64,000 nucleotides of DNA from Kineothrix sp. MB12-C1. Lineage in GTDB: Bacteria > Bacillota > Clostridia > Lachnospirales > Lachnospiraceae. The stretch covers positions 1,178,001 through 1,242,000 of the forward strand of contig NZ_CP132957.1 in assembly GCF_030863805.1 (NCBI RefSeq), given 5' to 3'. Positions 1 through 64,000 of the stretch are shown here, piece by piece. A program made the translations under genes and the position numbers. The notes under the pieces are model-generated. The model saw only the letters and a program-made list of their open reading frames with translations, did no database searches and had not been told where the DNA came from. Numbering within the stretch: position 1 is the first letter of the stretch; every line of letters begins with the position of its first letter.

Positions 1-791
1 CGCTCTATTCCCATGATGGCATCCATCTTGGTAAGCTCAGCCATATCCTCGCCTCGCTTTAACTGCCTGGCAAGAACATCACAAGCCTCATACAGCTTCG
101 TGGATTTACCGCTCTGTCCTGAAATGATAAGAGGAGTTCTCGCCTCATCTACAAGTACAGAGTCCACCTCATCGATAATCGCATAATGCAAATCGCGAAG
201 TACGAGCTGTTCTTTATAAATAACCATATTATCTCTTAAATAATCAAAGCCGAGTTCATTATTAGTCACATACGTAATATCGCAGTTATATGCCTCTCTG
301 CGTTCTTCCGGCTTCATATCGTTCAGTACAACACCCACCTTCAGTCCAAGGAATTCGTGCACTTGTCCCATCCACTCAGCATCTCGCTTCGCCAAGTAAT
401 CGTTAACCGTTACTACGTGCACACCTTTTCCTGCCAGAGCCTCCAAATAAGCAGGCAAAGTAGAAACGAGCGTCTTACCTTCTCCTGTTTTCATCTCGGC
501 AATACGTCCCTGATGCAGAATAATACCGCCGATAAGCTGTACGCGGTAATGTTCCATGTTAAGCACTCTTTTTGCAGCTTCTCTAATGGTAGCAAAAGCC
601 TCCGGCAGAAGGTCATCTAACGTCTCTCCATCCTGTAAACGTTTTTTGTACTCTTTTGTCTTGTCCCTCAACTGCTCATCGGACAGCTCCTTCATGGAGG
701 GTCTTAGATTCTCGATAACATCCGCAATGCCTTCTACTCTTCTTAATTCCCTCTCACTGTGAGTTCCAAAAACCTTATTAACAATATTCAT
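1..791 (-). CDS. secA: Preprotein translocase ATPase SecA, N-terminal part (cut by window edge)
   Basis: SecA is the ATPase motor that pushes unfolded preproteins through SecYEG at the cytoplasmic membrane. The 263 residues visible are the N-terminal part of nucleotide-binding domain 1. It contains the Walker A segment MKTGEGKT, the VNDYLAKRD motif and the [15 protein letters not shown] stretch with the DEVD Walker B box. The start is the ATG read from 791, preceded by GGGAG about 8 nt upstream. The C-terminal three quarters lie outside the window. Spacing upstream is taken up by a palindromic repeat. In many Firmicutes secA follows hpf directly; here hpf is about 57 kb away. Confidence 0.97.
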
Positions 792-840
792 AGTCAAACT
801 CCCATATCATCCGGCACTCAAAACAGGGCACCTTAATATT

Positions 841-913
841 ATGATGTTAGGGTCCCAAAGTCATATTGTTTCATGCAAGCATGAAACGCATGACCTTTTG
901 ACCCTAGTATCAT
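841..913. repeat. 73-bp imperfect palindromic element upstream of secA
   Basis: The outer arms (841-854 and 900-913) are complementary around GGGTC/GACCC, and the centre (868-887) is a near-perfect palindrome of GTTTCATGC and GCATGAAAC. It sits in the secA 5' region, so it would form a long hairpin in the transcript. Half of it recurs at 58830-58862 with about 29 of 33 bases identical, which makes it a dispersed repeat rather than a local terminator. There is no T-run typical of an intrinsic terminator. Nothing else recognisable lies in 792-1067 apart from the 25-bp duplication. Confidence 0.75.
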
Positions 914-970
914 CTTATACAAAAAAATCCACTGTTTATTGTAACAGATTTATAGCTTATATTCAACTAC

Positions 971-1020
971 TGCATCTGTTAATACTTTATAAATTTGCAT
1001 CTGTTAATACTTTATAAATT
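971..1020. repeat. Perfect 25-bp tandem duplication
   Basis: The 25 bases at 971-995 are repeated exactly at 996-1020, beginning TGCATCTGTTAATAC. It lies in the AT-rich gap between the GH18 gene end and the secA leader. It is probably a recent slippage or duplication event and no function is evident. Confidence 0.9.
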
Positions 1021-1067
1021 TTATTAATATTCTTAACTATTTTTCTTATATATGAGTATTATGACTT

Positions 1068-2078
1068 TTATTTCTTATCCAGACATTTGCGCAAGAAGCG
1101 AGTCAAGGTAAAGGTCTTATCTAAGCCATATTCCCAATACATCATTCCATACATATTCTTATCCTGTACATATTCCGCTTTATATTCCAGAGCACGTTCA
1201 TCTTCATAGGAAACAAAATCAGAACCGTTATACAAATAGGCTGCCTTCGCTTTATCATCCCACAATTTCTCGAATTTCTTCTTTCCGGTCTCAAGAAGAT
1301 GACATATCTCGCTGTAGGAATAAATATCTCCACTGCCACTTACCGGACTTCCTGCCTTCGCTTCTTTCACTCCGATCCATCCACGGCTGTAAAAAGCGGC
1401 ACCCATCACCATCTTTTCATAAGGTACCCCTGCCTCAGCGAAGAATTCAACCGCCTCATGACTGCATACTCCTCCTGACTCGGGCGCGTATAAGCCGGCA
1501 TGATGACCGCTCACCACATCCCATCCTCCATAAAGGTCATAGGTCATAAGCTGAACGTAGTCGAGAAGCTCGCTCACTTCTTTCATATGAGTATTTTCCA
1601 CATAGGACTTAAGCGCTCCTGCTGCAATCGAAAGAGTCCGATAACCTTCCATTCGGTTCAAGTGATCACGAAGTTCCTGTAAAAGCAGGGTGAAATTCTC
1701 CTTATCTTCCGGGATGGCACGAATTCCGGCTTTATCGGAGCAAGGATATTCCCAGTCAATATCGATCCCATCGAAGCCGTATTCTTCCGCCAGTTTAACT
1801 GCTGATGCTGCGAACAGCTCTCTTCCTTCCTTCGTTTCTGCTGCCTGTGAGAAGCCATCCGCTTCCCAGCCCCCAATGGACAGCATCACCTTAATATCCG
1901 GGTTCATCTGCCTCATTCTCGCAATATCCTGCTTACCGGTCTTTTCCTTCCAGTAAGCTTCCCCGTTCTTAATCAGACCAAAGGCAATATTGACACCGTC
2001 CAGCGCCTCTATATCCTCTTTTTTCATCTTCCCCAACGTATCTGTAAAGCAATAACCGATTAATTTTCTCTCTCTCAT
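1068..2078 (-). CDS. Glycoside hydrolase family 18 (chitinase-like) protein
   Basis: This 336-residue protein is a single GH18 (beta/alpha)8 barrel. The two hallmark motifs are present: SIGGW at residues 67-71 and DGIDIDWE ending in the catalytic acid Glu110, with Asp106 and Asp108 for substrate assistance. A YDLYGGWD segment and a C-terminal MYWEYGLD segment complete the fold. It would hydrolyse beta-1,4 N-acetylglucosamine links in chitin, chito-oligosaccharides or peptidoglycan-like glycans. No signal peptide, transmembrane segment or LysM domain is visible, so it is predicted to be cytoplasmic and may process imported oligosaccharides. The ribosome site GGAAGG precedes the start. It is monocistronic, divergent from ptb. 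Substrate specificity cannot be deduced. Confidence 0.88.
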   Translation of the reverse strand: MRERKLIGYCFTDTLGKMKKEDIEALDGVNIAFGLIKNGEAYWKEKTGKQDIARMRQMNPDIKVMLSIGGWEADGFSQAAETKEGRELFAASAVKLAEEYGFDGIDIDWEYPCSDKAGIRAIPEDKENFTLLLQELRDHLNRMEGYRTLSIAAGALKSYVENTHMKEVSELLDYVQLMTYDLYGGWDVVSGHHAGLYAPESGGVCSHEAVEFFAEAGVPYEKMVMGAAFYSRGWIGVKEAKAGSPVSGSGDIYSYSEICHLLETGKKKFEKLWDDKAKAAYLYNGSDFVSYEDERALEYKAEYVQDKNMYGMMYWEYGLDKTFTLTRFLRKCLDKK

Positions 2079-2217
2079 TTCAATTACCTTCCCTTTCTTT
2101 CAGTTACCCCACATTTTATCGGAAATAGCACCGAAGTCAATGTATAATCTTGTCACTTTTTGCATTCTTGTTCCCATCTACATGCCTTAACACACATACA
2201 AATTCTATTTCCACTCC

Positions 2218-2246
2218 TTGACCTTATCCATCAGAAGTGTTATTAT
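2218..2246 (+). promoter_or_regulatory. Sigma-A-type promoter of ptb-buk
   Basis: TTGACC at 2218-2223 and TATTAT at 2241-2246 are separated by exactly 17 bp. Transcription would start about 2253, roughly 45 nt ahead of the ptb start. A candidate Rex operator overlaps the -10 box. Confidence 0.7.
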
Positions 2247-2254
2247 TTTAACAA
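2237..2254. promoter_or_regulatory. Candidate Rex (NADH-sensing repressor) operator
   Basis: The 18-mer GTGTTAT-TATT-TTAACAA matches the Rex consensus TTGTTAA-N4-TTAACAA at 12 of 14 fixed positions. Its downstream half-site is perfect. It overlaps the ptb -10 box, a position suited to repression. A similar site precedes the thl operon at 33157. Confidence 0.5.
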
Positions 2255-2298
2255 TCGGTTTTGAATAAATAACTAACGATCATATGAGGTGTGAACAA

Positions 2299-3210
2299 AT
2301 GAGTAGAACATTTAATGAATTAATCTCCAGATTAAACGACATTCCTATGAAAAAAGTATCCGTCGCTGTGGCGCAGGATTCTGCCGTTTTAGAGGCGGTA
2401 AGAACGGCTAAGGACAGAAAGATCGCAGACGCTATCTTAGTTGGTGATGAAACAAAGATTAAGGAAGTGGCCGCAAACGCAGGCATTGATATTAACGATT
2501 TTACTCTCGTGCATGTAGCGGATGATATGGAGGCTGCCCTTACTGCCGTTAAGCTCGTACATGACGGCGAAGCGGATATGTACATGAAAGGCCTGATCGA
2601 TACGAAGAACTTCTTAAAAAGCGTTCTTGACAAAGAAGTCGGACTCAGAACGGGCAAACCATTATCTCACGTATGTGTTTTCGACGTGGAGGGAATCGAT
2701 CATCTCTTATTCCTGACTGACGTTGCTTTCATTCCTTATCCGACTCTGGAAGATAAGGCAAATATTATTAACAATACATTGGAAATTACAACAGCTTGCG
2801 GTATCGAATGTCCGAAGGTGGCCCCTCTTGCTGCTGTAGAAGTAGTAAATCCTAAAATGCCCGCAACCGTAGAGGCTGCTGAATTAACCCAAATGAATAA
2901 GGATGGTAAAATCACCGGTTGTATCGTGGATGGTCCTCTTTCTCTGGATCTTGCCATCGATGCAGAGGCTGCAAAACATAAAGGAGCTACCGATCGTCTT
3001 ATCCAAGGCGATGCGGATATCCTTCTTTTCCCCGATATCCATGCGGGTAACCTGGTATATAAGGCTATGGTTCATACCGCTAACTTGAAAAACGGCAATA
3101 TCCTGACAGGAACAAAGGCACCTGTTATCCTGACCTCTCGTTCCGACTCCATGGAAGTAAAAGTAAATTCCCTTGCTCTTGGCGCAATTGTTGCAGATTC
3201 TCTAAAATAA
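2299..3210 (+). CDS. ptb: Phosphate butyryltransferase
   Basis: Converts butyryl-CoA and phosphate to butyryl phosphate and CoA in the cytoplasm, the penultimate step of the ptb-buk butyrate route. The roughly 300-residue protein matches the phosphate acetyl/butyryltransferase family along its whole length. It has the conserved [11 protein letters not shown] segment near residue 220 and the C-terminal [11 protein letters not shown] motif that contacts CoA. The start at 2299 is preferred over the ATG at 2284 because the GAGGTG ribosome site lies at 2286-2291 and overlaps the earlier codon. buk follows after 19 bp, so the two form one operon with the promoter at 2218. Confidence 0.95.
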
Positions 3211-3229
3211 ACGAAAAGGAGACTTGGTT

Positions 3230-4297
3230 ATGTCAATCAAAAGTTTAATTATCAATCCCGGCTCAACCTCCACTAAAATTGGTGTATTTGAAGACGAAAC
3301 CTTACTGTTCGAAGAAACACTCAGACATTCCACAGAAGAAATTTCCAAATATGCTTCCATCGTAGACCAAAAAGACTTCCGTAAGCAGATTATTCTCGAC
3401 TTAATGAATGAGAAAAATTTCGACATGAAGTCCTTAAATGTTGTCGTAGGACGCGGTGGTATGTTAAAGCCGATTCCCAGTGGTACCTATGCAGTTACCG
3501 ACGATCTTCTGCATGATCTGATAATCGGAAAACAAGGACAGCATGCGTCCAATCTCGGCGGTATTCTTGCAAGAGAGATTGCTGATACCATCGATGTTCC
3601 CTCTTATATTGTAGACCCTGTAGTCGTAGATGAAATGATGCCTATCGCCAGATATTCAGGCGTTCCCGAACTTCCACGTACCAGCGTGTTCCATGCGTTG
3701 AATCAGAAGGCAGTAGCGAAGCGCTATGCCAAGGAAACCGGTAAACCTTATGATTCCTTGAATCTTATCGTTGTACATATGGGAGGAGGTGTTTCCGTAG
3801 GTGCCCATGAGAAGGGAAAGGTTGTGGATATTTTCAACGCTCTCGATGGAGATGGTGCTTTCTCACCGGAAAGAGCCGGTGCGGTCCCCTCCGGTGCCCT
3901 CATTAAAATGTGCTTCTCCGGCAAATACACGGAAAGTGAAATCTACAAGAAAATCGTAGGCGGCGGTGGTTTCAACGCCTATATGGGTACGAACGATATG
4001 AGGGATGTGGAAGCTCTTGTCGCAAAAGGCGATAAAGAAGCATCTTTGATTCGCGAAGCTTTCCTCTTACAGGTTGCTAAGGATATCGGTTCTATGGCCT
4101 GCGTTCTAAACGGCAAGGTGGATCAAATCATCATTACCGGCGGTATCGCTTATAACAAGGGTGTTACCGATCGACTTACTGAGAGAGCCGGCTTCATCGC
4201 TCCTATTACCATTTATCCCGGTGAAGATGAGCTGCTTGCGCTTGTTCAAGGTGCTATGCGCGTAATGTCAGGCGAAGAAAAAGTAATGGAATACTAA
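3230..4297 (+). CDS. buk: Butyrate kinase
   Basis: Transfers phosphate from butyryl phosphate to ADP, giving butyrate and ATP by substrate-level phosphorylation. The 355 residues follow the acetokinase (ASKHA) fold. The N-terminal phosphate-binding motif is NPGSTSTK, the central motif is [13 protein letters not shown], and the C-terminal motif is [10 protein letters not shown]. The ATG at 3230 is chosen because AAGGAG lies 8 nt upstream; an in-frame TTG at 3224 is too close to it. It is the second gene of the ptb-buk operon and ends just before a strong terminator. Confidence 0.96.
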
Positions 4298-4305
4298 TAG
4301 AAAGA

Positions 4306-4333
4306 AACGTTCGCAATGCGAACGTTTTTTATT
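4306..4333 (+). terminator. Intrinsic terminator of ptb-buk
   Basis: A perfect stem AACGTTCGC/GCGAACGTT is followed at once by a run of six T. It begins 8 bp after the buk stop codon. Confidence 0.93.
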
Positions 4334-4384
4334 ATATAAATATAAGAATTTACTGTTTTTCCCTGGTAGTATTTCCCCCGATTC

Positions 4385-5788
4385 CTAAAATCGGAAATAG
4401 ATAAACGGATTAAATGACTCGCTTACAATGGTCATAATAGAAACGAGTGCTAAAAGCAAAAGCAATATCCCCTCCGCCGCCATATAAAGTGCCGGTTTTC
4501 TTTTTTGAAAACCATTAATCCATTTCGGTCTCGGTAACATTGCAAGCATCAGTCCGGCTGTTACTATCAATAAATTTCCCTGTATTTGAAGCTGCGATGC
4601 TGTTATTCCTCCGCTTCCGAATGTAATGCCGATAAACTTCAAAAGATGCAAGGCAATTTCTTTCATACTGTTACTTTCAAAAAGGAAAATTCCCCACCCG
4701 AACATATATGCCAAAAACGTTAAAAAACGCTTTGCAACATACGGAAGTTTTTCCAAATATTTTCCGTAAAAAAACTTTTCTCCGGTCAAAAGAATAAAAT
4801 AATAAACTCCCCAAAATGCATAATTCCAGTAAGCACCGTGCCAAAGTCCGGTCAAAAACCATACCACAAACAAGTTGAAAATATGGCGCCCCTTTGCCAC
4901 TCTGCTTCCGCCGAGCGGAATATAAACATAATCCCGGAAAAAAGAAGAAAGCGAAATATGCCATCTACGCCAAAATTCGGTTATGGAAGTGCTATGATAC
5001 GGTTTATCGAAATTCTCTAAAAAATGAAAGCCAAAAATACGTCCTATTCCGATTGCCATATCGGAATATCCCGAAAAGTCAAATAATATCTGTACTCCAA
5101 AAGAAAAGACCCATATCCAGGAAAGTCCCATACCAATCTCATGAGAAACCAGACCGCCAATAGCATCCGCCGCCATTCCTGCTTGGTTTGCCACAAGCAT
5201 TTTCTTTGCAAGTCCTATGATAAAACGTCTCATTCCTTCAAAACATCCATTCCAATCGGAAGTTCTGTTTTCTATCTGCTCTTCAATATCGATGTAACGC
5301 ACAATCGGTCCGGCAATCAGCTGCGGAAAGAAAAAAATGTAAAGCGTGAGATACGCAAGGTTCTTCTGACGTTTTACCTTTTCCCTGTACAAATCTACAA
5401 TATAAGTAATGACCTGAAAGGTATAAAATGAAATTCCTGCCGGTAATGCCAAACCTAAAAGCGGAATATGGATTCCCGGAATGCGGTTCGCATTGTCAAG
5501 GAAGAAGTCCGCATATTTAAAAACAGCAAGCGGAAGCAAATTTACAGCAATGGATAAAAACACTGCCCATTTTTTCCGTTGTTCCACCGATTTAGATAAT
5601 ATCCAGGTCAGTCCTACGCACAATAAAATTAAAAGTACATTTATCGGTTCACCCCATGCATAAAAAAAGACGGATGCCGCAAGCAATATTCCGTTCCTTG
5701 CCCCTTTCCATCTTTTCGGACAAAGAAAATACAGGAAAAGAACGGCGGGAAGAAAGAAAAGAACAAATGTTACTGTTGAAAATGTCAT
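4385..5788 (-). CDS. MBOAT-family O-acyltransferase (AlgI/WssH-like)
   Basis: A 467-residue polytopic membrane protein of the MBOAT family. These proteins move acyl groups, usually acetyl, across the membrane for O-acylation of extracytoplasmic polymers. The family signature is visible around residues 265-320: the EFWRRWHISLSSFFRDYVYIPLGG segment and the catalytic-His region TGLWHGAYWNYAFWG. It is the last gene of the exopolysaccharide operon and overlaps the upstream DHHW gene by an ATGA. By analogy to AlgI/AlgJ and WssH/WssI, it should pass acetyl groups to the DHHW proteins. DltB is an alternative homologue, but no dltACD genes are near. Ribosome site GAGGAGG. Confidence 0.92.
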   Translation of the reverse strand: MTFSTVTFVLFFLPAVLFLYFLCPKRWKGARNGILLAASVFFYAWGEPINVLLILLCVGLTWILSKSVEQRKKWAVFLSIAVNLLPLAVFKYADFFLDNANRIPGIHIPLLGLALPAGISFYTFQVITYIVDLYREKVKRQKNLAYLTLYIFFFPQLIAGPIVRYIDIEEQIENRTSDWNGCFEGMRRFIIGLAKKMLVANQAGMAADAIGGLVSHEIGMGLSWIWVFSFGVQILFDFSGYSDMAIGIGRIFGFHFLENFDKPYHSTSITEFWRRWHISLSSFFRDYVYIPLGGSRVAKGRHIFNLFVVWFLTGLWHGAYWNYAFWGVYYFILLTGEKFFYGKYLEKLPYVAKRFLTFLAYMFGWGIFLFESNSMKEIALHLLKFIGITFGSGGITASQLQIQGNLLIVTAGLMLAMLPRPKWINGFQKRKPALYMAAEGILLLLLALVSIMTIVSESFNPFIYFRF

Positions 5789-6996
5789 TTCACTTCCTCC
5801 TCTTTATTTAAAAAATAACCGCTCCATGCGTCTTGCTGTCCCATAAACAATACGGTATCAATCTCATTTTCCTGACATATTTTTTCTAAATCCACTTGCT
5901 TCAAAATACGAAAATTGACAAACACCGTTGTTTTAAAATGGGAAGAAAGCGGTTCCCTGATGACTCTTGCAAAAGAATCCCCGATGATTAGAAGATTATG
6001 CTCTCCGCTGTCATAGCGCAGCGTAATTACATCACTTTCAAAGCCGAAATAGTTTAAATATTGATCGAAGCCGATTTCTCTGTTTACGGCACCGTTATCA
6101 TACGATTTTTTCAGCCCGATATCCTGTTCTTTATTTCCAAACCAGGTCCTGTGCTGCGGAAGTATGTATTCATTTACCGTAAAAATATCCATATCCTCAT
6201 TTTCGACATTTCTTCCGCATTCACGCGCCCTGCTTCCAATCCACAAAAGATTTCCGTAATCCTGCTCTTTTAAGATACTTTTTGCCATTCCCATATCGTA
6301 ATCTTTACTCATCATATGTAAAATATCCGCATACCCAACAGCAGCTCCTATATGGTTCCAATGATGGTCCGTACGGTACATTCTGCTTTGATACTCGGAA
6401 AAATCCCTGAACTTCATCCGGTCAAAGCGTATGGTATCCTGCAAGGAACCTTTTAAAAGCTCATACCATGGATAGCTTTTAAGTCCCTCCACTTCATCAA
6501 ACCAGTTCAGATCCTCTGCTCTCGTACAATAATACACATATACCTGCATATCTGGATGTGCATTCGCAAAGTCATTTATTTCACCCGCTTTTTTCCGGTA
6601 AGCAGCTTCTGTTTCTTCCTCGTAGGAATAGGGAAGATTCATCAGCCACTCAGACTCATACATGCGGTATACCTTTCCGAAGGGCTCCAGTTCCTCTCGC
6701 AATCCTTTTCCGCGCAAAAAAGAGGAAATACGTTTTCCCGCTCCTTTTACTTTTGCATTCCAATCCGCATTCCATGCAACTGATCTGTCATATAGAATAA
6801 ACTGATCTTTTGCTGCCTGCTCAAATGAATCCTGAAAGTCTCCTTCTAAATAAGCGGAAAAAGAGAATGCAGGAAAAGAGGTCAATTCCTCCGCACCACT
6901 CATCGTTCTTTGCTCCGCAAGAAAATAGGCGGTACCAAATCCCAACAATATTATCATTCCGCTTATACAAAAAATTTGATAAATTCTTTTTTTCAT
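5785..6996 (-). CDS. DHHW-family protein, putative polysaccharide O-acetyltransferase partner
   Basis: The 403-residue protein has one N-terminal membrane anchor (about residues 5-23) and an extracytoplasmic SGNH-like domain. The family-defining motif is seen in TDHHWNHIGA near residue 215. An LLIIGDSFARV segment near residue 335 supplies the nucleophile-Ser block typical of AlgJ/AlgX-like acetyltransferases. The start at 6996 is chosen because it forms the ATGA overlap with the upstream gene; an ATG at 7006 is also possible. Between a paralogue and an MBOAT gene, it most likely places acetyl groups on the exported glycan. The acceptor is not known. Confidence 0.82.
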   Translation of the reverse strand: MKKRIYQIFCISGMIILLGFGTAYFLAEQRTMSGAEELTSFPAFSFSAYLEGDFQDSFEQAAKDQFILYDRSVAWNADWNAKVKGAGKRISSFLRGKGLREELEPFGKVYRMYESEWLMNLPYSYEEETEAAYRKKAGEINDFANAHPDMQVYVYYCTRAEDLNWFDEVEGLKSYPWYELLKGSLQDTIRFDRMKFRDFSEYQSRMYRTDHHWNHIGAAVGYADILHMMSKDYDMGMAKSILKEQDYGNLLWIGSRARECGRNVENEDMDIFTVNEYILPQHRTWFGNKEQDIGLKKSYDNGAVNREIGFDQYLNYFGFESDVITLRYDSGEHNLLIIGDSFARVIREPLSSHFKTTVFVNFRILKQVDLEKICQENEIDTVLFMGQQDAWSGYFLNKEEEVK

Positions 6997-8204
6997 TTTC
7001 CATACCATTCAAACATGGATTCCTGTCCCATGAAAATAATGCTCCCTATTTGTTCTTCCTCTATCAGCTGCTGGATGTCCATAGAACGGTACTGGAAATC
7101 ATCCAAAAAAACGGTACGGTTAAAATGAGATGCCAGTAATTTCCTCGAAGGCCGTCCCTGAGAGTCGGAAATCAACAGCAGATTAGGTTTATCCGGTTGA
7201 TAAAAATCAAACTCGACTACTTCCGCCTGACCTCCATAATATGAAAATTGATGGTCGAAATCCACATCCCGCACAATTTTTCCGTTCGCATACTCTTCTT
7301 CTAATCCAATTTTCGCTTTTTTGCCGCCTACATAAGAATCGTATTCGCCCAAATCAAACTGATATGTACGGAATACATCCAACTGTTCTTCCGTAAAGTC
7401 AAGGATCGCTCCTCCTTTTAATCTGGTGAATAAAAGATTGTCATAGTCATTTTCCGCTTCCGGTACGAAAAGAGGGGTAAGCTCCATATCCGCTTCCAGC
7501 ATTTGATAGATGTCTGTATAAACTTCATAAGACCCCCTGTTATTCACATGGAAATCGGTCTTATACCCCGTTTCCATATAATGTTTTACATCCTTAATCA
7601 CAAATTGTCCGGTGCGAATTTCCGTGTCCTCCCCTAACTGTTTTTCAAAATAATCGGCATAGGAAAACACCTTAATCTTATCCTGGGCATACCAGTCCAT
7701 ATCGGTAGCACGGTTAATAAAATAAGTATAAATCGGGATTTGCGGGTTTGCCGCCTTCAAAACATTCCACTTTTTTGCTGTCTGTTTCACGGCATTCTTA
7801 CTGTTCCCATTTTCTCTATTGGGCTCTGAAATAAGATAATCGGAATCTCCCAGAACATATTTTATATTTTCCCCATAAGTGACCTTAGTCAGCTTGATAT
7901 CCGTCACCCCTGCATAATCCGATTTCCCATCCGCTTCCGTTTGTGTTTCACCTGCTGGATTTCCTTGTGTTCCGCCTACCGCTTCCTTCCAGGAATTGGT
8001 CTTACTGTCCACTTTTTCTTCGGAATAGTCCTTCTTTTTCTTTTCATTCTCTACAAGCGGTGCATATGCTTCTAATACTTGTTCCTCCTCCGCTCTTTGT
8101 ATTGTTTCAACGCTGAAGGGTTCCTCAGCACCGCAGCCACCCGCCAAAAGCAAAACAAAAACTGCCCCCGCCGCTATTTTCATATTGGTTCTGAATTGTT
8201 TCAT
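6993..8204 (-). CDS. DHHW-like lipoprotein, paralogue of the next gene
   Basis: The start at 8204 follows AGAGGA and yields a type II signal peptide with lipobox LAGGC near residue 24, so it is predicted to be a membrane-anchored lipoprotein. A charged low-complexity stretch of about 80 residues follows. The SGNH/DHHW-like domain shares order and spacing with the downstream paralogue: YYFINRATDMDWY-type and LLLISDSQGRPSR segments. The DHHW motif is altered to DFHVNNRG, so one of the two His is replaced. It may be a binding or scaffold subunit rather than an active transferase. It overlaps the following gene by 4 bp. Confidence 0.75.
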   Translation of the reverse strand: MKQFRTNMKIAAGAVFVLLLAGGCGAEEPFSVETIQRAEEEQVLEAYAPLVENEKKKKDYSEEKVDSKTNSWKEAVGGTQGNPAGETQTEADGKSDYAGVTDIKLTKVTYGENIKYVLGDSDYLISEPNRENGNSKNAVKQTAKKWNVLKAANPQIPIYTYFINRATDMDWYAQDKIKVFSYADYFEKQLGEDTEIRTGQFVIKDVKHYMETGYKTDFHVNNRGSYEVYTDIYQMLEADMELTPLFVPEAENDYDNLLFTRLKGGAILDFTEEQLDVFRTYQFDLGEYDSYVGGKKAKIGLEEEYANGKIVRDVDFDHQFSYYGGQAEVVEFDFYQPDKPNLLLISDSQGRPSRKLLASHFNRTVFLDDFQYRSMDIQQLIEEEQIGSIIFMGQESMFEWYGK

Positions 8205-8253
8205 GATTTCCTCTATTCTAGCTTCTGCTTTCTCTGCTGATAACTGAGTTATA

Positions 8254-8841
8254 TTAGCAAAGCCCTGATTCCGTAATGTATACAGACTGCATTTCCTCCT
8301 GATATTTGCAATCCGCATCCAAAAGAATACGGAACGAAGAAAGCTCCGCCATAAGATTTCCGTCTTCCGTTAAAACCGTCGGCGCTTCCAACTTTACTTC
8401 TTTGTCGTTTACCAGCGCTTTGTCGCTTCCTTCGGTAAGAATAATTGTTTTTTCCATTTTTTCATCGACGATAGTGAGTGTATTCCCTTCCTGCGTACAG
8501 ACAAGGTCACGGCTGAAATATTCACAGATTTCAGCCATCGGAACCATTACTTTTTCTTCCGATTGGTAGGCGGATACCATAAGTTCCAAATAATTGCCGT
8601 TTAAATATACGGCAATTTCTGTTTCCTTTCCTTCTGCTTCTTCCTGTCCGTTATTTTCCGTGCTTATCGACTCCTGTGTCTTGCTCTGTGTTTCTACTTG
8701 AGGAGGTTCTATTACCTCTTTTTCTTCCTTTTTGCAAGCGGTCAATAAAAGCGTCAATAGGAGTATGGCGATGTATGTTATTCGTTGTGTTCGTTTTAGA
8801 GGAAGGGGTAGTATTCTTCGGTTGACTCTTTCTTGGCTCAT
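8254..8841 (-). CDS. Lipoprotein with copper-amine-oxidase-N-like (stalk) domain
   Basis: A 195-residue predicted lipoprotein with a long N-terminus and the lipobox LLTAC near residue 36. A KEEKEVIEPP-type charged linker follows. The C-terminal 110 residues have the pattern of the copper amine oxidase N1 domain (LNGNYLELMVSAYQ, then MVPMAEICEYF, then NTLTIVDEK), a small wall- or ligand-associated fold common in Firmicutes surface proteins. Its first 191 bp lie in another frame inside the end of the upstream gene. It is likely a surface accessory factor of the exopolysaccharide operon. No enzymatic motif is visible. Confidence 0.7.
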   Translation of the reverse strand: MSQERVNRRILPLPLKRTQRITYIAILLLTLLLTACKKEEKEVIEPPQVETQSKTQESISTENNGQEEAEGKETEIAVYLNGNYLELMVSAYQSEEKVMVPMAEICEYFSRDLVCTQEGNTLTIVDEKMEKTIILTEGSDKALVNDKEVKLEAPTVLTEDGNLMAELSSFRILLDADCKYQEEMQSVYITESGLC

Positions 8842-9829
8842 TCCTTCTCACTTCCTTTCTTTCTTCCTTGATTTCACTTTTGGTTTCCACTATAGTTTTG
8901 TCTTGAATTCCATTCCGGTCTTCAATATTAGGATTATTCGCTTCTGTTTCAGGCTCTTCTTCCCAAATCTCCGGTTGATATTCGCCAAGCCAAAGCTTTT
9001 TCTTGGCCTTATTTAAAAAAGTCAATGGCGTCATCATACTGCCGTCATAGGCCACCACAGTTCCTGAGATTTCCAAAGAAAAGCTTTTCTGCTTTGTCAG
9101 CTCGCTCAGCCCTGCCGATGCAACGCCTTCCTTGACATGTGCGATAACAATTTCAGCTGCCTCCGGCCTGCTAAAAAGCAGTGTCCCCCATATATACGGC
9201 TCGGTATCCACTATATATACTAAATCTTCTTTTCTTAAACTGTTTTTTATGGCATCGGAAATCTGCCCGATGGCCTTTTTCATATCTGTCGTTCCCAGCA
9301 GGCGGTTCAAATCTTCCTGATAGGTCAGCCTCCACAGTACCAGTTCCAATTCCATTTGATAACGGCGTGATATATTCATATAAACCGAAGCATCTCTTTC
9401 AAAACCGAGCAGATTATTCATTTGTGTCAATTCATCTATGGTAACGTATTTTTCTATTTGGCGTACCAGTTCTTTATTTTCTTCATCTAGTAAATGATGT
9501 TGTCTGACGTAAGAAGAAATTGCCACAATCGTCGCTACCGGCCAGAAAATCCAAAAATAGACATTGGCAGGAATTGCATTTCCCTTGTTAATGGTTTCAA
9601 ACACCGTCAGCGCAATCAACAAAAACACAAAAATAATATCCAGAATCAATCCGATCTTAATGGATGTAAAATAGGTAACCAAAAGCAATATGGTTACAAT
9701 ACATAGAATAATCATATTTGCCGCCAGATTCACATGGTCAAGGGAAATAAATAATACCGCAATAAAAAATAAAATTAAAACTGCTTGAAAAGAAAGATCG
9801 GAAAGAATAGAATGTCTCCTATTATTCAT
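8651..9829 (-). CDS. Membrane protein with degenerate GGDEF domain keeping the RxxD I-site
   Basis: Four N-terminal membrane segments (about residues 10-105) and a short coiled helix lead into a GGDEF-fold domain that begins at IDELTQMNN. The Asp residues for metal binding and the GGDEF signature are lost; DTEPY takes its place at about 208-212. The inhibitory-site motif RKED lies exactly five residues before it, as in active cyclases. This suggests a c-di-GMP receptor, not a cyclase. A disordered charged tail of about 100 residues follows and overlaps the next gene. The ATG at 9829 fits the AGGAGG site better than the one at 9838. Its paralogue is at 11914. Confidence 0.72.
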   Translation of the reverse strand: MNNRRHSILSDLSFQAVLILFFIAVLFISLDHVNLAANMIILCIVTILLLVTYFTSIKIGLILDIIFVFLLIALTVFETINKGNAIPANVYFWIFWPVATIVAISSYVRQHHLLDEENKELVRQIEKYVTIDELTQMNNLLGFERDASVYMNISRRYQMELELVLWRLTYQEDLNRLLGTTDMKKAIGQISDAIKNSLRKEDLVYIVDTEPYIWGTLLFSRPEAAEIVIAHVKEGVASAGLSELTKQKSFSLEISGTVVAYDGSMMTPLTFLNKAKKKLWLGEYQPEIWEEEPETEANNPNIEDRNGIQDKTIVETKSEIKEERKEVRRNEPRKSQPKNTTPSSKTNTTNNIHRHTPIDAFIDRLQKGRKRGNRTSSSRNTEQDTGVDKHGK

Positions 9830-9830
9830 C

Positions 9831-11891
9831 TTATTCATCCCTCCTATGCTTTATCCAAATCATAATTAACGAAAGAGTCATCAGCAATAAAACAGAACCT
9901 CCTATAATGAGCAGGGCAGCTATGCTACTCTGTCTTGTCATTTCAAATAAGAGAGAATATTGCTTTCCGTTATCCGGTCCAAAACGATGACAAGCGATAA
10001 GTTCCCCGTCCGTAACATATCCGTCTCCGAATATCTGCCAGTTTTTCTCAACACTTCCCAAATAATCGGCTGCTTTTGCCATTCCCTCTTTTGTTACCCC
10101 ACTCACTGCCAAAAGTGCATATTTATTAGCGCTGTACGGAGAATATAATAGCTGTGCCGTTCCTAAGGATGCACCGTAATTAGCTTCTATCTTCATCTTT
10201 TCGTTGGAACGGAGCGTCGTTCCTTCGGGACTGAACTGAAAATATAGTTGATTGTTAATCTGCTGTACAATGGGATTGTCCGAAAGGCATCCGATACTGA
10301 TTATATTAGATGCTGATAAATCTCCCATATTATCAGCTCTGCAAACTCTGATAGTTCCGGAATTATCCGTTTGATAACGTCCGAGGGTCAAAAGAATCTT
10401 CCGCATCGCATCCAACTCTTCTTTGCCTTCCTCCACCGGAAGAATAATAACGACCTGATTGAGCCTTCCCTCATAAATGAACGGACCGGGATAATAGTCG
10501 AACAGCAGCCACGGCACTTCCTCCGTCTTCAAACTTACCGTACTTTCATTGGTCACATAAGCCCAGGGCATTTCCTGCCTTCTAATATCACACATCAGAT
10601 CCTTCATTTCCAAATCAAAGGTAACACGCAGAGCAAAGTTTCCCGTAACCTGAAGGTCATCCGGTATGCTCACTTTCAAGACATCACCATTAGCACTGCT
10701 TTTCTCCAGCTTTTTACTTCCAATCGGAATATCGTCTATATAAACCGTAACCAGGGAACGGTCGAAATCCAAATTTTGAGCATATCGGAAATGGATTTCC
10801 GTCTCACTGCCCGCTGCAATACTTTTATTGGCATTCATCGGCACCGTAAAGAATGCCGTCTGAATAAAAGGTCCGCTTACATAACTGCCTGTCTGTGTCA
10901 ACAGGTAATGAACTTCAGGGAGCTGGAGGACATTGACATCTTCTTCTGCCGCCACTTTTCTCCAAACGGCCTTTGTCTGCTCCATATTGGACTTATTCCC
11001 AAACAAACGGCATGCATTCTGCATGGACGTTGTATCTTTTCCGGTCACTACTAAAAGATCGGTTCCTCCTTGCGTTTCTACAAATGCAATAATGGAACCC
11101 TTTTCTGCCGCTGCTTTTTGTTCTTCGCTGAGTAAAGACTTAATATTGCCGGGAAGTCTTCCGTATTCGCATACATATGCCCCATATCGGTAAGCCGACA
11201 TATCTTTTAATTCTTCTATCTCTACCAATGCCATTTTTTCATAATCCAAAATTGCATTAAGAGAAATTCCGGATAAAAGATACGCTGCCGATGTCAATTC
11301 ATTCTCCGTAGGGCCTTGCGGCAAAAATACCGCACTCTTTTCATTCTCCAACCCCTCTATGGATGTCATCTGCCGGTAAACATCCGCTACATTCCTGCAC
11401 ACAACAGTCGGCTTATAGGAAACGGAAACATGAGAATCCTCTCTGACCACCATCCAGCTTGCAGTAGAAATATCATCCTCGCACGGGTCATTTTCATTCG
11501 TACGGATATAGGATTCCATACGGATACTGTTCGCGCCTTCTGTAAGCAATCTTTTTGGAAGTGTTATGGTAAGCTCCTGTGTTTCGCCTGCTGTCAGCGG
11601 AATCTTCTGGGAGTAAATAGGCTCACTGTTTAAAGATACCGTAAAATCCGATACCTCTTGCCTTACCAAAGTCGTCGCCGTATAAATAATGGTTGCTTTG
11701 GCATCCTCAACTTCCCAGTCTCCCACCTGAAAATATTCTTCACAGGAGGCAAATAACCCCTTCAAATCATGGTCAGCAGAAAAGTTTTCTTCATGAAGTT
11801 GCATTTGTTCCTCTGCACTCACATTACCTGTTATGAGCAAACTCATAGCTGCAATAAGGGCAAAGGAGCAGATTATTTTTTTACTTATCAT
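9831..11891 (-). CDS. BcsB-like polysaccharide synthase subunit (second copy)
   Basis: A 686-residue exported protein. It has a signal peptide (about residues 1-25, ending near NVSAEE), a large extracellular region with two carbohydrate-binding-like/flavodoxin-like halves as in BcsB, and one C-terminal membrane helix (about residues 655-678) with a basic tail. The SVLLLMTLSLIMIWIKHRR end fits the BcsB anchor that packs against the synthase. The start at 11891 follows AGGAGA. Gene order repeats here: a BcsB-like gene followed by a degenerate GGDEF gene, twice. It is clearly a paralogue of 12759-14777. It should guide the nascent polymer at the outer face of the membrane. Confidence 0.78.
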   Translation of the reverse strand: MISKKIICSFALIAAMSLLITGNVSAEEQMQLHEENFSADHDLKGLFASCEEYFQVGDWEVEDAKATIIYTATTLVRQEVSDFTVSLNSEPIYSQKIPLTAGETQELTITLPKRLLTEGANSIRMESYIRTNENDPCEDDISTASWMVVREDSHVSVSYKPTVVCRNVADVYRQMTSIEGLENEKSAVFLPQGPTENELTSAAYLLSGISLNAILDYEKMALVEIEELKDMSAYRYGAYVCEYGRLPGNIKSLLSEEQKAAAEKGSIIAFVETQGGTDLLVVTGKDTTSMQNACRLFGNKSNMEQTKAVWRKVAAEEDVNVLQLPEVHYLLTQTGSYVSGPFIQTAFFTVPMNANKSIAAGSETEIHFRYAQNLDFDRSLVTVYIDDIPIGSKKLEKSSANGDVLKVSIPDDLQVTGNFALRVTFDLEMKDLMCDIRRQEMPWAYVTNESTVSLKTEEVPWLLFDYYPGPFIYEGRLNQVVIILPVEEGKEELDAMRKILLTLGRYQTDNSGTIRVCRADNMGDLSASNIISIGCLSDNPIVQQINNQLYFQFSPEGTTLRSNEKMKIEANYGASLGTAQLLYSPYSANKYALLAVSGVTKEGMAKAADYLGSVEKNWQIFGDGYVTDGELIACHRFGPDNGKQYSLLFEMTRQSSIAALLIIGGSVLLLMTLSLIMIWIKHRRDE

Positions 11892-11913
11892 TTTTTCTAT
11901 TCTCCTGCATTTT

Positions 11914-12762
11914 CTATACATCGTACTGAAGTTTATTCTTCGCCTTTTCAAGTGCCAAAAGAGGAGTATCTTCGTCTTCTTCAATAAAATGAACTCCGAC
12001 TCTGACATCCAGCCTCGGGGCATTTTTCCCCAATATTTCCGAAAAATCCATTTCCTGCATTTTTTCTTTAATGCGGGTTTTTAAAAGTTCTTCGCTATTT
12101 TCATTTGTCAAAAGAAGTATTCCCCATTCATAAGGATCTTTAGATAAAATATAAACAACGTCCTCTCTACGGAACGTATTCGCCATCACTTTCGAAAGTT
12201 CCGCTACGGTCTGTTCCATTCCCTTTTTCCCGATGATCCTTTTTAAATCATCCGCATAACGGAATTGCCAGACAATAAGCATAAAGCCTATCTTGTAACG
12301 CGCTGCTATTCTTTGGTAAACGGGAAATTCCATCTCATATGCCTGAATATTTTTTAATTCTGTCATATCGTCCACAATACTGAAATGCTGTGCCCATTTT
12401 CTCAATTTAATATTTTCTTCTTCAATCTGGAGCATATTTCGGAATATGGTATTAGATATCACCGTTAAAAGAGGAGTGACTATCACCCAAAAATAAAAAT
12501 CGGACTGAATCGGTATTCCATAAGAAAACTGTCTATATAAATACCATGAAAATCCTGCAAAAATAACAACAGTATTTAAAATCAGTCCGAAGGTAACCGC
12601 CGTAAAATGTGATATGATTAAAATGGCAAAAACAATACATAATGCTGCAACATTAAAAGAAACATTTTCCGAAAAGACAATAAATGCCACACAGACAAAA
12701 AGCATTACAAGTAGTATCATATATGCGATATCTGCTCCTAGCGATAATCTTTTATTTTTCAT
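11914..12762 (-). CDS. Membrane protein with degenerate GGDEF domain and RxxD I-site (first copy)
   Basis: The 282-residue protein has four N-terminal membrane helices (about residues 11-108), a linker helix and a GGDEF-like domain beginning at VDDMTELKN (129-138). The signature position reads SKDPY (207-211), and RRED (198-201) stands exactly five residues ahead of it, the geometry of the c-di-GMP inhibitory site. The metal-binding Asp pair is absent, so cyclase activity is unlikely. The four-helix membrane part plus inactive GGDEF recalls PelD and listerial PssE receptors. It overlaps the upstream BcsB-like gene by ATGA, pointing to coupled translation and a joint complex. Confidence 0.74.
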   Translation of the reverse strand: MKNKRLSLGADIAYMILLVMLFVCVAFIVFSENVSFNVAALCIVFAILIISHFTAVTFGLILNTVVIFAGFSWYLYRQFSYGIPIQSDFYFWVIVTPLLTVISNTIFRNMLQIEEENIKLRKWAQHFSIVDDMTELKNIQAYEMEFPVYQRIAARYKIGFMLIVWQFRYADDLKRIIGKKGMEQTVAELSKVMANTFRREDVVYILSKDPYEWGILLLTNENSEELLKTRIKEKMQEMDFSEILGKNAPRLDVRVGVHFIEEDEDTPLLALEKAKNKLQYDV

Positions 12763-14777
12763 TTATTTCTTCCTCCATACTTGATCAACAGCATCGCTGC
12801 CGCCAGCAATATCAGCACTAATACCGAGCATACGATAATCAGCGGAACATTTTCGTCCATTACGGCAGGCGACTCTACCTTCGGCGGCTCTACTCTCACT
12901 TCCGGCTGTCTGATGTAAGTATATTTTATAGACTCACCATCCGTATATAATAGATCTCCTTTCATTTCCCACATCCTTACGTATTGCCCTAAGAATTCCA
13001 GCGTCTTTTTCATACTTTCATTTGTCTGTCCGGTTATCGTCAGTACGGCATGCAGTTGATTTCCATAGGGGGAAATTCCAAGTATTGCACAGCCTCTTTG
13101 ACCGGTCAGGTTCAATTCTTTGGTATTCATGTGATTTCTTCCCGCGGCGCCGATAGAAATAATGTTGGTGTCGGCTAATGCCTCAAGGTTCGGATTGCTT
13201 ATCACTTCTAATTTTCCGGCATTGCTTTTCTGCCATCTGCCAAGTGTGAGCAGTAGTCCCGCCATAACATCCAAGTCATCCTTTTCCCATTCCTCAGGCA
13301 GAAGAATCTTCATATCCGAGAATTCTCCGTCCCGAATAAATGGAAATGGATAATATTCAAAAAATACTTCTGTGTTTTCTGTTGTCGTCCATTTTAACAT
13401 ACTCGTATCGGAAATGTATGCCCACGGAATTTCCTCCGCGGTCAGTTCACACCATTCTCCTTTCGGATAAAGTGCGAATCTTGTTTCCACTGTATAGCTT
13501 CCTGAAATACCGATATCTTTCGGTATGGCAAACAGCTCCGTTGTTCCATCCGCCCCTTCCTCGGTCAATACCCTGCTTCCGATCGGAGTTCCGTTAATAT
13601 ATACTGTTAAAAGCGATTTGTCAAAATCCAGATTGGAAGAATAACGATAGTCCAGGCTTAACTGTGCGGACTCCGACGGTATCCGGTTGGTCGGACACTC
13701 AATTATGAAGCTTATACTTTGCTCAAAATTCCCCTTAACCTGCGCTCCGAATGGAGTGAGCGCTATATATTCGTTCCATTGGTAGGAATCGGTCCGATAA
13801 TCCTTCTCTTCACTAATCTGCTCCGTTTTTTGGGTAAGCGTTGGAATAATATCCGGATTAGAAAGCATATCTCCGGCTTTCTGTAATGCCGTATCATTGT
13901 TTCCTGTTACAAGAAGGACTTTCGTTCCTTCATATTCCAATAAACAGATCAAGGCATTGTTTTTCGCATAATTTTTCTGTCGTTCAGAAAGCAGTTCCAA
14001 TAAGAAATTCTCAAGCCTATCAAAACGTTCTATATAAATAACATAGGGCACCTGTCTTACATCCATTTCTCTATGCATCAGTCCCGCACGAATTCTTTCA
14101 TAATCCTCTGCCGCATTCTGTGAAAAACCCGATAATATTTTAGCCATAGAAGTCAATACCGCATCATTTGTCCCTTCTTTCGTAAGTATCATCGAATGCT
14201 CACCTTTCAGCGCTTCCACGGAAACAAACTTTTCATAAAACTCCGCAATACTGGAAATCTCACCAACTGACCGATATTTAATCGTCACCCCGGAATCGGA
14301 AAGGATATTCATCCAGGTGGAAACAGAAGAATCATCCACACAGGCATCTGTTGTCTGCCCGCGCAAATACGCTTCTACCGTAATAGAGTGTGTTCCCTCG
14401 GCCGTCAGCATGTCTTCCGGAAGTGTTATCATATAACTTATTATCTCCCGGCTCTTTTCGGGAACAGAAAAGGTTTCAACCGGCTGCCCATCAATCAAAA
14501 TAGTTAAATAAGATACTTCCCTGTTGACTAACTGTGATATCATCATGCGCAGTTCTAATTGTGCCTCTTCCACTTCCCATTTACCAATATGGAAATACAT
14601 CGTGCTGCTGTCGAACAAACCGCTTAACTTAGTATCTGTCCCCCATGTGGTCTTAGAGACACTTTCCTCTGCTGCTAATACTTCCTGTTTATCGTTCAAT
14701 AATATAAAAAACAAACATGCAAACAGCAGTATTATCTTATTTCGTTTTTTCAACTTTTTTTTATTTGCTTCCGCCAT
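12759..14777 (-). CDS. BcsB-like polysaccharide synthase subunit (first copy)
   Basis: A 672-residue protein with a basic N-terminus and signal segment (about residues 14-36), a long extracellular part and a C-terminal membrane helix near 645-665. Motifs shared with the second copy include LSLDYRYSSNLDFDKSLLTV-type and NGTPIGSR segments, characteristic of the jelly-roll carbohydrate-binding domains of BcsB. It follows the GT2 synthase by only 6 bp, as bcsB follows bcsA in cellulose operons. It most likely stabilises the synthase and receives the polymer on the outside. Two BcsB-like copies in one operon are unusual. Confidence 0.8.
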   Translation of the reverse strand: MAEANKKKLKKRNKIILLFACLFFILLNDKQEVLAAEESVSKTTWGTDTKLSGLFDSSTMYFHIGKWEVEEAQLELRMMISQLVNREVSYLTILIDGQPVETFSVPEKSREIISYMITLPEDMLTAEGTHSITVEAYLRGQTTDACVDDSSVSTWMNILSDSGVTIKYRSVGEISSIAEFYEKFVSVEALKGEHSMILTKEGTNDAVLTSMAKILSGFSQNAAEDYERIRAGLMHREMDVRQVPYVIYIERFDRLENFLLELLSERQKNYAKNNALICLLEYEGTKVLLVTGNNDTALQKAGDMLSNPDIIPTLTQKTEQISEEKDYRTDSYQWNEYIALTPFGAQVKGNFEQSISFIIECPTNRIPSESAQLSLDYRYSSNLDFDKSLLTVYINGTPIGSRVLTEEGADGTTELFAIPKDIGISGSYTVETRFALYPKGEWCELTAEEIPWAYISDTSMLKWTTTENTEVFFEYYPFPFIRDGEFSDMKILLPEEWEKDDLDVMAGLLLTLGRWQKSNAGKLEVISNPNLEALADTNIISIGAAGRNHMNTKELNLTGQRGCAILGISPYGNQLHAVLTITGQTNESMKKTLEFLGQYVRMWEMKGDLLYTDGESIKYTYIRQPEVRVEPPKVESPAVMDENVPLIIVCSVLVLILLAAAMLLIKYGGRNK

Positions 14778-14783
14778 AAAATA

Positions 14784-16040
14784 CTAGAACCTTTCTGTTT
14801 TGTACCATGTTGTTTCTTTTTTCTTTATTTTATCTTCCATAAATTTATAAAAACCATACGCTGCCACTGCCATCCACATCTTGGAATAAGTAAAATACAT
14901 CAACGCAATCATAAGGAGATTAGATACACTCATCTCACCTTTTTCCGTGGACAAGGTAACGAATGTTCCAATTATAAACAGAATAATTGCCATGCTCCAC
15001 AGTAAACCGCTAAATCCTGCCAAATTCAAATGGACCCAGCCTATTAATGTAAAAATCAAAACAGTATCTGAAATAATCAGCGCTGTCAGCAAGACAAAAT
15101 AAATGGATAAAAAATAACAAATGTCAAAGCGGACTTTTTTACCTTCCTTCTTGAATATCAAAGGAACATATTTCACCAATACATAAATATTCCCTTTTAC
15201 CCATCTGGTCCTTTGTTTAAACCAAACCGGTATCGTCTGCGGTTCCTGTTCCCATGTAACGGCCGCCGGAATAAATTTAATCCGGTATCCCATCATATAA
15301 ATACGAAAACTAATTTCCGTATCCTCCGCTACGGCTTTTACATCCCAACCTCCGATCGCCTCCACGATGCTTCTTCTTATAATGAAGTTGGTTCCCGGTA
15401 TGGTGCAAAGCCGGAAGAGTCTCCATCTTCCGGCCTGTGCCATCCACTGAAACGACAATGTCTCAATATTGATAAATCGGGTTAAAAGACTTGCGTCCCT
15501 GTTTCTGGTACGAAACTTTCCGATTACCGCTCCCAAATTATCGTCCAATACCAGTTCCTCCACTAGCAACCGCAAGGCATCCCGTTCCGGAGTATTGTCC
15601 GCATCATAAATAGCAATAAATTCACCCACACAACGCTGATAACCGATATTTAACGCATTTGATTTTCCTTTTCCCCCTGTCACAGCGTCCGTATTAATGA
15701 CCGTGAGATTTCTGTCCGGATTTTTCTTTTGTATCCGTTCCAATATATTCGCACTGTCATCGGATGAGTTATCATTGATGATAATAATTTCGTATCTGTC
15801 CATCGGATAACGGAAACGCAAAAGAGCTTCTACCGTCTGACCGATCACCTTCGCCTCATTATGCGCCGGTACCATGATGGATACAAAAGGTAGTTTTTCT
15901 TTCACAAGAGGTTCTCTTTCTTTTGCTTTCTCGCAGCTTAAATAGTATTGGTATCCTGCGATAATCAATACTATATTTACCATTAAAAGCAGCCATATCG
16001 AAACAATCGCTATTAAAACGATGATATTTGCAGTTATCAT
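14784..16040 (-). CDS. Processive family 2 glycosyltransferase (BcsA/PssC-like polysaccharide synthase)
   Basis: A 418-residue membrane glycosyltransferase that polymerises a sugar nucleotide and translocates the chain. It has one or two N-terminal helices and a GT-A domain with the processive D,D,D,QxxRW set: Asp in NDNSSDD near 90, DAD at 146-148, AED near 239-240 and QRTRW at 276-280. About four C-terminal helices follow. The hydrophobic segments and motif spacing match beta-1,4 cellulose, poly-GlcNAc and poly-ManNAc synthases. There is no PilZ domain, so c-di-GMP control, if any, must come from the degenerate GGDEF partners. The start at 16040 follows AGAGGA; upstream in-frame codons lack a ribosome site. 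Confidence 0.88.
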   Translation of the reverse strand: MITANIIVLIAIVSIWLLLMVNIVLIIAGYQYYLSCEKAKEREPLVKEKLPFVSIMVPAHNEAKVIGQTVEALLRFRYPMDRYEIIIINDNSSDDSANILERIQKKNPDRNLTVINTDAVTGGKGKSNALNIGYQRCVGEFIAIYDADNTPERDALRLLVEELVLDDNLGAVIGKFRTRNRDASLLTRFINIETLSFQWMAQAGRWRLFRLCTIPGTNFIIRRSIVEAIGGWDVKAVAEDTEISFRIYMMGYRIKFIPAAVTWEQEPQTIPVWFKQRTRWVKGNIYVLVKYVPLIFKKEGKKVRFDICYFLSIYFVLLTALIISDTVLIFTLIGWVHLNLAGFSGLLWSMAIILFIIGTFVTLSTEKGEMSVSNLLMIALMYFTYSKMWMAVAAYGFYKFMEDKIKKKETTWYKTERF

Positions 16041-16074
16041 GTATTTTCTTTCCTCTTTTATTTTATAGTTGTAT

Positions 16075-18810
16075 CTATCTAAAGAACTTACGCCGATACC
16101 ACTTCCGCCCAATCATTAAAAATATGCCCAATACCAATACGCTGGCTCCGACTACCACCAGCAGGAAGCGGTCGCTGGCATTAAAAAATAACTCAAACGC
16201 AACTTCTTCTTTTTCGCGATAGACAAAGTCTTCCGGAATCTCCTTTTCAAAATACAAATCTCTGACATCACTGTATTCTTTTTGTAAGTCGGTAAACGAT
16301 AGCCATTTTTGATTTAATTTGTCCAAACACAGATCGAATTCTTCTTCCGTCAAATCCGCTGTAACACCAAACATAGTATCAAAAGGCAACTCTCCGAAAT
16401 ACTTATTTTCGGAAGTAATTTGCTCCAATTCCTTCATGGAAAACTGATATGGTGTATTATCGATTGCTCTGAAATATATTTGTTCCTCCGTAAGTGCATT
16501 TTGAAAACGAAGCATCTTATCCGCAATAGGCTCTCGTTCCATCTCATCTTCCAATAATAAAGGCTCATGAATTAATATAGTACCTCCCCGGCTTTGCATA
16601 TAACGCAAAACTTGTGCAAATCTTAAAAACGCCGGATAATCCAGATTATCATAAATCGGCATGACACTGACAAGAAACGGAATTCCATTATTATTCAGCT
16701 TATCCGCCCAGACACAAAGCTTATTTAAATCCGAAAAAAAATATACTTCATCCAGCATAAAATATGTTTTTCCATTTTCTTTTATTCCCATTTGCCTTTT
16801 TAGCAAAGAACCTAAAAGTATTTTGGATACTGCATTATTATTATCATAAACAGGAACATAGAAATTTCCGTCCGTTGCCTGTACTGCAAACGGAACTTCA
16901 ATATCCTCTCCAATGAGAAGAGTCCCACTTTTTTTACCGGTTGTAGCGGTGAGGGCGGAAAATTCATCAAGAAAGGTTTTCTCTCCCTCATATCCATCAT
17001 AAGAAAAGCGAACCCCTTTCCTCCGGTATCTTGTCAACTCACTTTCCGGAACCTCGGTAAATTCAGCACCCATACAAATTGCCGGAATTCCTGCCGCTAA
17101 TATATCCTCATATGGTTTTGCCGTTGTAGCAATAACATAATCCGCATCTTTTAAACTATCCTTAGTGTAGCTGCTCTCCGCCAAAACAGTGACCTGCATC
17201 CCATACGCTCTTGCGAGCCCCGTTTCCACGCTCAAATCTTCTCCGTTTTTTCCGATAATTAGCATGTTATTTTCATTTTCTTCCGCTGCTCGTACCGGAA
17301 GGGAGAAGCTGCTTAGTATGAGCAAAAACAGTGCCGTAACAACTGTTTGCCTTCTTCTTTTTCTTATAAAATTAATAATCCCTTTGAAAAGATTGGCAGT
17401 AAAAGAAGCAAAGAGCGGTGCAAAGCAAATATAACTGATCAAATCGAAAGAAACATTGTACATAAAAATGTGCTTTGCCAGATCCGCGTCACCTGCGCCG
17501 ACAATAGATGTTCCTATTTGTATAACGCCCATGAGCATAGTGCATAGTATAATCTGAAGTTTTTTCTTGTCACGAAAGCTGATTCCACATGCGACAAGGA
17601 ACCATATCAAAACAAATCCTATTGTATTCGGAACAAGCTGCTTTTTCAAATCACTATATAACGTAAAAAACTGTGTCTGCTCTCCGGGAGACCTTCCCGC
17701 TTCCCTCTCATAATTCCCCTGTACCGCAGGACGTATCATATAACCGTTGGTTACCGCTTTATCCAGCATCATAATTAGCTCATTAGGATGTGTGACATAA
17801 TAAATGGAAACGGAAATAAATCCGTATTTACTATAAAAATCATCTATAAACTGCTGGCTTTCCACTTCCACTGCCGGATAACGCTCATAATAAATGGAAC
17901 TGTCCAAAATAGAATACTGTCTGTCTATACCGAATTCATCCAAAGCTTCCTCTGGATTCTCTGCCGTCATCAAAACTCCCCTCGCCATCGCATGGTATTG
18001 ATTGATCCATACAAAACTCTCCGGAATGATGAGATACATGACGATTCCGCATATCGCTGCTAAAACGGCACCGCCAGCCACAAATTTTCTTAAGAGCGTT
18101 CTCTCTTTCGGAAGGAAAAATACCATGCAGATAAAAAGAATAAATAATGGCAGCCCTTCTGTTGCGTTCTGCTGTTTCGTGAAAATTAATATAATACTGT
18201 TAACGAGAACAGAAAGAAATAAAAGTAATGGCGAATATCTTTTTTGTGTCATCAATAACGCGCTTGCAATCAAAATAAGGGTAGAAACATATACCAGACC
18301 TTCCGCGTAAAACGAATTAAAATAAGCCGTATATGCCGTATCCGCAAACATGACCACACCTATTACTGCAAGCAGCATTCCCTGAAACAGGCTTTTTCGA
18401 TAGGAAATATAGTCAATCAGCATAGCAATTCCGATTACTAATTCTACCAGTAAAAAAACAGATAAAAAACGAATGTCAAAAATTCCATTGTCGGAAGAAA
18501 ACAAATTGTTCAAAAAAACCGCCGTCTGAATATATAGGTTCTGACTGGAAAACATGTTATCTTCATTCTCATTATAATTTTGGTACAGACCGAATTTACT
18601 GCTGAAATAATTAAGATACTGATCGTCCTCATAACGGTCTAATTTATAAATCCCCTGACCGCTAATCGTTCTGTAAAAGTCTCCATTGTCTGCCATTCCA
18701 ATTAAAGGGTGTATCATTAAAACCATTATCATAATAGCCGTGCTCATTATGGCCGCCACCACGGGCGGTGACAGTATGGTCCGTCTTAAAAAGTGTCCGG
18801 CTTTTTTCAT
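16075..18810 (-). CDS. Large membrane protein: GT-C-like transferase region fused to a DUF2334 domain
   Basis: A 911-residue protein. The N-terminal half has about ten membrane helices with an early acidic loop (GMADNGDFYR) like polyprenyl-phosphate-dependent GT-C hexosyltransferases. The second half, after a membrane segment near residue 495, is extracytoplasmic and reads as a DUF2334 deacetylase-like fold (YFMLDEVYFF, VSVMPIYDN, GGTILIHEP). A final helix is near 885. With the GtrB-like gene in the same operon, it could add a hexose from an undecaprenyl carrier to the growing polymer. It overlaps the upstream gene by ATGA. The function is inferred from topology and context; I do not recognise the exact family. 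Confidence 0.62.
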   Translation of the reverse strand: MKKAGHFLRRTILSPPVVAAIMSTAIMIMVLMIHPLIGMADNGDFYRTISGQGIYKLDRYEDDQYLNYFSSKFGLYQNYNENEDNMFSSQNLYIQTAVFLNNLFSSDNGIFDIRFLSVFLLVELVIGIAMLIDYISYRKSLFQGMLLAVIGVVMFADTAYTAYFNSFYAEGLVYVSTLILIASALLMTQKRYSPLLLFLSVLVNSIILIFTKQQNATEGLPLFILFICMVFFLPKERTLLRKFVAGGAVLAAICGIVMYLIIPESFVWINQYHAMARGVLMTAENPEEALDEFGIDRQYSILDSSIYYERYPAVEVESQQFIDDFYSKYGFISVSIYYVTHPNELIMMLDKAVTNGYMIRPAVQGNYEREAGRSPGEQTQFFTLYSDLKKQLVPNTIGFVLIWFLVACGISFRDKKKLQIILCTMLMGVIQIGTSIVGAGDADLAKHIFMYNVSFDLISYICFAPLFASFTANLFKGIINFIRKRRRQTVVTALFLLILSSFSLPVRAAEENENNMLIIGKNGEDLSVETGLARAYGMQVTVLAESSYTKDSLKDADYVIATTAKPYEDILAAGIPAICMGAEFTEVPESELTRYRRKGVRFSYDGYEGEKTFLDEFSALTATTGKKSGTLLIGEDIEVPFAVQATDGNFYVPVYDNNNAVSKILLGSLLKRQMGIKENGKTYFMLDEVYFFSDLNKLCVWADKLNNNGIPFLVSVMPIYDNLDYPAFLRFAQVLRYMQSRGGTILIHEPLLLEDEMEREPIADKMLRFQNALTEEQIYFRAIDNTPYQFSMKELEQITSENKYFGELPFDTMFGVTADLTEEEFDLCLDKLNQKWLSFTDLQKEYSDVRDLYFEKEIPEDFVYREKEEVAFELFFNASDRFLLVVVGASVLVLGIFLMIGRKWYRRKFFR

Positions 18811-20399
18811 TCCGTCATCCTCTCATAATATTCATAAGCAAGTAGTGCCATCCCCTGATCAAATGAATAAATTCCGGTTCCGTCACTACCCCCGAATATT
18901 CCATAAAATTCATTCTCTGCATCTGCAATACGAAACTGCTCCATTTTATTAATTGCCTTTCCTGCGATATCCTCTCTTCCTTCTTCTAAGGCCGTCATCA
19001 CAATCAATGCATAAACCGACGTCGATTCATAATATCCATCTTCTGACGGACTTCCATCTATGTCATAAGCGGCATATACACATCCTTTTTCCAATTCATC
19101 CGCAATCCAATCCATTGCCGTATCCGGCAGTTCTCCCACTTCCGCCAAATGAAGAAGTGTTGTCATTGCTTCCGCCATATTTAATCTAGTTCCCTCATAT
19201 TTTTGTTTTGTATAATCATAATAACTGTAATACAGTGGAAATTTTTCACTTATTCTGCCGTTTTGTATCAAATCTAATGTATTTTCATAGACTTCCAAAT
19301 ATCGCTTATCATTTTTCTTCATCTGTTCCAGTGTGGCCATATCCCCGTAACATAAGGTAAAACGATCTGCCTTCTGTTCCATCTTAATATCATAGAAGTC
19401 AACAGGTCGCCCTTCTTCAGTATTATACAGAAAAACTGCATCTAAATACTGCTGATAAAATGCCAGGTTCTCCTCCTGCATTATTTCTGCTTTTTGAATA
19501 GCCCCGATAATACGCAAATCATCCACAAGTGCATTGACCGCCGTATCCGTCTTCTCCGAAATCACCCATGGCATAAACCCTTCGGGAAACATTTTTGACT
19601 TTGTATAAGTCCATAAGTGGTCAAACATTTCTTTATTCCCCGTGAGTGCCGCATACTCCATTAAAATCCCCTGGCTCTCGCTTAAAATATCCTCTCCGGA
19701 AGGAATGCTTTCCTCCGACGTCTTATAATTTGTCCTAATACCGCCTTCTTCTGTCATCAGCAACGGAAGTAGCTGTTTTGAATAAGTGAAAGCCTTACCG
19801 TCCTTTGCTTCTGAAATCATATTCTGAAGTTGCCTCTCAGTAGGTGTGCTTCCCTGAGACATAGCAATAATCCTTCCCTTATTATCCGTTACCAATAAGG
19901 TTGGTACCATATTCAATCCAATTTCCTTATATGCCTTGCGTTCTTTATCAAAAAGCGTTTTGGTTTGTACGTGCTTTTCCTCCAATATATGCAATGCCTT
20001 TTCCTTAGTTTCCTTCTCTCCATCCAATCTATCTACTGCAAAAAACCTTGCCCCCATACTTTTCGCCGTTTGAGCCAGTATATCCATTTTTTCTACACTT
20101 TCCTGACAGTAAGGGCAATAACTCGCCCAAAACAGAAATACGGAGATACCTTCTCCTTGTTTCAAGGGCGAGATCTCTTTTCCGTCTTCCTCCTCTAAAA
20201 CAATATCCGGCATTTTCTGGAACAAGTGAACGGCTTGATTTTCGTATACTGCTTTCTTACGCTCCTCTTTGCCGCTTTGTATTTCATTTTCAAACAAGGT
20301 GCGAAGCATAAAAAATAACAAAAATAATGCCATTGCTAAAAAGACAATGCTCACAATCCATATTCCGCTCTTTTTTGCCTTTCCTTGTTGATTTTTCAT
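18807..20399 (-). CDS. Membrane-anchored thioredoxin-like domain fused to a GH8-like glycosidase
   Basis: The 530-residue protein has one N-terminal anchor (about 14-34). A TlpA/thioredoxin-like domain with FWASYCPYC (CPYC at 95-98) and a cis-Pro region NMVPTLLV follows. From about residue 205 comes an (alpha/alpha)6 domain resembling GH8. There ILSESQG (Glu about 242) fits the GH8 acid and NALVDDLR (Asp about 294-295) the second acidic residue. GH8 enzymes such as BcsZ or listerial PssZ trim the polymer of their own synthase. Fusion with a thioredoxin domain is unusual. The ATG at 20399 overlaps the wecB stop by 4 bp. Anchored outside the membrane, it may edit the glycan and/or handle disulphides. 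Confidence 0.7.
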   Translation of the reverse strand: MKNQQGKAKKSGIWIVSIVFLAMALFLLFFMLRTLFENEIQSGKEERKKAVYENQAVHLFQKMPDIVLEEEDGKEISPLKQGEGISVFLFWASYCPYCQESVEKMDILAQTAKSMGARFFAVDRLDGEKETKEKALHILEEKHVQTKTLFDKERKAYKEIGLNMVPTLLVTDNKGRIIAMSQGSTPTERQLQNMISEAKDGKAFTYSKQLLPLLMTEEGGIRTNYKTSEESIPSGEDILSESQGILMEYAALTGNKEMFDHLWTYTKSKMFPEGFMPWVISEKTDTAVNALVDDLRIIGAIQKAEIMQEENLAFYQQYLDAVFLYNTEEGRPVDFYDIKMEQKADRFTLCYGDMATLEQMKKNDKRYLEVYENTLDLIQNGRISEKFPLYYSYYDYTKQKYEGTRLNMAEAMTTLLHLAEVGELPDTAMDWIADELEKGCVYAAYDIDGSPSEDGYYESTSVYALIVMTALEEGREDIAGKAINKMEQFRIADAENEFYGIFGGSDGTGIYSFDQGMALLAYEYYERMTE

Positions 20400-21514
20400 C
20401 CCAGTGTTTCCTGCCCCCATTTTCTTAGTGCTTCCACTATATAACAACTTGCTTTTCCGTCTCCATACGGGTTAACTGCCATTGCCATTTGTTCATACGC
20501 CGTTTTATTATGCAAAAGTACTTCCGTTTCTCTTACAATATCTTCCGTTTCCACACCTATAATCCTCACAGTTCCCGCTTGTACCGCTTCAGGCCGTTCC
20601 GTTTCTGTCCGAAGTACCAATACGGGTACACCGCAGGATGGTGCCTCTTCCTGAAGTCCGCCGGAATCGGTCAATACTAAATAGCTTCTTCTCATTAAAT
20701 TATGCATGTCTTGCACATCAAAAGGTTCTGTCAAGTAAACTCTTTCCTGGTTTTTTAAAATATTTTCTACCGTTTCCCTGACTGCCGGATTAGGATGTAC
20801 CGGATAAACAACATTCACATCTTTATTGTTCTTTACAATCTGCTTGACTGCCTCGCAAATCTGTTCCAAGGGCTTTCCGAGATTTTCACGTCTGTGTGCG
20901 GTCAATAAAATCCATCTGCCCTTCGTCAAATCCTTTGTTTTTAATAATTCATTCTGAAATTCGTAATTTTCTTTTAATGTTGTATGAAATGCATCCATAA
21001 CCGTATTGCCGGTTACGGTAATGCCTTCTGTAATACCTTCTTTTAATAAATTACTTTTATTATTTTCGGTGGGGGCAAAATGAAGTTCTGCAATCCTTGT
21101 CGTCAAAGTCCGGTTCATTTCTTCCGGGTAAGGAGAGAATTTATCGCCGGAACGAAGTCCTGCTTCCACATGTCCCACCGGAATCTTCTGATAAAATGCG
21201 GCAAGAGCTGCCACAAAGGACGTTGTTGTATCCCCATGAACCAATACAATCTCCGGTCGTTCTTTTATGAGGACATCCTCTATTCTCGTCAGGATATCTG
21301 CCGTAATCGTTGTCAGTGTCTGTTTCGGGCGCATAATGTCCAAATTATGATTTACCTTTATTTCAAATAATTCTAAAATCGGAATAAGCATTTCCCTGTG
21401 CTGTCCGCTTAAGCATACGATGCTTTCCATATCATGCTGTTTTTCAATTTCTTTTACAAGAGGGCACATCTTGATGGCTTCCGGTCTTGTTCCAAATACA
21501 CTCATTATTTTCAT
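20396..21514 (-). CDS. wecB: UDP-N-acetylglucosamine 2-epimerase (non-hydrolysing)
   Basis: Interconverts UDP-GlcNAc and UDP-ManNAc in the cytoplasm. The 372 residues have the family's usual length, with the N-terminal GTRPEAIK motif, the GHVEAGLRS segment near residue 110 and the C-terminal DSGGLQEEAP motif that binds UDP. A good AGGAGA site precedes the ATG. It lies second in the exopolysaccharide operon, between a GtrB-like transferase and the GH8 fusion gene. This suggests that the polymer, or a building block of it, contains N-acetylmannosamine rather than plain glucose. It could also serve teichoic acid linkage units, but no tag genes are near. Confidence 0.95.
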   Translation of the reverse strand: MKIMSVFGTRPEAIKMCPLVKEIEKQHDMESIVCLSGQHREMLIPILELFEIKVNHNLDIMRPKQTLTTITADILTRIEDVLIKERPEIVLVHGDTTTSFVAALAAFYQKIPVGHVEAGLRSGDKFSPYPEEMNRTLTTRIAELHFAPTENNKSNLLKEGITEGITVTGNTVMDAFHTTLKENYEFQNELLKTKDLTKGRWILLTAHRRENLGKPLEQICEAVKQIVKNNKDVNVVYPVHPNPAVRETVENILKNQERVYLTEPFDVQDMHNLMRRSYLVLTDSGGLQEEAPSCGVPVLVLRTETERPEAVQAGTVRIIGVETEDIVRETEVLLHNKTAYEQMAMAVNPYGDGKASCYIVEALRKWGQETLG

Positions 21515-21526
21515 TGCTGTTTTCTC

Positions 21527-22489
21527 CTAATCTATATTCGAGGATTTCTCGATAATATAGCGCGGTCTTCCTTTGCTTTCTAAATAAATTTTACCGACAT
21601 ACTCGCCTACAATACCTATTGAAAATAAAATCAATCCTCCAATTGCCCATATGGATACCATGAGAGTTGTCCATCCCACAATAGTTTCTCCTATGAAATG
21701 GCGGATAATACTGTAAATCAAAATTCCTATACTGACTAAAAAAATAAAAATACCTAAAAATGTTATTAACCGCAAAGGCTTTACACTTAACGAGGTAATC
21801 CCTTCCATGGCAAATATAAGCATCTTGCCAAACGGATATTTACTCTCACCTGCAAACCGTTTACTTCTGTCATAGTAAACAAAATCAGACGGATAGCCAA
21901 TCATCGGTATTATACCTCTTAAAAAAAGATTGACCTCTTTAAATTCGCTAAGCCCTTCAAGTGCCCTCCGGCTCATCAATCGATAATCGGCATGGTTAAA
22001 TATCAGATCGGAATACATAAATTTCATAAATTTATAATATCCTTCCGCCGTTACCCTCTTAAAAAAAGAATCGCTGTCCCGCTTTCTTCTCACTCCGTAG
22101 ACAATATCTATTCCTGCCAAAAACCGTTCTATCATCTCATCCATTGCATTAATATCATCTTGCAGATCCGCATCCATAGTAATCACCATATCCGCATGCT
22201 CTATCACTTCCATTAAGCCGGCAAGCAATGCATTTTGATGCCCCTTGTTGCGACTCAAACAAATTCCCCCGAATAAGGTGTCTTTTTGGGTCAACTGTTC
22301 AATCATATCCCATGTTTTATCTTTAGAGCCGTCATTTACAAAAACCACTTTACTGGCTGTTGAAATCTTATCTCGCTTTATCAAATCCTGCATTTTTATT
22401 TTCAGCCTTTCCGTTATCGTCGGAAATACGTCTTCTTCATTGTAACAAGGTATGACCACATATAATATATTCTTCATAAAATCATCCAT
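21527..22489 (-). CDS. GtrB/DPM1-like family 2 glycosyltransferase (polyprenyl-phosphate hexosyltransferase)
   Basis: A 320-residue GT2 enzyme with a cytosolic GT-A domain (PCYNEE near residue 15, FVNDGSKD, and DADLQDD near 105-110). Two C-terminal membrane helices (about 235-255 and 270-295) follow. The layout is that of bactoprenol glucosyltransferases, which load glucose or galactose onto undecaprenyl phosphate. The start at 22489 has GGAGG 7 nt upstream. It is the first gene of the long exopolysaccharide operon. The AT-rich 224-bp gap upstream (22490-22713) must carry the operon promoter, but I see only isolated TATAAT-like boxes without a convincing -35. It likely supplies the donor for side-chain addition by the 911-residue membrane protein. 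Confidence 0.87.
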   Translation of the reverse strand: MDDFMKNILYVVIPCYNEEDVFPTITERLKIKMQDLIKRDKISTASKVVFVNDGSKDKTWDMIEQLTQKDTLFGGICLSRNKGHQNALLAGLMEVIEHADMVITMDADLQDDINAMDEMIERFLAGIDIVYGVRRKRDSDSFFKRVTAEGYYKFMKFMYSDLIFNHADYRLMSRRALEGLSEFKEVNLFLRGIIPMIGYPSDFVYYDRSKRFAGESKYPFGKMLIFAMEGITSLSVKPLRLITFLGIFIFLVSIGILIYSIIRHFIGETIVGWTTLMVSIWAIGGLILFSIGIVGEYVGKIYLESKGRPRYIIEKSSNID

Positions 22490-22713
22490 ACCAATGCCTC
22501 CAAATCTCTTGATTTTTATTTCGTAATTATCAAATTTTAATTATATGCAGAATTACAAATTTTTTGCGAAATTTTATAAAATTATAACACATTTTCCCAG
22601 CACACCACTTGATACTTTCCATAAAAAATATGCTTTTTTTAATCTCTAATCTAAAATTTTCATTATATATTTCTCTTATTTTACAAATGGATTTTTATAA
22701 TTTAGCCTAACCA

Positions 22714-23385
22714 TTATATCGGTATACCACCCCTTTTAATACCGAATTTTTCCCTCATGGAAATAAGCCTCTCTATTTGTTCCGTCTGAAAGCAGTTCTG
22801 CTCCTCTAATATTTTATCGGTGATTAAAAGTATCTTGGCATAGTATTCCATCGATTCCAGTCGGTAGTAAGCATCATAAGCATCTTCTGACCACGTTACA
22901 GCACCATGATTTGCTAACAGCACTCCGTTATGTGTATGGCAGTAGGGTGCAATCACCTCCGCTACTTCATCCGTACCGAGTTCCGCATAAGGTGCAATCG
23001 GAACATCTCCAAGTGTGATGATCGCTTCCGCGAGTACCGGGGCATTCAGCGGAATTCCTGCAATGGCAAAGCAAGTGCAAATCGGCGGATGAGCATGACA
23101 GACCGACCGAAGCTCTTCATTTTCCCGATAAGCACGCAGATGCATCTTAAGTTCAGAAGATGGTTTGTGCGTTCCTTCCAACACATTACCATCCAAATCC
23201 ACTTTCACAAGCATTTTCTTCTTCATAAAGCCTTTGGAAACACCTGTCGGTGTAGCCCATACCTCATTGTCTCCCGTCCGTATCGATATGTTTCCATCGT
23301 TAGCCGCCACAAAGTTTCTCACATACATACGTTGTCCAATATCGATAATTGCTTTTTTTGCCTGCTTCTTCGTCATATATTCCAT
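22714..23385 (-). CDS. Class II aldolase/adducin family protein (probable Ald2-type, 5-deoxyribulose/methylthioribulose phosphate aldolase)
   Basis: A 223-residue class II aldolase. Zinc ligands are visible in CHAHPP near residue 95 and in the ANHGAVTW segment near 155, with the acid Glu in SSELKMHL. Genes of this kind beside mtnA form the anaerobic DHAP shunt. There, MtnA makes (methylthio- or deoxy-)ribulose 1-phosphate and the aldolase splits it into dihydroxyacetone phosphate and an aldehyde, salvaging 5'-deoxyadenosine or methylthioadenosine. The start at 23385 follows AGGGA; an ATG at 23412 is less well supported. L-fuculose-phosphate aldolase and MtnB dehydratase are alternatives, but mtnA next door favours the shunt. 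Confidence 0.78.
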   Translation of the reverse strand: MEYMTKKQAKKAIIDIGQRMYVRNFVAANDGNISIRTGDNEVWATPTGVSKGFMKKKMLVKVDLDGNVLEGTHKPSSELKMHLRAYRENEELRSVCHAHPPICTCFAIAGIPLNAPVLAEAIITLGDVPIAPYAELGTDEVAEVIAPYCHTHNGVLLANHGAVTWSEDAYDAYYRLESMEYYAKILLITDKILEEQNCFQTEQIERLISMREKFGIKRGGIPI

Positions 23386-23446
23386 GATAGTTTTCCCTTT
23401 CTTCCCCATCACATCTTATTACCATTTTTACGGTCAGCACAATAAA

Positions 23447-24532
23447 TTATCCATTCATCTTCGCTTTTCTCTCGAATATCTCCTGTAAGGATTGCGTGAA
23501 AGGAGCCCTCGCGATACCATACTCGGTAACGATTGCACTGATTAAATCATGGTCAGTCACATCGAAGGCAGGGTTGTATACTTTAATTCCTTCCGGAGCC
23601 ATCCTTTCCTTATACCACATCTGCGTCACTTCCTCCGCCGGACGCTGCTCTATATGAATCTCTTCTCCCGTAGGCGTATTCATATCGATAGTGGAAGTGG
23701 GGGCACAAACATAAAACGGCACGCGATATCTCTTCGCCACTGCCGCCACCACGGAGGTTCCTATTTTATTAGCAGTATCTCCATTGGCCGCTACCCTGTC
23801 ACAGCCTACGAAAACTGCATCGATCCAACCGTTTCTCATAACTGCTGCAGACATATTATCACAAATAAGAGTTACATCCACCCCCGAAGCACTAAGCTCA
23901 TAGGCTGTCAATCTGGCTCCCTGCAACAACGGCCTTGTCTCATCTGCAAATACGCGGAACTGATACCCCTTTTCCTGTCCAAGATAAATGGGCGCTGTAG
24001 CCGTACCATATTTGCTCGTGGCTAATTGCCCCGCATTACAATGAGTCAGAATCCCATCTCCCGGATTTACCAAGCTAAGCCCATACTCTCCAAGCATCTT
24101 ACATACCCAGATATCCTCTTCCTTAATGGCGATCGCTTCCACTTTCAATCTCTCTTTAATCTGTGCCACCGGATATTCTTCATTTTCCCTACACACCTTT
24201 TCCATGCGTTCCAATGCCCACGATAGATTCACCGCTGTCGGACGGGAGGAATTTAAATATTCTTTCTGCTTCACGAATTCTTCCCGGAAAACATTATAGT
24301 CCTGTGTGTCGATTCCCTCTGCCAGCAAGTATATTCCAAAAGCTGCTGCCACTCCAATCGCCGGCGCACCTCTCACCTTAAGCAGATAAATCGCCTCCCA
24401 TATCTCTTTCGCTGTCCTCAAATAAATAATCTCTGTGCGTCCCGGCAGTAGCGTCTGATCGATAATCGCTATCGCTCTTTGTTCTTCATCCAGAGCCACT
24501 GTTTCATATTCCATAATATTCTTTTCTTTCAT
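23447..24532 (-). CDS. mtnA: S-methyl-5-thioribose-1-phosphate isomerase (or 5-deoxyribose-1-phosphate isomerase)
   Basis: A 361-residue member of the eIF2B-alpha-like aldose isomerases. It has RGAPAIGVAAAFG near residue 55, the catalytic Cys in THCNAGQLAT near 165, and the Asp in GCDRVAANGD near 245. It isomerises methylthioribose 1-phosphate, or 5-deoxyribose 1-phosphate, to the ribulose form. The start at 24532 follows AGAGGAT. The aldolase gene lies 61 bp downstream. No mtnK kinase or nucleosidase gene is in this window, so the phosphorylated substrate must come from enzymes encoded elsewhere. Confidence 0.93.
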   Translation of the reverse strand: MKEKNIMEYETVALDEEQRAIAIIDQTLLPGRTEIIYLRTAKEIWEAIYLLKVRGAPAIGVAAAFGIYLLAEGIDTQDYNVFREEFVKQKEYLNSSRPTAVNLSWALERMEKVCRENEEYPVAQIKERLKVEAIAIKEEDIWVCKMLGEYGLSLVNPGDGILTHCNAGQLATSKYGTATAPIYLGQEKGYQFRVFADETRPLLQGARLTAYELSASGVDVTLICDNMSAAVMRNGWIDAVFVGCDRVAANGDTANKIGTSVVAAVAKRYRVPFYVCAPTSTIDMNTPTGEEIHIEQRPAEEVTQMWYKERMAPEGIKVYNPAFDVTDHDLISAIVTEYGIARAPFTQSLQEIFERKAKMNG

Positions 24533-24573
24533 TATTATTTATCCTCTGCTCTTCTCTTTTTTATCTCTCACGT

Positions 24574-25059
24574 CTAACTAACGCAGATTTCTGCATATTC
24601 TCCTCTGGCTGTCCGAAGCAAATCCTCAGGTACAAGCTCTATCTGTGATCCAATCCTTCCCCCGCTGACAATCATTTTCTCCAATTCCTTCGCTGAGCTA
24701 TCCACCCTCGTCACATATTGCTTCTTCATCCCTATTGCAGTACAGCCACCTCTGACATATCCGGTCACCTCTAATAACTCCTTCATAGGAAGCATACTCG
24801 CCGACTTCTCCCCCACCGCTTTCGCTGCCTTCTTTAAGTCCAGTTCTTTGGCAATCGGAATTACAAACACATAATAGTTCTTGCTGATACCAACTGCAAC
24901 TAATGTCTTGTATACTCTATTATAAGGCAATTTCAACATATCCGCTATCTGTAATCCATCGGTAAACTCTTCACATTCATAGGATAAGTGCATATATCCT
25001 ATCTTATTCTTTTCCAAAATTCTCATCGCGTTCGTCTTGACTTCTTTCTGTTTCGCCAT
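24574..25059 (-). CDS. ybaK: YbaK/EbsC-type Cys-tRNA(Pro) deacylase
   Basis: A 161-residue single-domain protein of the YbaK/ProX trans-editing family. It hydrolyses tRNA(Pro) mischarged with cysteine. The conserved YKTLVAVG region near residue 50, the KKAAKAVGEKSASM segment with the catalytic-lysine region, and the GYVRGGCTAIGMKK loop near 103-116 are all present. It is monocistronic, with its promoter region adjoining the tandem hairpin repeats at 25133. Confidence 0.93.
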   Translation of the reverse strand: MAKQKEVKTNAMRILEKNKIGYMHLSYECEEFTDGLQIADMLKLPYNRVYKTLVAVGISKNYYVFVIPIAKELDLKKAAKAVGEKSASMLPMKELLEVTGYVRGGCTAIGMKKQYVTRVDSSAKELEKMIVSGGRIGSQIELVPEDLLRTARGEYAEICVS

Positions 25060-25132
25060 CTCTTTTCACGCCTTCCTCATCTTACCGTTCTCATATATTT
25101 TGTACCATTCTTTTGTCTCTTTGTAAACCTGA

Positions 25133-25368
25133 AAGAACAAAAGTGTGCTCGCCCACTCTCGCAATTTAAACTTTTAACAGCACAACTTTTGTTCCGCGCG
25201 TAGCTGCGCATCAATCGGTTCTTTAAGGAGTACTTTCCTATTAAGAACAAAAGTGTGCTCCACACACTCTCGCGATCAAAAACTTTGGCTGCACAACTTT
25301 TGTTCCGCGCGCGTAGCTGCGCATCAATCGGTTCTTTAATAGGAGTTTTCCTATTAAAGAACAAATGA
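25133..25368. repeat. Tandem structured repeat, two copies (110 and 114 bp) plus a partial third
   Basis: Copy 1 is 25133-25242, copy 2 is 25243-25356, and a short third start lies at 25357-25368. Each copy has an inner inverted repeat (AACAAAAGTGTGC against GCACAACTTTTGTT), a palindromic GCGCGTAGCTGCGC block and an outer hairpin. In copy 2 the outer hairpin is a perfect 13-bp stem (25331-25343 and 25350-25362) with a 6-nt loop. The unit is more GC-rich in places than its surroundings. It ends right at the -35 of the chemoreceptor promoter. An apparent ORF across it on the minus strand follows the repeat and is not a credible gene. Confidence 0.85.
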
Positions 25369-25397
25369 TTGACCAAGTTACCTCTAATTGCTATACT
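25369..25397 (+). promoter_or_regulatory. Promoter of the chemoreceptor gene
   Basis: TTGACC at 25369-25374 and TATACT at 25392-25397 are 17 bp apart. Transcription should begin about 25404, 37 nt before the start codon. Confidence 0.8.
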
Positions 25398-25440
25398 TAA
25401 AATAATTAACTTAGTGATGAAAGACTGGAGGTACCGCATT

Positions 25441-26910
25441 ATGTTATTCAGAAAAAAAGGGGACTGTTCAGAAATGCACGGTGTCATTTCCTATGTGGAA
25501 AATACCATGAACGGAAAAGAGACTACAGACTGCCCGCAAAGCGATTATCCGATACATAGCACTATTATCAAATATTTTGACCAACTGTTACAAAATGAGC
25601 TCCGTATGTCCAATGCTGCTACACAGATATTAGATATTGCCACTTCAATCAGCTCTTTCGATGTGGAAATGTCTTTCATGTCGGAAGAACTGCTTCTTTT
25701 TGCCAAAGAATTGGCATCTCTTAGCCAATCCAATCTTGCCATTATGGAAGAAACTACGACGGCCATGAATGAAGTAAACCATGCCATCGATAATACTGCC
25801 CATACTTTGGACCGTCTCTCTGAAGAATCCACCTCTCTCGCAGAAAAGAATAATGAAAGCAATCAACTCCTTCACGAGGTAACCGAATTAAAGGATAATG
25901 TTATTCAGGATACTAATAATATGAACGAAAAAATAACCCAGCTCGTCACCCTCGCTGACGAAGTGGAGAAAATCGTAGTAAGTGTACAGGGAATTGCTAA
26001 CCAGACGAATCTGCTCGCTCTCAATGCTGCTATCGAAGCTGCCAGAGCAGGGGAGCATGGAAAAGGATTTGCTGTAGTTGCGGATGAGGTTCGTACTTTA
26101 GCAGATGATACGAAGCAGAATCTAAGTGGCATGCAGAAATTCGTAAACGAGATCCACGAGGCCGCGAAAGAAGGAAAGCTCAGTGTGGAAAGAACACTCT
26201 CTTCCACATCCCAGATGGACGAAAAGATTGAGCTCGTTTCCACAACCGTAGGAAATAATATCGATATGCTGCATGGAGTCGTTCTCAGCGTTGAAGATAT
26301 TAATCAATCCATGCAAGGAATCAAACATGCTGCTGCAGATATTAATAAAGCTATGGAAAACTCTAGCAAAAATGCGGAAGTTCTCTCTCTTATGACTCAG
26401 GATATTCATAACGATGCAGACGAAAGTGTATCCTTTTCCAAACATATCGCCGCTATTGATGACAGACTTTCCGATGTTACCGCTAAGCTATACGATGGAC
26501 TTCTGACCGGAAGGCATGCCGTTAGCAATGAGGAATTCCATAATAAGATCGTAAAGGCAAAAACTGCACATCAGAACTGGGTAAATAAATTAGCAGATAT
26601 GGCTGCTAATATGAAAGTCAGCCCTTTGCAGACCAATTCCAAGAAATGCGAGTTCGGCCATTTCTATTATACGATAAAAGTAAATCATCCTTCGATCATC
26701 GATAATTGGAAGAAAATCGCGCCTGTTCATCAAGAATTTCATGGCATGGGCGATAAGGTAATCGCCGCCATTCGTAACCAGGATGAGTTGGAGGCGAAAC
26801 AACTTCTCTCCCAGGCAGAAACGATCTCCGGACAAGTGATTTCCTTACTGGATGAGATTGACCGGACCGTAAACGATCTGACCAAAAAAGAGATTAAATT
26901 ATTCGAATAA
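25441..26910 (+). CDS. Soluble methyl-accepting chemotaxis-like protein with CZB zinc-binding domain
   Basis: A 489-residue cytoplasmic chemoreceptor without membrane helices. The N-terminal 90 residues are unassigned. A coiled-coil signalling domain then contains the hairpin tip [16 protein letters not shown] and ADEVRTLAD, which contact CheA/CheW. The C-terminal 110 residues form a chemoreceptor zinc-binding domain with the ordered His, Cys-x-Phe-Gly, His and His-x2-Phe-His ligands (AHQNW, CEFGHFY, VNHPS, VHQEFH). CZB domains sense zinc or zinc-coupled oxidants such as hypochlorous acid. The start at 25441 has GGAGG 8 nt upstream and a promoter at 25369. No other chemotaxis or flagellar gene is near. 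Confidence 0.9.
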
Positions 26911-26931
26911 GAATGAGCATAAATACATAGA

Positions 26932-26980
26932 AAAAAGCTGCTTCGTAACCATATCGGTCATAAAGCAGCTTTTCTTTTTA
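26932..26980 (+). terminator. Intrinsic terminator after the chemoreceptor gene
   Basis: The stem AAAAGCTGCTT/AAGCAGCTTTT, with an 18-nt loop, is followed by TTCTTTTTATT. It starts 21 bp after the stop codon. Confidence 0.85.
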
Positions 26981-27071
26981 TTATTTATTTTTAGATATTA
27001 CAATATGTTTCTCTATATATAAATTATCCCCTTTTATTCCGCTTCCAACACCTCGTTGCTCATACTTGTTA

Positions 27072-28118
27072 CTATTTATTCGCTGCGCGTTCTGCTTTCA
27101 GTCTCTCTGTCAATGCAGGAACAATCTTAGTGAGGTCTCCTACGATGCCATAATCGGCTACATCGAAGATAGGAGCTGTTTCATCCTTGTTGATAGCGAT
27201 GATAACTTCAGATTCTTCCATACCCGCCAAATGCTGGATAGCACCGGAAATACCGATTGCAAAGTATACATTGGGACGAACAGTCTTTCCTGTCTGGCCT
27301 ACCTGTAAATCCTTCGGCTTCCATCCCGCATCGACTGCGGCACGGGAGCAGCTTACAGTAGCGCCAAGCACGTCTGCAAGTTCTTCCAGCATCTTGAAAT
27401 TCTCAGAATTGCATACACCACGGCCACCGGAAACGAGAATCTTTGCATCCATAATATCTTCGATTTCAGCAATGGATTTCACTACTTCGAGAATCTCTAC
27501 ATAATTATCATTCGGTGTGAATCCCGGATTAAATTCTTCCACAACTGCTTTCGCATTTTCATCCTTACGGACTTTCTGCATAACGCCCGGACGTACCGTC
27601 GCCATCTGCGGACGGAATTGAGGACATGCAATCGTTGCAATTGTATTTCCGCCGAAGGCAGGACGTGTCATAAGAAGCTGATTATGAAGCTGTTCTCTAC
27701 CCGGAATCGGATTAATTGGATAATCACCGATCTCCAGTCTCGTACAGTCTGCCGTAAGACCGGTATGAACTCTCGCAGATACACGAGGACCCAAATCACG
27801 ACCGATTGCAGTAGCACCAACCAGGAAAATGTCCGGTTTATATTTCTCAATTACAGAAGCGAGCGCATGGGTATAAGGCTCTGTTCTATATTCTTTCAGT
27901 TCAGGATCATCTACAAGGATTACCTTGTCTGCGCCATAAGCTGCGAGTTCATCCGCAAGGTTCTTCACATCGTGACCAACCAAAACGGCAGTAACTTCTG
28001 TTTCCAAATCTTTTGCAAGCTCTTTGCCCTTGCCAATCAGTTCCAAAGCGATTCCGCTAAGCTCGTTATCCACCTGCTGTGCAAAGACAAATACTCCTTT
28101 ATATTCTGCTATATTCAT
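27072..28118 (-). CDS. etfA: Electron transfer flavoprotein, alpha subunit
   Basis: A 348-residue EtfA subunit. The C-terminal FAD-binding domain is clear: VSGGRGV near residue 230, then GQTGKTVRPNVYFAIGISGA near 285-305. The N-terminal domain pairs with EtfB. With Bcd it forms the electron-bifurcating complex that couples crotonyl-CoA reduction by NADH to ferredoxin reduction. It is the last gene of the thl-crt-hbd-bcd-etfB-etfA operon, 30 bp after etfB. Confidence 0.97.
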   Translation of the reverse strand: MNIAEYKGVFVFAQQVDNELSGIALELIGKGKELAKDLETEVTAVLVGHDVKNLADELAAYGADKVILVDDPELKEYRTEPYTHALASVIEKYKPDIFLVGATAIGRDLGPRVSARVHTGLTADCTRLEIGDYPINPIPGREQLHNQLLMTRPAFGGNTIATIACPQFRPQMATVRPGVMQKVRKDENAKAVVEEFNPGFTPNDNYVEILEVVKSIAEIEDIMDAKILVSGGRGVCNSENFKMLEELADVLGATVSCSRAAVDAGWKPKDLQVGQTGKTVRPNVYFAIGISGAIQHLAGMEESEVIIAINKDETAPIFDVADYGIVGDLTKIVPALTERLKAERAANK

Positions 28119-28148
28119 TCTTATTCACCACGCTTTTCCTTTGATTTA

Positions 28149-28931
28149 TTAAATGATATGTTTCTCTTTCAATCTTTCCATAATGTAGTCAACTGATTCT
28201 GTCGGGTCAAGGGTAACCTTCGCTCCCACACCCTTTCTTACTCTATCAGAAGCTCTTGCAATCTGTGTCGGAGAGCCTTTCAGTCCCAGGTTAGAATCTT
28301 CTACATCTACCAAATCATTTCTTCCGTATACAGTAATCTCTGCGCTGTAAGCGTCAAAGATACCGCCGGGAGTCATATAGCGGGGCTCATTCAATTCAGA
28401 GAGTGCTGTAATGAGGCAAGGCATCTTCGCTTTTAACACGTGATATCTGTCATCGAACTGACGCTCAACGATTACGCTGTCACCTTCGATTTTAATATCC
28501 TGTGCATAAGAGATAACCGGAATTCCCAAGTGCTCGGAAATCTGAGGTCCAACCTGCGCAGTATCTCCGTCAATAGCCTGACGTCCTGAAATAATTAAAT
28601 CATATTCCAGATTGCGGATCGCTCCGGCAAGTGTCTGTGAGGTAGCCCATGTATCCGCACCGCCGAGCATTCTGTCCGTTACGAGAATACCCTTATCTGC
28701 ACCCATAGCCATTGCTTCACGAAGTACTTCTTCCGCTTTCGGAAGACCCATAGTGATTGCAGTTACCTCTGCGCCGTACTGATCTTTTAATCTAAGTGCC
28801 GCTTCAAGTCCTGCCTTATCGTCGGGATTCATAATGGTAAGCATCGCGCCTCTGTCAAGTGTGCCGTCGGGATTGAATTTAACGCCACCCTTTGTATCGG
28901 GCACTTGTTTAATACAAACAACAATTTTCAT
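28149..28931 (-). CDS. etfB: Electron transfer flavoprotein, beta subunit
   Basis: A 260-residue EtfB subunit with the family pattern: CIKQVPDT at residues 5-12, GADKGILVTD near 97-106, and SGRQAIDGDTAQVGPQ near 125-140, which contacts the bifurcating FAD. It works with EtfA and Bcd in the cytoplasm. AAGGAG lies 10 nt before the ATG. It is the fifth gene of the butyryl-CoA operon. Confidence 0.97.
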   Translation of the reverse strand: MKIVVCIKQVPDTKGGVKFNPDGTLDRGAMLTIMNPDDKAGLEAALRLKDQYGAEVTAITMGLPKAEEVLREAMAMGADKGILVTDRMLGGADTWATSQTLAGAIRNLEYDLIISGRQAIDGDTAQVGPQISEHLGIPVISYAQDIKIEGDSVIVERQFDDRYHVLKAKMPCLITALSELNEPRYMTPGGIFDAYSAEITVYGRNDLVDVEDSNLGLKGSPTQIARASDRVRKGVGAKVTLDPTESVDYIMERLKEKHII

Positions 28932-28969
28932 TGTATTTTCACTCCTTATATTTTCATTTTCTCGTGTTA

Positions 28970-30124
28970 TTATTTCAGTAATGCACCAGAGATTACCATT
29001 CTCTGAACTTCGGAGGTTCCTTCGTAGATTTCGGTAATCTTAGCATCGCGCATCATACGCTCTACATCGTACTCTCTCGTGTAGCCATAGCCACCGTGAA
29101 GCTGTACAGCCTTAGTCGTCACTTCCATGGCAACTTCTGCTGCGTATAATTTTGCTTTTGCTGCTTCCACCGAGTAATTTTTCTGTGTTGCTTTCGCCAT
29201 TGCCGCTTTATAAACGAGTAACTGAGCTGCCTCTACTTTCGTATCCATATCAGCAAGCTGGAACTGTGTGTTCTGGAAAGCTGCGATCGATCTGCCGAAC
29301 TGTTTTCTTTCCTTCACATATTCAACAGTTCTTTCCAAAGCACCTTCTGCAATTCCGAGCGCCTGAGCTGCGATACCGATACGTCCGCCATCCAATGTAT
29401 GCATAGCGATACCAAATCCCTTACCTTCTGCACCTAACAGATTTTCCTTCGGAATTCTACAGTCAGTGAAAATCAATTCATAAGTAGAGGATCCGCGGAT
29501 ACCCATTTTTTTCTCCTTCGTACCGAAGGTGAAGCCCGGAGTTCCTTTTTCCACGATAAAAGCAGAAATAATCTTCTTGCTTCTGCCTCTCGCATCGGTG
29601 GAAACGCTTGTAACTGCAATAATAATATAAATATCTGCTTCTTTACCGTTTGTAATGAAAATTTTGGAGCCGTTAAGTACCCACTCATCACCGTCGAGAA
29701 CAGCCTTTGTCTGCTGTCCCTGTGCATCTGTACCTGCACCGGGCTCTGTCAAACCGAAAGCACCTAATTTCTCACCTTTTGCAAGGGGCGGTAAGTATTT
29801 CTTCTTCTGCTCTTCTGTACCGTATGTCAGAATAGGGTCACAGCAAAGAGAAGTATGTGCAGAAACGATAACACCTGTCGTACCACAAACCTTGGAAAGC
29901 TCTTCCACGCACATAGCATAGGTCAAAGGATCGCAACCCTGTCCGCCGTATTCCTTCGGTATCGGAATACCAAGAAATCCTGCTTTTGCCATTTTTTCAA
30001 CGGTTCCTCTCGGAAATGTTTCTGTTTCATCTACTTCCTGCGCTAATGGCTTCACTTCTGTTTCAGCGAATTCTCTGAAAAGGGATCTTGCCATCTCATG
30101 TTGTTTACTTAACATAAAATCCAT
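28970..30124 (-). CDS. bcd: Butyryl-CoA dehydrogenase (acyl-CoA dehydrogenase family)
   Basis: A 384-residue short-chain acyl-CoA dehydrogenase. It has the FAD-binding segments AFGLTEPGAGTDA near residue 125 and WVLNGSKIFITNG near 150. The catalytic Glu is in IYEGTSEVQRM near residue 367, the position used by short-chain enzymes. It reduces crotonyl-CoA to butyryl-CoA in complex with EtfAB. GGAGG precedes the start. The operon context makes the butyryl-CoA role nearly certain rather than degradative beta-oxidation. Confidence 0.96.
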   Translation of the reverse strand: MDFMLSKQHEMARSLFREFAETEVKPLAQEVDETETFPRGTVEKMAKAGFLGIPIPKEYGGQGCDPLTYAMCVEELSKVCGTTGVIVSAHTSLCCDPILTYGTEEQKKKYLPPLAKGEKLGAFGLTEPGAGTDAQGQQTKAVLDGDEWVLNGSKIFITNGKEADIYIIIAVTSVSTDARGRSKKIISAFIVEKGTPGFTFGTKEKKMGIRGSSTYELIFTDCRIPKENLLGAEGKGFGIAMHTLDGGRIGIAAQALGIAEGALERTVEYVKERKQFGRSIAAFQNTQFQLADMDTKVEAAQLLVYKAAMAKATQKNYSVEAAKAKLYAAEVAMEVTTKAVQLHGGYGYTREYDVERMMRDAKITEIYEGTSEVQRMVISGALLK

Positions 30125-30147
30125 GTTCTTATTTCCTCCATAAAGTT

Positions 30148-30987
30148 TTATTTAGAATAATCGTAAAAGCCTTTTCCTGTCTTCATTCCGAGCTGTCCGC
30201 CGCGAACCATTTTCTTAAGAAGAGGGTGAGGACGGTATTTGGAATCGCCTGTTTCGCTCTGAAGAACTTCCATAATCGCGAGTACGATATCAAGACCTAC
30301 CAAATCGCCGAGAGCCAAAGGTCCCATCGGGTGATTTGCTCCTAATTTCATAGCGCTGTCAATTCCTTCTACGCTGGCAACGCCTTCTGCATAGATGCCG
30401 ATAGCTTCGTTAATCATAGGAATGAGAATTCTGTTAACAACAAATCCTGCTGCTTCGTTCACCTGTACAGGAGTCTTGCCGATTTCTTCAGAAATCGCTT
30501 TAATTCTGTCAACTACTTCTTCCGGTGTATTAAGACCTGCAATTACTTCTACAAGCTTCATAACAGGAGCCGGGTTGAAGAAGTGCATACCGATTACCGG
30601 TCTGTCAAGTCCTGCACCGATCTCTGTAATAGAAAGGGAAGAGGTATTGGTAGCGAAGATACAGTCTGCCTTGCAGATATCCTGTAATTCTTTGAAAGTC
30701 TGCTTCTTAACATCCATAACTTCAAGAGCTGCTTCCACTACTAAATCACAGTCTGTGCAAATAGTTTTTACACCGGTTGTAATTTTAGCAAGAATCGCAT
30801 CTGCTGCCGCTTGTTCCATTTTGCCCTTCGCAATTCTCTTCTCAAAACCTTTTGCAATTCTTTTCTTGCCGTTTGCAGCAAATTCTTCATTGATATCACA
30901 AAGAAATACTTCGTATCCTTCCGCCTGTGCAAAAGCCTGCGCAATGCCTGCGCCCATTGTACCAGCACCAATAATACCTACTTTCAT
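30148..30987 (-). CDS. hbd: 3-hydroxybutyryl-CoA dehydrogenase
   Basis: A 279-residue NAD(P)-dependent dehydrogenase. The Rossmann motif [14 protein letters not shown] is at residues 7-20, the catalytic His is in [15 protein letters not shown] near 137, and the C-terminal helical domain carries [16 protein letters not shown] near 225. It reduces acetoacetyl-CoA to 3-hydroxybutyryl-CoA. A strong AGGAGG lies upstream. A gap of 83 bp separates it from crt, and in that gap lies a small repeat (31018-31046). Confidence 0.97.
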
Positions 30988-31017
30988 CTTGTTTCCTCCT
31001 GAATTTATATTTATTGG

Positions 31018-31046
31018 TAACAGTTCAGTATCTTCACTGTTACATG
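31018..31046. repeat. 29-bp relic of a dispersed inverted-repeat element
   Basis: TAACAGTTCAG-TATCTTCACTGTTACATG matches the left end of the 133-bp element at 61658 with one gap and one or two mismatches. It has its own dyad (TAACAGT and ACTGTTA). It sits in the crt-hbd spacer and could fold in the mRNA. Confidence 0.7.
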
Positions 31047-31070
31047 TTAATATCTTTACCGGTTTATCTA

Positions 31071-31847
31071 CTATTTGTTCAGGAATTTCTCCACTTTTCT
31101 CTTTTCCATAAAAGCAGCCATTCCTTCTTTCTGGTCATAAGATTCGAAACAATCACCAAACAGTTTTTCTTCAATTACGATAGCCTGATCCATATCCACA
31201 TCAAGACCTTCATTAATTGCCTTTTTGCTGTTGCGAACTGCGATAGGCGCATTCTTTGCAATACCTGCTGCCATTTTCTCCGCTGCCGGAAGAAGCTCTT
31301 CTTGTGTGTAAACAGCATTTACAAGGCCGATTCTCAAAGCTTCATCCGCTTTGATATTTCTTCCTGTATAAATCATCTGCTTCGCCATGCCTGCACCGAC
31401 TAAACGCGCAAGTCTCTGTGTTCCGCCGAATCCGGGAGTAATTCCGAGACCGACCTCAGGTTGTCCGAATACTGCATTATCGGAGCAAATCCTAATATCA
31501 CAGCTCATGGAAATCTCACAACCGCCGCCTAAAGCAAATCCATTGATTGCTGCAATAACGGGAATAGGGAAAACTTCCAGCTTACGGAATACATCATTAC
31601 CCTTCTTGCCAAAAGTTTCACCTTCTGCCTTCGTAAGAGCGCTCATTTCTCCGATATCAGCGCCTGCTACAAAAGATTTCTGTCCGGCACCTGTTAAGAT
31701 AAGACATCTCACTTCGTCTAAATTCACCGCATCGAGGGTTTTGTCAAGTTCTTCAAGCACAGTGCTATTCAGCGCATTTAACGCTTTCTCGCGGCTGATT
31801 GTAATAACGCCGACTGCATCTTTTTGTTCGTATAGAATAAATTCCAT
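31071..31847 (-). CDS. crt: 3-hydroxybutyryl-CoA dehydratase (crotonase)
   Basis: A 258-residue crotonase-fold enzyme. The oxyanion-hole segments are AGADIGEMS near residue 63 and [14 protein letters not shown] near 98-111, and the catalytic Glu pair lies in that helix and in [17 protein letters not shown] near 130-146. It dehydrates 3-hydroxybutyryl-CoA to crotonyl-CoA. AAGGAG is 8 nt before the ATG. It is the second gene of the operon, 68 bp after thl. Confidence 0.96.
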
Positions 31848-31915
31848 CTGGGTAACTCCTTTTCCTTATTTTATATTTTATAGTATCTTCGTAATAGTTA
31901 CCTATCTTCTATTAA

Positions 31916-33097
31916 TTACTCTCTTGTAACCGCAACGGAACATCCCATTCCACCGCCGATGCAAAGTGTAGCAAGACCATTCTTCGCATCTTTCGCTTCC
32001 ATCTCATGAAGAAGCGTTACTAAAATACGGCATCCGGAAGCTCCTACCGGGTGGCCGAGCGCAATTGCACCGCCGTTTGGATTGAGCTGTTTCTCTACAT
32101 CGATTCCCAAATCCTTACCTACCGCTATGGACTGTGCCGCAAATGCTTCGTTCGCTTCTATAATATCGAAATCAGAAATCTTCATTCCTGTTTTGTCCAT
32201 AATCTTCTGTGTGGATGCAACCGGTCCGATTCCCATAACCTCAGGTCTTACTCCTGCAAGTGTTCCTGCTACGAAAGTAGCCATCGGTGTTACACCTAAT
32301 TCTTTCGCTTTTTCTTCGCTCATTACAACGATTGCTGCTGCACCGTCATTAATGCCGGAAGCGTTACCTGCTGTTACATAACCATCTTTATTAATAGAGC
32401 GGAGTTTCGCAAGGCCTTCTATCGTACTACCTGCACGAGGACCTTCATCCACTTTGAATTCTACCATTTCTTTTTTCTTCTTTACCATAACCGGTACAAT
32501 TTCCTTATCAAAAGCACCTGCCTTCTGAGCAGCTTCTGCCTTGAGCTGGCTATTAAGAGCAAACTCATCGAGTTCTTCCCTTGTAAGTCCCCACTCTTCA
32601 CAAATATTATCTGCTGTCTGAATCATATGGTAGTTATTGAATGCATCCCAAAGGGCATCATTTACCATAGTATCCACCATGGTTCCGTTGTTCATTCTAT
32701 ATCCGAAACGAGCCTGAGGAAGCGCATAAGGAGCCAGAGACATATTCTCCATACCACCGGCTACTACGATATCAGCATCACCTGCCATAATCATCTGTGC
32801 TGCCATATTCACACAATTGAGTCCTGAGCCGCATACTACGTTAACCGTTACTGCAGGAACTTCTATCGGTAAGCCTGCCTTTACAGATGCCTGGCGTGCC
32901 ACGTTCTGTCCAAGTCCAGCCTGAATAACACATCCCATATATACATGATCAACTGCTTCGGGAGCTACTCCCGCTCTGTTTAATGCTTCTTTAATTACTA
33001 CTGCACCAAGCTCTGCTGCCGGTGTTGTACTGAGACTTCCGCCCATAGTTCCTATTGCTGTACGGCAAGCGCCTGCCAAAACTACCTTTTTTCCCAT
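31916..33097 (-). CDS. thlA: Acetyl-CoA acetyltransferase (thiolase)
   Basis: A 393-residue biosynthetic thiolase. The nucleophilic Cys is in [11 protein letters not shown] near residue 90, His is in [10 protein letters not shown] near 350, and the second Cys is in [11 protein letters not shown] near 380. It condenses two acetyl-CoA to acetoacetyl-CoA, the entry to the butyrate pathway. The start at 33097 is preferred because the ATG at 33112 overlaps the GGAGGAAG ribosome site. It is the first gene of the six-gene operon, with promoter and candidate Rex operator upstream. Confidence 0.97.
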
Positions 33098-33156
33098 TGT
33101 TTCTTCCTCCATACAATAATGTGTCTGCCGAAGCAGGTGAGTCTTAATTCCAACGA

Positions 33157-33174
33157 TTGTTAATTTTTTATCAT
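33157..33174. promoter_or_regulatory. Candidate Rex operator in the thl leader
   Basis: TTGTTAA-TTTT-TTATCAT matches the Rex consensus at 12 of 14 fixed positions, with the left half perfect. It lies just downstream of the predicted transcription start, where a bound repressor would block elongation. In the leader beyond it, CTGC-TTCG-GCAG forms a small UUCG-type hairpin. Confidence 0.5.
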
Positions 33175-33187
33175 TGTCAACATTCCT

Positions 33188-33216
33188 ATTATATCATAGG
33201 GTTTTTTATTTTGCAA
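33188..33216 (-). promoter_or_regulatory. Promoter of the thl-crt-hbd-bcd-etfBA operon
   Basis: Read on the minus strand, TTGCAA (33216-33211) and TATAAT (33193-33188) are 17 bp apart. The start would be about 33181, giving a leader of some 84 nt. Confidence 0.75.
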
Positions 33217-33279
33217 CGGGAATATACCATCTAAATAAATTTCCTTTTTTGTAACAAAGTATTGTATTTATTATAGTGT

Positions 33280-34869
33280 CTAACCGATATCCCTTTGCCG
33301 ATATCCCACAATACCGATAGCAAGAAACAAAATGGAAACTAATATCATAACAAGGAGAGGTGCTGCAGAGAATTCCTCTACCGGCAACTGCGGAATGTTT
33401 CCGAACGGCGAAAGCTTATGAACCCATTCCGGTATATCGAGCAGCCGTCCAAAATACATCATGATGAAAGAAAAGGAAAATACTGCCCAGACAAGAGAAG
33501 TTATCTTGGGGAATACTCCTATGAACAGAACACATAATCCAAGCATGATCCAAAGGGCCGGCAGATACACGAGAGCAGCCTTCATAAGTATCTTAAGTTC
33601 CACTGCTCCGCTACCCTGCGTTACTGTATAGAAGCCGAGCACCATAAGAACCGGAGCTGCTATGCTTTCCGCAAAGGCGAGAAAAATATAGGACAAATAC
33701 ATCCGTTCCCTGGGAACCGCTTTGGAAAACAACTGTTCCAACCGCTCATATTTTTCTTCGGAGTGGATTTTGCATGCCAGCATAATTACGGGTACCGTAG
33801 AAAGAAGCGCTCCGATTGCCAGTATGAGAACGATATAATTGCTCGCAATATCATAAGAGCCCGCCGCATTCAGAATCTTTTGGAACATTTCATTTTCATT
33901 AACAAATGTATCAATCTGGCCGAGCACCGAACCGTAGGTGAGACCCATCACAAACATTCCTATTCCCCAGGCAAATATCGTACCACGGGTAAGTCTCCAC
34001 GCCAGCCCCAATTCCCCTTGTAAAAAGAAGGATGCATGCTCTCTTCCTTTTCGGGCCGGAAGTATCCCCTCCCCAAGGTCTCTTCCTGCACAGACGAAAA
34101 GTGCGATCAACCCGATAACAATTGCTTCCATGAGCAGAATCCACAACGGAACATAATCATTCTCATAAAAAGCCAATACCTTAAGCCCTAATCCCATCGG
34201 CGAAATATAACTAAGTATATTGTCCGCAATATCACCGGACATTCTCATAATATAAAATATCCCAAGAACCGTAAACGCACTGCCTGACACAGCTCTGGAA
34301 GTGGAGAACAACTGTGCCATCAATAAAGTAAGGGCGGCAAAAAGAAATCCTTGTACACCGATAGATAAAGCATAAACAAACGCTCCCGATACTGTTGTCC
34401 CATCCAGATTAATTCCAATCAGCCCCAAAGCAATGATAAGGGAAATTACCACATTTAATAGGAAGCTTCCGAACAGTGTCGCACAAGCTCCGGTCAATCG
34501 CCCAATGGGCAAAGCGCGCAGCATCTCGTGCCGCCCCAACTCTTCATCCATACGCGTATGGCGATTTACAAAGAAAATATTCATAATAGCAACTGCAATA
34601 GCAAACCATATCAAACATTCTTGTGCCATAATAATCGAGATATTGATTGACTCCAGACCATATACCGGCCCCATCAGCGCAACCATTGCCGGGGTATTCA
34701 TCGTTGTCGCCATAATAAGGAGAGAATTCTCATCCGGAAAAAGTCCGGGATACATTCCCGCGAATAAAATTGCAGAACCGGCAACGCAAATCACCCATAC
34801 CAAGCTCATCCTTCTCTCCCGGCGGGCAATAAAACGCAGATAACGCCCAAATCCATCGTTCAAAGTCAT
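33280..34869 (-). CDS. ABC-2 type exporter permease
   Basis: A 529-residue polytopic membrane protein with about twelve hydrophobic segments in two similar halves of six. This is the layout of tetronasin-type ABC-2 permeases, which act as fused dimers. An early cytoplasmic DGFGRYLRFIARRERR stretch precedes the first helix. It overlaps the upstream ATPase gene by 4 bp and must pair with it. It probably exports an antibiotic, lipid or other amphiphile. The substrate cannot be read from sequence. Confidence 0.86.
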   Translation of the reverse strand: MTLNDGFGRYLRFIARRERRMSLVWVICVAGSAILFAGMYPGLFPDENSLLIMATTMNTPAMVALMGPVYGLESINISIIMAQECLIWFAIAVAIMNIFFVNRHTRMDEELGRHEMLRALPIGRLTGACATLFGSFLLNVVISLIIALGLIGINLDGTTVSGAFVYALSIGVQGFLFAALTLLMAQLFSTSRAVSGSAFTVLGIFYIMRMSGDIADNILSYISPMGLGLKVLAFYENDYVPLWILLMEAIVIGLIALFVCAGRDLGEGILPARKGREHASFFLQGELGLAWRLTRGTIFAWGIGMFVMGLTYGSVLGQIDTFVNENEMFQKILNAAGSYDIASNYIVLILAIGALLSTVPVIMLACKIHSEEKYERLEQLFSKAVPRERMYLSYIFLAFAESIAAPVLMVLGFYTVTQGSGAVELKILMKAALVYLPALWIMLGLCVLFIGVFPKITSLVWAVFSFSFIMMYFGRLLDIPEWVHKLSPFGNIPQLPVEEFSAAPLLVMILVSILFLAIGIVGYRQRDIG

Positions 34870-35591
34870 AGCTGTTTCCTCCCCTCATATTCATTGAGAA
34901 AGAACTCTTCCAATGTTTTCCCTTGCGCTTTCCTCGCTATTTGGGACATAGAACCGCTCTCCACTATCCTTCCTTCACGGATAATGCTAACTGTATCTGC
35001 TAATTTCTCGACCTCACTCATAATATGGCTGGATAATAATACTGTTTTCCCCTCCTTTTTAAGCTCTCCGATCCGATCCTGAAATACCTTTTCCATAAGA
35101 GGATCTAATCCGCTCGTCGGTTCATCGAGAACGAATAAGTCTGCACCGGAAGCGAGGGCTGAGATAAGTGCCACCTTCTGCCGGTTGCCTTTCGAGTATG
35201 TACGGCATTTTTTACTCGGGTCCAATTCAAATTGCTCTTTGAGCCGCTCAAGTTTGCTCTGATCTGCCTTTCTATCACGACGCATCGTCAGGAATAAATC
35301 TATCACTTCACCGCCTGTCAAATTCGGCCAGAGATTCACATCTCCCGGTACAAATGCAATTCGTTTATGCAACTCCACCGCATTCTTCCACGCGTCTTGC
35401 TCAAACAACATGACGCTTCCCGATGTGGCTTTTAAAATCGCGAGCAGGCAACGAATGGTTGTGGTCTTTCCTGAACCGTTAGGCCCGAGAAAGGCATGCA
35501 CTTCTCCTTGTTCACCTACCATATTCACCCCATCTAATGCCGTAAACTTTCCGAACTTTTTTACCAGGTTAGTGATTTCAAACGTTGCCAT
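34866..35591 (-). CDS. ABC transporter ATP-binding protein
   Basis: A 241-residue ATPase with Walker A GPNGSGKTTT near residue 35, the signature YSKGNRQKVALI near 135 (a degenerate LSGGQ) and Walker B LFVLDEPTSGLDP near 155, followed by the switch His in SSHIMSE. It powers the ABC-2 permease encoded next. The gene starts 3 bp after the TetR regulator ends, so all three genes form one transcript. Confidence 0.95.
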   Translation of the reverse strand: MATFEITNLVKKFGKFTALDGVNMVGEQGEVHAFLGPNGSGKTTTIRCLLAILKATSGSVMLFEQDAWKNAVELHKRIAFVPGDVNLWPNLTGGEVIDLFLTMRRDRKADQSKLERLKEQFELDPSKKCRTYSKGNRQKVALISALASGADLFVLDEPTSGLDPLMEKVFQDRIGELKKEGKTVLLSSHIMSEVEKLADTVSIIREGRIVESGSMSQIARKAQGKTLEEFFLNEYEGRKQL

Positions 35592-35593
35592 AA

Positions 35594-36226
35594 TTATATT
35601 TCCTCCTTATATAGAACATTTTTAAGCATTTCTATTACCTCATTGAACTCTCCCAGCAAAGCATCCATGGCGTCGATATCTTTACTGCGCCATTCATCTG
35701 CAAGACCCGAAGATACCCATGATAATAACTTCATAACGTTCTGCAAGTCTATCCCTTCTTTAAATCGGCTTGTGTCTATTCCTTTCATCATCTGCTCTTC
35801 CCGGAAAGGGACTGTATCCTTCAACCGTTGCTCTAATATCGGTCTAACATTCATATCTTGCTCATAATACATAGAAGTAAGAAAAGATAATATGGCCGGA
35901 TATCGTTTCAGCATTGCAGTTTTTATTTCAGCAGAAAGGAGGATACGTTCAAAGAAATCGTCGGTAAGCAATTTGTGTGCGTGCACACGGAATTCCTCCC
36001 GCACGAGTTCTATCGAATACTCCGCAAGAAAGGTATAAAGTGCTGCCTTTGAACCGAAGTAAGTGAATATCATCGGTTTACTGACAGCAGCAGCTTTCGC
36101 TACATCAGCTATGGAAGTCTTCTTATAACCATTTGTTCCAAATGCGGATAATGCCGAATTGATAATACGCTCGCGTTTTTCTTCCGGAAGCCTGTCAAAT
36201 ATATCGCTCAGAAAATCACCCCACAA
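35594..36226 (-). CDS. TetR/AcrR family transcriptional regulator
   Basis: A 210-residue regulator. Its N-terminal helix-turn-helix (about residues 15-60) includes GTNGYKKTSIADVAKAAAVS and the recognition-helix end FTYFGSKAALY. The C-terminal ligand domain is unassigned. It lies first in the three-gene exporter operon, with a perfect palindrome 14 bp upstream, so autorepression and control of the exporter by the exported compound are likely. Confidence 0.92.
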   Translation of the reverse strand: MWGDFLSDIFDRLPEEKRERIINSALSAFGTNGYKKTSIADVAKAAAVSKPMIFTYFGSKAALYTFLAEYSIELVREEFRVHAHKLLTDDFFERILLSAEIKTAMLKRYPAILSFLTSMYYEQDMNVRPILEQRLKDTVPFREEQMMKGIDTSRFKEGIDLQNVMKLLSWVSSGLADEWRSKDIDAMDALLGEFNEVIEMLKNVLYKEEI

Positions 36227-36239
36227 TTAAATTTTACTT

Positions 36240-36260
36240 TATAAACCTTTTCGGTTTATA
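36240..36260. promoter_or_regulatory. TetR-type operator
   Basis: TATAAACC-TTTTC-GGTTTATA is a perfect 8-bp inverted repeat with a 5-bp spacer, 14 bp ahead of the TetR start codon. It is the natural candidate for autoregulation. Confidence 0.72.
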
Positions 36261-36322
36261 ATTATGGTATATTACAAATTAATCGATTGTCAATAAAAAT
36301 ATGATTAAATCAAGAATATCGC

Positions 36323-36350
36323 TTGACAGATAAACTGAAACAATTATAAT
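36323..36350 (+). promoter_or_regulatory. Promoter of the Rrf2-ccdA operon
   Basis: Consensus TTGACA (36323-36328) and TATAAT (36345-36350) stand 16 bp apart. The start would be about 36357, some 30 nt before the rrf2-like gene. Confidence 0.85.
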
Positions 36351-36387
36351 TACAGTATATAACTTCAGGCAAAGGAGGAACAATAGC

Positions 36388-36834
36388 ATGAATAGCGAAT
36401 TTTGTATTGCGGTACATTCCTTGGTTTTTCTAAATCGAAAAGCCTGTATGGTATCCAGTTCAGAGCTTGCCAAGAATGTATGTACAAATCCTGCACGAGT
36501 ACGCATGGTTATGGCAAAGCTTAAAAAAGCAGGGATTGTGTCTACAAAGGAAGGACTGGAGGGAGGATACCACTTGGAGCTTAATCCGAAGGACCTTTCT
36601 TTATATGAAATTAGCGAAGCACTGAATTTTAAGTTCGTCTCTTCTTCCTGGAAAAGCGGGGGCATTGATATGGATTGTCTGATCGCTTCCGGTATGGGAA
36701 GTGTTCTGGAACATATTTATGAGGACTTGAACGATCTTTGTAAAGAACGTCTGAAACAGATTTATATCGATGATATTAATAATGAAATAACTGAAAACTA
36801 TTTAAACAAGGAAACAATTGGAGGTAATATATGA
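36388..36834 (+). CDS. Rrf2 family transcriptional regulator
   Basis: A 148-residue Rrf2-type winged-helix protein with the conserved start (AVHSLVFL), the recognition helix region NPARVRMVMAKLKKAGIV and the wing EGGYHLEL. Only one Cys is near the usual cluster region (around residue 96), so an Fe-S cluster of the IscR/NsrR type is unlikely. It overlaps the downstream CcdA-thioredoxin gene by ATGA, which suggests it senses redox or thiol stress and controls that gene. A strong AGGAGG precedes it. Confidence 0.9.
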   Translation: MNSEFCIAVHSLVFLNRKACMVSSSELAKNVCTNPARVRMVMAKLKKAGIVSTKEGLEGGYHLELNPKDLSLYEISEALNFKFVSSSWKSGGIDMDCLIASGMGSVLEHIYEDLNDLCKERLKQIYIDDINNEITENYLNKETIGGNI

Positions 36835-38261
36835 ATTTGAACATAGAAACAAGCATTCCGGCGATCACTGTCTTCATACAAGGCTTAGTAAGCTTCTTCT
36901 CTCCTTGTGTGCTGCCGCTGATTCCCTTATATATCGGATATCTGTCCGGCGGGGCAAAGACAATAGACGATGATGGAAATGTCCGCTATAAACGAAGCAC
37001 AGTTATGCTCAATACATTCTTTTTCGTACTGGGTATCAGCTTCACCTTTTTCCTCTTGGGTCTCGGCTTTACCACCCTCGGACGCTTCTTCCAAAATTAT
37101 CAGACATGGTTCACACGCATCGGTGGAATGATTGTCATCCTTTTCGGACTTTCCCAACTAGGAATTCTTGGCAGTTCCTCCATGGCAAAAGAACGGCGGT
37201 TCCATTTTCAACCGGAAAACCTTACGATGAATCCTCTTACCGCTCTTATCCTCGGATTCACCTTCAGTTTCGCATGGACACCCTGTGTCGGTCCGGCTCT
37301 TGCCAGCGTTCTTATTATGGCGGCCTCTTCAGCATCTTCAACAGCCGGATTTTTCTTAATCGGCGTCTATACTTTAGGCTTTGTCCTTCCTTTTATGGGA
37401 GTAGGTATTTTCACAGGAACCTTACTCGACTTCTTCAAGAAGCATAAGCAAGTAGTAAAATATACAGCTAAAATTGGTGGCATCCTTATGATATTAATCG
37501 GAATCATGATGTTTACCGGTTGGATGAACGGTTTTAGCAGCTATCTGTCCGGTATCGGAACCACTTCCCAGGGAAGCGGCATCAACTCTTCCGCTAACAA
37601 TGCTGCAGATGATATAGAAGATACTTCAAATGACAATATCGATAGCAGCGATAACAGTGCGAATTCCGATAACGATACAAGTGTCAGCGATAGTACCAAT
37701 GCTGATAATAAAAATAATACGGGCGAAAACAAAAGTGACGAAAGTGTTACAAACGAGACTGCAGGTAATACGGAAGCCGATACCCCTTCCACAGATGAGG
37801 AAGCAGCACCTGATACCATTGCTGCTCCGGACTTTACTCTTACCGATCAATTTGGGAATACACATACGCTCTCCGATTACAAAGGGAAAACTGTATTCCT
37901 CAATTTCTGGGCGACCTGGTGTCCTCCCTGCCGTGCGGAAATGCCGGAGATTCAAGAACTATATGAAGATTACGGAGAAAATGCCAATGACATTATTATT
38001 CTTGGCGTCGCCTCACCGGGTGTAGGACGCGAGGGAAGCGAGGAAGAAGTAGCTGCCTTCCTTGAGAATAACGGCTACTCCTATCCGGTCGCTATGGATA
38101 CCGGTGGTACTATGGCAGCTACCTATGGCATCAGCGCTTACCCAACTACCTTTATGATCGACAAAGAAGGAAATGTCTTCGGTTATGTTTCCGGTCAGCT
38201 AACGAAGGATATCATGATTAGCATTATCGAGCAGACCGTAGCCGGCATTCGAGCGCAATAA
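36831..38261 (+). CDS. CcdA-like membrane electron carrier fused to a TlpA-like thioredoxin domain
   Basis: A 476-residue fusion. The first 230 residues are a six-helix CcdA/DsbD-type domain with the cysteines in FSPCVLPLIP near residue 25 and WTPCVGPALA near 147. These carry electrons from cytoplasmic thioredoxin across the membrane. An acidic Ser/Asn/Asp-rich linker of about 85 residues follows. Residues 320-476 are an extracytoplasmic thioredoxin-like domain with FWATWCPPC and a cis-Pro in SAYPTTFMI. The protein would reduce disulphides or sulphoxides outside the membrane by itself. It is controlled together with the preceding Rrf2 gene. Confidence 0.92.
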   Translation: MNLNIETSIPAITVFIQGLVSFFSPCVLPLIPLYIGYLSGGAKTIDDDGNVRYKRSTVMLNTFFFVLGISFTFFLLGLGFTTLGRFFQNYQTWFTRIGGMIVILFGLSQLGILGSSSMAKERRFHFQPENLTMNPLTALILGFTFSFAWTPCVGPALASVLIMAASSASSTAGFFLIGVYTLGFVLPFMGVGIFTGTLLDFFKKHKQVVKYTAKIGGILMILIGIMMFTGWMNGFSSYLSGIGTTSQGSGINSSANNAADDIEDTSNDNIDSSDNSANSDNDTSVSDSTNADNKNNTGENKSDESVTNETAGNTEADTPSTDEEAAPDTIAAPDFTLTDQFGNTHTLSDYKGKTVFLNFWATWCPPCRAEMPEIQELYEDYGENANDIIILGVASPGVGREGSEEEVAAFLENNGYSYPVAMDTGGTMAATYGISAYPTTFMIDKEGNVFGYVSGQLTKDIMISIIEQTVAGIRAQ

Positions 38262-38285
38262 CTACAATAATGATAGGTAAGAATC

Positions 38286-39398
38286 TTACCGCAGATATGC
38301 CGACTTAATCACCTCCAGCGCAGGAAGCGCATTTCCATCATAATCAAACAGGCCCTGATTCGCCCATTCATTCCCACATGGACCAGGGTCCTGCATATAC
38401 ATAAGAGCTTCCTTTGTGGCCCAACTGCTTCCTTTCACCGGAAGCCACGCGGGTTCCCAATAGAAATATCCGGCACCCAGTCCATTTTCCACGGCTGCGA
38501 TCCCTTCTATGAACTTTCTCATAAAAAGGACCTGCCCTTCTTCGGTTGCCGGATATTCTAGGCGCTTTAACAAGGCAGGTTTCGCTGCTGCCCCTTTTCT
38601 TTCTTCCGGTTTAAGGCCTTCATAGTCCGCATAATCCTCCATCGTAAAAGGCTGTGCTACTTCCGCTACGACAATGGGTTTCCCATAACGCTTAGCCAGT
38701 AGATTCATATTGTCGATCAGTCCTTTTAATTCTCCGTTCCAAACCGGGTAATACGATAGACCTATCACCTGAAATTCTTCACCTCTCTCCAGAAAATGAT
38801 CGAACCAATCACAACACATTTCCCAATCATGCCCGTGGTCCAAATGGAGCATAATGGGGATATCTTCATCCACCGCCCGCACTCCGCGTATGCCTCTATT
38901 CACAAAACGAGCAATATTATCATAGTCAGGTTTCTTGGCATCAGGCCAAAGGAGTCCGTTTGTAATTTCATTTCCCACCTGTACCATATCCGGGAATATC
39001 CCTTTTCTCTTTAATAGCTTCAGCGTATCTTCCGTATGGGCGAACACCGCTTTCGCTAACTCTTCGTCCCCATATTTCTTCCACGCCTTTGGCTTAATCT
39101 GCTTTCCGGGATCTGCCCAGAAATCGCTGTAATGGAAGTCCAGCAGATACTTAAGCCCTGCTGCCTTCACTTCTTTTACTATCGCGATTGTCGTCTGTAA
39201 ATCGCCGCCTCCGGCACCATAAGAAATCCCATCTTCCGAATAAGGATCTACCCAAAGCCTTAGACGTATGTAATTCACTCCATATTCTTTCAGAATATCC
39301 ACAAGCCTCTTCTCCTGCCCCTTATGATAGAACTTCCCTCCCAGCCTTACGACCTCATCCATAGAAGAAATATCCATACCATGTATGAATTCATTCAT
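38286..39398 (-). CDS. ganB: Arabinogalactan endo-beta-1,4-galactanase (GH53), no signal peptide
   Basis: A 370-residue GH53 barrel. The acid/base is in VQVGNEITNG (Glu about 144) and the nucleophile in IVVAEVAQPF (Glu about 246). An RLRLWVDP motif lies near residue 45. It cuts beta-1,4-galactan in pectin side chains. The start at 39398 is set by GGGAGG 7 nt upstream. The protein begins directly with MNEFIHGMD and has no secretion signal, so it should act in the cytoplasm on imported galacto-oligosaccharides, unlike most GH53 enzymes. It follows the GH42 gene and a long inverted repeat. A small GGTAAG hairpin lies at the convergent end near 38276. Confidence 0.93.
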   Translation of the reverse strand: MNEFIHGMDISSMDEVVRLGGKFYHKGQEKRLVDILKEYGVNYIRLRLWVDPYSEDGISYGAGGGDLQTTIAIVKEVKAAGLKYLLDFHYSDFWADPGKQIKPKAWKKYGDEELAKAVFAHTEDTLKLLKRKGIFPDMVQVGNEITNGLLWPDAKKPDYDNIARFVNRGIRGVRAVDEDIPIMLHLDHGHDWEMCCDWFDHFLERGEEFQVIGLSYYPVWNGELKGLIDNMNLLAKRYGKPIVVAEVAQPFTMEDYADYEGLKPEERKGAAAKPALLKRLEYPATEEGQVLFMRKFIEGIAAVENGLGAGYFYWEPAWLPVKGSSWATKEALMYMQDPGPCGNEWANQGLFDYDGNALPALEVIKSAYLR

Positions 39399-39437
39399 CC
39401 CCATCGCCTCCCCCTTCTTTTTATTTCTTATTAGATG

Positions 39438-39700
39438 ATTGCAAAACTCATCAACTTCTATAATTTCATACACAATTTATAATATCTGAATCAGAAAGAA
39501 TAGTATGAAAGATTTTTCAAGCGATTTTAGGCCACGGAGCTGAGACATAGGAATCCTTAAAGCCTCTGCTGAAAAGGATTCCTTCTCTGACTCAGCGTAG
39601 TGCTTGGCATAACCAGAGGATGGAAAACTTTCATACTATCTTTCTTCACAATCTTTATTTATTGTGTATGAAATTTTCACAACTTGCCTGTTTTGCAATT
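39438..39700. repeat. About 263-bp imperfect palindromic element filling the GH42-GH53 gap
   Basis: The two arms (about 39438-39518 and 39622-39700) are complementary over roughly 80 bp. The best blocks are TTTCATACACAAT against ATTGTGTATGAAA, and AGTATGAAAG against CTTTCATACT. Inside is a second hairpin: CTGAG/CTCAG flanking GGAATCCTT against AAGGATTCC, centred near 39565. The whole intergenic space (39399-39706) is taken up by it. No ORF or T-tailed terminator is seen. It looks like a MITE-like or other mobile palindromic unit, or an RNA structure setting the GH42:GH53 ratio. Confidence 0.8.
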
Positions 39701-39706
39701 GCATCT

Positions 39707-41716
39707 CTATTTCTCAACTAAAATCCGGCATTCGAAGGGCGAAAGTTTTATTTCTCCTTCTATTTGCTCACCGGTATCCGCATCCACCCATGCCTCGACA
39801 TCATGAATCACTGCTTCTGCATCGTTAAAGTTCTGAAGGAAAACGAGATTCTCTTCCCCTTCCCGCACTGATACCGTCACGCCATAAGGAAGTTCACTCG
39901 CAAGCGGGTTGACAAGCTCTTTTTCCAGCATTCTTTCCTTATAGAAAAGATTCAAGAATTCCTGTCCGAACTCTGCCGCTAAATAATATGCATTTCCTTT
40001 ACCAAAGTAGTTTCTCGTGATTGCGGGACTTCCTTTATAATATTCCTTTTCATACACAGTTAGTATTTCGGCTGTCTTCGCATGAACTACTTCGCACAGC
40101 CGTCCAACCGGATAAGCCTTGCCTTTATAATTAATTTCATTTCGGAACTCTTCTCCCGGGGCATCGATTTCTTCCTGCCGAATCCCCAACACCTCTTGCA
40201 GAGGATGCTTCTCCGTAAAACAAAGATCCGACTCGTTTACCACGCCGCTCCAATAGGTCGTAATATAGCTCCCGCCATTTCTCACGAAGTCTTCCACCTT
40301 CTGCGCATATTTTTCTTTATACAGATAGTTCACCGGTGCCGCTACGATTCGATATTCCTTCAAATCATCTTCCATATTGATCACATCCACATCAATACCG
40401 GCTTCCCAGAAGCTGCGAAAATGCATTAGAAACGTTTTTACATAATCGATATCGATTATCGGGCCGGTAGCATCCTCTACCGCCCACCAGTTTTCCCAGT
40501 CAAAAATGACCGCCACCTTTGGCCTGTTACATGTAGCAGCTATCTTCTCGCTCATTTTTGCAAGACGTTCCCCCACCTGTGTTACTTCCAGAAAAGTTCT
40601 CGTATTCTCTTTATTCTTATGATCCAGAACTGCTCCATGAAATTTTTCAAAAGCCCCTCTCCCCTTCCTCCACTGAAAGTACTGCACGGAATTAGAGCCA
40701 TGAGCTACCGCTTGCATAGAGGAAAGCATATGCATATGAGGCCGCTTTACCGGATTAAACGCACGCCAATTAATACAGGAAGGAGTGCTTTCCATTAATA
40801 GAAATGGGGCTTTTTTCATACTTCTCATCATACTGTGAGCGGCTGCCGTCTTCACGGCAACCGGTACCTCATCTTTTCTCTTATGCCAGAACGGATAAGA
40901 ATCCCAAGATACGATATCCACACATCGATGCAACTCATAATAATTCAAAGGTTTAAAAAAGTACATGAAATTAGTCGTTACCGGAAAGGATGAATATTCT
41001 CTGACGGAATCGATTTCCCATTTGCAAAAGCCCGTCATCTGGTGTGTCACGAATCGATGCCAATCCAGGTTCAAACCGTGGGTGAGTATCTCTCCATTCG
41101 GCATAGGGCTATGAATTTGTTCCCAATCCGTATAGCGATGGCTCCAGAAGGTCGTCCACCATGCCTGATTCAAACGATCTAAAGTCCTATACTTTTCCTG
41201 CAGCCATAAGCGGAATTCCAGGTTACACTCCTCACAGTGGCAGGAACCATCACCAAAGTTACCGCCAAGCTCATTGGAAATATGCCATAGCAATACAGCA
41301 GGATGTTTCCCAAAAGCTTCTGCCAGCTTGCTGTCTATTATTCTTGCCTTCTCCCTCATCTTCTTCGAGGTATAACAAAAGTTATGTCTTTTCCCCGGGA
41401 GATTCTTCTTTCCATCCGCATGAACCTGCATAATCTCAGGATATTTTGCCGTCATCCAATGAGGCATCGAAGCCGTAGGCGTTGCCAGCACTGTGAATAT
41501 TCCATTACCATACAACTCATCTATGATATCCCTTAGCCAGTCAAAGCAAAAGCATCCTTCCTCCGGTTCCAGCACAGACCAGGAAAATACTCCGAGAGTC
41601 ACACAGTTGATGTTGCCCTTTTTCATCAGTTCTATATCTTCCTGCAGCACCTCCGGACAGTCCAGCCACTGTTCCGGATTATAATCGCCGCCATGAAGTA
41701 AGTTAGCTAAATTCAC
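39707..41716 (-). CDS. Beta-galactosidase, GH42
   Basis: A 669-residue GH42 enzyme. The acid/base Glu is in WHISNELGG (Glu149) and the nucleophile in LLMEST (Glu309). A CHCEEC cluster (C159, C161, C164) and a nearby upstream Cys form the structural zinc site. Trimerisation and C-terminal beta domains complete the usual length. It removes terminal galactose from galacto-oligosaccharides in the cytoplasm. No signal peptide is present. It stands between the small zinc-ribbon gene and GH53 in the galactan locus. Confidence 0.95.
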   Translation of the reverse strand: MNLANLLHGGDYNPEQWLDCPEVLQEDIELMKKGNINCVTLGVFSWSVLEPEEGCFCFDWLRDIIDELYGNGIFTVLATPTASMPHWMTAKYPEIMQVHADGKKNLPGKRHNFCYTSKKMREKARIIDSKLAEAFGKHPAVLLWHISNELGGNFGDGSCHCEECNLEFRLWLQEKYRTLDRLNQAWWTTFWSHRYTDWEQIHSPMPNGEILTHGLNLDWHRFVTHQMTGFCKWEIDSVREYSSFPVTTNFMYFFKPLNYYELHRCVDIVSWDSYPFWHKRKDEVPVAVKTAAAHSMMRSMKKAPFLLMESTPSCINWRAFNPVKRPHMHMLSSMQAVAHGSNSVQYFQWRKGRGAFEKFHGAVLDHKNKENTRTFLEVTQVGERLAKMSEKIAATCNRPKVAVIFDWENWWAVEDATGPIIDIDYVKTFLMHFRSFWEAGIDVDVINMEDDLKEYRIVAAPVNYLYKEKYAQKVEDFVRNGGSYITTYWSGVVNESDLCFTEKHPLQEVLGIRQEEIDAPGEEFRNEINYKGKAYPVGRLCEVVHAKTAEILTVYEKEYYKGSPAITRNYFGKGNAYYLAAEFGQEFLNLFYKERMLEKELVNPLASELPYGVTVSVREGEENLVFLQNFNDAEAVIHDVEAWVDADTGEQIEGEIKLSPFECRILVEK

Positions 41717-41748
41717 TATACTTCCTCCTTCGTTTTTCTTCTGCTTTA

Positions 41749-41973
41749 TTATCCGCCTTCAAATCCAAAACCTGTAAATCTTTTCCTCATATCTCCATAG
41801 CGGAATCTCGCCATCTGATTCTTCTCCAGCACATCTTCTTCGTTTCCTACATACTGGCATCTGATGCAATAATACTCTTCTTTCTCTTTATCATAGAACA
41901 TATCCAAATCCAAGTCCCTCATAAAACAAGACGGACATCTGTAATTCAATCTGCCTTTTCCAGCTTGAGCCAT
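41749..41973 (-). CDS. Small zinc-ribbon-like protein (74 residues)
   Basis: The short protein has two CxxC pairs, RCPSC near residue 12 and YCIRC near 35, spaced like a zinc ribbon, and a basic C-terminus. The start at 41973 has a GAGGGG site. It overlaps the end of the upstream 612-residue gene by 28 bp, so translation is probably coupled. Its position between two catabolic enzymes suggests a role in the locus, but no function can be named. Confidence 0.65.
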   Translation of the reverse strand: MAQAGKGRLNYRCPSCFMRDLDLDMFYDKEKEEYYCIRCQYVGNEEDVLEKNQMARFRYGDMRKRFTGFGFEGG

Positions 41974-43784
41974 GATACTAACCCCTCTTTCTCTTTCAAC
42001 TTCGTCGTATAACCGAGCGTATACATCGGCGAGAACGCATAGCCTTCCTTCACATACCCTTCTGCATCCGCACGGTTCGTGCGCATGGAAACCCTTGTCT
42101 CTACCTGAGGAATGTGAGCTGCCACTTCTTCCGCACAAGACAGAGTTATCTCCCTGCACTTATATTCATAAGAAATGATTTCCGTACATTCCTGATTCCT
42201 GCAGCTAAGTGTAATTCCCTCCATAGGCTCCGAATATTCCGTCGTTCCATAACATCCGACCATATATTCATCAATCTCTACTTCCGCATCGGGATTACTC
42301 ATATGCAATATATTTCTCTCAATTTTAATCTCCGAACTTCCTTCTTCAAATGAAATGACGGTCTGAAGGGTTATTGTCAAATCGTAGAACTCAATATCCA
42401 CAGGGTCAAGCGTTAGGATTCTGACTGTTTCCTTTTCAGAGTAGTGTGCTTTGGTCCTGCACAAGCACAGATCCACTTCCTCTCCCCGATAGATCAACCT
42501 CGCACTTTTTACCGTTCCTTCTCCTGCATAATGGGTGAAATAACCTGCACGATATTTTTCCTGGATAAGAAAGGGATAAGAAGCATCGGTCACATGCTTC
42601 GTTCCAATTCCTACCGGCCATTCTTGTTTGGCCACATAAGGACGCAGATCAACGAGAGCACCGCCTTGATCCATATTAATACATGCGCGCATGTTCGGGT
42701 CACTATACCAGAATAACTGTTTCTCTGAGCCATACAGAATATCTCGCCAAAGCGCACATTCCGGCTCAGTATAAGTCTTCTTCTGACGATAATAGTCAGC
42801 AAATTCCGCCATCGTCATATCCGTCAGCTTTCCTTCTTCCTTCAGCTTACCATAGTAAGCCATCGCATCGTCATAACTCTTAGCGAGCAGTTCATAGGAG
42901 GCTTCCCACCTTCCCATTTTGTTCAGCCAGCCCGGACCCACGAACATCATATTATAAGAATATCCGTTATTATATTTCTCCAAGTCTCTATATTGATCGA
43001 TCACATTATAAAGATAAGGATATTCCCATGTTTCGGTATCATATATCATTCCCCGAAGTACATTTTGCGGATGTGTTCCAAAATTCGAACCATTCCCGTC
43101 ATAGCAGGCAATCAAGTCTCTGGACAAATGGGGAATTGCCACAATTCCGCTGTCTTCTTCCTTATTCGCTGCCGGTGCGTGGGTGTTTTGCTTGGACGGT
43201 ATCCAGGGATTCCATGGACCGCCATCCATAAAGGTATACCATGAGTTATTGCATGTATGGTATGCTTTTGGCCCTTCTTCCCAACAAGTGGCCACCGCAC
43301 ATTTCACCATAGGGTAAGCCTCTTTTATATAGTTGGTCAGCTCTGCATCCATATAATAGGAACCGGTCGATTCCGGATAAAAACCGAATTTCTCATAAAA
43401 CTTTTCGAATACATCATTGACGATTGACTTCTTATCCTCCATCGAAAACATCCAGATACAGAAATCTTTCGTCTTATATTTCTCCCGAAACTCCGTACAC
43501 GGTAACCCTAAAAGAGACAGCGCAATTTCATCTCCATATTTTTCGTGGTGCTCTTTTGCAATCTGTACCGCCTCTTCATTGAATAATGACGCATATGTCA
43601 TATGTATGGTAGTCTTCAATCCATATTTATGAGCGGTCTCCTGCTGGAATCTGAAAATATCGAGAGACTCCTGTAAAAGTGCCTTTCTTCCGATATCTTC
43701 TTCCTTCCCATGACCGGTTACTTTTTCCGCATATTCCGGAACCATTTCCGGTCTGTGAATAATATTTACAATAAAATCACTCAT
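41946..43784 (-). CDS. Uncharacterised 612-residue protein, putative carbohydrate-active enzyme
   Basis: I do not recognise a named family. The first 330 residues have alternating strand/helix segments with conserved-looking acidic and aromatic motifs (VNIIHRPEM, KTTIHMTYASLF, ESTGSYYMDAEL, WYTFMDGGPWNPW). This recalls polysaccharide deacetylase- or GH57-like barrels. The C-terminal half reads as beta-rich, similar to accessory domains of sugar hydrolases. There is no signal peptide. It is the first enzyme gene after the sugar ABC permeases and precedes GH42 and GH53, so it likely acts on the imported oligosaccharide. The start at 43784 is chosen from the GGAGGA site; ATG at 43814 is possible. 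Confidence 0.6.
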   Translation of the reverse strand: MSDFIVNIIHRPEMVPEYAEKVTGHGKEEDIGRKALLQESLDIFRFQQETAHKYGLKTTIHMTYASLFNEEAVQIAKEHHEKYGDEIALSLLGLPCTEFREKYKTKDFCIWMFSMEDKKSIVNDVFEKFYEKFGFYPESTGSYYMDAELTNYIKEAYPMVKCAVATCWEEGPKAYHTCNNSWYTFMDGGPWNPWIPSKQNTHAPAANKEEDSGIVAIPHLSRDLIACYDGNGSNFGTHPQNVLRGMIYDTETWEYPYLYNVIDQYRDLEKYNNGYSYNMMFVGPGWLNKMGRWEASYELLAKSYDDAMAYYGKLKEEGKLTDMTMAEFADYYRQKKTYTEPECALWRDILYGSEKQLFWYSDPNMRACINMDQGGALVDLRPYVAKQEWPVGIGTKHVTDASYPFLIQEKYRAGYFTHYAGEGTVKSARLIYRGEEVDLCLCRTKAHYSEKETVRILTLDPVDIEFYDLTITLQTVISFEEGSSEIKIERNILHMSNPDAEVEIDEYMVGCYGTTEYSEPMEGITLSCRNQECTEIISYEYKCREITLSCAEEVAAHIPQVETRVSMRTNRADAEGYVKEGYAFSPMYTLGYTTKLKEKEGLVSWLKLEKAD

Positions 43785-43876
43785 TTTTCTTTTTATTCCT
43801 CCATTACCCAACATATTTCATGTATTCAGAATTCCTTTTACACTCGTTTATTTATCAAATTTTTCTATTTTACTCT

Positions 43877-44695
43877 TTATTTGACCGCCCCGGTAATGCC
43901 TTCCGCAAAGCTCTTCTGTAACAGGAAGAAGATAATAACTGTGGGAATCGTACACAATAACACACCGAGCATTAGCATTCCATAGTCGGTAAAATATCCT
44001 TCTTTCAAATTTGCCACCAACATCGGCATCGTTATACTCTTATTATCCTGCATAATTACCTTCGGCCATAAGTAGTTGTTCCATGCATTCATAAAAGTAA
44101 TCGTCATCGCTGCCGCATAAGTGGAACGCATAGTCGGTATGAACATCCGAAAGAAAATGGAAAGTTCGCTCAGTCCGTCAATTCTGGCAGCCTCGATAAT
44201 ATCATGAGGAAACGACCGGGCACTCTGGCGAAACATCATAATAAGGAATGGCGTAGATATCGTAGGCAGTACGAAGCCTAACGCTGTATTCAGCAGCCTT
44301 GCCTGGGCAAACATCTGAAACAGGGGGATCATAGTTGCCGCGAAAGGCACCATCATTGCCAGCAGAATAATCGACATCACCGTATCTTTTCCCTTATCAT
44401 GGTAAATCTCAAACCCATATCCTGCCAAAGAACAAACAACCAAAGAAAGCAAGGTGAGCACAACAGAATAGCGGAAGGAATTAAGCATCGCCGTCCCCAC
44501 ATTCTGAGAGGCCAGGAGATTCTTCAAGTTCTCAATAAAATAAGTTCCCGGAAGTAATGTCCCCCGCACAACATCCACACTTTTATTCGTAGCAGCTATG
44601 ACCATCCAGTAAAGCGGGAATATAGAAAACAACGACACAACTGTCAAAAATATGTAAGATACTGTCATTTTTGTCTTATTAGTCACGCTTATCAC
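43877..44695 (-). CDS. Carbohydrate ABC transporter permease (MalG/GanQ-like)
   Basis: A 272-residue inner permease with six membrane helices and the EAA loop EAARIDGLSELSIFFRMFIP near residue 185, which contacts the ATPase. It pairs with the permease encoded upstream (17-bp overlap) and the binding protein at 46403. No ATPase gene is in the locus, so a shared MsmX-type ATPase from elsewhere is expected. Confidence 0.94.
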   Translation of the reverse strand: MISVTNKTKMTVSYIFLTVVSLFSIFPLYWMVIAATNKSVDVVRGTLLPGTYFIENLKNLLASQNVGTAMLNSFRYSVVLTLLSLVVCSLAGYGFEIYHDKGKDTVMSIILLAMMVPFAATMIPLFQMFAQARLLNTALGFVLPTISTPFLIMMFRQSARSFPHDIIEAARIDGLSELSIFFRMFIPTMRSTYAAAMTITFMNAWNNYLWPKVIMQDNKSITMPMLVANLKEGYFTDYGMLMLGVLLCTIPTVIIFFLLQKSFAEGITGAVK

Positions 44696-45563
44696 CTACT
44701 TTCATCTGTACGAATGCCAACACTGCCACCAATATGAGAATCAGATAAGACATGGATGCCGCATATCCGAAGTTCGGCACATATTTAAAGGATACGTTAT
44801 AAATATAATGTGACATAGTAATCGTCGCATTAGCCGGTCCGCCGTTCGTTAAATTCATCGATTCGTCAAACAATTGTAAGGTGCCATTTGTAGACATAAT
44901 TGCCGTAAGAAGAATGGTCGGCTTCAAAAGAGGAACCGTAATCTTACGAAAGCTCTGGAAAGGAGAAGCACCATCTATCTTGGCTGCTTCATAGATGGAA
45001 TATTCAATATTCTGTAGTCCTGCCAGATAAAACACCATGTTGTATCCCGTCCATCTCCATACAAGGGCAATAATAATGATAATCCTTGCGCTAAAAGGAT
45101 GCCCCAGAAAATTATAGCCTGTATGTAAAAAACCGAGATCGATCAAAACATTATTTACAAAACCATCCACCGCAAATAAAGAGCGGAATATAATCGCATA
45201 GGATACGAGGGATGTGGCGCAAGGGAGGAAAATCGCCGTACGGAACAACCCTTTAAATTTCAAATCCTTATTGTTGAGCATAGATGCCAGTACAAGTGCC
45301 AAAATGAGCATAATCGGCACTTGGATGATCAGGTAGAAAAAATTGTTCTTCAAGGACTGCATAAAAACTGCATCCTTAAACATCCGCATATAATTAGTAA
45401 TTCCTGTATAGGACATATTTGCGCCTATACCAGTCTTAAAAGACAAAATGAGTGCTTGAACCATTGGAAGAAAGCTCATAATTACAATTAGAATTACCGC
45501 AGGTGTTAAGAAGGTCCATCCCGTTAAATTATGCTTTTGTCCTAAAGTCAATTTCTTTTTCAT
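44679..45563 (-). CDS. Carbohydrate ABC transporter permease (MalF/GanP-like)
   Basis: A 294-residue permease with six predicted helices and the EAA loop EAAKIDGASPFQSFRKITVP near residue 205. It is the first of the permease pair in the galactan locus. It overlaps the next permease gene. A TauE-like gene lies between it and the binding-protein gene. Confidence 0.94.
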   Translation of the reverse strand: MKKKLTLGQKHNLTGWTFLTPAVILIVIMSFLPMVQALILSFKTGIGANMSYTGITNYMRMFKDAVFMQSLKNNFFYLIIQVPIMLILALVLASMLNNKDLKFKGLFRTAIFLPCATSLVSYAIIFRSLFAVDGFVNNVLIDLGFLHTGYNFLGHPFSARIIIIIALVWRWTGYNMVFYLAGLQNIEYSIYEAAKIDGASPFQSFRKITVPLLKPTILLTAIMSTNGTLQLFDESMNLTNGGPANATITMSHYIYNVSFKYVPNFGYAASMSYLILILVAVLAFVQMKVGDKRD

Positions 45564-45591
45564 CTGTCTTCCTCCTCTCCTTTTGTTCTAC

Positions 45592-46317
45592 CTATACCGA
45601 AATGTTTTTTATAACTAATGCTGCACCGGAAATAATGAGCATAATAATAACAAGCCGTTTTATTATCTTCTCAGGCATAAAACCCGATACCATTAAGCCT
45701 CCGGCCAGCCCCACCGCCATGAATGGCATAAGATAGGCCGCTTTTACAAAAACCTCTTTATTGATAATTCCGGACAATAGATAAATAATAATCCGGAAAG
45801 TATTTTCTATCATAAATACGATACAAATATTTCCTTTAAAGGCACCGCTATTTTTCGTTGTCCTGCTCATATAAGCAGCAAGAAGAGCACCGATTCCATA
45901 TAAACCACTGATGAGGCCGGAAAGAGCGCCGATGAGAAAAAGTACCGCTTTGGAAGATTTGCCTCGTCCCGCATAATACTCTCTAACGAGCATCTCTGCT
46001 CCGAGAATCATAACTATCATTCCAAAAATCAGCTTTATGTGCTGTGCATTTGCATTCTTTAGAAACAACATTCCGGGAATACTTCCCAGGCATACGAGTA
46101 TCGCCGGAAAGAGCCATATTTTTATATCCGTATTCTTCCTTTCCTTCCATGCAATAACGAGATTGGTCGGATATCCCACGATAAGCTCTACCGGCGTAAT
46201 ATCTATATTAGGGTATCGAAAGCTAGTCATCGTCGTAAATACAAGCGTATTGGCGAATCCACACATCCCTTTTACGAAAAAGGCACTTATTGCTGCAAAT
46301 ATCATAAGTTGGTCCAT
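45592..46317 (-). CDS. TauE/SafE family membrane protein
   Basis: A 241-residue protein with about seven membrane helices and the two half-repeats of the TauE/SafE family (FVKGMCGFANTLVF near residue 15 and SGLISGLYGIGALLAAYMSR near 135). Members export sulphite, sulphonates or other small organic anions. Here the gene sits between the sugar-binding protein and the permeases, an odd place. It may export a product released during breakdown of the imported sugar, or it may be an insertion. No substrate can be inferred. Confidence 0.85.
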   Translation of the reverse strand: MDQLMIFAAISAFFVKGMCGFANTLVFTTMTSFRYPNIDITPVELIVGYPTNLVIAWKERKNTDIKIWLFPAILVCLGSIPGMLFLKNANAQHIKLIFGMIVMILGAEMLVREYYAGRGKSSKAVLFLIGALSGLISGLYGIGALLAAYMSRTTKNSGAFKGNICIVFMIENTFRIIIYLLSGIINKEVFVKAAYLMPFMAVGLAGGLMVSGFMPEKIIKRLVIIMLIISGAALVIKNISV

Positions 46318-46324
46318 ACGGTCA

Positions 46325-46352
46325 TTACCAGGGAACGGCCTTTGTGACCGTC
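46325..46352 (-). promoter_or_regulatory. Stem-loop between the binding-protein gene and downstream genes
   Basis: On the minus strand GGGGACGG and CCGTTCCC form a GC-rich hairpin with a 9-nt loop. There is no T-run. Such stems after binding-protein genes commonly protect the upstream mRNA and give more binding protein than permease. Confidence 0.45.
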
Positions 46353-46402
46353 CCCTTTTCCTTTGTCTTAGTATTTCTTTCTTTAAACTTCAAGATAATT
46401 CT

Positions 46403-47785
46403 TTACCTTCCCATCGAGAAGTTAACGGTATCTTGAGCCATCTGCAATTCGCTTGCCACATCTGAGCCTGAAACGATATTGGTAATTGCTGTCGCAACCG
46501 CATCGCGAGCTTCATAGAAATAAACGCCTGTTTCACATTCGGGAATGTTTCCTGCAAATTCGATAATCTTCGCATATACGGCATCTCCACCGAAGAAATC
46601 ATTCGCCTTTCCGTACATATCGCTTTCACCAGCCGGTAAGTAACATGCAATGGCTCCTGTATCCAAAATGGATTCATAGAATTCTACGCTTCCGCCGAAT
46701 GTGGAACCCATAAAATCTACTGCAAGGTCAATGTTCTTGCAATTCGATGTAATTGCCCAGCTAGATCCACCTTGATTCGCATAATTTGTTGCCGTCGCTG
46801 CATTATCTAATCTCGGCATATTGGTTATTGCCCAATTTCCTGCCTGATCATCTGCCGCCTGGATAGAAGCCATAATCCAACATCCGGCCATTGTTCCGGC
46901 AACTGTTCCGCTGTTCAAAGTACCGATATAGGAATCCCAGTCATTCACTTCCACGAGAACACCGCTTTTTACCAATTCAGCATAGGTACTCATAACCTCT
47001 TCCAAAATTGCATTATCTACAATCTGTGCCAGGTTTTCATCGTTAAAGAAGCCGCCTCCTGCAGACTGAAGCATCATAACGATAATATCGGATTCTCCAC
47101 CCACACAAGAAAGCATTGGTTTACCCGTCTTCTCAAGAACTACTTTTCCTTTTTCAATGAACTCGGACCATGTAATATTTTCAAAGTCAGAAATGGTGAA
47201 GCCTGCCTGTTCCAATAAATCCGTTCTGTAGGATGCAATTACCGCACCGTTATCGAAAGGAACACCGAAGTTCATTCCATCCACTGTGGAAAAACTCACC
47301 TTACCGGAAGAAAACTGACTGTAGTCCAATTTATCCGTTAAGTTCGTAAATGCATTGGGATAGCTGATAACATTCTTCTGGAAAGCGGCATCCTGCATTA
47401 ACAGAATATCGGGCAGAGTATCGAGATTGCCCGAAGTTGCTGCTGTTGTCAACTTCGTCTGTACATCTTCCCACGGTGTCTCCAGCACTTCGAGAACAAA
47501 GTTCGGATGGTCTTTCTGATAAAGTTCTGCCGCCTTGTTCATCGCATTGATATTAAATGCCGGATCCCAGCACCATACCGTCAGTTTCTCTTCACCTGCC
47601 GCTTCCGCGGAAGCGTCTTGTGTGTCTTCGTTAGATGTTTCTACATCTGAAACTGCCTCTGTATTGCTTTCCTTTGTCGTAGCTGTGATTTCAGAATTTG
47701 CCGTCTCGGAGCTCCCCCCGCAGCCTGCCAATAAGGAAACGGATAATGCTGCCGTCAAAATGGCACTTACAAGTTTTTTCTTCAT
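46403..47785 (-). CDS. Sugar ABC transporter substrate-binding lipoprotein
   Basis: A 460-residue family 1 solute-binding protein. The lipoprotein signal ends with the lipobox LLAGC near residue 23. An acidic Ser/Thr/Glu linker (about 24-60) precedes the binding domain (TVWCWDPAFN onwards). It is anchored outside the membrane and should deliver galacto-oligosaccharides to the permease pair. The start at 47785 follows GGGAGG; the codon at 47800 is too close to that site. The upstream gap has two LacI-type operator sequences. Confidence 0.94.
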   Translation of the reverse strand: MKKKLVSAILTAALSVSLLAGCGGSSETANSEITATTKESNTEAVSDVETSNEDTQDASAEAAGEEKLTVWCWDPAFNINAMNKAAELYQKDHPNFVLEVLETPWEDVQTKLTTAATSGNLDTLPDILLMQDAAFQKNVISYPNAFTNLTDKLDYSQFSSGKVSFSTVDGMNFGVPFDNGAVIASYRTDLLEQAGFTISDFENITWSEFIEKGKVVLEKTGKPMLSCVGGESDIIVMMLQSAGGGFFNDENLAQIVDNAILEEVMSTYAELVKSGVLVEVNDWDSYIGTLNSGTVAGTMAGCWIMASIQAADDQAGNWAITNMPRLDNAATATNYANQGGSSWAITSNCKNIDLAVDFMGSTFGGSVEFYESILDTGAIACYLPAGESDMYGKANDFFGGDAVYAKIIEFAGNIPECETGVYFYEARDAVATAITNIVSGSDVASELQMAQDTVNFSMGR

Positions 47786-47851
47786 TTTCTTTCCTCCCAA
47801 TTGATTATTTAATAGGTAATCTGCTTTGCATCATTAGAACTTTGCTACCGT

Positions 47852-47859
47852 TTGCGCAA
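47852..47859. promoter_or_regulatory. LacI-type operator core TTGCGCAA (proximal)
   Basis: A perfect 8-bp palindrome TTGCGCAA, 67 bp ahead of the binding-protein start. The same core occurs in the 47981 site and, imperfectly, at 49289. Confidence 0.45.
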
Positions 47860-47980
47860 TTGCTTGTTCTGAAATTAATCATACTAAATTCTATAATTAT
47901 TGTCTATTGACAGAATATACTTTTGTTTATGCTTATTTTTTTACCTTTTGCATATAAATTTTATTTTTTTATGCGCTCAT

Positions 47981-47998
47981 TTGCGCACTATTGCGCAA
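47981..47998. promoter_or_regulatory. LacI-type operator (distal), TTGCGCA-N4-TGCGCAA
   Basis: A perfect 7-bp inverted repeat with a 4-bp spacer lies between the lacI-like gene end and the binding-protein gene. The CG-centred, 18-bp symmetric form is typical for LacI-family sites. Together with 47852 it may allow looping over the promoter. Confidence 0.6.
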
Positions 47999-48049
47999 CC
48001 TTATTTTCTTTATGCGCACTCTCCTTTCTTTATTCCTACTTTCCCCATC

Positions 48050-49045
48050 CTACTTTGTCGAATCTCTGAAAATAATCTCATATCCCAAAAGCGTCCTAAT
48101 ATCCACACGGTTACCCTGAATCAAATCCAATAAAACCTTACATGCTACGCTGCCAAGCTCAATCGCATCAAAGCGAATGGATGTAATAGAAGGCGTATAA
48201 TCTTCCAATACTTCACTATCATAGCAAGAAGCAACCTTCACCTGCCCCGGTACTCGCATATGTTCCCGCCGCAGCTTCGTTAAAATCCACCTGCATAACG
48301 TATCATCCATACAGAGTATACCATCAATCTTTTTCATAATGATCTCATCCACTATTTTCTCCGCCTTGAGCTTATTATGCACATCTAAAAATACATAATC
48401 AGGATTTACTCCGATATGGTTGTCCTCCAGCCCCGAGCAATAGCCATTGAATCTTGCATTCGTAACCATATGGCTTCTGTTATTGCCAATCATCGCAATC
48501 TTGCGCATTCCCCTTAGAACCATTGTAGAGACCATATCCCTGCACGCCTCTTCGTGATCATTATCGATTTGTATGACCTCAGGATCATCAATACTTCCAA
48601 TGGTCACAAAGGGAACTTTAGCTTCTTTTAAGTATTTCACAAACACGTCATCCACGTAGGTTCTGGCAAGCACATAGCCGTCTGCCTTATGATTATTTAC
48701 AATCCTTTCAAGGCTTCCCACATCCCTGTCTCCGGCCATGACAATGATTGTGTCATAATTATTCAACATGGCAATCTCCGTAATCCCTATCATGCACCTC
48801 TGAAAGAAGGGCAAATCAATAAGCCGCCAGTTACTGGGGATGACCAGCGCAATATTATTCGTCATATCCTTTTTTTCTTCGAAGAACAGGTCCGGATAAC
48901 CACAAACATTAACTGCATATTCCCGTATCATCTTTTTTGTTTCTTTGCCGATACGCCCTTTTCCCGACATAGCCCGAGAAACAGTCGTTCTTGACACACC
49001 CAACTTCTGCGCAATCTCCGCATAACTCATCTTCTTATTATCCAT
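48050..49045 (-). CDS. LacI family transcriptional regulator (copy 1)
   Basis: A 331-residue regulator. Its helix-turn-helix covers residues 6-30 (AEIAQKLGVSRTTVSRAMSG) with the hinge helix after it, and a periplasmic-binding-like effector domain follows. The start at 49045 is fixed by AAGGAG 9 nt upstream. It lies directly before the galactan uptake operon, with operator-like palindromes in between. It is a paralogue of the next gene (shared FFQRCM, DGYVLART and CMDD segments). It is the likely repressor of the locus, relieved by a galacto-oligosaccharide. Confidence 0.93.
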   Translation of the reverse strand: MDNKKMSYAEIAQKLGVSRTTVSRAMSGKGRIGKETKKMIREYAVNVCGYPDLFFEEKKDMTNNIALVIPSNWRLIDLPFFQRCMIGITEIAMLNNYDTIIVMAGDRDVGSLERIVNNHKADGYVLARTYVDDVFVKYLKEAKVPFVTIGSIDDPEVIQIDNDHEEACRDMVSTMVLRGMRKIAMIGNNRSHMVTNARFNGYCSGLEDNHIGVNPDYVFLDVHNKLKAEKIVDEIIMKKIDGILCMDDTLCRWILTKLRREHMRVPGQVKVASCYDSEVLEDYTPSITSIRFDAIELGSVACKVLLDLIQGNRVDIRTLLGYEIIFRDSTK

Positions 49046-49120
49046 AATGCTGCGCTCCTTTCCGGTCGTCTGATCGATATCTCCCGCCTGTATCTTCTTC
49101 ATTTCCTGCTTTTATCGTAC

Positions 49121-49161
49121 AAAAAACAGAGGTGCGCATGGACACCCCTGCTATTTTTTTA
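49121..49161. terminator. Bidirectional intrinsic terminator between the lacI-like genes
   Basis: CAGAGGTG and CACCCCTG form an 8-bp stem with an 8-nt loop, flanked by A and T runs. Read on the minus strand it ends the upstream lacI-like transcript with TTTTTTG. Confidence 0.75.
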
Positions 49162-49318
49162 CTATCCTTTTCTAAAGAATTCTTCTTTAGGAAACTTTTC
49201 TTTATTAACTCGTATTTTATAATTCCAGATGTTATCATATTTTCCCTCTTCATGTTTATTTATCGCTCAAACAACATGAACAGGCAACTGCGCAAACAAT
49301 TTATAATGATACACTATT

Positions 49319-50356
49319 TTAATTACTCTTCGTTGATTCCTTTAAGCCAATCTCATAACCTAGCAGATTCTTCGTCTCGACCGCCTTGCCTTCCATATAA
49401 TCGATCAATATTTTCCCGGCATTCCTCCCAAGCTCTCTGGCATCAAATTCAATAGAACTAACCGCGGGAATATGGCTTTCCAGCAAATTGCTATTATAAA
49501 AGGAGCTCACCTTCATATGGCGAGGCACCTCTATCATCTCCTTATGCAATTTATTAAGAACATAGAGACAAATCGCATCGTCCATGCAAAGAATGCATTC
49601 CACTTCTTTGCGAAGCAACTCTTCTACAGCGATTTCTGCCGCCACATAGTTCTCCACATCCATATAAATCAAACTGGAATTAGGTACTTTGCCAACCTTG
49701 GTCAGCGCATCCGCATAGCCTTGGTAACGATTTAGATTTACAATCAACTTCCTGCTGCCGCCAATTAGCCCAACTCTCTGATACCCCTTAAGAAGCAACA
49801 TAGAAGTCAGTTCTTCGCAGGCCGATCGATGATCATGGTCAATTTGAATTACTTCATTGTCATCATAACTTCCTATCGTAAGAAAAGGAATTCCTTTTTC
49901 CTTAAGAAATTTAATAGCCAGGTCATCCACATTCGTTCTCGCCAGCACAACCCCATCCACCTTACGGTTATTCACCAAATGTTCCAGGTGAGATATATCA
50001 CTCCAGCCGCTTACCGTAACGATAAGGTGATAGGAGAAAGTTTCCACTACCTCCAAAAGGCCCAGCATACAATGTTGAAAAAAGGGAATCTCTACCGTGT
50101 CACAATCCCCGGGCATTACCCACGCAATATTATGAGTTCTTCCGGAAATCAATCCATTTGAATTAATTCCCGGCATATAATTATGCTTTTCGATATAGTC
50201 AAATACCTTTTTTCTTGTGGCTTCACCGATTCGCCCCTTACCCGAAATCGCTCTGGATACAGTGCTTTCGCTAACTCCCAAGCTTTCTGCCACATCTTTA
50301 ATTGTTAACTTCCCGGTAATTTCTTCTCGTTTCGCTATACCCACACTTTTGTCCAC
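49319..50356 (-). CDS. LacI family transcriptional regulator (copy 2)
   Basis: A paralogue of the preceding regulator over its whole length, with helix-turn-helix IKDVAESLGVSESTVSRAIS and a type I binding-protein-like domain. The start is uncertain. The GTG at 50356 has AAGGA 5 nt upstream, while the in-frame ATG at 50392 has no ribosome site. A TATAAT box just upstream would put the transcript start close to this codon. It is transcribed towards copy 1 but separated by a terminator. The two may respond to different sugars or form an autoregulated pair. Confidence 0.88.
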   Translation of the reverse strand: MDKSVGIAKREEITGKLTIKDVAESLGVSESTVSRAISGKGRIGEATRKKVFDYIEKHNYMPGINSNGLISGRTHNIAWVMPGDCDTVEIPFFQHCMLGLLEVVETFSYHLIVTVSGWSDISHLEHLVNNRKVDGVVLARTNVDDLAIKFLKEKGIPFLTIGSYDDNEVIQIDHDHRSACEELTSMLLLKGYQRVGLIGGSRKLIVNLNRYQGYADALTKVGKVPNSSLIYMDVENYVAAEIAVEELLRKEVECILCMDDAICLYVLNKLHKEMIEVPRHMKVSSFYNSNLLESHIPAVSSIEFDARELGRNAGKILIDYMEGKAVETKNLLGYEIGLKESTKSN

Positions 50357-50430
50357 GCTATTCCTTATTATACAACTGTAGTGAAATGCCATATGTTCAT
50401 ATTAGCAATTGATACGCAGCTTCGTCAATA

Positions 50431-50466
50431 CACCAATTCACTAAGAAACAAAGGGGGAAATTGGTG
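50431..50466. other. Hairpin in the intergenic region upstream of the second lacI-like gene
   Basis: CACCAATT and AATTGGTG form an 8-bp stem around a 20-nt loop with a GGGGG run. It lies in the divergent gap (50357-50572), where I recognise no other feature. It could be an operator or an RNA structure. Confidence 0.35.
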
Positions 50467-50572
50467 AAATTACTCATTTTTCATCGTCTCCAATGGAGAT
50501 GCATTACCTTAAGGGTACATCTATAGTAAATAAATTTCAAATTATTACGCATACTATCTGTGAGGTGATAAT

Positions 50573-50725
50573 ATGGCATCCTATGTGTCCCCGGAACTCC
50601 GGGAAAAATTCGAAACACTGTCTATTGATTTAAAGAACAATATTTTAAAACGTAATGTAAGTTTGAATTCTGTTTATGACTTGATAAACATTCTTGAAGT
50701 GATTTCAAAAGAGAAGGAAGAATAA
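50573..50725 (+). CDS. Small 50-residue predicted helical protein
   Basis: The ORF starts with ATG and has GAGGTG 5 nt upstream. It encodes MASYVSPELREKFETLSI and onward, ending KEKEE. The composition is that of a soluble two-helix protein rich in Leu, Glu and Lys. It resembles in size the Spo0E-like or other small regulators, but the Spo0E SxxxD signature is not present. I cannot assign a function. It precedes the first cupin gene by 98 bp. Confidence 0.6.
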   Translation: MASYVSPELREKFETLSIDLKNNILKRNVSLNSVYDLINILEVISKEKEE

Positions 50726-50822
50726 ATCACAGTCTGCAAAGCCTTAAATTTCGTCAAAATTTTTCACTTTTCAACATGAAATGCATATAATATTACTGCA
50801 AGAAATTTCAAGGAGTAATAAC

Positions 50823-51269
50823 ATGGATTTTAACACGGATGAATCCTCCGACTATTCCGGCTTTGCGAGCGAGGCATCTAGTATCTTTGTAACTAACTTG
50901 GCATTAGATGCCATAAATAACAATCTCTTCTTTGCTACAAAGTGGACCAGCAGGAATATACAATTTGCACTCATGTCTGTTCTTGTCCGTTCTGAAACCG
51001 GATTGGATATGCATCAAAACTCAGATCGGTTTTTTTATGTTACTCAGGGCAGTGGGCTGGTAACTATGGGCAACTGGCAGGAATGCCTTAATTTTCAAGC
51101 ACTTGTGCATACCGGTTTCGGAATATTTATCCCTGCAGGAGCCTGGTATAACGTAGTAAACGTAGGACAGGTGGATTTGAAAATGGTTACGGTGTATGCC
51201 CCTACTTTTCATTCCTATAATACCACATACACAACGAAAGAAGAATGGCTTTCACACCATGAACCTTAA
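50823..51269 (+). CDS. Cupin domain protein (paralogue A)
   Basis: A 148-residue single-domain cupin with the segments TKWTSRNIQFALMSV, GLDMHQNSDRFFYVTQG and GIFIPAGAWYNVVNVG. In its relatives the second motif has His (PAGxWHNV); here it is Tyr, so the metal site is incomplete. The start at 50823 follows AAGGAG; the upstream codon at 50781 falls in the -10 region. The leader, CATATAATA then TTTCAAGGAGTAA, is shared with the paralogues at 51490 and 58347. The role is unknown; a binding or structural rather than catalytic function is plausible. Confidence 0.82.
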   Translation: MDFNTDESSDYSGFASEASSIFVTNLALDAINNNLFFATKWTSRNIQFALMSVLVRSETGLDMHQNSDRFFYVTQGSGLVTMGNWQECLNFQALVHTGFGIFIPAGAWYNVVNVGQVDLKMVTVYAPTFHSYNTTYTTKEEWLSHHEP

Positions 51270-51323
51270 TCAAAAACTTATATCAAGATCAATATTTAAT
51301 CTAACCCCATATTTCTCATAGGA

Positions 51324-51364
51324 AGGCAGCACAAGGAATATCCTGCATTGCGCTGCCTCTTTTG
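51324..51364 (+). terminator. Intrinsic terminator after cupin A
   Basis: AGGCAGC and GCTGCCT form a stem (with a smaller AGGAATATCCT dyad inside the loop) followed by CTTTTGTG. Confidence 0.7.
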
Positions 51365-51489
51365 TGTGGATGATAAAAGTAAAAAGCGATAGATATAAAA
51401 TAATATCTATTAAAGCAATTAATATCTTATACAACTTAGTGCAACCGGTTCATATAATACTATTATCTAATCTCACAAGGAGTAACAAT

Positions 51490-51924
51490 ATGGATATATT
51501 TCCCGGCCGCTCAAGCAACGTCAATCAGCCCTCCATTCCCTTTGTAACAAATTTAAGACGAGACGTCATGACCAATACCAACTTTTTTACTGCCCATTGG
51601 ACTGGTCTCTATATGCAGCTGGGGCTTATGACAATTCCGGTCAATGGTAACGCAGGAGTAGATATGCGTATAAATACAGATCAGTCTTATTACATTGAGC
51701 AGGGAACTGCTTTAGTTATGATGGGTACGAGTCAGGAACACCTTAATTTTCAAGCTCAAGCTCATACCGGATTTTCTATATTGGTCCCATCCAGAACCTG
51801 GCACGATATTTTTAATATCGGGAATGTTGATTTGAAAATGTCCCTGACCATTGCACCCCCATTTCTTCCATACAATACTAATTTTGAAAGAACCGAGGAT
51901 TGGATACCTACAAGATATTATTGA
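51490..51924 (+). CDS. Cupin domain protein (paralogue B)
   Basis: A 144-residue relative of cupin A, with FTAHWTGLYMQLGLM, GVDMRINTDQSYYIEQG and SILVPSRTWHDIFNIG. The first metal-site His is replaced by Arg while the second is kept, the reverse of cupin A. The start at 51490 is preceded by ACAAGGAGTAA and a CATATAATA box. It probably arose by tandem duplication with cupin A and then diverged. Confidence 0.8.
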   Translation: MDIFPGRSSNVNQPSIPFVTNLRRDVMTNTNFFTAHWTGLYMQLGLMTIPVNGNAGVDMRINTDQSYYIEQGTALVMMGTSQEHLNFQAQAHTGFSILVPSRTWHDIFNIGNVDLKMSLTIAPPFLPYNTNFERTEDWIPTRYY

Positions 51925-52007
51925 TGCATCAATATAAGAATAAGATTCCTTTGTCATTCTGATCATTTATGCATATATTAAAACAACTACTAAGTTATGG
52001 TGTTATT

Positions 52008-52646
52008 ATGCAAAATATTTATCGAAAATCTCTTGAAGCTACTATGTATTATGATGATATACCTGTATTAAAATATAAAATTTATTATCCGTGCATTGTA
52101 TCCAGATCAGAATCCGCAAAAAACATAAATAATTTTTATTATCTCAATGCAAAAGCCAGTGAAGATTATTGCCGCACGGTCTTATACCAAATGGCTCGAG
52201 AAAATGCAAAGGATTCCACAGATAGACCATTCAATAACTATGAATTTATGGTTGATTTTACAGTAACATATAATCAGTGCTGCATTATTAGTCTCTATAT
52301 GGACACTTACACTTATACCGGCGGTGCACACGGCAATACAATACGTAAATCGAATACATGGAATCTTAAAACCGGAAAATTAATGCAACTGGGCGATGTA
52401 TATCCCCTCACACCGGACTCTTTGATCGATTTGCAAGAATGCATTCAGCAACAGATATCAGAAAGATTACAGGGAGATCCAGGCATATACTTCGATAATT
52501 ATAAATTTTTATTGAGGGATAACTTTAATGCAAGTAACTTTTTCTTGCAGCCCTTGAATGGCATTATTTATTACCAACAGTATGATATTGCTCCATATTC
52601 AACCGGTATACCGGAATTTTATTTCCCTATATGCAATGTCTGTTGA
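52008..52646 (+). CDS. DUF3298/RsiV-like domain protein
   Basis: A protein of about 212 residues with the DUF4163/DUF3298 pattern of RsiV and PdaC. The strand-rich start (KYKIYYPCI) is followed by YYLNAKA and the hallmark YTYTGGAHGNT near residue 95, then WNLKTGKLMQLGDVY. No membrane helix or signal peptide is seen, in contrast to RsiV, so it is not a plain anti-sigma factor. The start is uncertain: ATG at 52008 has a weak GGTG, and ATG at 51969 has none. A hairpin follows at once. The related domains bind lysozyme or peptidoglycan. Confidence 0.72.
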   Translation: MQNIYRKSLEATMYYDDIPVLKYKIYYPCIVSRSESAKNINNFYYLNAKASEDYCRTVLYQMARENAKDSTDRPFNNYEFMVDFTVTYNQCCIISLYMDTYTYTGGAHGNTIRKSNTWNLKTGKLMQLGDVYPLTPDSLIDLQECIQQQISERLQGDPGIYFDNYKFLLRDNFNASNFFLQPLNGIIYYQQYDIAPYSTGIPEFYFPICNVC

Positions 52647-52675
52647 ACGTCTTAGTTACACTAAGACGTTCATTC
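52645..52675 (+). terminator. Hairpin terminator after the DUF3298 gene
   Basis: GAACGTCTTAG and CTAAGACGTTC form a perfect 11-bp stem with a 5-nt loop, overlapping the stop codon. The T-run behind it is weak. Confidence 0.65.
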
Positions 52676-52725
52676 ACATTTGAAATCATCAACTTATCCA
52701 AAATAAATCTCATTGCCATTACCCA

Positions 52726-53295
52726 TCAAGCAAAACCAAAGTACCGAAGCAATCCTATATAAATGCCATAAGCAAATCCGTATTGGTTATTACGCAATTT
52801 TTCTGCATCGGAAGGATTGCTCAAATATGCCAATTCCACAAGATTTGATGTCATATTTGTATTTCTTAAAACATACAGAGAAGAGTTTTCCCTTATTCCA
52901 TTATTTCTCGTTCCGGTCACCTGAGTTATTCCATCCATTATCTGTTCTGCAAGCCATTGGGCCTGAGTACCATATTGGTAAATGTACACTTCTGTCCCAT
53001 TGTAGATAGGATTAGGGTTATAATTGCAGTGAATACTGATAAAGTAGTCTGCCGGCCACTCATTGGCCATACGGACTCTCTCTGCCAGGCTGGTGGTGTT
53101 GTTTGTCCCCAAAACAGTATCTGGTTCCGGCCTGGATACACGTGCTTCGAACCGCGAATCATTATTTAACATATTCTGTAAATATAATCCCACTTGATAA
53201 TTTATCTCCGATTCTGTCAAGCCGTTTGCTTCTGCACCACTGTTAAAATATCCGCTGGGATTATGTCCTTGATCAATAAATATTCTAATAGCCAT
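52726..53295 (-). CDS. N-acetylmuramoyl-L-alanine amidase (Amidase_3), endolysin-like
   Basis: A 189-residue amidase that cuts the bond between MurNAc and L-Ala in peptidoglycan. The zinc ligands and catalytic Glu are all present: DQGH at about 8-11, GAEANG near 21, SIHCN near 92 and VELAYLSN near 157. There is no signal peptide or cell-wall-binding domain, as in phage endolysins or mother-cell lytic enzymes that need a holin. The start at 53295 is preferred because of GAAGGG upstream. It follows an amidohydrolase and a holin-like gene on the same strand. Confidence 0.93.
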   Translation of the reverse strand: MAIRIFIDQGHNPSGYFNSGAEANGLTESEINYQVGLYLQNMLNNDSRFEARVSRPEPDTVLGTNNTTSLAERVRMANEWPADYFISIHCNYNPNPIYNGTEVYIYQYGTQAQWLAEQIMDGITQVTGTRNNGIRENSSLYVLRNTNMTSNLVELAYLSNPSDAEKLRNNQYGFAYGIYIGLLRYFGFA

Positions 53296-53390
53296 ACGTG
53301 TATTTCCCTTCATTATTAGCTATTATAAATATATTCCGGGTTCTCTAGCTTGCTACACTTTTCGGTTTTTATAAATGCCGGCGAGACATA

Positions 53391-53424
53391 CAAAAAGTAG
53401 TCATTTGATTATCTGACTACCTTT
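53391..53424 (-). terminator. Terminator of the amidohydrolase gene
   Basis: Read on the minus strand, GTAGTCA and TGACTAC make a 7-bp stem followed by TTTTTG. It would separate the amidohydrolase from the amidase transcript. Confidence 0.7.
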
Positions 53425-54591
53425 CTAACTGTTTACCTGGAATACTATTTCTCCGTTCACTATCGTATAGACGGTTTCTGTTGAAATTTCCATCGGATTA
53501 CCTGTGAAGATAGCTATATCTGCATCTTTTCCCACTTCTAAGCTTCCGACTCTGTCTGCAACTCCACAAATAATTGCAGGATTTATTGTAATCGCTTTAA
53601 GCCCTTCTATAACTCCTAATCCTTTTTTAGCTGCCAGACCGGCGTATAAAGGCAAATATTGAATAAGCGTAACAGGGTGATCCGATATAATTGCCACTTT
53701 CACCCCTGCTTTTGTTAGAACTCCGGGGGTTTTAAAATCAGCATTCTGTACTTCAAGCTTACTTCTGGAAGACAAATCAGGACCGACTATTGCATAAAAC
53801 CCGCTTTGTTTTATTTCATCCGCAATAATGTGACCTTCGGTGCAGTGATCTAATGTCATATCGAGATCAAACTCTTTTGCTATTCGTATCGCCGTTAATA
53901 TATCATCAGTACGATGGACATGAGCCTTTAATGGTATCTGTTTATTCAGAACAGGCATCCATGATTCCAATTTAAAATCTTCCTCAAAGTATTCATTATT
54001 ATTTATTGCTTTTTCCTTTTTCAGCTTATACTGTGATGCTCTGAACAACTCCTGTCTTAGCAATGCCGCTATAGACATTCTTGTTATCGGACTCATATTA
54101 CTTTCTTTAAAATTATTCTTCGGATTCTCTCCAAAGGCTACTTTCATTGCAGCGGGTGCCAAAACGACCATTTTATCAACTACTCTTCCATGTGTTTTCA
54201 AAAAGGCAAACTGGCCGCCTACAACATTTGAGCTTCCCGGTCCGGCCATAACGGAAGTTATGCCTGCCTGTAAAGCATTATGAAAGGCCGGGTCAAAGGG
54301 ATTGATGGCATCTATGGCTCTCAAGTAAGGAGTTACCGGAGTGGTCGCTTCATTGCAATCATCTCCTTCTATTCCATCCTTCTCTTCCGTTATTCCTATA
54401 TGACAATGGGCATCGATTATGCCTGGCATTACCCATAAGTCACTCGCATCAATAACAAAAGTATCCGGTTTTAAAGTTGTTCTAATTTCCTTACCTACTT
54501 CTATTATTTTACCATTTTCTATCAGTACATTTCCCGGATCAATTAAATCACCCGCCATTGTGTATACGATACCATTCTTAATTAAAAGCAT
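53425..54591 (-). CDS. Amidohydrolase family protein (imidazolonepropionase-like)
   Basis: A 388-residue metal-dependent amidohydrolase with a small beta-sandwich made of both ends, and a TIM barrel. Motifs are PGIIDAHCHIG near residue 55 (HxH), KAHVHRTDD near 222, LDHCTEGH near 246 and an ISDHPV Asp near 302. It hydrolyses C-N bonds of a cyclic or amide substrate that cannot be named. The ATG has GGAGG upstream. The gene lies between a holin-like gene and an endolysin-like gene, where a metabolic enzyme is not expected. Confidence 0.88.
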   Translation of the reverse strand: MLLIKNGIVYTMAGDLIDPGNVLIENGKIIEVGKEIRTTLKPDTFVIDASDLWVMPGIIDAHCHIGITEEKDGIEGDDCNEATTPVTPYLRAIDAINPFDPAFHNALQAGITSVMAGPGSSNVVGGQFAFLKTHGRVVDKMVVLAPAAMKVAFGENPKNNFKESNMSPITRMSIAALLRQELFRASQYKLKKEKAINNNEYFEEDFKLESWMPVLNKQIPLKAHVHRTDDILTAIRIAKEFDLDMTLDHCTEGHIIADEIKQSGFYAIVGPDLSSRSKLEVQNADFKTPGVLTKAGVKVAIISDHPVTLIQYLPLYAGLAAKKGLGVIEGLKAITINPAIICGVADRVGSLEVGKDADIAIFTGNPMEISTETVYTIVNGEIVFQVNS

Positions 54592-54661
54592 AAAATACCT
54601 CCAATATAAAAAACAATTGCAATATTATTTGCAGAATTGAAAATATTATGCTTTTCACTCC

Positions 54662-54865
54662 TTATTCTTTCAATTCCGGTAGTCCCGCTGTCGATGTGAG
54701 CAAAGATAATATCCCAGCCAGTGCCGATGCGGATGCCACTATTACCCAATTTACCTCCGACATAACGGCTGCCGTTCCTATTGTGGCTACTGCCGTCTGT
54801 GCCACTGTTTTAATCGCTCTGATTCCTGCTGCCTTCGCCCATTTTGCAAATTCATTATTTTTCAT
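54662..54865 (-). CDS. Phage r1t-type holin
   Basis: A 67-residue protein matching the r1t holin pattern. The amphipathic start (KWAKAAGIRAIKTVAQTAVA) is followed by a membrane segment, TIGTAAV, then a second helix (NWVIVASASALAGILSLLT) and the GLPELKE tail. Holins form membrane pores that release endolysin. The start at 54865 follows AGGAAAGG. The upstream reading frame stays open into a relic of another phage gene. Confidence 0.85.
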   Translation of the reverse strand: MKNNEFAKWAKAAGIRAIKTVAQTAVATIGTAAVMSEVNWVIVASASALAGILSLLTSTAGLPELKE

Positions 54866-54970
54866 AAAATATTTCCTTTCCTCGGCAATTTCATCGATAT
54901 TGTGATGTGCCGATTTCGTAGACTGCTCTACTACTATCATACGTTCACACAAGCTATTGTGTTCCTTCAA
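54866..54970 (-). pseudogene. Remnant of an XhlA-like phage accessory gene
   Basis: The frame continuous with the holin gene encodes CERMIVVEQSTKSAHHNIDE, a sequence like the start of the small XhlA-type proteins that usually precede holins in phage lysis modules. Only about 35 residues are left, the transmembrane end is missing and start codons have no well-placed ribosome site. It may be a decayed gene, or a 5' extension of the holin beginning at a TTG. Confidence 0.5.
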
Positions 54971-54992
54971 ATCCCTTTTTTCTATAAATTTT

Positions 54993-55024
54993 AGAGCCGA
55001 TAAAGATTTCTCTCTATCAGCTCT
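54993..55024 (-). terminator. Hairpin after the collagen-like gene
   Basis: On the minus strand AGAGCTGATA pairs with TATCGGCTCT (one G-U), followed by AAAATTTAT. It is stable but lacks a T-run, so partial termination or processing is more likely. Confidence 0.45.
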
Positions 55025-55089
55025 TAGGTTATAAATTTTTATTTATTAAAGTTTTTAAAGATTTAGTAATCTGGTATTATCACACCAAC

Positions 55090-55821
55090 TTATTTGACAC
55101 AATACACAAGCACACCTCTATATTGTCCGACGGCAGGAAATGAAATTCTTAAACCAGTATCCGGTTTTATCGACATTGTACCAACAGTACCATCCGGTAT
55201 ATCGTTGACAAAATGTGACAAACAGCAATGGTAATCGTGTTCGGGGAATCCGAATGTTGCATTAATGCTGTTGTCTGAAAATAGAATAGTTTCATTTTTA
55301 ATGACAATAGGCGTTGATAATGACGCAGTTACTATTACAATGGAACCGTATTTTATTAGAGATACACTTCCTGTTATTCCATGGTTAAATGACTGGACGG
55401 ATGTATGTTTCACCGGGCGGATATCTGCTTTATTTTTTAAACCATTGTTTAGATCTTTTATCTTATCATCTAATACCTTGCCCATTGTAGCATCCAAGGC
55501 CTCTCCCGGAACTACTGTGGTTAAATTTTCTGCCAGTGAAGGAGTTAAACCTATCTCCCCCTGGGGACCGGTATCCCCCTTGTCCCCTTTATCGCCCTTT
55601 TCACCTTGAGGGCCCTGAGAACCTGTTGCACCGGTATCTCCCGTTAGACCTTGAGGCCCTCTGTCACCGGTTTCACCCATAGGGCCAATTTCACCTTGAG
55701 GGCCTACCGGTCCCTGATGTCCGATGGGTCCCCGAGCCTTTACTCCGGTATCTTCATTATCTACATACCAATTTCCATTCGCTCCGATATAGGGAGCATA
55801 TACACTATTTAAAGTTTCCAT
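55090..55821 (-). CDS. Collagen-like Gly-X-Y repeat protein (surface or tail-fibre type)
   Basis: A 243-residue protein. Residues 31-90 make 20 uninterrupted Gly-X-Y triplets (GPIGHQGPVGPQ and on to GDKGDKGDTGPQ). The N-terminus has no signal peptide. After the repeat comes LTPSLAENLTTVVPGEALDATMGKVL, a coiled linker like those in phage tail fibres, and a beta-rich C-terminal domain of about 110 residues. Such proteins form trimeric filaments on spores (BclA-like) or phage tails. The neighbouring holin and amidase favour a phage origin, but spore surface use is possible. AGGAGG precedes the ATG. The gap 55822-56074 shows nothing further. Confidence 0.82.
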   Translation of the reverse strand: METLNSVYAPYIGANGNWYVDNEDTGVKARGPIGHQGPVGPQGEIGPMGETGDRGPQGLTGDTGATGSQGPQGEKGDKGDKGDTGPQGEIGLTPSLAENLTTVVPGEALDATMGKVLDDKIKDLNNGLKNKADIRPVKHTSVQSFNHGITGSVSLIKYGSIVIVTASLSTPIVIKNETILFSDNSINATFGFPEHDYHCCLSHFVNDIPDGTVGTMSIKPDTGLRISFPAVGQYRGVLVYCVK

Positions 55822-56074
55822 TATTTTTTCCTCCTGAATAATTAGTTAATAGTTACTTCGCATGCGGCATTGGCAATATAGAACATTGGTTCGTATTATG
55901 CAATAGTAAATATTACTAAAATTATTCAGTAAAACTCTACACATATGCTAATTTCTTTAAGCTACTCTTCTGTACCAGACCTCCATAACTTCGGCGTATC
56001 CTCAATTATAATCTCTCCAGCCTTAATACATTCTCCGTAAAATATTCCCCAATAAATAGATTATAATAACAAAG

Positions 56075-56104
56075 GAGGAAATGAGTAATTTTACCCATTT
56101 CCTC
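56075..56104 (-). terminator. Hairpin at the end of the M23 peptidase gene
   Basis: GAGGAAATG and CATTTCCTC form a perfect 9-bp stem spanning the stop codon. On the minus strand it is followed by CTTTGTTATT. Confidence 0.6.
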
Positions 56105-57200
56105 TCTTTACATATGCATCCACTGCCGGATCCTTCATCTCATAAATCCGATACCATTCTTTCGTTTCCTCGTTTTTCATTGTTTCCGAACGATTCTTAT
56201 ACAAGAATTTCGTCAACTGATAACAATCGATCCAGATTTCGTTATTTCCCTCTTTTTGTGATTCGTCGAAGATAAGTTGTAATCCCCAGTGCAGATGCGT
56301 CACTTTAATGTTATTCACATTTTCCTTCGTACTATATCCCGTGTGCCCCATATAGCCGATAACCTGGCCGGCAGTCACTACACTTCCCTCCTCCAACTCC
56401 TTGAAATAAGGGAAATTCTGTCTAAGATGAGCATAATAATAATACCGCTTCCCATCGAAGCTTCGGATGCCCAGACGCCAGCCCCCGTACTGATTCCAAC
56501 CAATGGCTTCTACATAACCGGACTCGATTGCGATAATTGGTGTTCCCGTCTGTCCCATCATGTCATGCCCAAGGTGCGGTCTGGAATATCCATAGCTTCT
56601 GGAGGTTCCAAAGTCATCATAATCGTTATAAGCAAATCCCTTTGCTACAGGCGAAAAGGCCTTTAATCCGTAACATTTCTGCCATTCCACGGCTCCGCTC
56701 TCCGTAGCCTTCTGAATCTCATATTCTCCCACGAAGCCATCGAGTACTGCTGTATATGCTTCCAAATAATAGGCATAATACTCCATGTCCTTAGTCAGTT
56801 CTTTTATGGTCGCTTCCTTTGTTTTTAATTTTTCTGCTGTTTTCCTAATCTCAGCTACGCTGCCGGAGGGAAAACTCCCCCCATGCTTTGTTCCTACATA
56901 GGCAAGGAGTTCAATCCAATCAACATGTACTACAGACTTATCCTCCAACGATTCCTGATAAGTCTCCACATCCCACTTATACGCTTCACACAAAGCTTCA
57001 TAAGTGATATTGAAATCCACCCATTTAATGAATTTTTTCTCCGCAAACACTTCCACTTCTATCGCCTGGTCCTCATGATCCGGCACATCCTTTTCATAAA
57101 TACCTTCTCGTAGATATCCGGAAGCCCAGACAATAGCAAAACCAAAAAGAAGAATTCCCTCGATTATGATTGCCTTTTTTATTCTTTTTAAATATTGCAT
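56091..57200 (-). CDS. M23 (LytM-type) peptidase, membrane-anchored
   Basis: A 369-residue protein with one N-terminal membrane segment (about 10-28), a helical region, and a C-terminal lysostaphin-like domain. The zinc ligands are His209 and Asp213 in HLGHD, and His302 and His304 in THLHWG. It would cut peptide cross-links in peptidoglycan, or bind them. The helical middle (residues 110-170) may be regulatory. All active-site residues are present, so it is probably active. It stands beside hpf, with a terminator between them. Confidence 0.9.
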   Translation of the reverse strand: MQYLKRIKKAIIIEGILLFGFAIVWASGYLREGIYEKDVPDHEDQAIEVEVFAEKKFIKWVDFNITYEALCEAYKWDVETYQESLEDKSVVHVDWIELLAYVGTKHGGSFPSGSVAEIRKTAEKLKTKEATIKELTKDMEYYAYYLEAYTAVLDGFVGEYEIQKATESGAVEWQKCYGLKAFSPVAKGFAYNDYDDFGTSRSYGYSRPHLGHDMMGQTGTPIIAIESGYVEAIGWNQYGGWRLGIRSFDGKRYYYYAHLRQNFPYFKELEEGSVVTAGQVIGYMGHTGYSTKENVNNIKVTHLHWGLQLIFDESQKEGNNEIWIDCYQLTKFLYKNRSETMKNEETKEWYRIYEMKDPAVDAYVKRGNG

Positions 57201-57343
57201 ACTTCACCGTCCGGTACACTTCATTGCAATATATGTAAAAAACAAGGCTTCTATGCCCTATAAGCAGATCAGAATAGCTTTTCGTATAAATAATTCTGCA
57301 TATTAAAGTAACTTTACTCTCCTTCATAGTTATCCAAAAGAGA

Positions 57344-57397
57344 AAAAGGGACTGTGTCCCATCGATGATAACTCATCCATTTTACCACAGCCCTTTT
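57344..57397 (-). terminator. Terminator of hpf
   Basis: AAAAGGG-CTGTG and CACAG-CCCTTTT pair across a 30-nt loop, followed on the minus strand by TTTTTCTCTTTT. Confidence 0.7.
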
Positions 57398-57423
57398 ATA
57401 TTCTTCTATAAGTTTTCCGAATT

Positions 57424-57951
57424 CTATAATTCAGGTTCAATCAAACCGTAGGTATTACCCTTTCTCTTATATACAACATTTACCTGATCAGTCTCCGCAT
57501 TGCAGAATACGAAGAAGCTATGTCCTAACAGTTCCATCTGAATGCATGCATCTTCCGGATACATCGGCTTAATATCGAATTTCTTCGTACGGATAATTCT
57601 GATTTCTTCTTCATCCATATAGTCATTCTCAATGAATTCCTTCTTGAAAAATCCCACCGATTGCTTCTGATCTACCAGCTTATTCTTATATTTCTTAAGC
57701 TGTCTTTCGATAATCTCTTCCACCAGGTCAATGGAAACGTACATATCATTGCTTACCTGCTCCGAACGAATAATACTTCCTTTCACCGGTATTGTCACTT
57801 CAATCTTCTGTCTATCTTTTTCTACACTCAATGTTACATGTACTTCAGTTTCCGGGTTAAAATATTTCCCCAATTTACCTATTTTATCCTCGACTGCTGT
57901 CCGTAATCCTTCTGTAACCTCAATATTTTTACCTGCTATAATAAACTTCAT
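57424..57951 (-). CDS. hpf: Ribosome hibernation-promoting factor, long form
   Basis: A 175-residue long HPF. The N-terminal domain (MKFIIAGKNIEVTEGLR, residues 1-100) binds the 30S decoding centre. A linker and a C-terminal dimerisation domain (about 120-175, with KFDIKPMYPEDACIQMELLGHSF) pair two ribosomes into inactive 100S dimers under starvation. The start at 57951 is preferred because AAAGG lies 9 nt upstream; the ATG at 57960 abuts that site. The 395-bp upstream gap contains DnaA boxes. Confidence 0.95.
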   Translation of the reverse strand: MKFIIAGKNIEVTEGLRTAVEDKIGKLGKYFNPETEVHVTLSVEKDRQKIEVTIPVKGSIIRSEQVSNDMYVSIDLVEEIIERQLKKYKNKLVDQKQSVGFFKKEFIENDYMDEEEIRIIRTKKFDIKPMYPEDACIQMELLGHSFFVFCNAETDQVNVVYKRKGNTYGLIEPEL

Positions 57952-58166
57952 ATCACTCATCCTTTCGTTGGATTATTGTACAAGCATTATACCATATTTT
58001 TACTCCCTTGTACAACAATTTACCCAATTTGTTTTACCTTTAAGACTTTAATAAAGTCAATAGTTTTTTCGACATTTTCTGACAGAAAATACATTTTTAT
58101 TAGAACTATACAAAACGCTCGTTCGCAAGGTTAGCATAAAAATTAGCTTTCTTTATGCTGAAAACA

Positions 58167-58237
58167 TGTGGATAATGTGTATAACTCCGTGCATAAGTCA
58201 TTAATGCCCTATTTTAGCTCTTTTCCTATGTGGATAA
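58167..58237. promoter_or_regulatory. Cluster of three DnaA boxes in the hpf upstream region
   Basis: TTATCCACA occurs on the minus strand at 58167-58175 and 58229-58237, and TTATACACA at 58176-58184, directly next to the first. All fit TTATNCACA exactly and share one orientation. The surrounding 57952-58346 gap is AT-rich with no ORF. It is not evidence for oriC, as no dnaA, dnaN or rpmH is near, but it could titrate DnaA or regulate hpf. Confidence 0.6.
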
Positions 58238-58346
58238 CTTGTGCACTTTATTACACTTATTATATAACTAAATTGTGTCATTTGTATATCTTGTACAAGT
58301 TAGAAATTGTCAAGTTGCTTTTTCAAAATTATTCTTTGGATGGTTA

Positions 58347-58793
58347 TCAAAATTCATAATGATCGAACCATTCTTCTTTTGTCCTGAAAACAGTATTATA
58401 GGAGTGCATAGCCGGAGCATACATACTATACATTTTTAAATCCAAGCTTCCGATATTCACCACATTATGCCATACACCTGCCGGAACGATTATAGAATAA
58501 CCTTCAAATACTCGATGCTGAATGTTAATGCAGTCATAGCAAGAACCCATGAAAACAAATGCCTCTCCCTGTTCAATATATAAAAACTGATCCGAATTAT
58601 AGTGTACATCCAAACCTGTTTCTGTATTGACGGGTACAGACATAAGCGCGAATTGCATATTCTTACTGGTCCACCTCGTCGTATAGAAAAGTGTATTATC
58701 AATTGCCTCTTGCCTTGAGTCAGTAATATAAGGAATAGCGCCTTCCCCTATCTCGATTTGATTATCGGCAGATTCTCCGATATAATAATCCAT
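58347..58793 (-). CDS. Cupin domain protein (paralogue C)
   Basis: A 148-residue relative of the cupins at 50823 and 51490, closest to A (TRWTSKNMQFALMSV, SYNT, TKEEW). It keeps both motif His residues (GLDVHYNSDQFLYIEQG and PAGVWHNVVNIG) and so is probably the one with an intact ligand site. The leader has CATATAATA and TTTCAAGGAG like the others. Its -10 region abuts a dispersed repeat. The family is common in Firmicutes, but its function is not known to me. Confidence 0.83.
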   Translation of the reverse strand: MDYYIGESADNQIEIGEGAIPYITDSRQEAIDNTLFYTTRWTSKNMQFALMSVPVNTETGLDVHYNSDQFLYIEQGEAFVFMGSCYDCINIQHRVFEGYSIIVPAGVWHNVVNIGSLDLKMYSMYAPAMHSYNTVFRTKEEWFDHYEF

Positions 58794-58829
58794 ATGATTA
58801 CTCCTTGAAACTTTTATAGTACTTATTAT

Positions 58830-58862
58830 ATGATACCAAGGTCAAAAGGGCATGCGTTTCAT
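58830..58862. repeat. Half copy of the 841-913 palindromic element
   Basis: These 33 bp match the complement of 881-913 at about 29 positions, including GGTCAAAAGG and CATGCGTTTCAT. Only one arm is present. It touches the promoter region of cupin C. Confidence 0.7.
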
Positions 58863-58867
58863 AAAAG

Positions 58868-58896
58868 AGAGGATGTCTCAAATCCAGACATCCTCT
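58868..58896 (-). terminator. Terminator of the SH3-NlpC/P60 gene
   Basis: AGAGGATGTCT and AGACATCCTCT form a perfect 11-bp stem with a 7-nt loop, followed on the minus strand by CTTTTAT. Confidence 0.8.
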
Positions 58897-58913
58897 TCGT
58901 ATTAATCATATTA

Positions 58914-60239
58914 TTAAAAAATTCTTCTTACAGAAAGCGGTGTTCTATAGTTCGCATTTGACACGATAATACCTGTTTTAGAGGTAGACGCATGAACAAT
59001 CTGACCATTTCCTATATACAGACCCACATGACCTGAATAACATACAAGGTCACCTGGCTGTGCATTCTCCAAACCATTTACTGCAGAACCTACATTTCTA
59101 TCTGCTGCTGATGAATGAGGCAGGCTCACACCAAAGTTCGCATAGACACTCATAACGAATCCGGAACAATCCGCTCCATTCGTAAGGCTCGTACCACCAT
59201 ATACATAAGGATTGCCAACGAACTGAAGGGCATAATCAGCAACCGAACGTCCTGTACTGCTGCCACCGCTGGACGCATATGTAATCGTCTCTTTAGAAGA
59301 GGAATTATTAGACTGCGATGCTCTCGCTGCCGCTGCCTGTGCTGCTCTTCTTTCCGCTTCTTCCTTAGCAAGCCTTGCTGCTTCTTCTTCCTTGGATTCC
59401 GCCTTTACGAATTCGGTAGAAAGATTCACATAATCGGTAGAAACATAGCCATCGCCTTCTTCAATATTTACTTCGATCCAGCCTTCCATTTCTTCCGTTA
59501 CTATTAATTGATCTTCAATCGGTATCAAACCAAGTACTGCAGCATCCATACCCGGTTGCTCCCGTACCTTTAATGTCGTTGTTGTTACTGTTGCAATTCT
59601 CGTTCCGACTTCTTTCGCTAACTCGATTGCCGCATCACCTGTCACACAATATTCCGCTTTCACATAGCCTGTCACAGAACCGGAACTAATTTCATACCAT
59701 CCATTGGATTCAGAGATGAATGCTCCTACTGATTTGTCATAAAGCTTTCCAAGTATTTCACCGTCCTCACTCGGAGTACTTCTTACATTAACATAATCAT
59801 TTACTTTCGCAATAACGAGGCTCTTGAAGCTTTCTTCCTCAGCTTTTTTATCTAATTTTTTCTCTACACTTTTTAAGATATGTTCATCGACTTTGGATGT
59901 ATCTACATTTTTTGTCTCTTCGATGACTTTTTTCTCTGCACTAGCTGTTTCATCTGCGGAGGCCTTTGTAACGCTTGCTCCCGTTGTCTGTGCATCTGTT
60001 TTAGATCCATTGCTCGATACACTTGTACTCGTTGTACTTCCTGATACTACTTTTTCTGTCTCCGCTACATCCTTTATTGTCTTCAAGGACGTTGCATTTG
60101 ATGCCAATGTATAATCAATACCTACAGACGGCAATACCGTCGTCACATCCGCCGCTGCATTTATCTTCATGTCAATACTTGAAAATGTAAGAACTGCTGT
60201 CACGGCACACATTACAATTTTCACGTTCTTCTGTCTCAT
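58914..60239 (-). CDS. Secreted SH3b-SH3b-NlpC/P60 cell-wall hydrolase
   Basis: A 441-residue exported protein. It has a signal peptide (about 1-29), a Ser/Thr/Lys-rich region, two SH3b domains (about 141-200 and 212-275: VNDYVNVRSTPSEDG and TLKVREQPG), an Ala/Glu/Arg-rich coiled linker (280-310) and an NlpC/P60 domain (330-441). The catalytic Cys358 is in GADCSGFV, His404 in SGHVGLY and His416 in IVHAS. It cleaves the D-Glu-diamino acid bond in wall peptides, probably during growth or daughter-cell separation. A clear promoter and a 16-bp palindrome precede it. Confidence 0.95.
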   Translation of the reverse strand: MRQKNVKIVMCAVTAVLTFSSIDMKINAAADVTTVLPSVGIDYTLASNATSLKTIKDVAETEKVVSGSTTSTSVSSNGSKTDAQTTGASVTKASADETASAEKKVIEETKNVDTSKVDEHILKSVEKKLDKKAEEESFKSLVIAKVNDYVNVRSTPSEDGEILGKLYDKSVGAFISESNGWYEISSGSVTGYVKAEYCVTGDAAIELAKEVGTRIATVTTTTLKVREQPGMDAAVLGLIPIEDQLIVTEEMEGWIEVNIEEGDGYVSTDYVNLSTEFVKAESKEEEAARLAKEEAERRAAQAAAARASQSNNSSSKETITYASSGGSSTGRSVADYALQFVGNPYVYGGTSLTNGADCSGFVMSVYANFGVSLPHSSAADRNVGSAVNGLENAQPGDLVCYSGHVGLYIGNGQIVHASTSKTGIIVSNANYRTPLSVRRIF

Positions 60240-60263
60240 ACAGGAAATACCCTCCGCTAATTA

Positions 60264-60279
60264 TTAACACTAGTGTTAA
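60264..60279. promoter_or_regulatory. Perfect 16-bp palindrome, candidate operator
   Basis: TTAACACTAGTGTTAA reads the same on both strands. It lies in the leader of the NlpC/P60 gene, about 25 bp downstream of the predicted transcription start, and is a good site for a dimeric repressor. Confidence 0.55.
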
Positions 60280-60310
60280 AATTGTTACAAATTTATTACA
60301 TCTGTAAAAT

Positions 60311-60339
60311 AATATAGCATTTTTGTAATACTTTGTCAA
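60311..60339 (-). promoter_or_regulatory. Promoter of the NlpC/P60 gene
   Basis: On the minus strand TTGACA (60339-60334) and TATATT (60316-60311) are 17 bp apart. The leader is about 65 nt long. Confidence 0.8.
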
Positions 60340-60359
60340 CGACAGGATATATTTTCCAG

Positions 60360-61586
60360 TTACTTTTTAACTATACAATTCCATATCCTTTCTATTTCTT
60401 CTCCTGTTTTCAACGCCTTATTTATATAATCCGGCATAACTTCCTCCAAATGCTTTTTCATATCCTCTTCATAGTCAGACATCCATTCATAGGCATCGAT
60501 TAAGGCATCTACGCTCTGTAACTGCTGCACCGGTATAACATAGTTGTCATATGTACCGAACAGGTCTTTAGCAATTCCTTTTGCTTTCACAGAATACCCT
60601 ACCACCAGTGTGGGGACACATGACGAATAAGCAGCAATTGTTGCATGAGTTCTCGCCCCGATAAACATACGGCATCTTGCAATATATCCTTTCAACTCTT
60701 CACAAGTCGCATCTTCAATTACAATCACTCTACCCGTATCCTTAAAAGCCTCATATAGCTCCGCAATTGGTTTCCTATCATCATTTCTCTCCCATACCAC
60801 ATGAGGAATCAAGGCAATCTGCATATCTGTAGTCTTAATAATATGACGAAGCAGCGCCTGATAACTAGACATTGTAATCCCTTTTGTGCTCTCATTATCT
60901 TGTATCATAGGACTGACATTAATACCTATTGTATTCCCCGGCGCAAAACCTTCCGGGAGAGGAAGTTCCTTTTTTCCTAATGTAAACGCCGGATCCGGAA
61001 AAAGAAAAAGTTTCTCTTCCGGTACTACCTGCTTCAGCGCAGCATAAGTCATAGACTCCCTCGCAATAATCGCATGGTAACGGTTCATATCCTCCGTGAG
61101 CATGTCCTTCCATTCCTTCTTATTAAAAAGCTCCGGCTCAATAGAGCATCCCAGGAGCACCGTTTTCGTTCCTCGTGCATTAAATGCTTTATTTGACAGA
61201 ACCAAATCTTTGATCATCGTATCATAGCAATAATTATCGCCGCCAATCGAAATAGCGAGCGGATAAATTTTCTGTCCAAACGCAGCACGATATCGATAAC
61301 GAAGAAAAGATTCCGGATCCTTCTTCACTTTCCTCCATATATAATACAGTACATGAGCGATTCTATGCTTTGAAAAATGCCTTTCCTGCACTAATTCACA
61401 TAGGGGCGCCTCCTTCACGCAGGCCAACGAATACTTTCGATCCTCCGCTTCACTATTGGTCAATACTACAAGCGCTTTCTTCGACATATGACACACGCTG
61501 TTTACAATCGCTTCACAGCCATGATTACCACTTCCTGCATGCATATATAGTAATATTTTATTTTCCCTGGTTTCATTTTCTGTCAT
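60360..61586 (-). CDS. Polysaccharide pyruvyl transferase family protein
   Basis: A 408-residue protein of the CsaB/WcaK-like family. It has the N-terminal GSGNHGCEAIV glycine-rich segment near residue 18, SIGGDNYCYD near 112 and the C-terminal FIGARTHATIAAYSS near 312, which bounds the donor site. Members add pyruvate ketals from PEP to glycans, or act as glycosyltransferase-like enzymes. The gene is followed upstream by a GT2 gene; together they suggest modification of a surface polysaccharide. The acceptor is unknown. Confidence 0.88.
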   Translation of the reverse strand: MTENETRENKILLYMHAGSGNHGCEAIVNSVCHMSKKALVVLTNSEAEDRKYSLACVKEAPLCELVQERHFSKHRIAHVLYYIWRKVKKDPESFLRYRYRAAFGQKIYPLAISIGGDNYCYDTMIKDLVLSNKAFNARGTKTVLLGCSIEPELFNKKEWKDMLTEDMNRYHAIIARESMTYAALKQVVPEEKLFLFPDPAFTLGKKELPLPEGFAPGNTIGINVSPMIQDNESTKGITMSSYQALLRHIIKTTDMQIALIPHVVWERNDDRKPIAELYEAFKDTGRVIVIEDATCEELKGYIARCRMFIGARTHATIAAYSSCVPTLVVGYSVKAKGIAKDLFGTYDNYVIPVQQLQSVDALIDAYEWMSDYEEDMKKHLEEVMPDYINKALKTGEEIERIWNCIVKK

Positions 61587-61657
61587 TGCTTCATTCTTCT
61601 CCCCTGTATTCTTCCCAAACTAATAAAATTGCTCCTTACTAACACTAACGCCGTATA

Positions 61658-61790
61658 TAACAGTTCAGATACCTTCACTGTTACATGCAAAAATCCATGA
61701 GAATCGCCTACGGCGATGGGATTTTTGCCAGCAGCATTTACGTTTTCTTACGGTCAGCGCAGTAAATGCGCAGACCTATCTGAACTGTTA
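61658..61790. repeat. 133-bp inverted-repeat element with terminal repeats
   Basis: The ends are 14-bp perfect inverted repeats, TAACAGTTCAGATA (61658) and TATCTGAACTGTTA (61777). Inside are two further hairpins: AAAAATCC/GGATTTTT enclosing ATCGCC/GGCGAT (about 61687-61726), and GCATTTAC/GTAAATGC (about 61735-61768). The right end supplies the stop codon of the GT2 gene. A 29-bp relic is at 31018. It looks like a MITE-type or REP-like mobile unit with no coding capacity. Confidence 0.82.
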
Positions 61791-62840
61791 CCGTCGCATA
61801 TCATATAAGATAAACAATAATCGCGCCGCCTTAACAGAAAAAAAGCACGGCCTTCTCAATATAGCATATAAAAATCTGTTCACTTTATTTTCCACAATAA
61901 CCGGAGTTTTTTCTACAATCTCCCGATTCTGCCTGCAAATTTCACGTACTTTAAGAAGATAGTCTTTCCTTCCACCTCTAATTTCATTTTTTAACGCAAG
62001 GAGCAAGAGATAAACATACTCCTTCCTACTTTGCAGTTCCCCATTTTTTCTCTTTTTATCCTTAAAGATATCTTGTATGACAGAATACAACATGCGTATT
62101 CCTTCATACATCTTCTTATCATACTTATGAACCATAGATTCATTATTATAAAAATAATGATAAAATAATGCGTCCTCCATGATAACCAACCGCCGACAAT
62201 CGAGCAATGCCGGTAAAACAATATTAACATCTTCCCCCATCGTAATCTTAGGATTACAATACTTCATATTATCTTCTATCAAACTTCTGGAAAAAAGCTT
62301 CATACATCTGGACATAGAAATTTTGCGGTTTTCATGCCCGAGCAAATGGTTCTTTATATCTTTTTCCAACAACTCTCCTTCATATACCCCCGGAGCGAGA
62401 TCATGGTAATGCTTCGTCTCTACTCCATTTCTCCCAGCTTTGGCATCCTCTTCGTTAAGGCGGTTAATTACAAAATTGCAGCAAATAATTTCTTTTCTAT
62501 TCACATCCCCTTGTGCTGCAGCAACAAGAGGAATCATTTTTGAAAGCATATCCGGTTCTACCCAATCATCACTATCCACAAAACAGAGATACTTCCCCTC
62601 GCTCACCTTTACACCGGCTTGCCAAGCAGAGACCAATCCTCCATTTTCCTTGTGGATCACCTTCACTCGCTTATCCTCTCTCGCATATTGCTCACATATA
62701 GCTGGCGAATTATCCGGGGAGCCATCGTTTACAAGTATAATCTCTATATTTTCATATCTCTGGTTTACCAGGCTATTCACACATCGCCTTAGATAGGCTT
62801 CTACATTATAAACAGGAACAATAATGCTTATTTTATGCAT
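61788..62840 (-). CDS. Family 2 glycosyltransferase
   Basis: A 350-residue GT-A enzyme with IIVPVYNVEAYLRRC at the start, LVNDGSPDNS near residue 37 and the metal-binding DSDDWVEPDM near 87-96. The C-terminal 150 residues are helical and basic, without clear membrane segments. It transfers a sugar to a surface glycan. The start at 62840 follows GGAGTG; the longer frame upstream runs into trxB and is a shadow. The stop codon lies inside an inverted-repeat element. It may work with the pyruvyl transferase at 60360. Confidence 0.9.
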   Translation of the reverse strand: MHKISIIVPVYNVEAYLRRCVNSLVNQRYENIEIILVNDGSPDNSPAICEQYAREDKRVKVIHKENGGLVSAWQAGVKVSEGKYLCFVDSDDWVEPDMLSKMIPLVAAAQGDVNRKEIICCNFVINRLNEEDAKAGRNGVETKHYHDLAPGVYEGELLEKDIKNHLLGHENRKISMSRCMKLFSRSLIEDNMKYCNPKITMGEDVNIVLPALLDCRRLVIMEDALFYHYFYNNESMVHKYDKKMYEGIRMLYSVIQDIFKDKKRKNGELQSRKEYVYLLLLALKNEIRGGRKDYLLKVREICRQNREIVEKTPVIVENKVNRFLYAILRRPCFFSVKAARLLFILYDMRR

Positions 62841-62857
62841 TGCTTCACTCCGCTCTT

Positions 62858-63823
62858 CTATAGAAAATAACTTTGAATGCTCGTTATCGCATTGGCACCG
62901 TCGGCTACGGCCGTAATAATCTGTCTGAGTTTCTTCGTTCTGGCATCCCCTGCAACAAAGATTCCGGGAGTTCCCGTCGCACAATCCTCATCCGCAACGA
63001 TATAGCCTCTCTCGTCACGCTCTACAACGTCTTCGAAGCTTTCCGTATTAGGATGGATACCTACCGCAATGAATACTCCATCTACCGCGAGTTCCTTTTG
63101 TTCCTCCGTCTTTAAATCACGAAGGAGGATACTCTGTACCTGGTCTTCTCCCTTTATCTCTTCTACTACTGTATCCCAAATTACCTCTATATTCTCAATC
63201 CGCTTCATGCTTTCCTGTAAAATATTGGCCGCCCGAAGCTCATTTCGTCTATGAATTAAATATACCTTCTTACTCGTTCTCGCTAAGAAAATAGCATCTT
63301 CTACCGCAACATCACCACCACCCACAACGGCAACTGTACGGTTCCTAAAGAAAGCCCCATCACAGGTAGCACAATAAGAAACACCCATTCCGGAAAACTT
63401 TTCTTCTCCCTCCACTCCTAACTTAGCGTGAGATGCTCCCGTAGCGATTAAAATTGTCTTCGCTTCATAATTTCCCTGACTCGTTTCTATTAAATGTGCA
63501 CTTTTCTTCTCACAAGCAGCAAGTTCCATACCGGCTGCCTTCATATCCTTTGTTGAGCACTCATCAACGCCCTTAATACCGAGCACCTCTGCCTCAACAA
63601 ATTCAATTTCCATATTATCCGCATGTTCTCTGAACTTCAGCCCCATATCAAAACCATTGATTCCGGGAAGTCCCAGGTAATTATCCACTTCATAAGTGGT
63701 AAGCACCTGTCCTCCGCTCATGGTACTTTTTTCTAAGACCAAAGTTTTAAGCCCTGCTCTTTTCGCATATATCGCCGCTGACAATCCTGCCGGTCCTGAA
63801 CCGATAATTATTAAATCATACAT
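62858..63823 (-). CDS. trxB: Thioredoxin reductase
   Basis: A 321-residue FAD/NADPH flavoprotein. It has the FAD motif GSGPAGLSAA near residue 7, the redox pair CATC at about 151-154, the NADPH motif GGGDVAVEDA near 178 and a C-terminal GIFVAGDAR. It reduces thioredoxin. A stretch around residues 88-110 is longer than in most relatives and carries two extra Cys (DEC and AACEKK). The start at 63823 is favoured over 63829 and 63877 because AGAGGT lies 7 nt upstream. Confidence 0.95.
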   Translation of the reverse strand: MYDLIIIGSGPAGLSAAIYAKRAGLKTLVLEKSTMSGGQVLTTYEVDNYLGLPGINGFDMGLKFREHADNMEIEFVEAEVLGIKGVDECSTKDMKAAGMELAACEKKSAHLIETSQGNYEAKTILIATGASHAKLGVEGEEKFSGMGVSYCATCDGAFFRNRTVAVVGGGDVAVEDAIFLARTSKKVYLIHRRNELRAANILQESMKRIENIEVIWDTVVEEIKGEDQVQSILLRDLKTEEQKELAVDGVFIAVGIHPNTESFEDVVERDERGYIVADEDCATGTPGIFVAGDARTKKLRQIITAVADGANAITSIQSYFL

Positions 63824-63860
63824 AAACATTACCTCTTTCTTTCTAATTTTCACTTTTACT

Positions 63861-64000
63861 TCAATACCACCCGCCATCTATGGTAATTATCTGCCCTGTC
63901 ATATATTCCGGAGCATCCACAAGCTGCATAATCATCTTCGCTACTTCCTCAGGGCTTCCAAAACGGTCCGCCGGTATTTCCTCTGCCAAAGCCCTCTTTT
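63861..64000 (-). CDS. Short-chain dehydrogenase/reductase, C-terminal end (cut by window edge)
   Basis: The visible 45 residues (RFGSPEEVAKM, then YMTGQIITIDGGWY and a stop) are the typical end of an SDR such as FabG-type 3-oxoacyl reductase. The catalytic part is outside the window. The stop is 38 bp before the trxB start, so they may be co-transcribed. Confidence 0.85.
   Translation of the reverse strand, partial: KRALAEEIPADRFGSPEEVAKMIMQLVDAPEYMTGQIITIDGGWY

Follow-up and report, generated by a model that had tools for sequence, protein, structure and literature searches.

A probable Pss/Yda-type exopolysaccharide operon with a PssA-PssB fusion and two BcsB-GGDEF pairs in Kineothrix sp. 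MB12-C1

Thirteen adjacent genes of Kineothrix sp. MB12-C1 probably constitute an exopolysaccharide operon of the Pss/Yda type. Their core follows the gene order of Listeria and Bacillus loci: GH126 glycosidase, PssA (WsfD-like), PssB (DUF2334), PssC (GT2), PssD (BcsB-like) and PssE (GGDEF receptor). A fusion of PssA with PssB and a doubled PssD-PssE pair appear to be the unusual traits of this sequence. With fair confidence, we interpret the locus as an operon that was probably acquired en bloc and that would make a c-di-GMP-switched, acetylated, ManNAc-containing polymer. The first-pass annotation had proposed a c-di-GMP-linked, ManNAc-related, decorated and acetylated polymer, and this holds as a reading of the sequence in which the side groups and the probable O-acetylation stay conditional. 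Its view that the locus merges Pss with Wss-type acetylation does not hold, as the core is a Pss/Yda operon with additions. It rightly named listerial Pss and overlooked ydaJKLMN of Bacillus subtilis, a described relative.

All 13 ORFs were found on the minus strand of the window (the whole 64-kb stretch analyzed), running from 22489 down to 4385 with overlaps or gaps of at most 12 bp at the junctions, which bears out the proposed one-strand, thirteen-gene operon. Profile matches agreed with the earlier labels for a GtrB-like GT2, WecB, two BcsB-like proteins, two degenerate GGDEF proteins, a stalk lipoprotein and an MBOAT. Profile margins were narrow for GGDEF and DUF2334, both just above cut-off, while g12 lay below the DHHW cut-off and g11 had no family match. 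A terminator-like hairpin with a 10-pair stem (4305..4327, no strand assigned) is located between the operon end and buk; its stem is the longest among 26 hairpin sites, where shuffles predict 14.4. The promoter scan gave 48 sites versus 51 in shuffles, and no Rfam RNA, c-di-GMP riboswitches included, reached gathering scores within the 64-kb window.

Related loci were surveyed as a named set, the best 80 of 407, and as 102 distinct other related loci used for neighbor counts. Among the best 80 of 407, a GT2 ORF was present in 78 loci, a BcsB gene and a g04-like gene in 79 each, a GGDEF gene in 74 and a GH126-like gene in 68. The synthase gene g05 (14784..16112, minus strand; likelier start, the ATG at 16040) is predicted to encode PssC, a processive GT2 polymer synthase (PF13641, 115 bits). 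It is 63-71% identical to the synthases of these 80 loci and 68-71% identical to those of Listeria loci, and the DAD, ED and QRTRW motifs are unchanged across four aligned sequences. PssC has similarity to PNAG and cellulose synthases as well. The identity of g05 as a bacterial cellulose synthase (Bcs) was considered and rejected, since none of the 9 Pfam matches to the 442-residue protein is the PilZ domain expected at the C terminus and the CelA model scored 88 bits, far under its cut-off of 699.

The PssA-PssB fusion, g04 (16075..18810, minus strand), combines a WsfD hexose transferase (residues 1 to about 470; NF051875, 453 bits, over cut-off) with a DUF2334 half (about 490-911; PF10096, 29 bits, cut-off 26), as the label GT-C-like/DUF2334 had indicated. 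In relatives, for example locus L060 and the Listeria loci, PssA and PssB are separate genes. The DUF2334 half looks like a degenerate, deacetylase-like domain. The motif HGYTH, presumably the metal-binding histidine motif of deacetylases, occurs in 2 of 29 aligned rows and as NGYTH in one further row, and the g04 half has no similar motif in this alignment. Foldseek matches of the C-terminal model (pLDDT 83) were mostly glutamine-amidotransferase-like domains; Agd3 ranked 3, heparan sulfate N-deacetylase 17 and CE4 31, with query TM-scores of 0.24-0.33. Because the Agd3 and CE4 fold matches have such low TM-scores, the term deacetylase-like rests mainly on DUF2334.

The core begins with g03 (18807..20399, minus strand; the ORF opens at 20447, although translation more likely starts with the ATG at 20399), a membrane-anchored protein with a ResA-like thioredoxin domain (Redoxin, 46 bits; CPYC at position 111 when counted in the long ORF) and a glycosidase barrel. 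The barrel had been labeled GH8, to which it matches weakly (PF01270, 17.8 bits, cut-off 24); it is nearer GH126, with 141 bits to 3REN and 65 bits to 6R2M, which we take to be PssZ. The CPF_2247 structure is closer to it than the other GH126 structure. By hand count, the Glu of LSESQG and the Asp of VDDLRI align at equal offset with the GH126 candidate pair Glu84/Asp136, and this candidate catalytic pair appears to be kept. PssZ has been classed in GH126, and thioredoxin-GH126 fusions have been described previously (PMC7479077).

Two genes for sugar supply precede the core. The first, g01 (21527..22489, minus strand), is a GtrB/PgfS/ArnC-like GT2 and a predicted undecaprenyl-phosphate hexosyltransferase (PF00535, 78 bits; NF047588 PgfS, 219 bits, below the cut-off, which is 500), with two C-terminal transmembrane segments by hydropathy. 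The second, g02 (20396..21514, minus strand), encodes WecB, the UDP-GlcNAc 2-epimerase giving UDP-ManNAc (TIGR00236, 492 bits, cut-off 210). It is the sole WecB match in its own genome, in a search that would overlook a very distant epimerase, and a ManNAc-containing polymer is therefore likely, as the analogy to listerial Pss also suggests. Of the 102 distinct related loci, 15 have a WecB-like gene in the vicinity, and this recurrent linkage favors a ManNAc polymer in the family at large.

Downstream of the synthase gene, BcsB-like and GGDEF genes alternate on the minus strand. BcsB1 (g06, 12759..14777; PF03170, 143 bits) is a divergent BcsB/PssD-like subunit. BcsB2 (g08, 9831..11894; PF03170, 128 bits), whose ORF opens at 12023 with a likelier start at the ATG at 11894, is nearer the PssD of relatives; in the surveyed loci other than L122, the BcsB ORFs match this copy best. 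GGDEF1 (g07, 11914..12762; PF00990, 28.6 bits, cut-off 23.8) and GGDEF2 (g09, 8651..9838; PF00990, 24 bits, cut-off 23.8) are PssE-like predicted c-di-GMP receptors. Both were rightly called degenerate: the GGDEF motif is lost in each, and the RxxD I-site is retained as RRED in GGDEF1 and RKED in GGDEF2, the latter with a long basic low-complexity tail. The same pattern is seen in all 98 GGDEF rows of the survey, picked by best BLAST hit and length and including these two (L131 duplicates L089): RxxD is present in 98/98 and GG[DE]EF in 0/98. Their own genome has 22 GGDEF matches, g07 and g09 counted, and 8 EAL matches.

The first-pass annotation listed the doubled pair and gave its oddness no weight, yet in the 102 other related loci neither an additional intact BcsB nor an additional GGDEF gene was seen. 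BcsB1 retains 47 and BcsB2 60 of 64 conserved columns, and BcsB1 is missing a 20-residue stretch conserved in relatives. This stretch lies in the C-terminal region that would hold the oligomerizing FD2 domain in E. coli BcsB. In the BcsB tree, both copies group with the Marasmitruncus loci L060 and L121 (100/97), not as sisters; holding them together was not rejected in a topology test (p 0.071; GGDEF pair, p 0.27). A recent duplication of BcsB was discarded, as BcsB1 and BcsB2 are just 34% identical.

The operon ends with four further minus-strand genes. A lipoprotein with a copper-amine-oxidase-N ('stalk') domain is encoded by g10 (8254..8841; PF07833 Cu_amine_oxidN1, 55.5 bits; lipobox-like LLTAC). 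The next two, g11 (6993..8318, likely start about 8204; a probable lipoprotein with lipobox-like LAGGC) and g12 (5785..7008), are SGNH O-acetyltransferase-like paralogs (29% identity, 131.6 bits) with DxH and DS residues in common. Both had been called DHHW proteins. By sequence, g12 matches PatB1 (5V8E, 35 bits), whereas its DHHW score falls short (21 bits, cut-off 25). For g11 the label had to be amended: the protein has no family match in Pfam or NCBIfam. Foldseek matched g11 to PatB1 (E 8e-11) and AlgJ (E 0.17). As the mean pLDDT of this low-confidence model is just 54, the PatB1 match rests on the better-modelled core, and g11 is probably PatB1/AlgJ-like by fold. The last gene, g13 (4385..5788; PF03062, 93 bits), encodes an MBOAT, an AlgI/PatA/DltB-like predicted acyl carrier across the membrane, and adjoins the SGNH proteins with their DxH and Ser in an MBOAT-SGNH arrangement. 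These sequences suggest that the MBOAT and the two SGNH proteins probably O-acetylate the polymer.

Other readings concern the doubled pair, the chain and the acetylated substrate. The second BcsB-GGDEF pair may be redundant, with BcsB1 a decaying duplicate and the locus running as an ordinary Pss system. We regard this as possible at a minority probability: the eroded conserved columns, the lost stretch and the longer branch of BcsB1 (1.52 versus 0.88 for BcsB2) argue for decay, whereas the g06 frame is open across 672 codons, its N-terminal signal-like and C-terminal transmembrane segments are both intact, it occupies the slot directly after the synthase where PssD stands in relatives, and its neighbor GGDEF1 retains the I-site. 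Somewhat more speculatively, both pairs could be functional and unequal, forming a two-BcsB crown around one synthase in which BcsB1 would cap or start the assembly and the two receptors would provide graded or two-input control.

It is improbable that the chain is GlcNAc (PNAG-like) or a glucan, with WecB feeding side groups or another glycan. The best NCBIfam model for g05 is PgaC/IcaA (190 bits, well under the 422 cut-off) and, among solved structures, g05 is most similar to chondroitin and cellulose synthases, which would suit such a chain; against it stand the WecB gene within the operon, the presence of GH126, and the close identity of g05 to the synthases of Listeria, where Pss is described as a ManNAc-Gal polymer (PMC5422440, PMC7479077), although a 2014 paper judged prediction of the listerial EPS composition from sequence unreliable (PMC4125290). 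We also consider it unlikely that peptidoglycan or a different wall glycan is the substrate O-acetylated by the MBOAT-SGNH module, which would then only be co-transcribed with the Pss-like genes. PatB1 is the closest solved structure to g12, the MBOAT scores 151 bits with the DltB model (cut-off 375, thus under it), and an MBOAT lies near the Pss core in just 1 of the 102 other loci. On the other side, g10-g13 end one tight operon, three syntenic congeners lack the block that lies between buk and the aldolase gene, further MBOATs are encoded in the genome (7 matches, g13 counted), and the one MBOAT in the other loci, in L011, stands directly after the Trx-GH126 gene.

The operon was probably acquired as one block. 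A search of 15 other genomes of the genus gave no BcsB, and in three syntenic congeners the site between buk and the aldolase gene is empty. There are no direct repeats of at least 18 nt at the block ends and no tRNA genes within the 64-kb window. Compositional foreignness was rejected, as the G+C content of the operon (40.1%, versus 41.7% in the rest of the window) gives no strong signal. In the window's family, BcsB is rare (4 of 299 sampled genomes), and the gene order that the first-pass annotation proposed to look for there differs: the family loci carry GGDEF between WsfD and DUF2334, not after BcsB. The g05 synthase does not group with the synthases of these loci.

For a Pss/Yda-type operon making a ManNAc-containing polymer, we infer the following sequence of steps. 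WecB would make UDP-ManNAc, which PssC, by analogy with listerial Pss, would polymerize, with the growing chain extruded through the synthase. At least one of the two BcsB-like proteins would be docked on the synthase by its tail anchor and steer the polymer, and the two degenerate GGDEF proteins, located in the membrane, would switch the synthase on once c-di-GMP occupies their I-sites. The g01 protein would charge undecaprenyl phosphate with a hexose, which the WsfD half of g04 would then attach outside as a side group; because the deacetylase histidines are gone, the role of the DUF2334 half is probably chain binding or guidance. The MBOAT would hand acetyl to g11 and g12, yielding an O-acetylated chain, and the Trx-GH126 protein may trim it.

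In Pss-type loci, a synthase resembling those of PNAG occurs together with a BcsB of the cellulose type and a c-di-GMP receptor in the membrane. With one synthase and two receptor-BcsB pairs, this natural locus makes it testable how the receptor works on the synthase and which BcsB a given receptor serves. It is also a case of an anaerobe with a Pss system in a single block that includes a source of UDP-ManNAc and genes probably serving acetylation.

Among known systems, the NGR pathway senses c-di-GMP via a domain of NfrB and not a separate receptor. In E. coli (NfrA/NfrB/WecB), it is likewise described as a WecB-fed, c-di-GMP-dependent surface glycan pathway, and the Achromobacter nfrA-nfrB-wecB cluster is reported to include a BcsB homologue and periplasmic O-acetyltransferases; NGR-type systems differ in being Gram-negative, with an outer-membrane NfrA, and ManNAc is the proposal of their authors (PMC8669472). 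In Clostridioides difficile, ccsZABHI is also a clostridial synthase locus, with ccsHI as an MBOAT/DHHW pair, whereas CcsA is described with a PilZ domain, the product is read as cellulose, CcsZ is a GH5 enzyme, and CcsB is termed analogous, not homologous, to BcsB (PMC7710045). A second BcsA/B-like locus of this species shares WecB and a proposed ManNAc-rich product and differs by its GH113 enzyme and deacetylase (PMC7710045). The statement that no described locus has the full set thus needs qualification, as parts of the theme of synthase, acetyltransferases and WecB/BcsB are already published (PMC7710045, PMC8669472).

Closer to the present locus, ydaJKLMN of Bacillus subtilis shares a glycosidase gene, the I-site receptor YdaK, whose RxxD is required for EPS (PMC5422440), and the export/synthesis genes YdaLMN (PMC5422440, PMC13274460). 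As described in these sources, it has five genes, one receptor and a polymer that is not fully defined, and, unlike here, the operon lacks WecB, genes for acetylation and another BcsB. Listeria monocytogenes pssA-E and pssZ share the order WsfD-like, DUF2334, GT2, BcsB-like and GGDEF found in the surveyed Listeria loci, the GH126 membership of PssZ and the GT2 (68-71% identical); listerial PssE is reported to bind c-di-GMP with a Kd of 0.79 uM, and pssE to be required for EPS (PMC4125290). By comparison, the Kineothrix operon has PssA and PssB fused and PssD and PssE doubled, includes WecB and a GtrB-like GT2, carries a thioredoxin domain on its GH126 protein, and continues after the core with the stalk lipoprotein and MBOAT-SGNH genes.

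Thirteen ORFs, g01 to g13, run on the minus strand from 22489 down to 4385. Many of them overlap in the ORF calls and no gap exceeds 12 bp, so that the thirteen-gene, one-strand operon proposed in the first-pass annotation is real, and the locus is coherent. Judged by overlaps and signal peptides, g03, g05, g08 and g11 are shorter from their likely starts. A 10-pair hairpin lies at 4305-4327, between the operon's end and buk. The overlap of g09 and g10 (8651-8841) is 191 bp, unusually long for two bacterial genes, and the signal peptide and lipobox-like site of g10, the stalk lipoprotein, are encoded within the 3' end of g09 in a different frame. Elsewhere in the window, a minus-strand ORF at 55090-55821 shows, in a translation judged by eye, a C-terminal domain in addition to collagen-like Gly-x-y repeats.

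The BcsB-GGDEF pair is present twice (g06-g07 and g08-g09). Counting the window's own genome each time, BcsB matches were found in 1 of 16 genomes of the genus, 4 of 299 of the family, 10 of 392 of the order and 14 of 391 of the class; in the phylum, the g06 protein was matched in 22 of 398. At all five levels, the own genome alone among the genomes searched has two BcsB ORFs side by side. In G241, the two BcsB ORFs lie on different contigs. Four genomes (G950, G1048, G1170, G1304) gave two matches each, but the frames are identical in length and we read them as one gene per genome; two adjoining frames in G1307, one with a stop, match complementary parts of the query and look like one broken gene. 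A genome scan with the GT2 synthase g05 yielded 407 relatives, and our comparison of loci rests on the best 80 of these together with a further set of 23 related loci (22 distinct). In these sets two BcsB ORFs occur in L031 and L043, where length and position identify each pair as one split gene, and none of the 102 other related loci (best 80 of 407 plus 22 distinct) has two GGDEF ORFs.

BcsB1 (g06) is the divergent copy of the pair. Of the 64 columns that 90% or more of the 101 other rows conserve, it retains 47, versus 60 for BcsB2 (g08), and it lacks 20 residues corresponding to BcsB2 586-605. From their near-C-terminal position, these residues would fall within FD2. According to excerpts of PMC11470070, FD1-FD2 contacts build the E. 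coli BcsB hexamer, one tail anchor docks BcsA, and the BcsA:BcsB ratio is 1:1 in two other species; the excerpted literature consulted on BcsB and Pss contained no BcsB hexamer for a Pss system. The doubled pair is the feature of the locus that merits experiment.

In the alignment, g07 and g09 have lost the GGDEF motif and retained RxxD, as have all 98 rows, the window's two among them. Excerpted reports state that the GGDEF domain of Listeria PssE binds c-di-GMP and that EPS requires pssE (PMC4125290), and that the RxxD of B. subtilis YdaK is likewise required for EPS (PMC5422440). GGDEF matches number 22 in the own genome, g07 and g09 included, and EAL matches 8, so the messenger would presumably be available.

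For sugar supply, g02 is a WecB with full score and the only WecB match of its genome; WecB-like genes lie near 7 of the best 80 of 407 loci and 8 of the 22 distinct further loci. Going by family names only, the GtrB-like g01 and the WsfD half of g04 would fit a hexose side-group pathway. In two Pss-type loci of the window's family (L008 14330-16162, L011 12300-14117), PMT_2-like proteins scoring 28.5 bits (over the cut-off) and 21.1 bits (under it) lie between BcsB and Trx-GH126, and are perhaps a second side-group enzyme.

Comparison with solved structures identified a GH126-type barrel in g03, joined to a thioredoxin; fusions of this kind were previously described (PMC7479077, in excerpt). 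GH126-like ORFs longer than 500 aa occur in 9 of the 23 further loci and 0 of the best 80 of 407; the extra length was confirmed as thioredoxin for L011 alone. A plus-strand ORF at 36831-38261 looks by eye like a fusion of a thioredoxin with a CcdA-like membrane protein, and we would guess at a reducing partner of thioredoxins outside the cytoplasm, the one in g03 for example. The histidine motif, intact in 2 of 29 aligned relatives, is missing from the DUF2334 half of g04, and deacetylation by this half is therefore unlikely. The DUF2334 proteins of two distant Pss-like loci (L123 12495-14177, L125 6633-8258) retain HGYTH, so the product of these loci may be deacetylated.

BLAST and alignment showed g11 and g12 to be paralogous, with SGNH residues common to both; PatB1 is matched by g12 in sequence and by g11 in fold, on a weak predicted model. 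Among the 102 other loci, an MBOAT gene like g13 lies near the Pss core in L011 alone, and BLAST found a g11- or g12-like gene in none, which marks the acetylation tail, as judged from gene content, as a rare addition. An acetylated ManNAc polymer is the probable product. In L011 (G250), the Pss-type locus is followed at 15750-19807 by MBOAT and then by a protein of 850 aa that by eye looks SGNH-like at its start and has a laminin-G match falling just below the cut-off. A second kind of synthase locus, L010 6223-14156 (G241, same family), holds a GT2 that carries an MshEN domain, together with a BcsB-like gene and, on the opposite strand, MBOAT; it resembles the NfrB theme.

None of the 15 other genomes searched in the genus has a BcsB match (completeness is 90% or more and contamination 5% or less in 12 of the 16, counting the own genome). 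Among eight regions around buk (L191-L198), L191-L193 retain the syntenic block, with buk adjoining the aldolase or mtnA genes; L192 has 35 bp between buk and aldolase and L193 has 47 bp, versus 18.4 kb in the window, and in L191 an antisense ORF is listed where the aldolase ORF was not called. A different gene precedes mtnA in L196 and L198, the same kind of gene is followed by the region's end in L197, and the context of buk is another one in L194 and L195. In a quick tree, g05 groups with Bacilli, Listeria, Marasmitruncus and Acetobacterium loci (SH-aLRT 99), separate from the main Pss clade of the window's family. We infer that the operon was acquired as one block; it may instead have been lost in all sampled congeners.

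Among the matches listed in the open-access (PMC) literature, with subscription papers mostly outside that scope, no locus has the full gene set and none has two BcsB-PssE pairs, and in the excerpts seen parts of the operon's theme already have printed precedents. By the gene content and order of its relatives, g03-g07 form a Pss/Yda core in which PssA and PssB are fused. The best 80 of 407 GT2 relatives (63-71% identity to g05) come mostly from Paenibacillus, and also from Listeria, Cohnella, Acetobacterium, Gorillibacterium and Marasmitruncus; their loci contain a GT2 ORF (78 of 80), BcsB (79), a g04-like gene (79), GGDEF (74) and a GH126-like gene (68). A g04-like ORF longer than 800 aa occurs in none of these 80 and in one of the 23 further loci, L009 (1049 aa, 22%), where it comes in addition to WsfD and DUF2334, each of which has a gene of its own there. 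The usual Paenibacillus order is GH126, WsfD, DUF2334, GT2, BcsB, GGDEF. Unlike these, the Listeria loci of the scan lack GH126 at that position; the GH126-like gene is on the opposite strand in Acetobacterium and comes after WsfD in Marasmitruncus. The Listeria order corresponds to pssA-E; the functions of PssC, PssD and PssE are given in excerpts of PMC4125290, and equating PssA with the WsfD-like protein and PssB with DUF2334 is our own interpretation, taken from the gene order that other Listeria species show. Most of the further loci from the window's own family and class place a GGDEF gene between WsfD and DUF2334, and the order in the window is therefore of the Listeria and Paenibacillus type.
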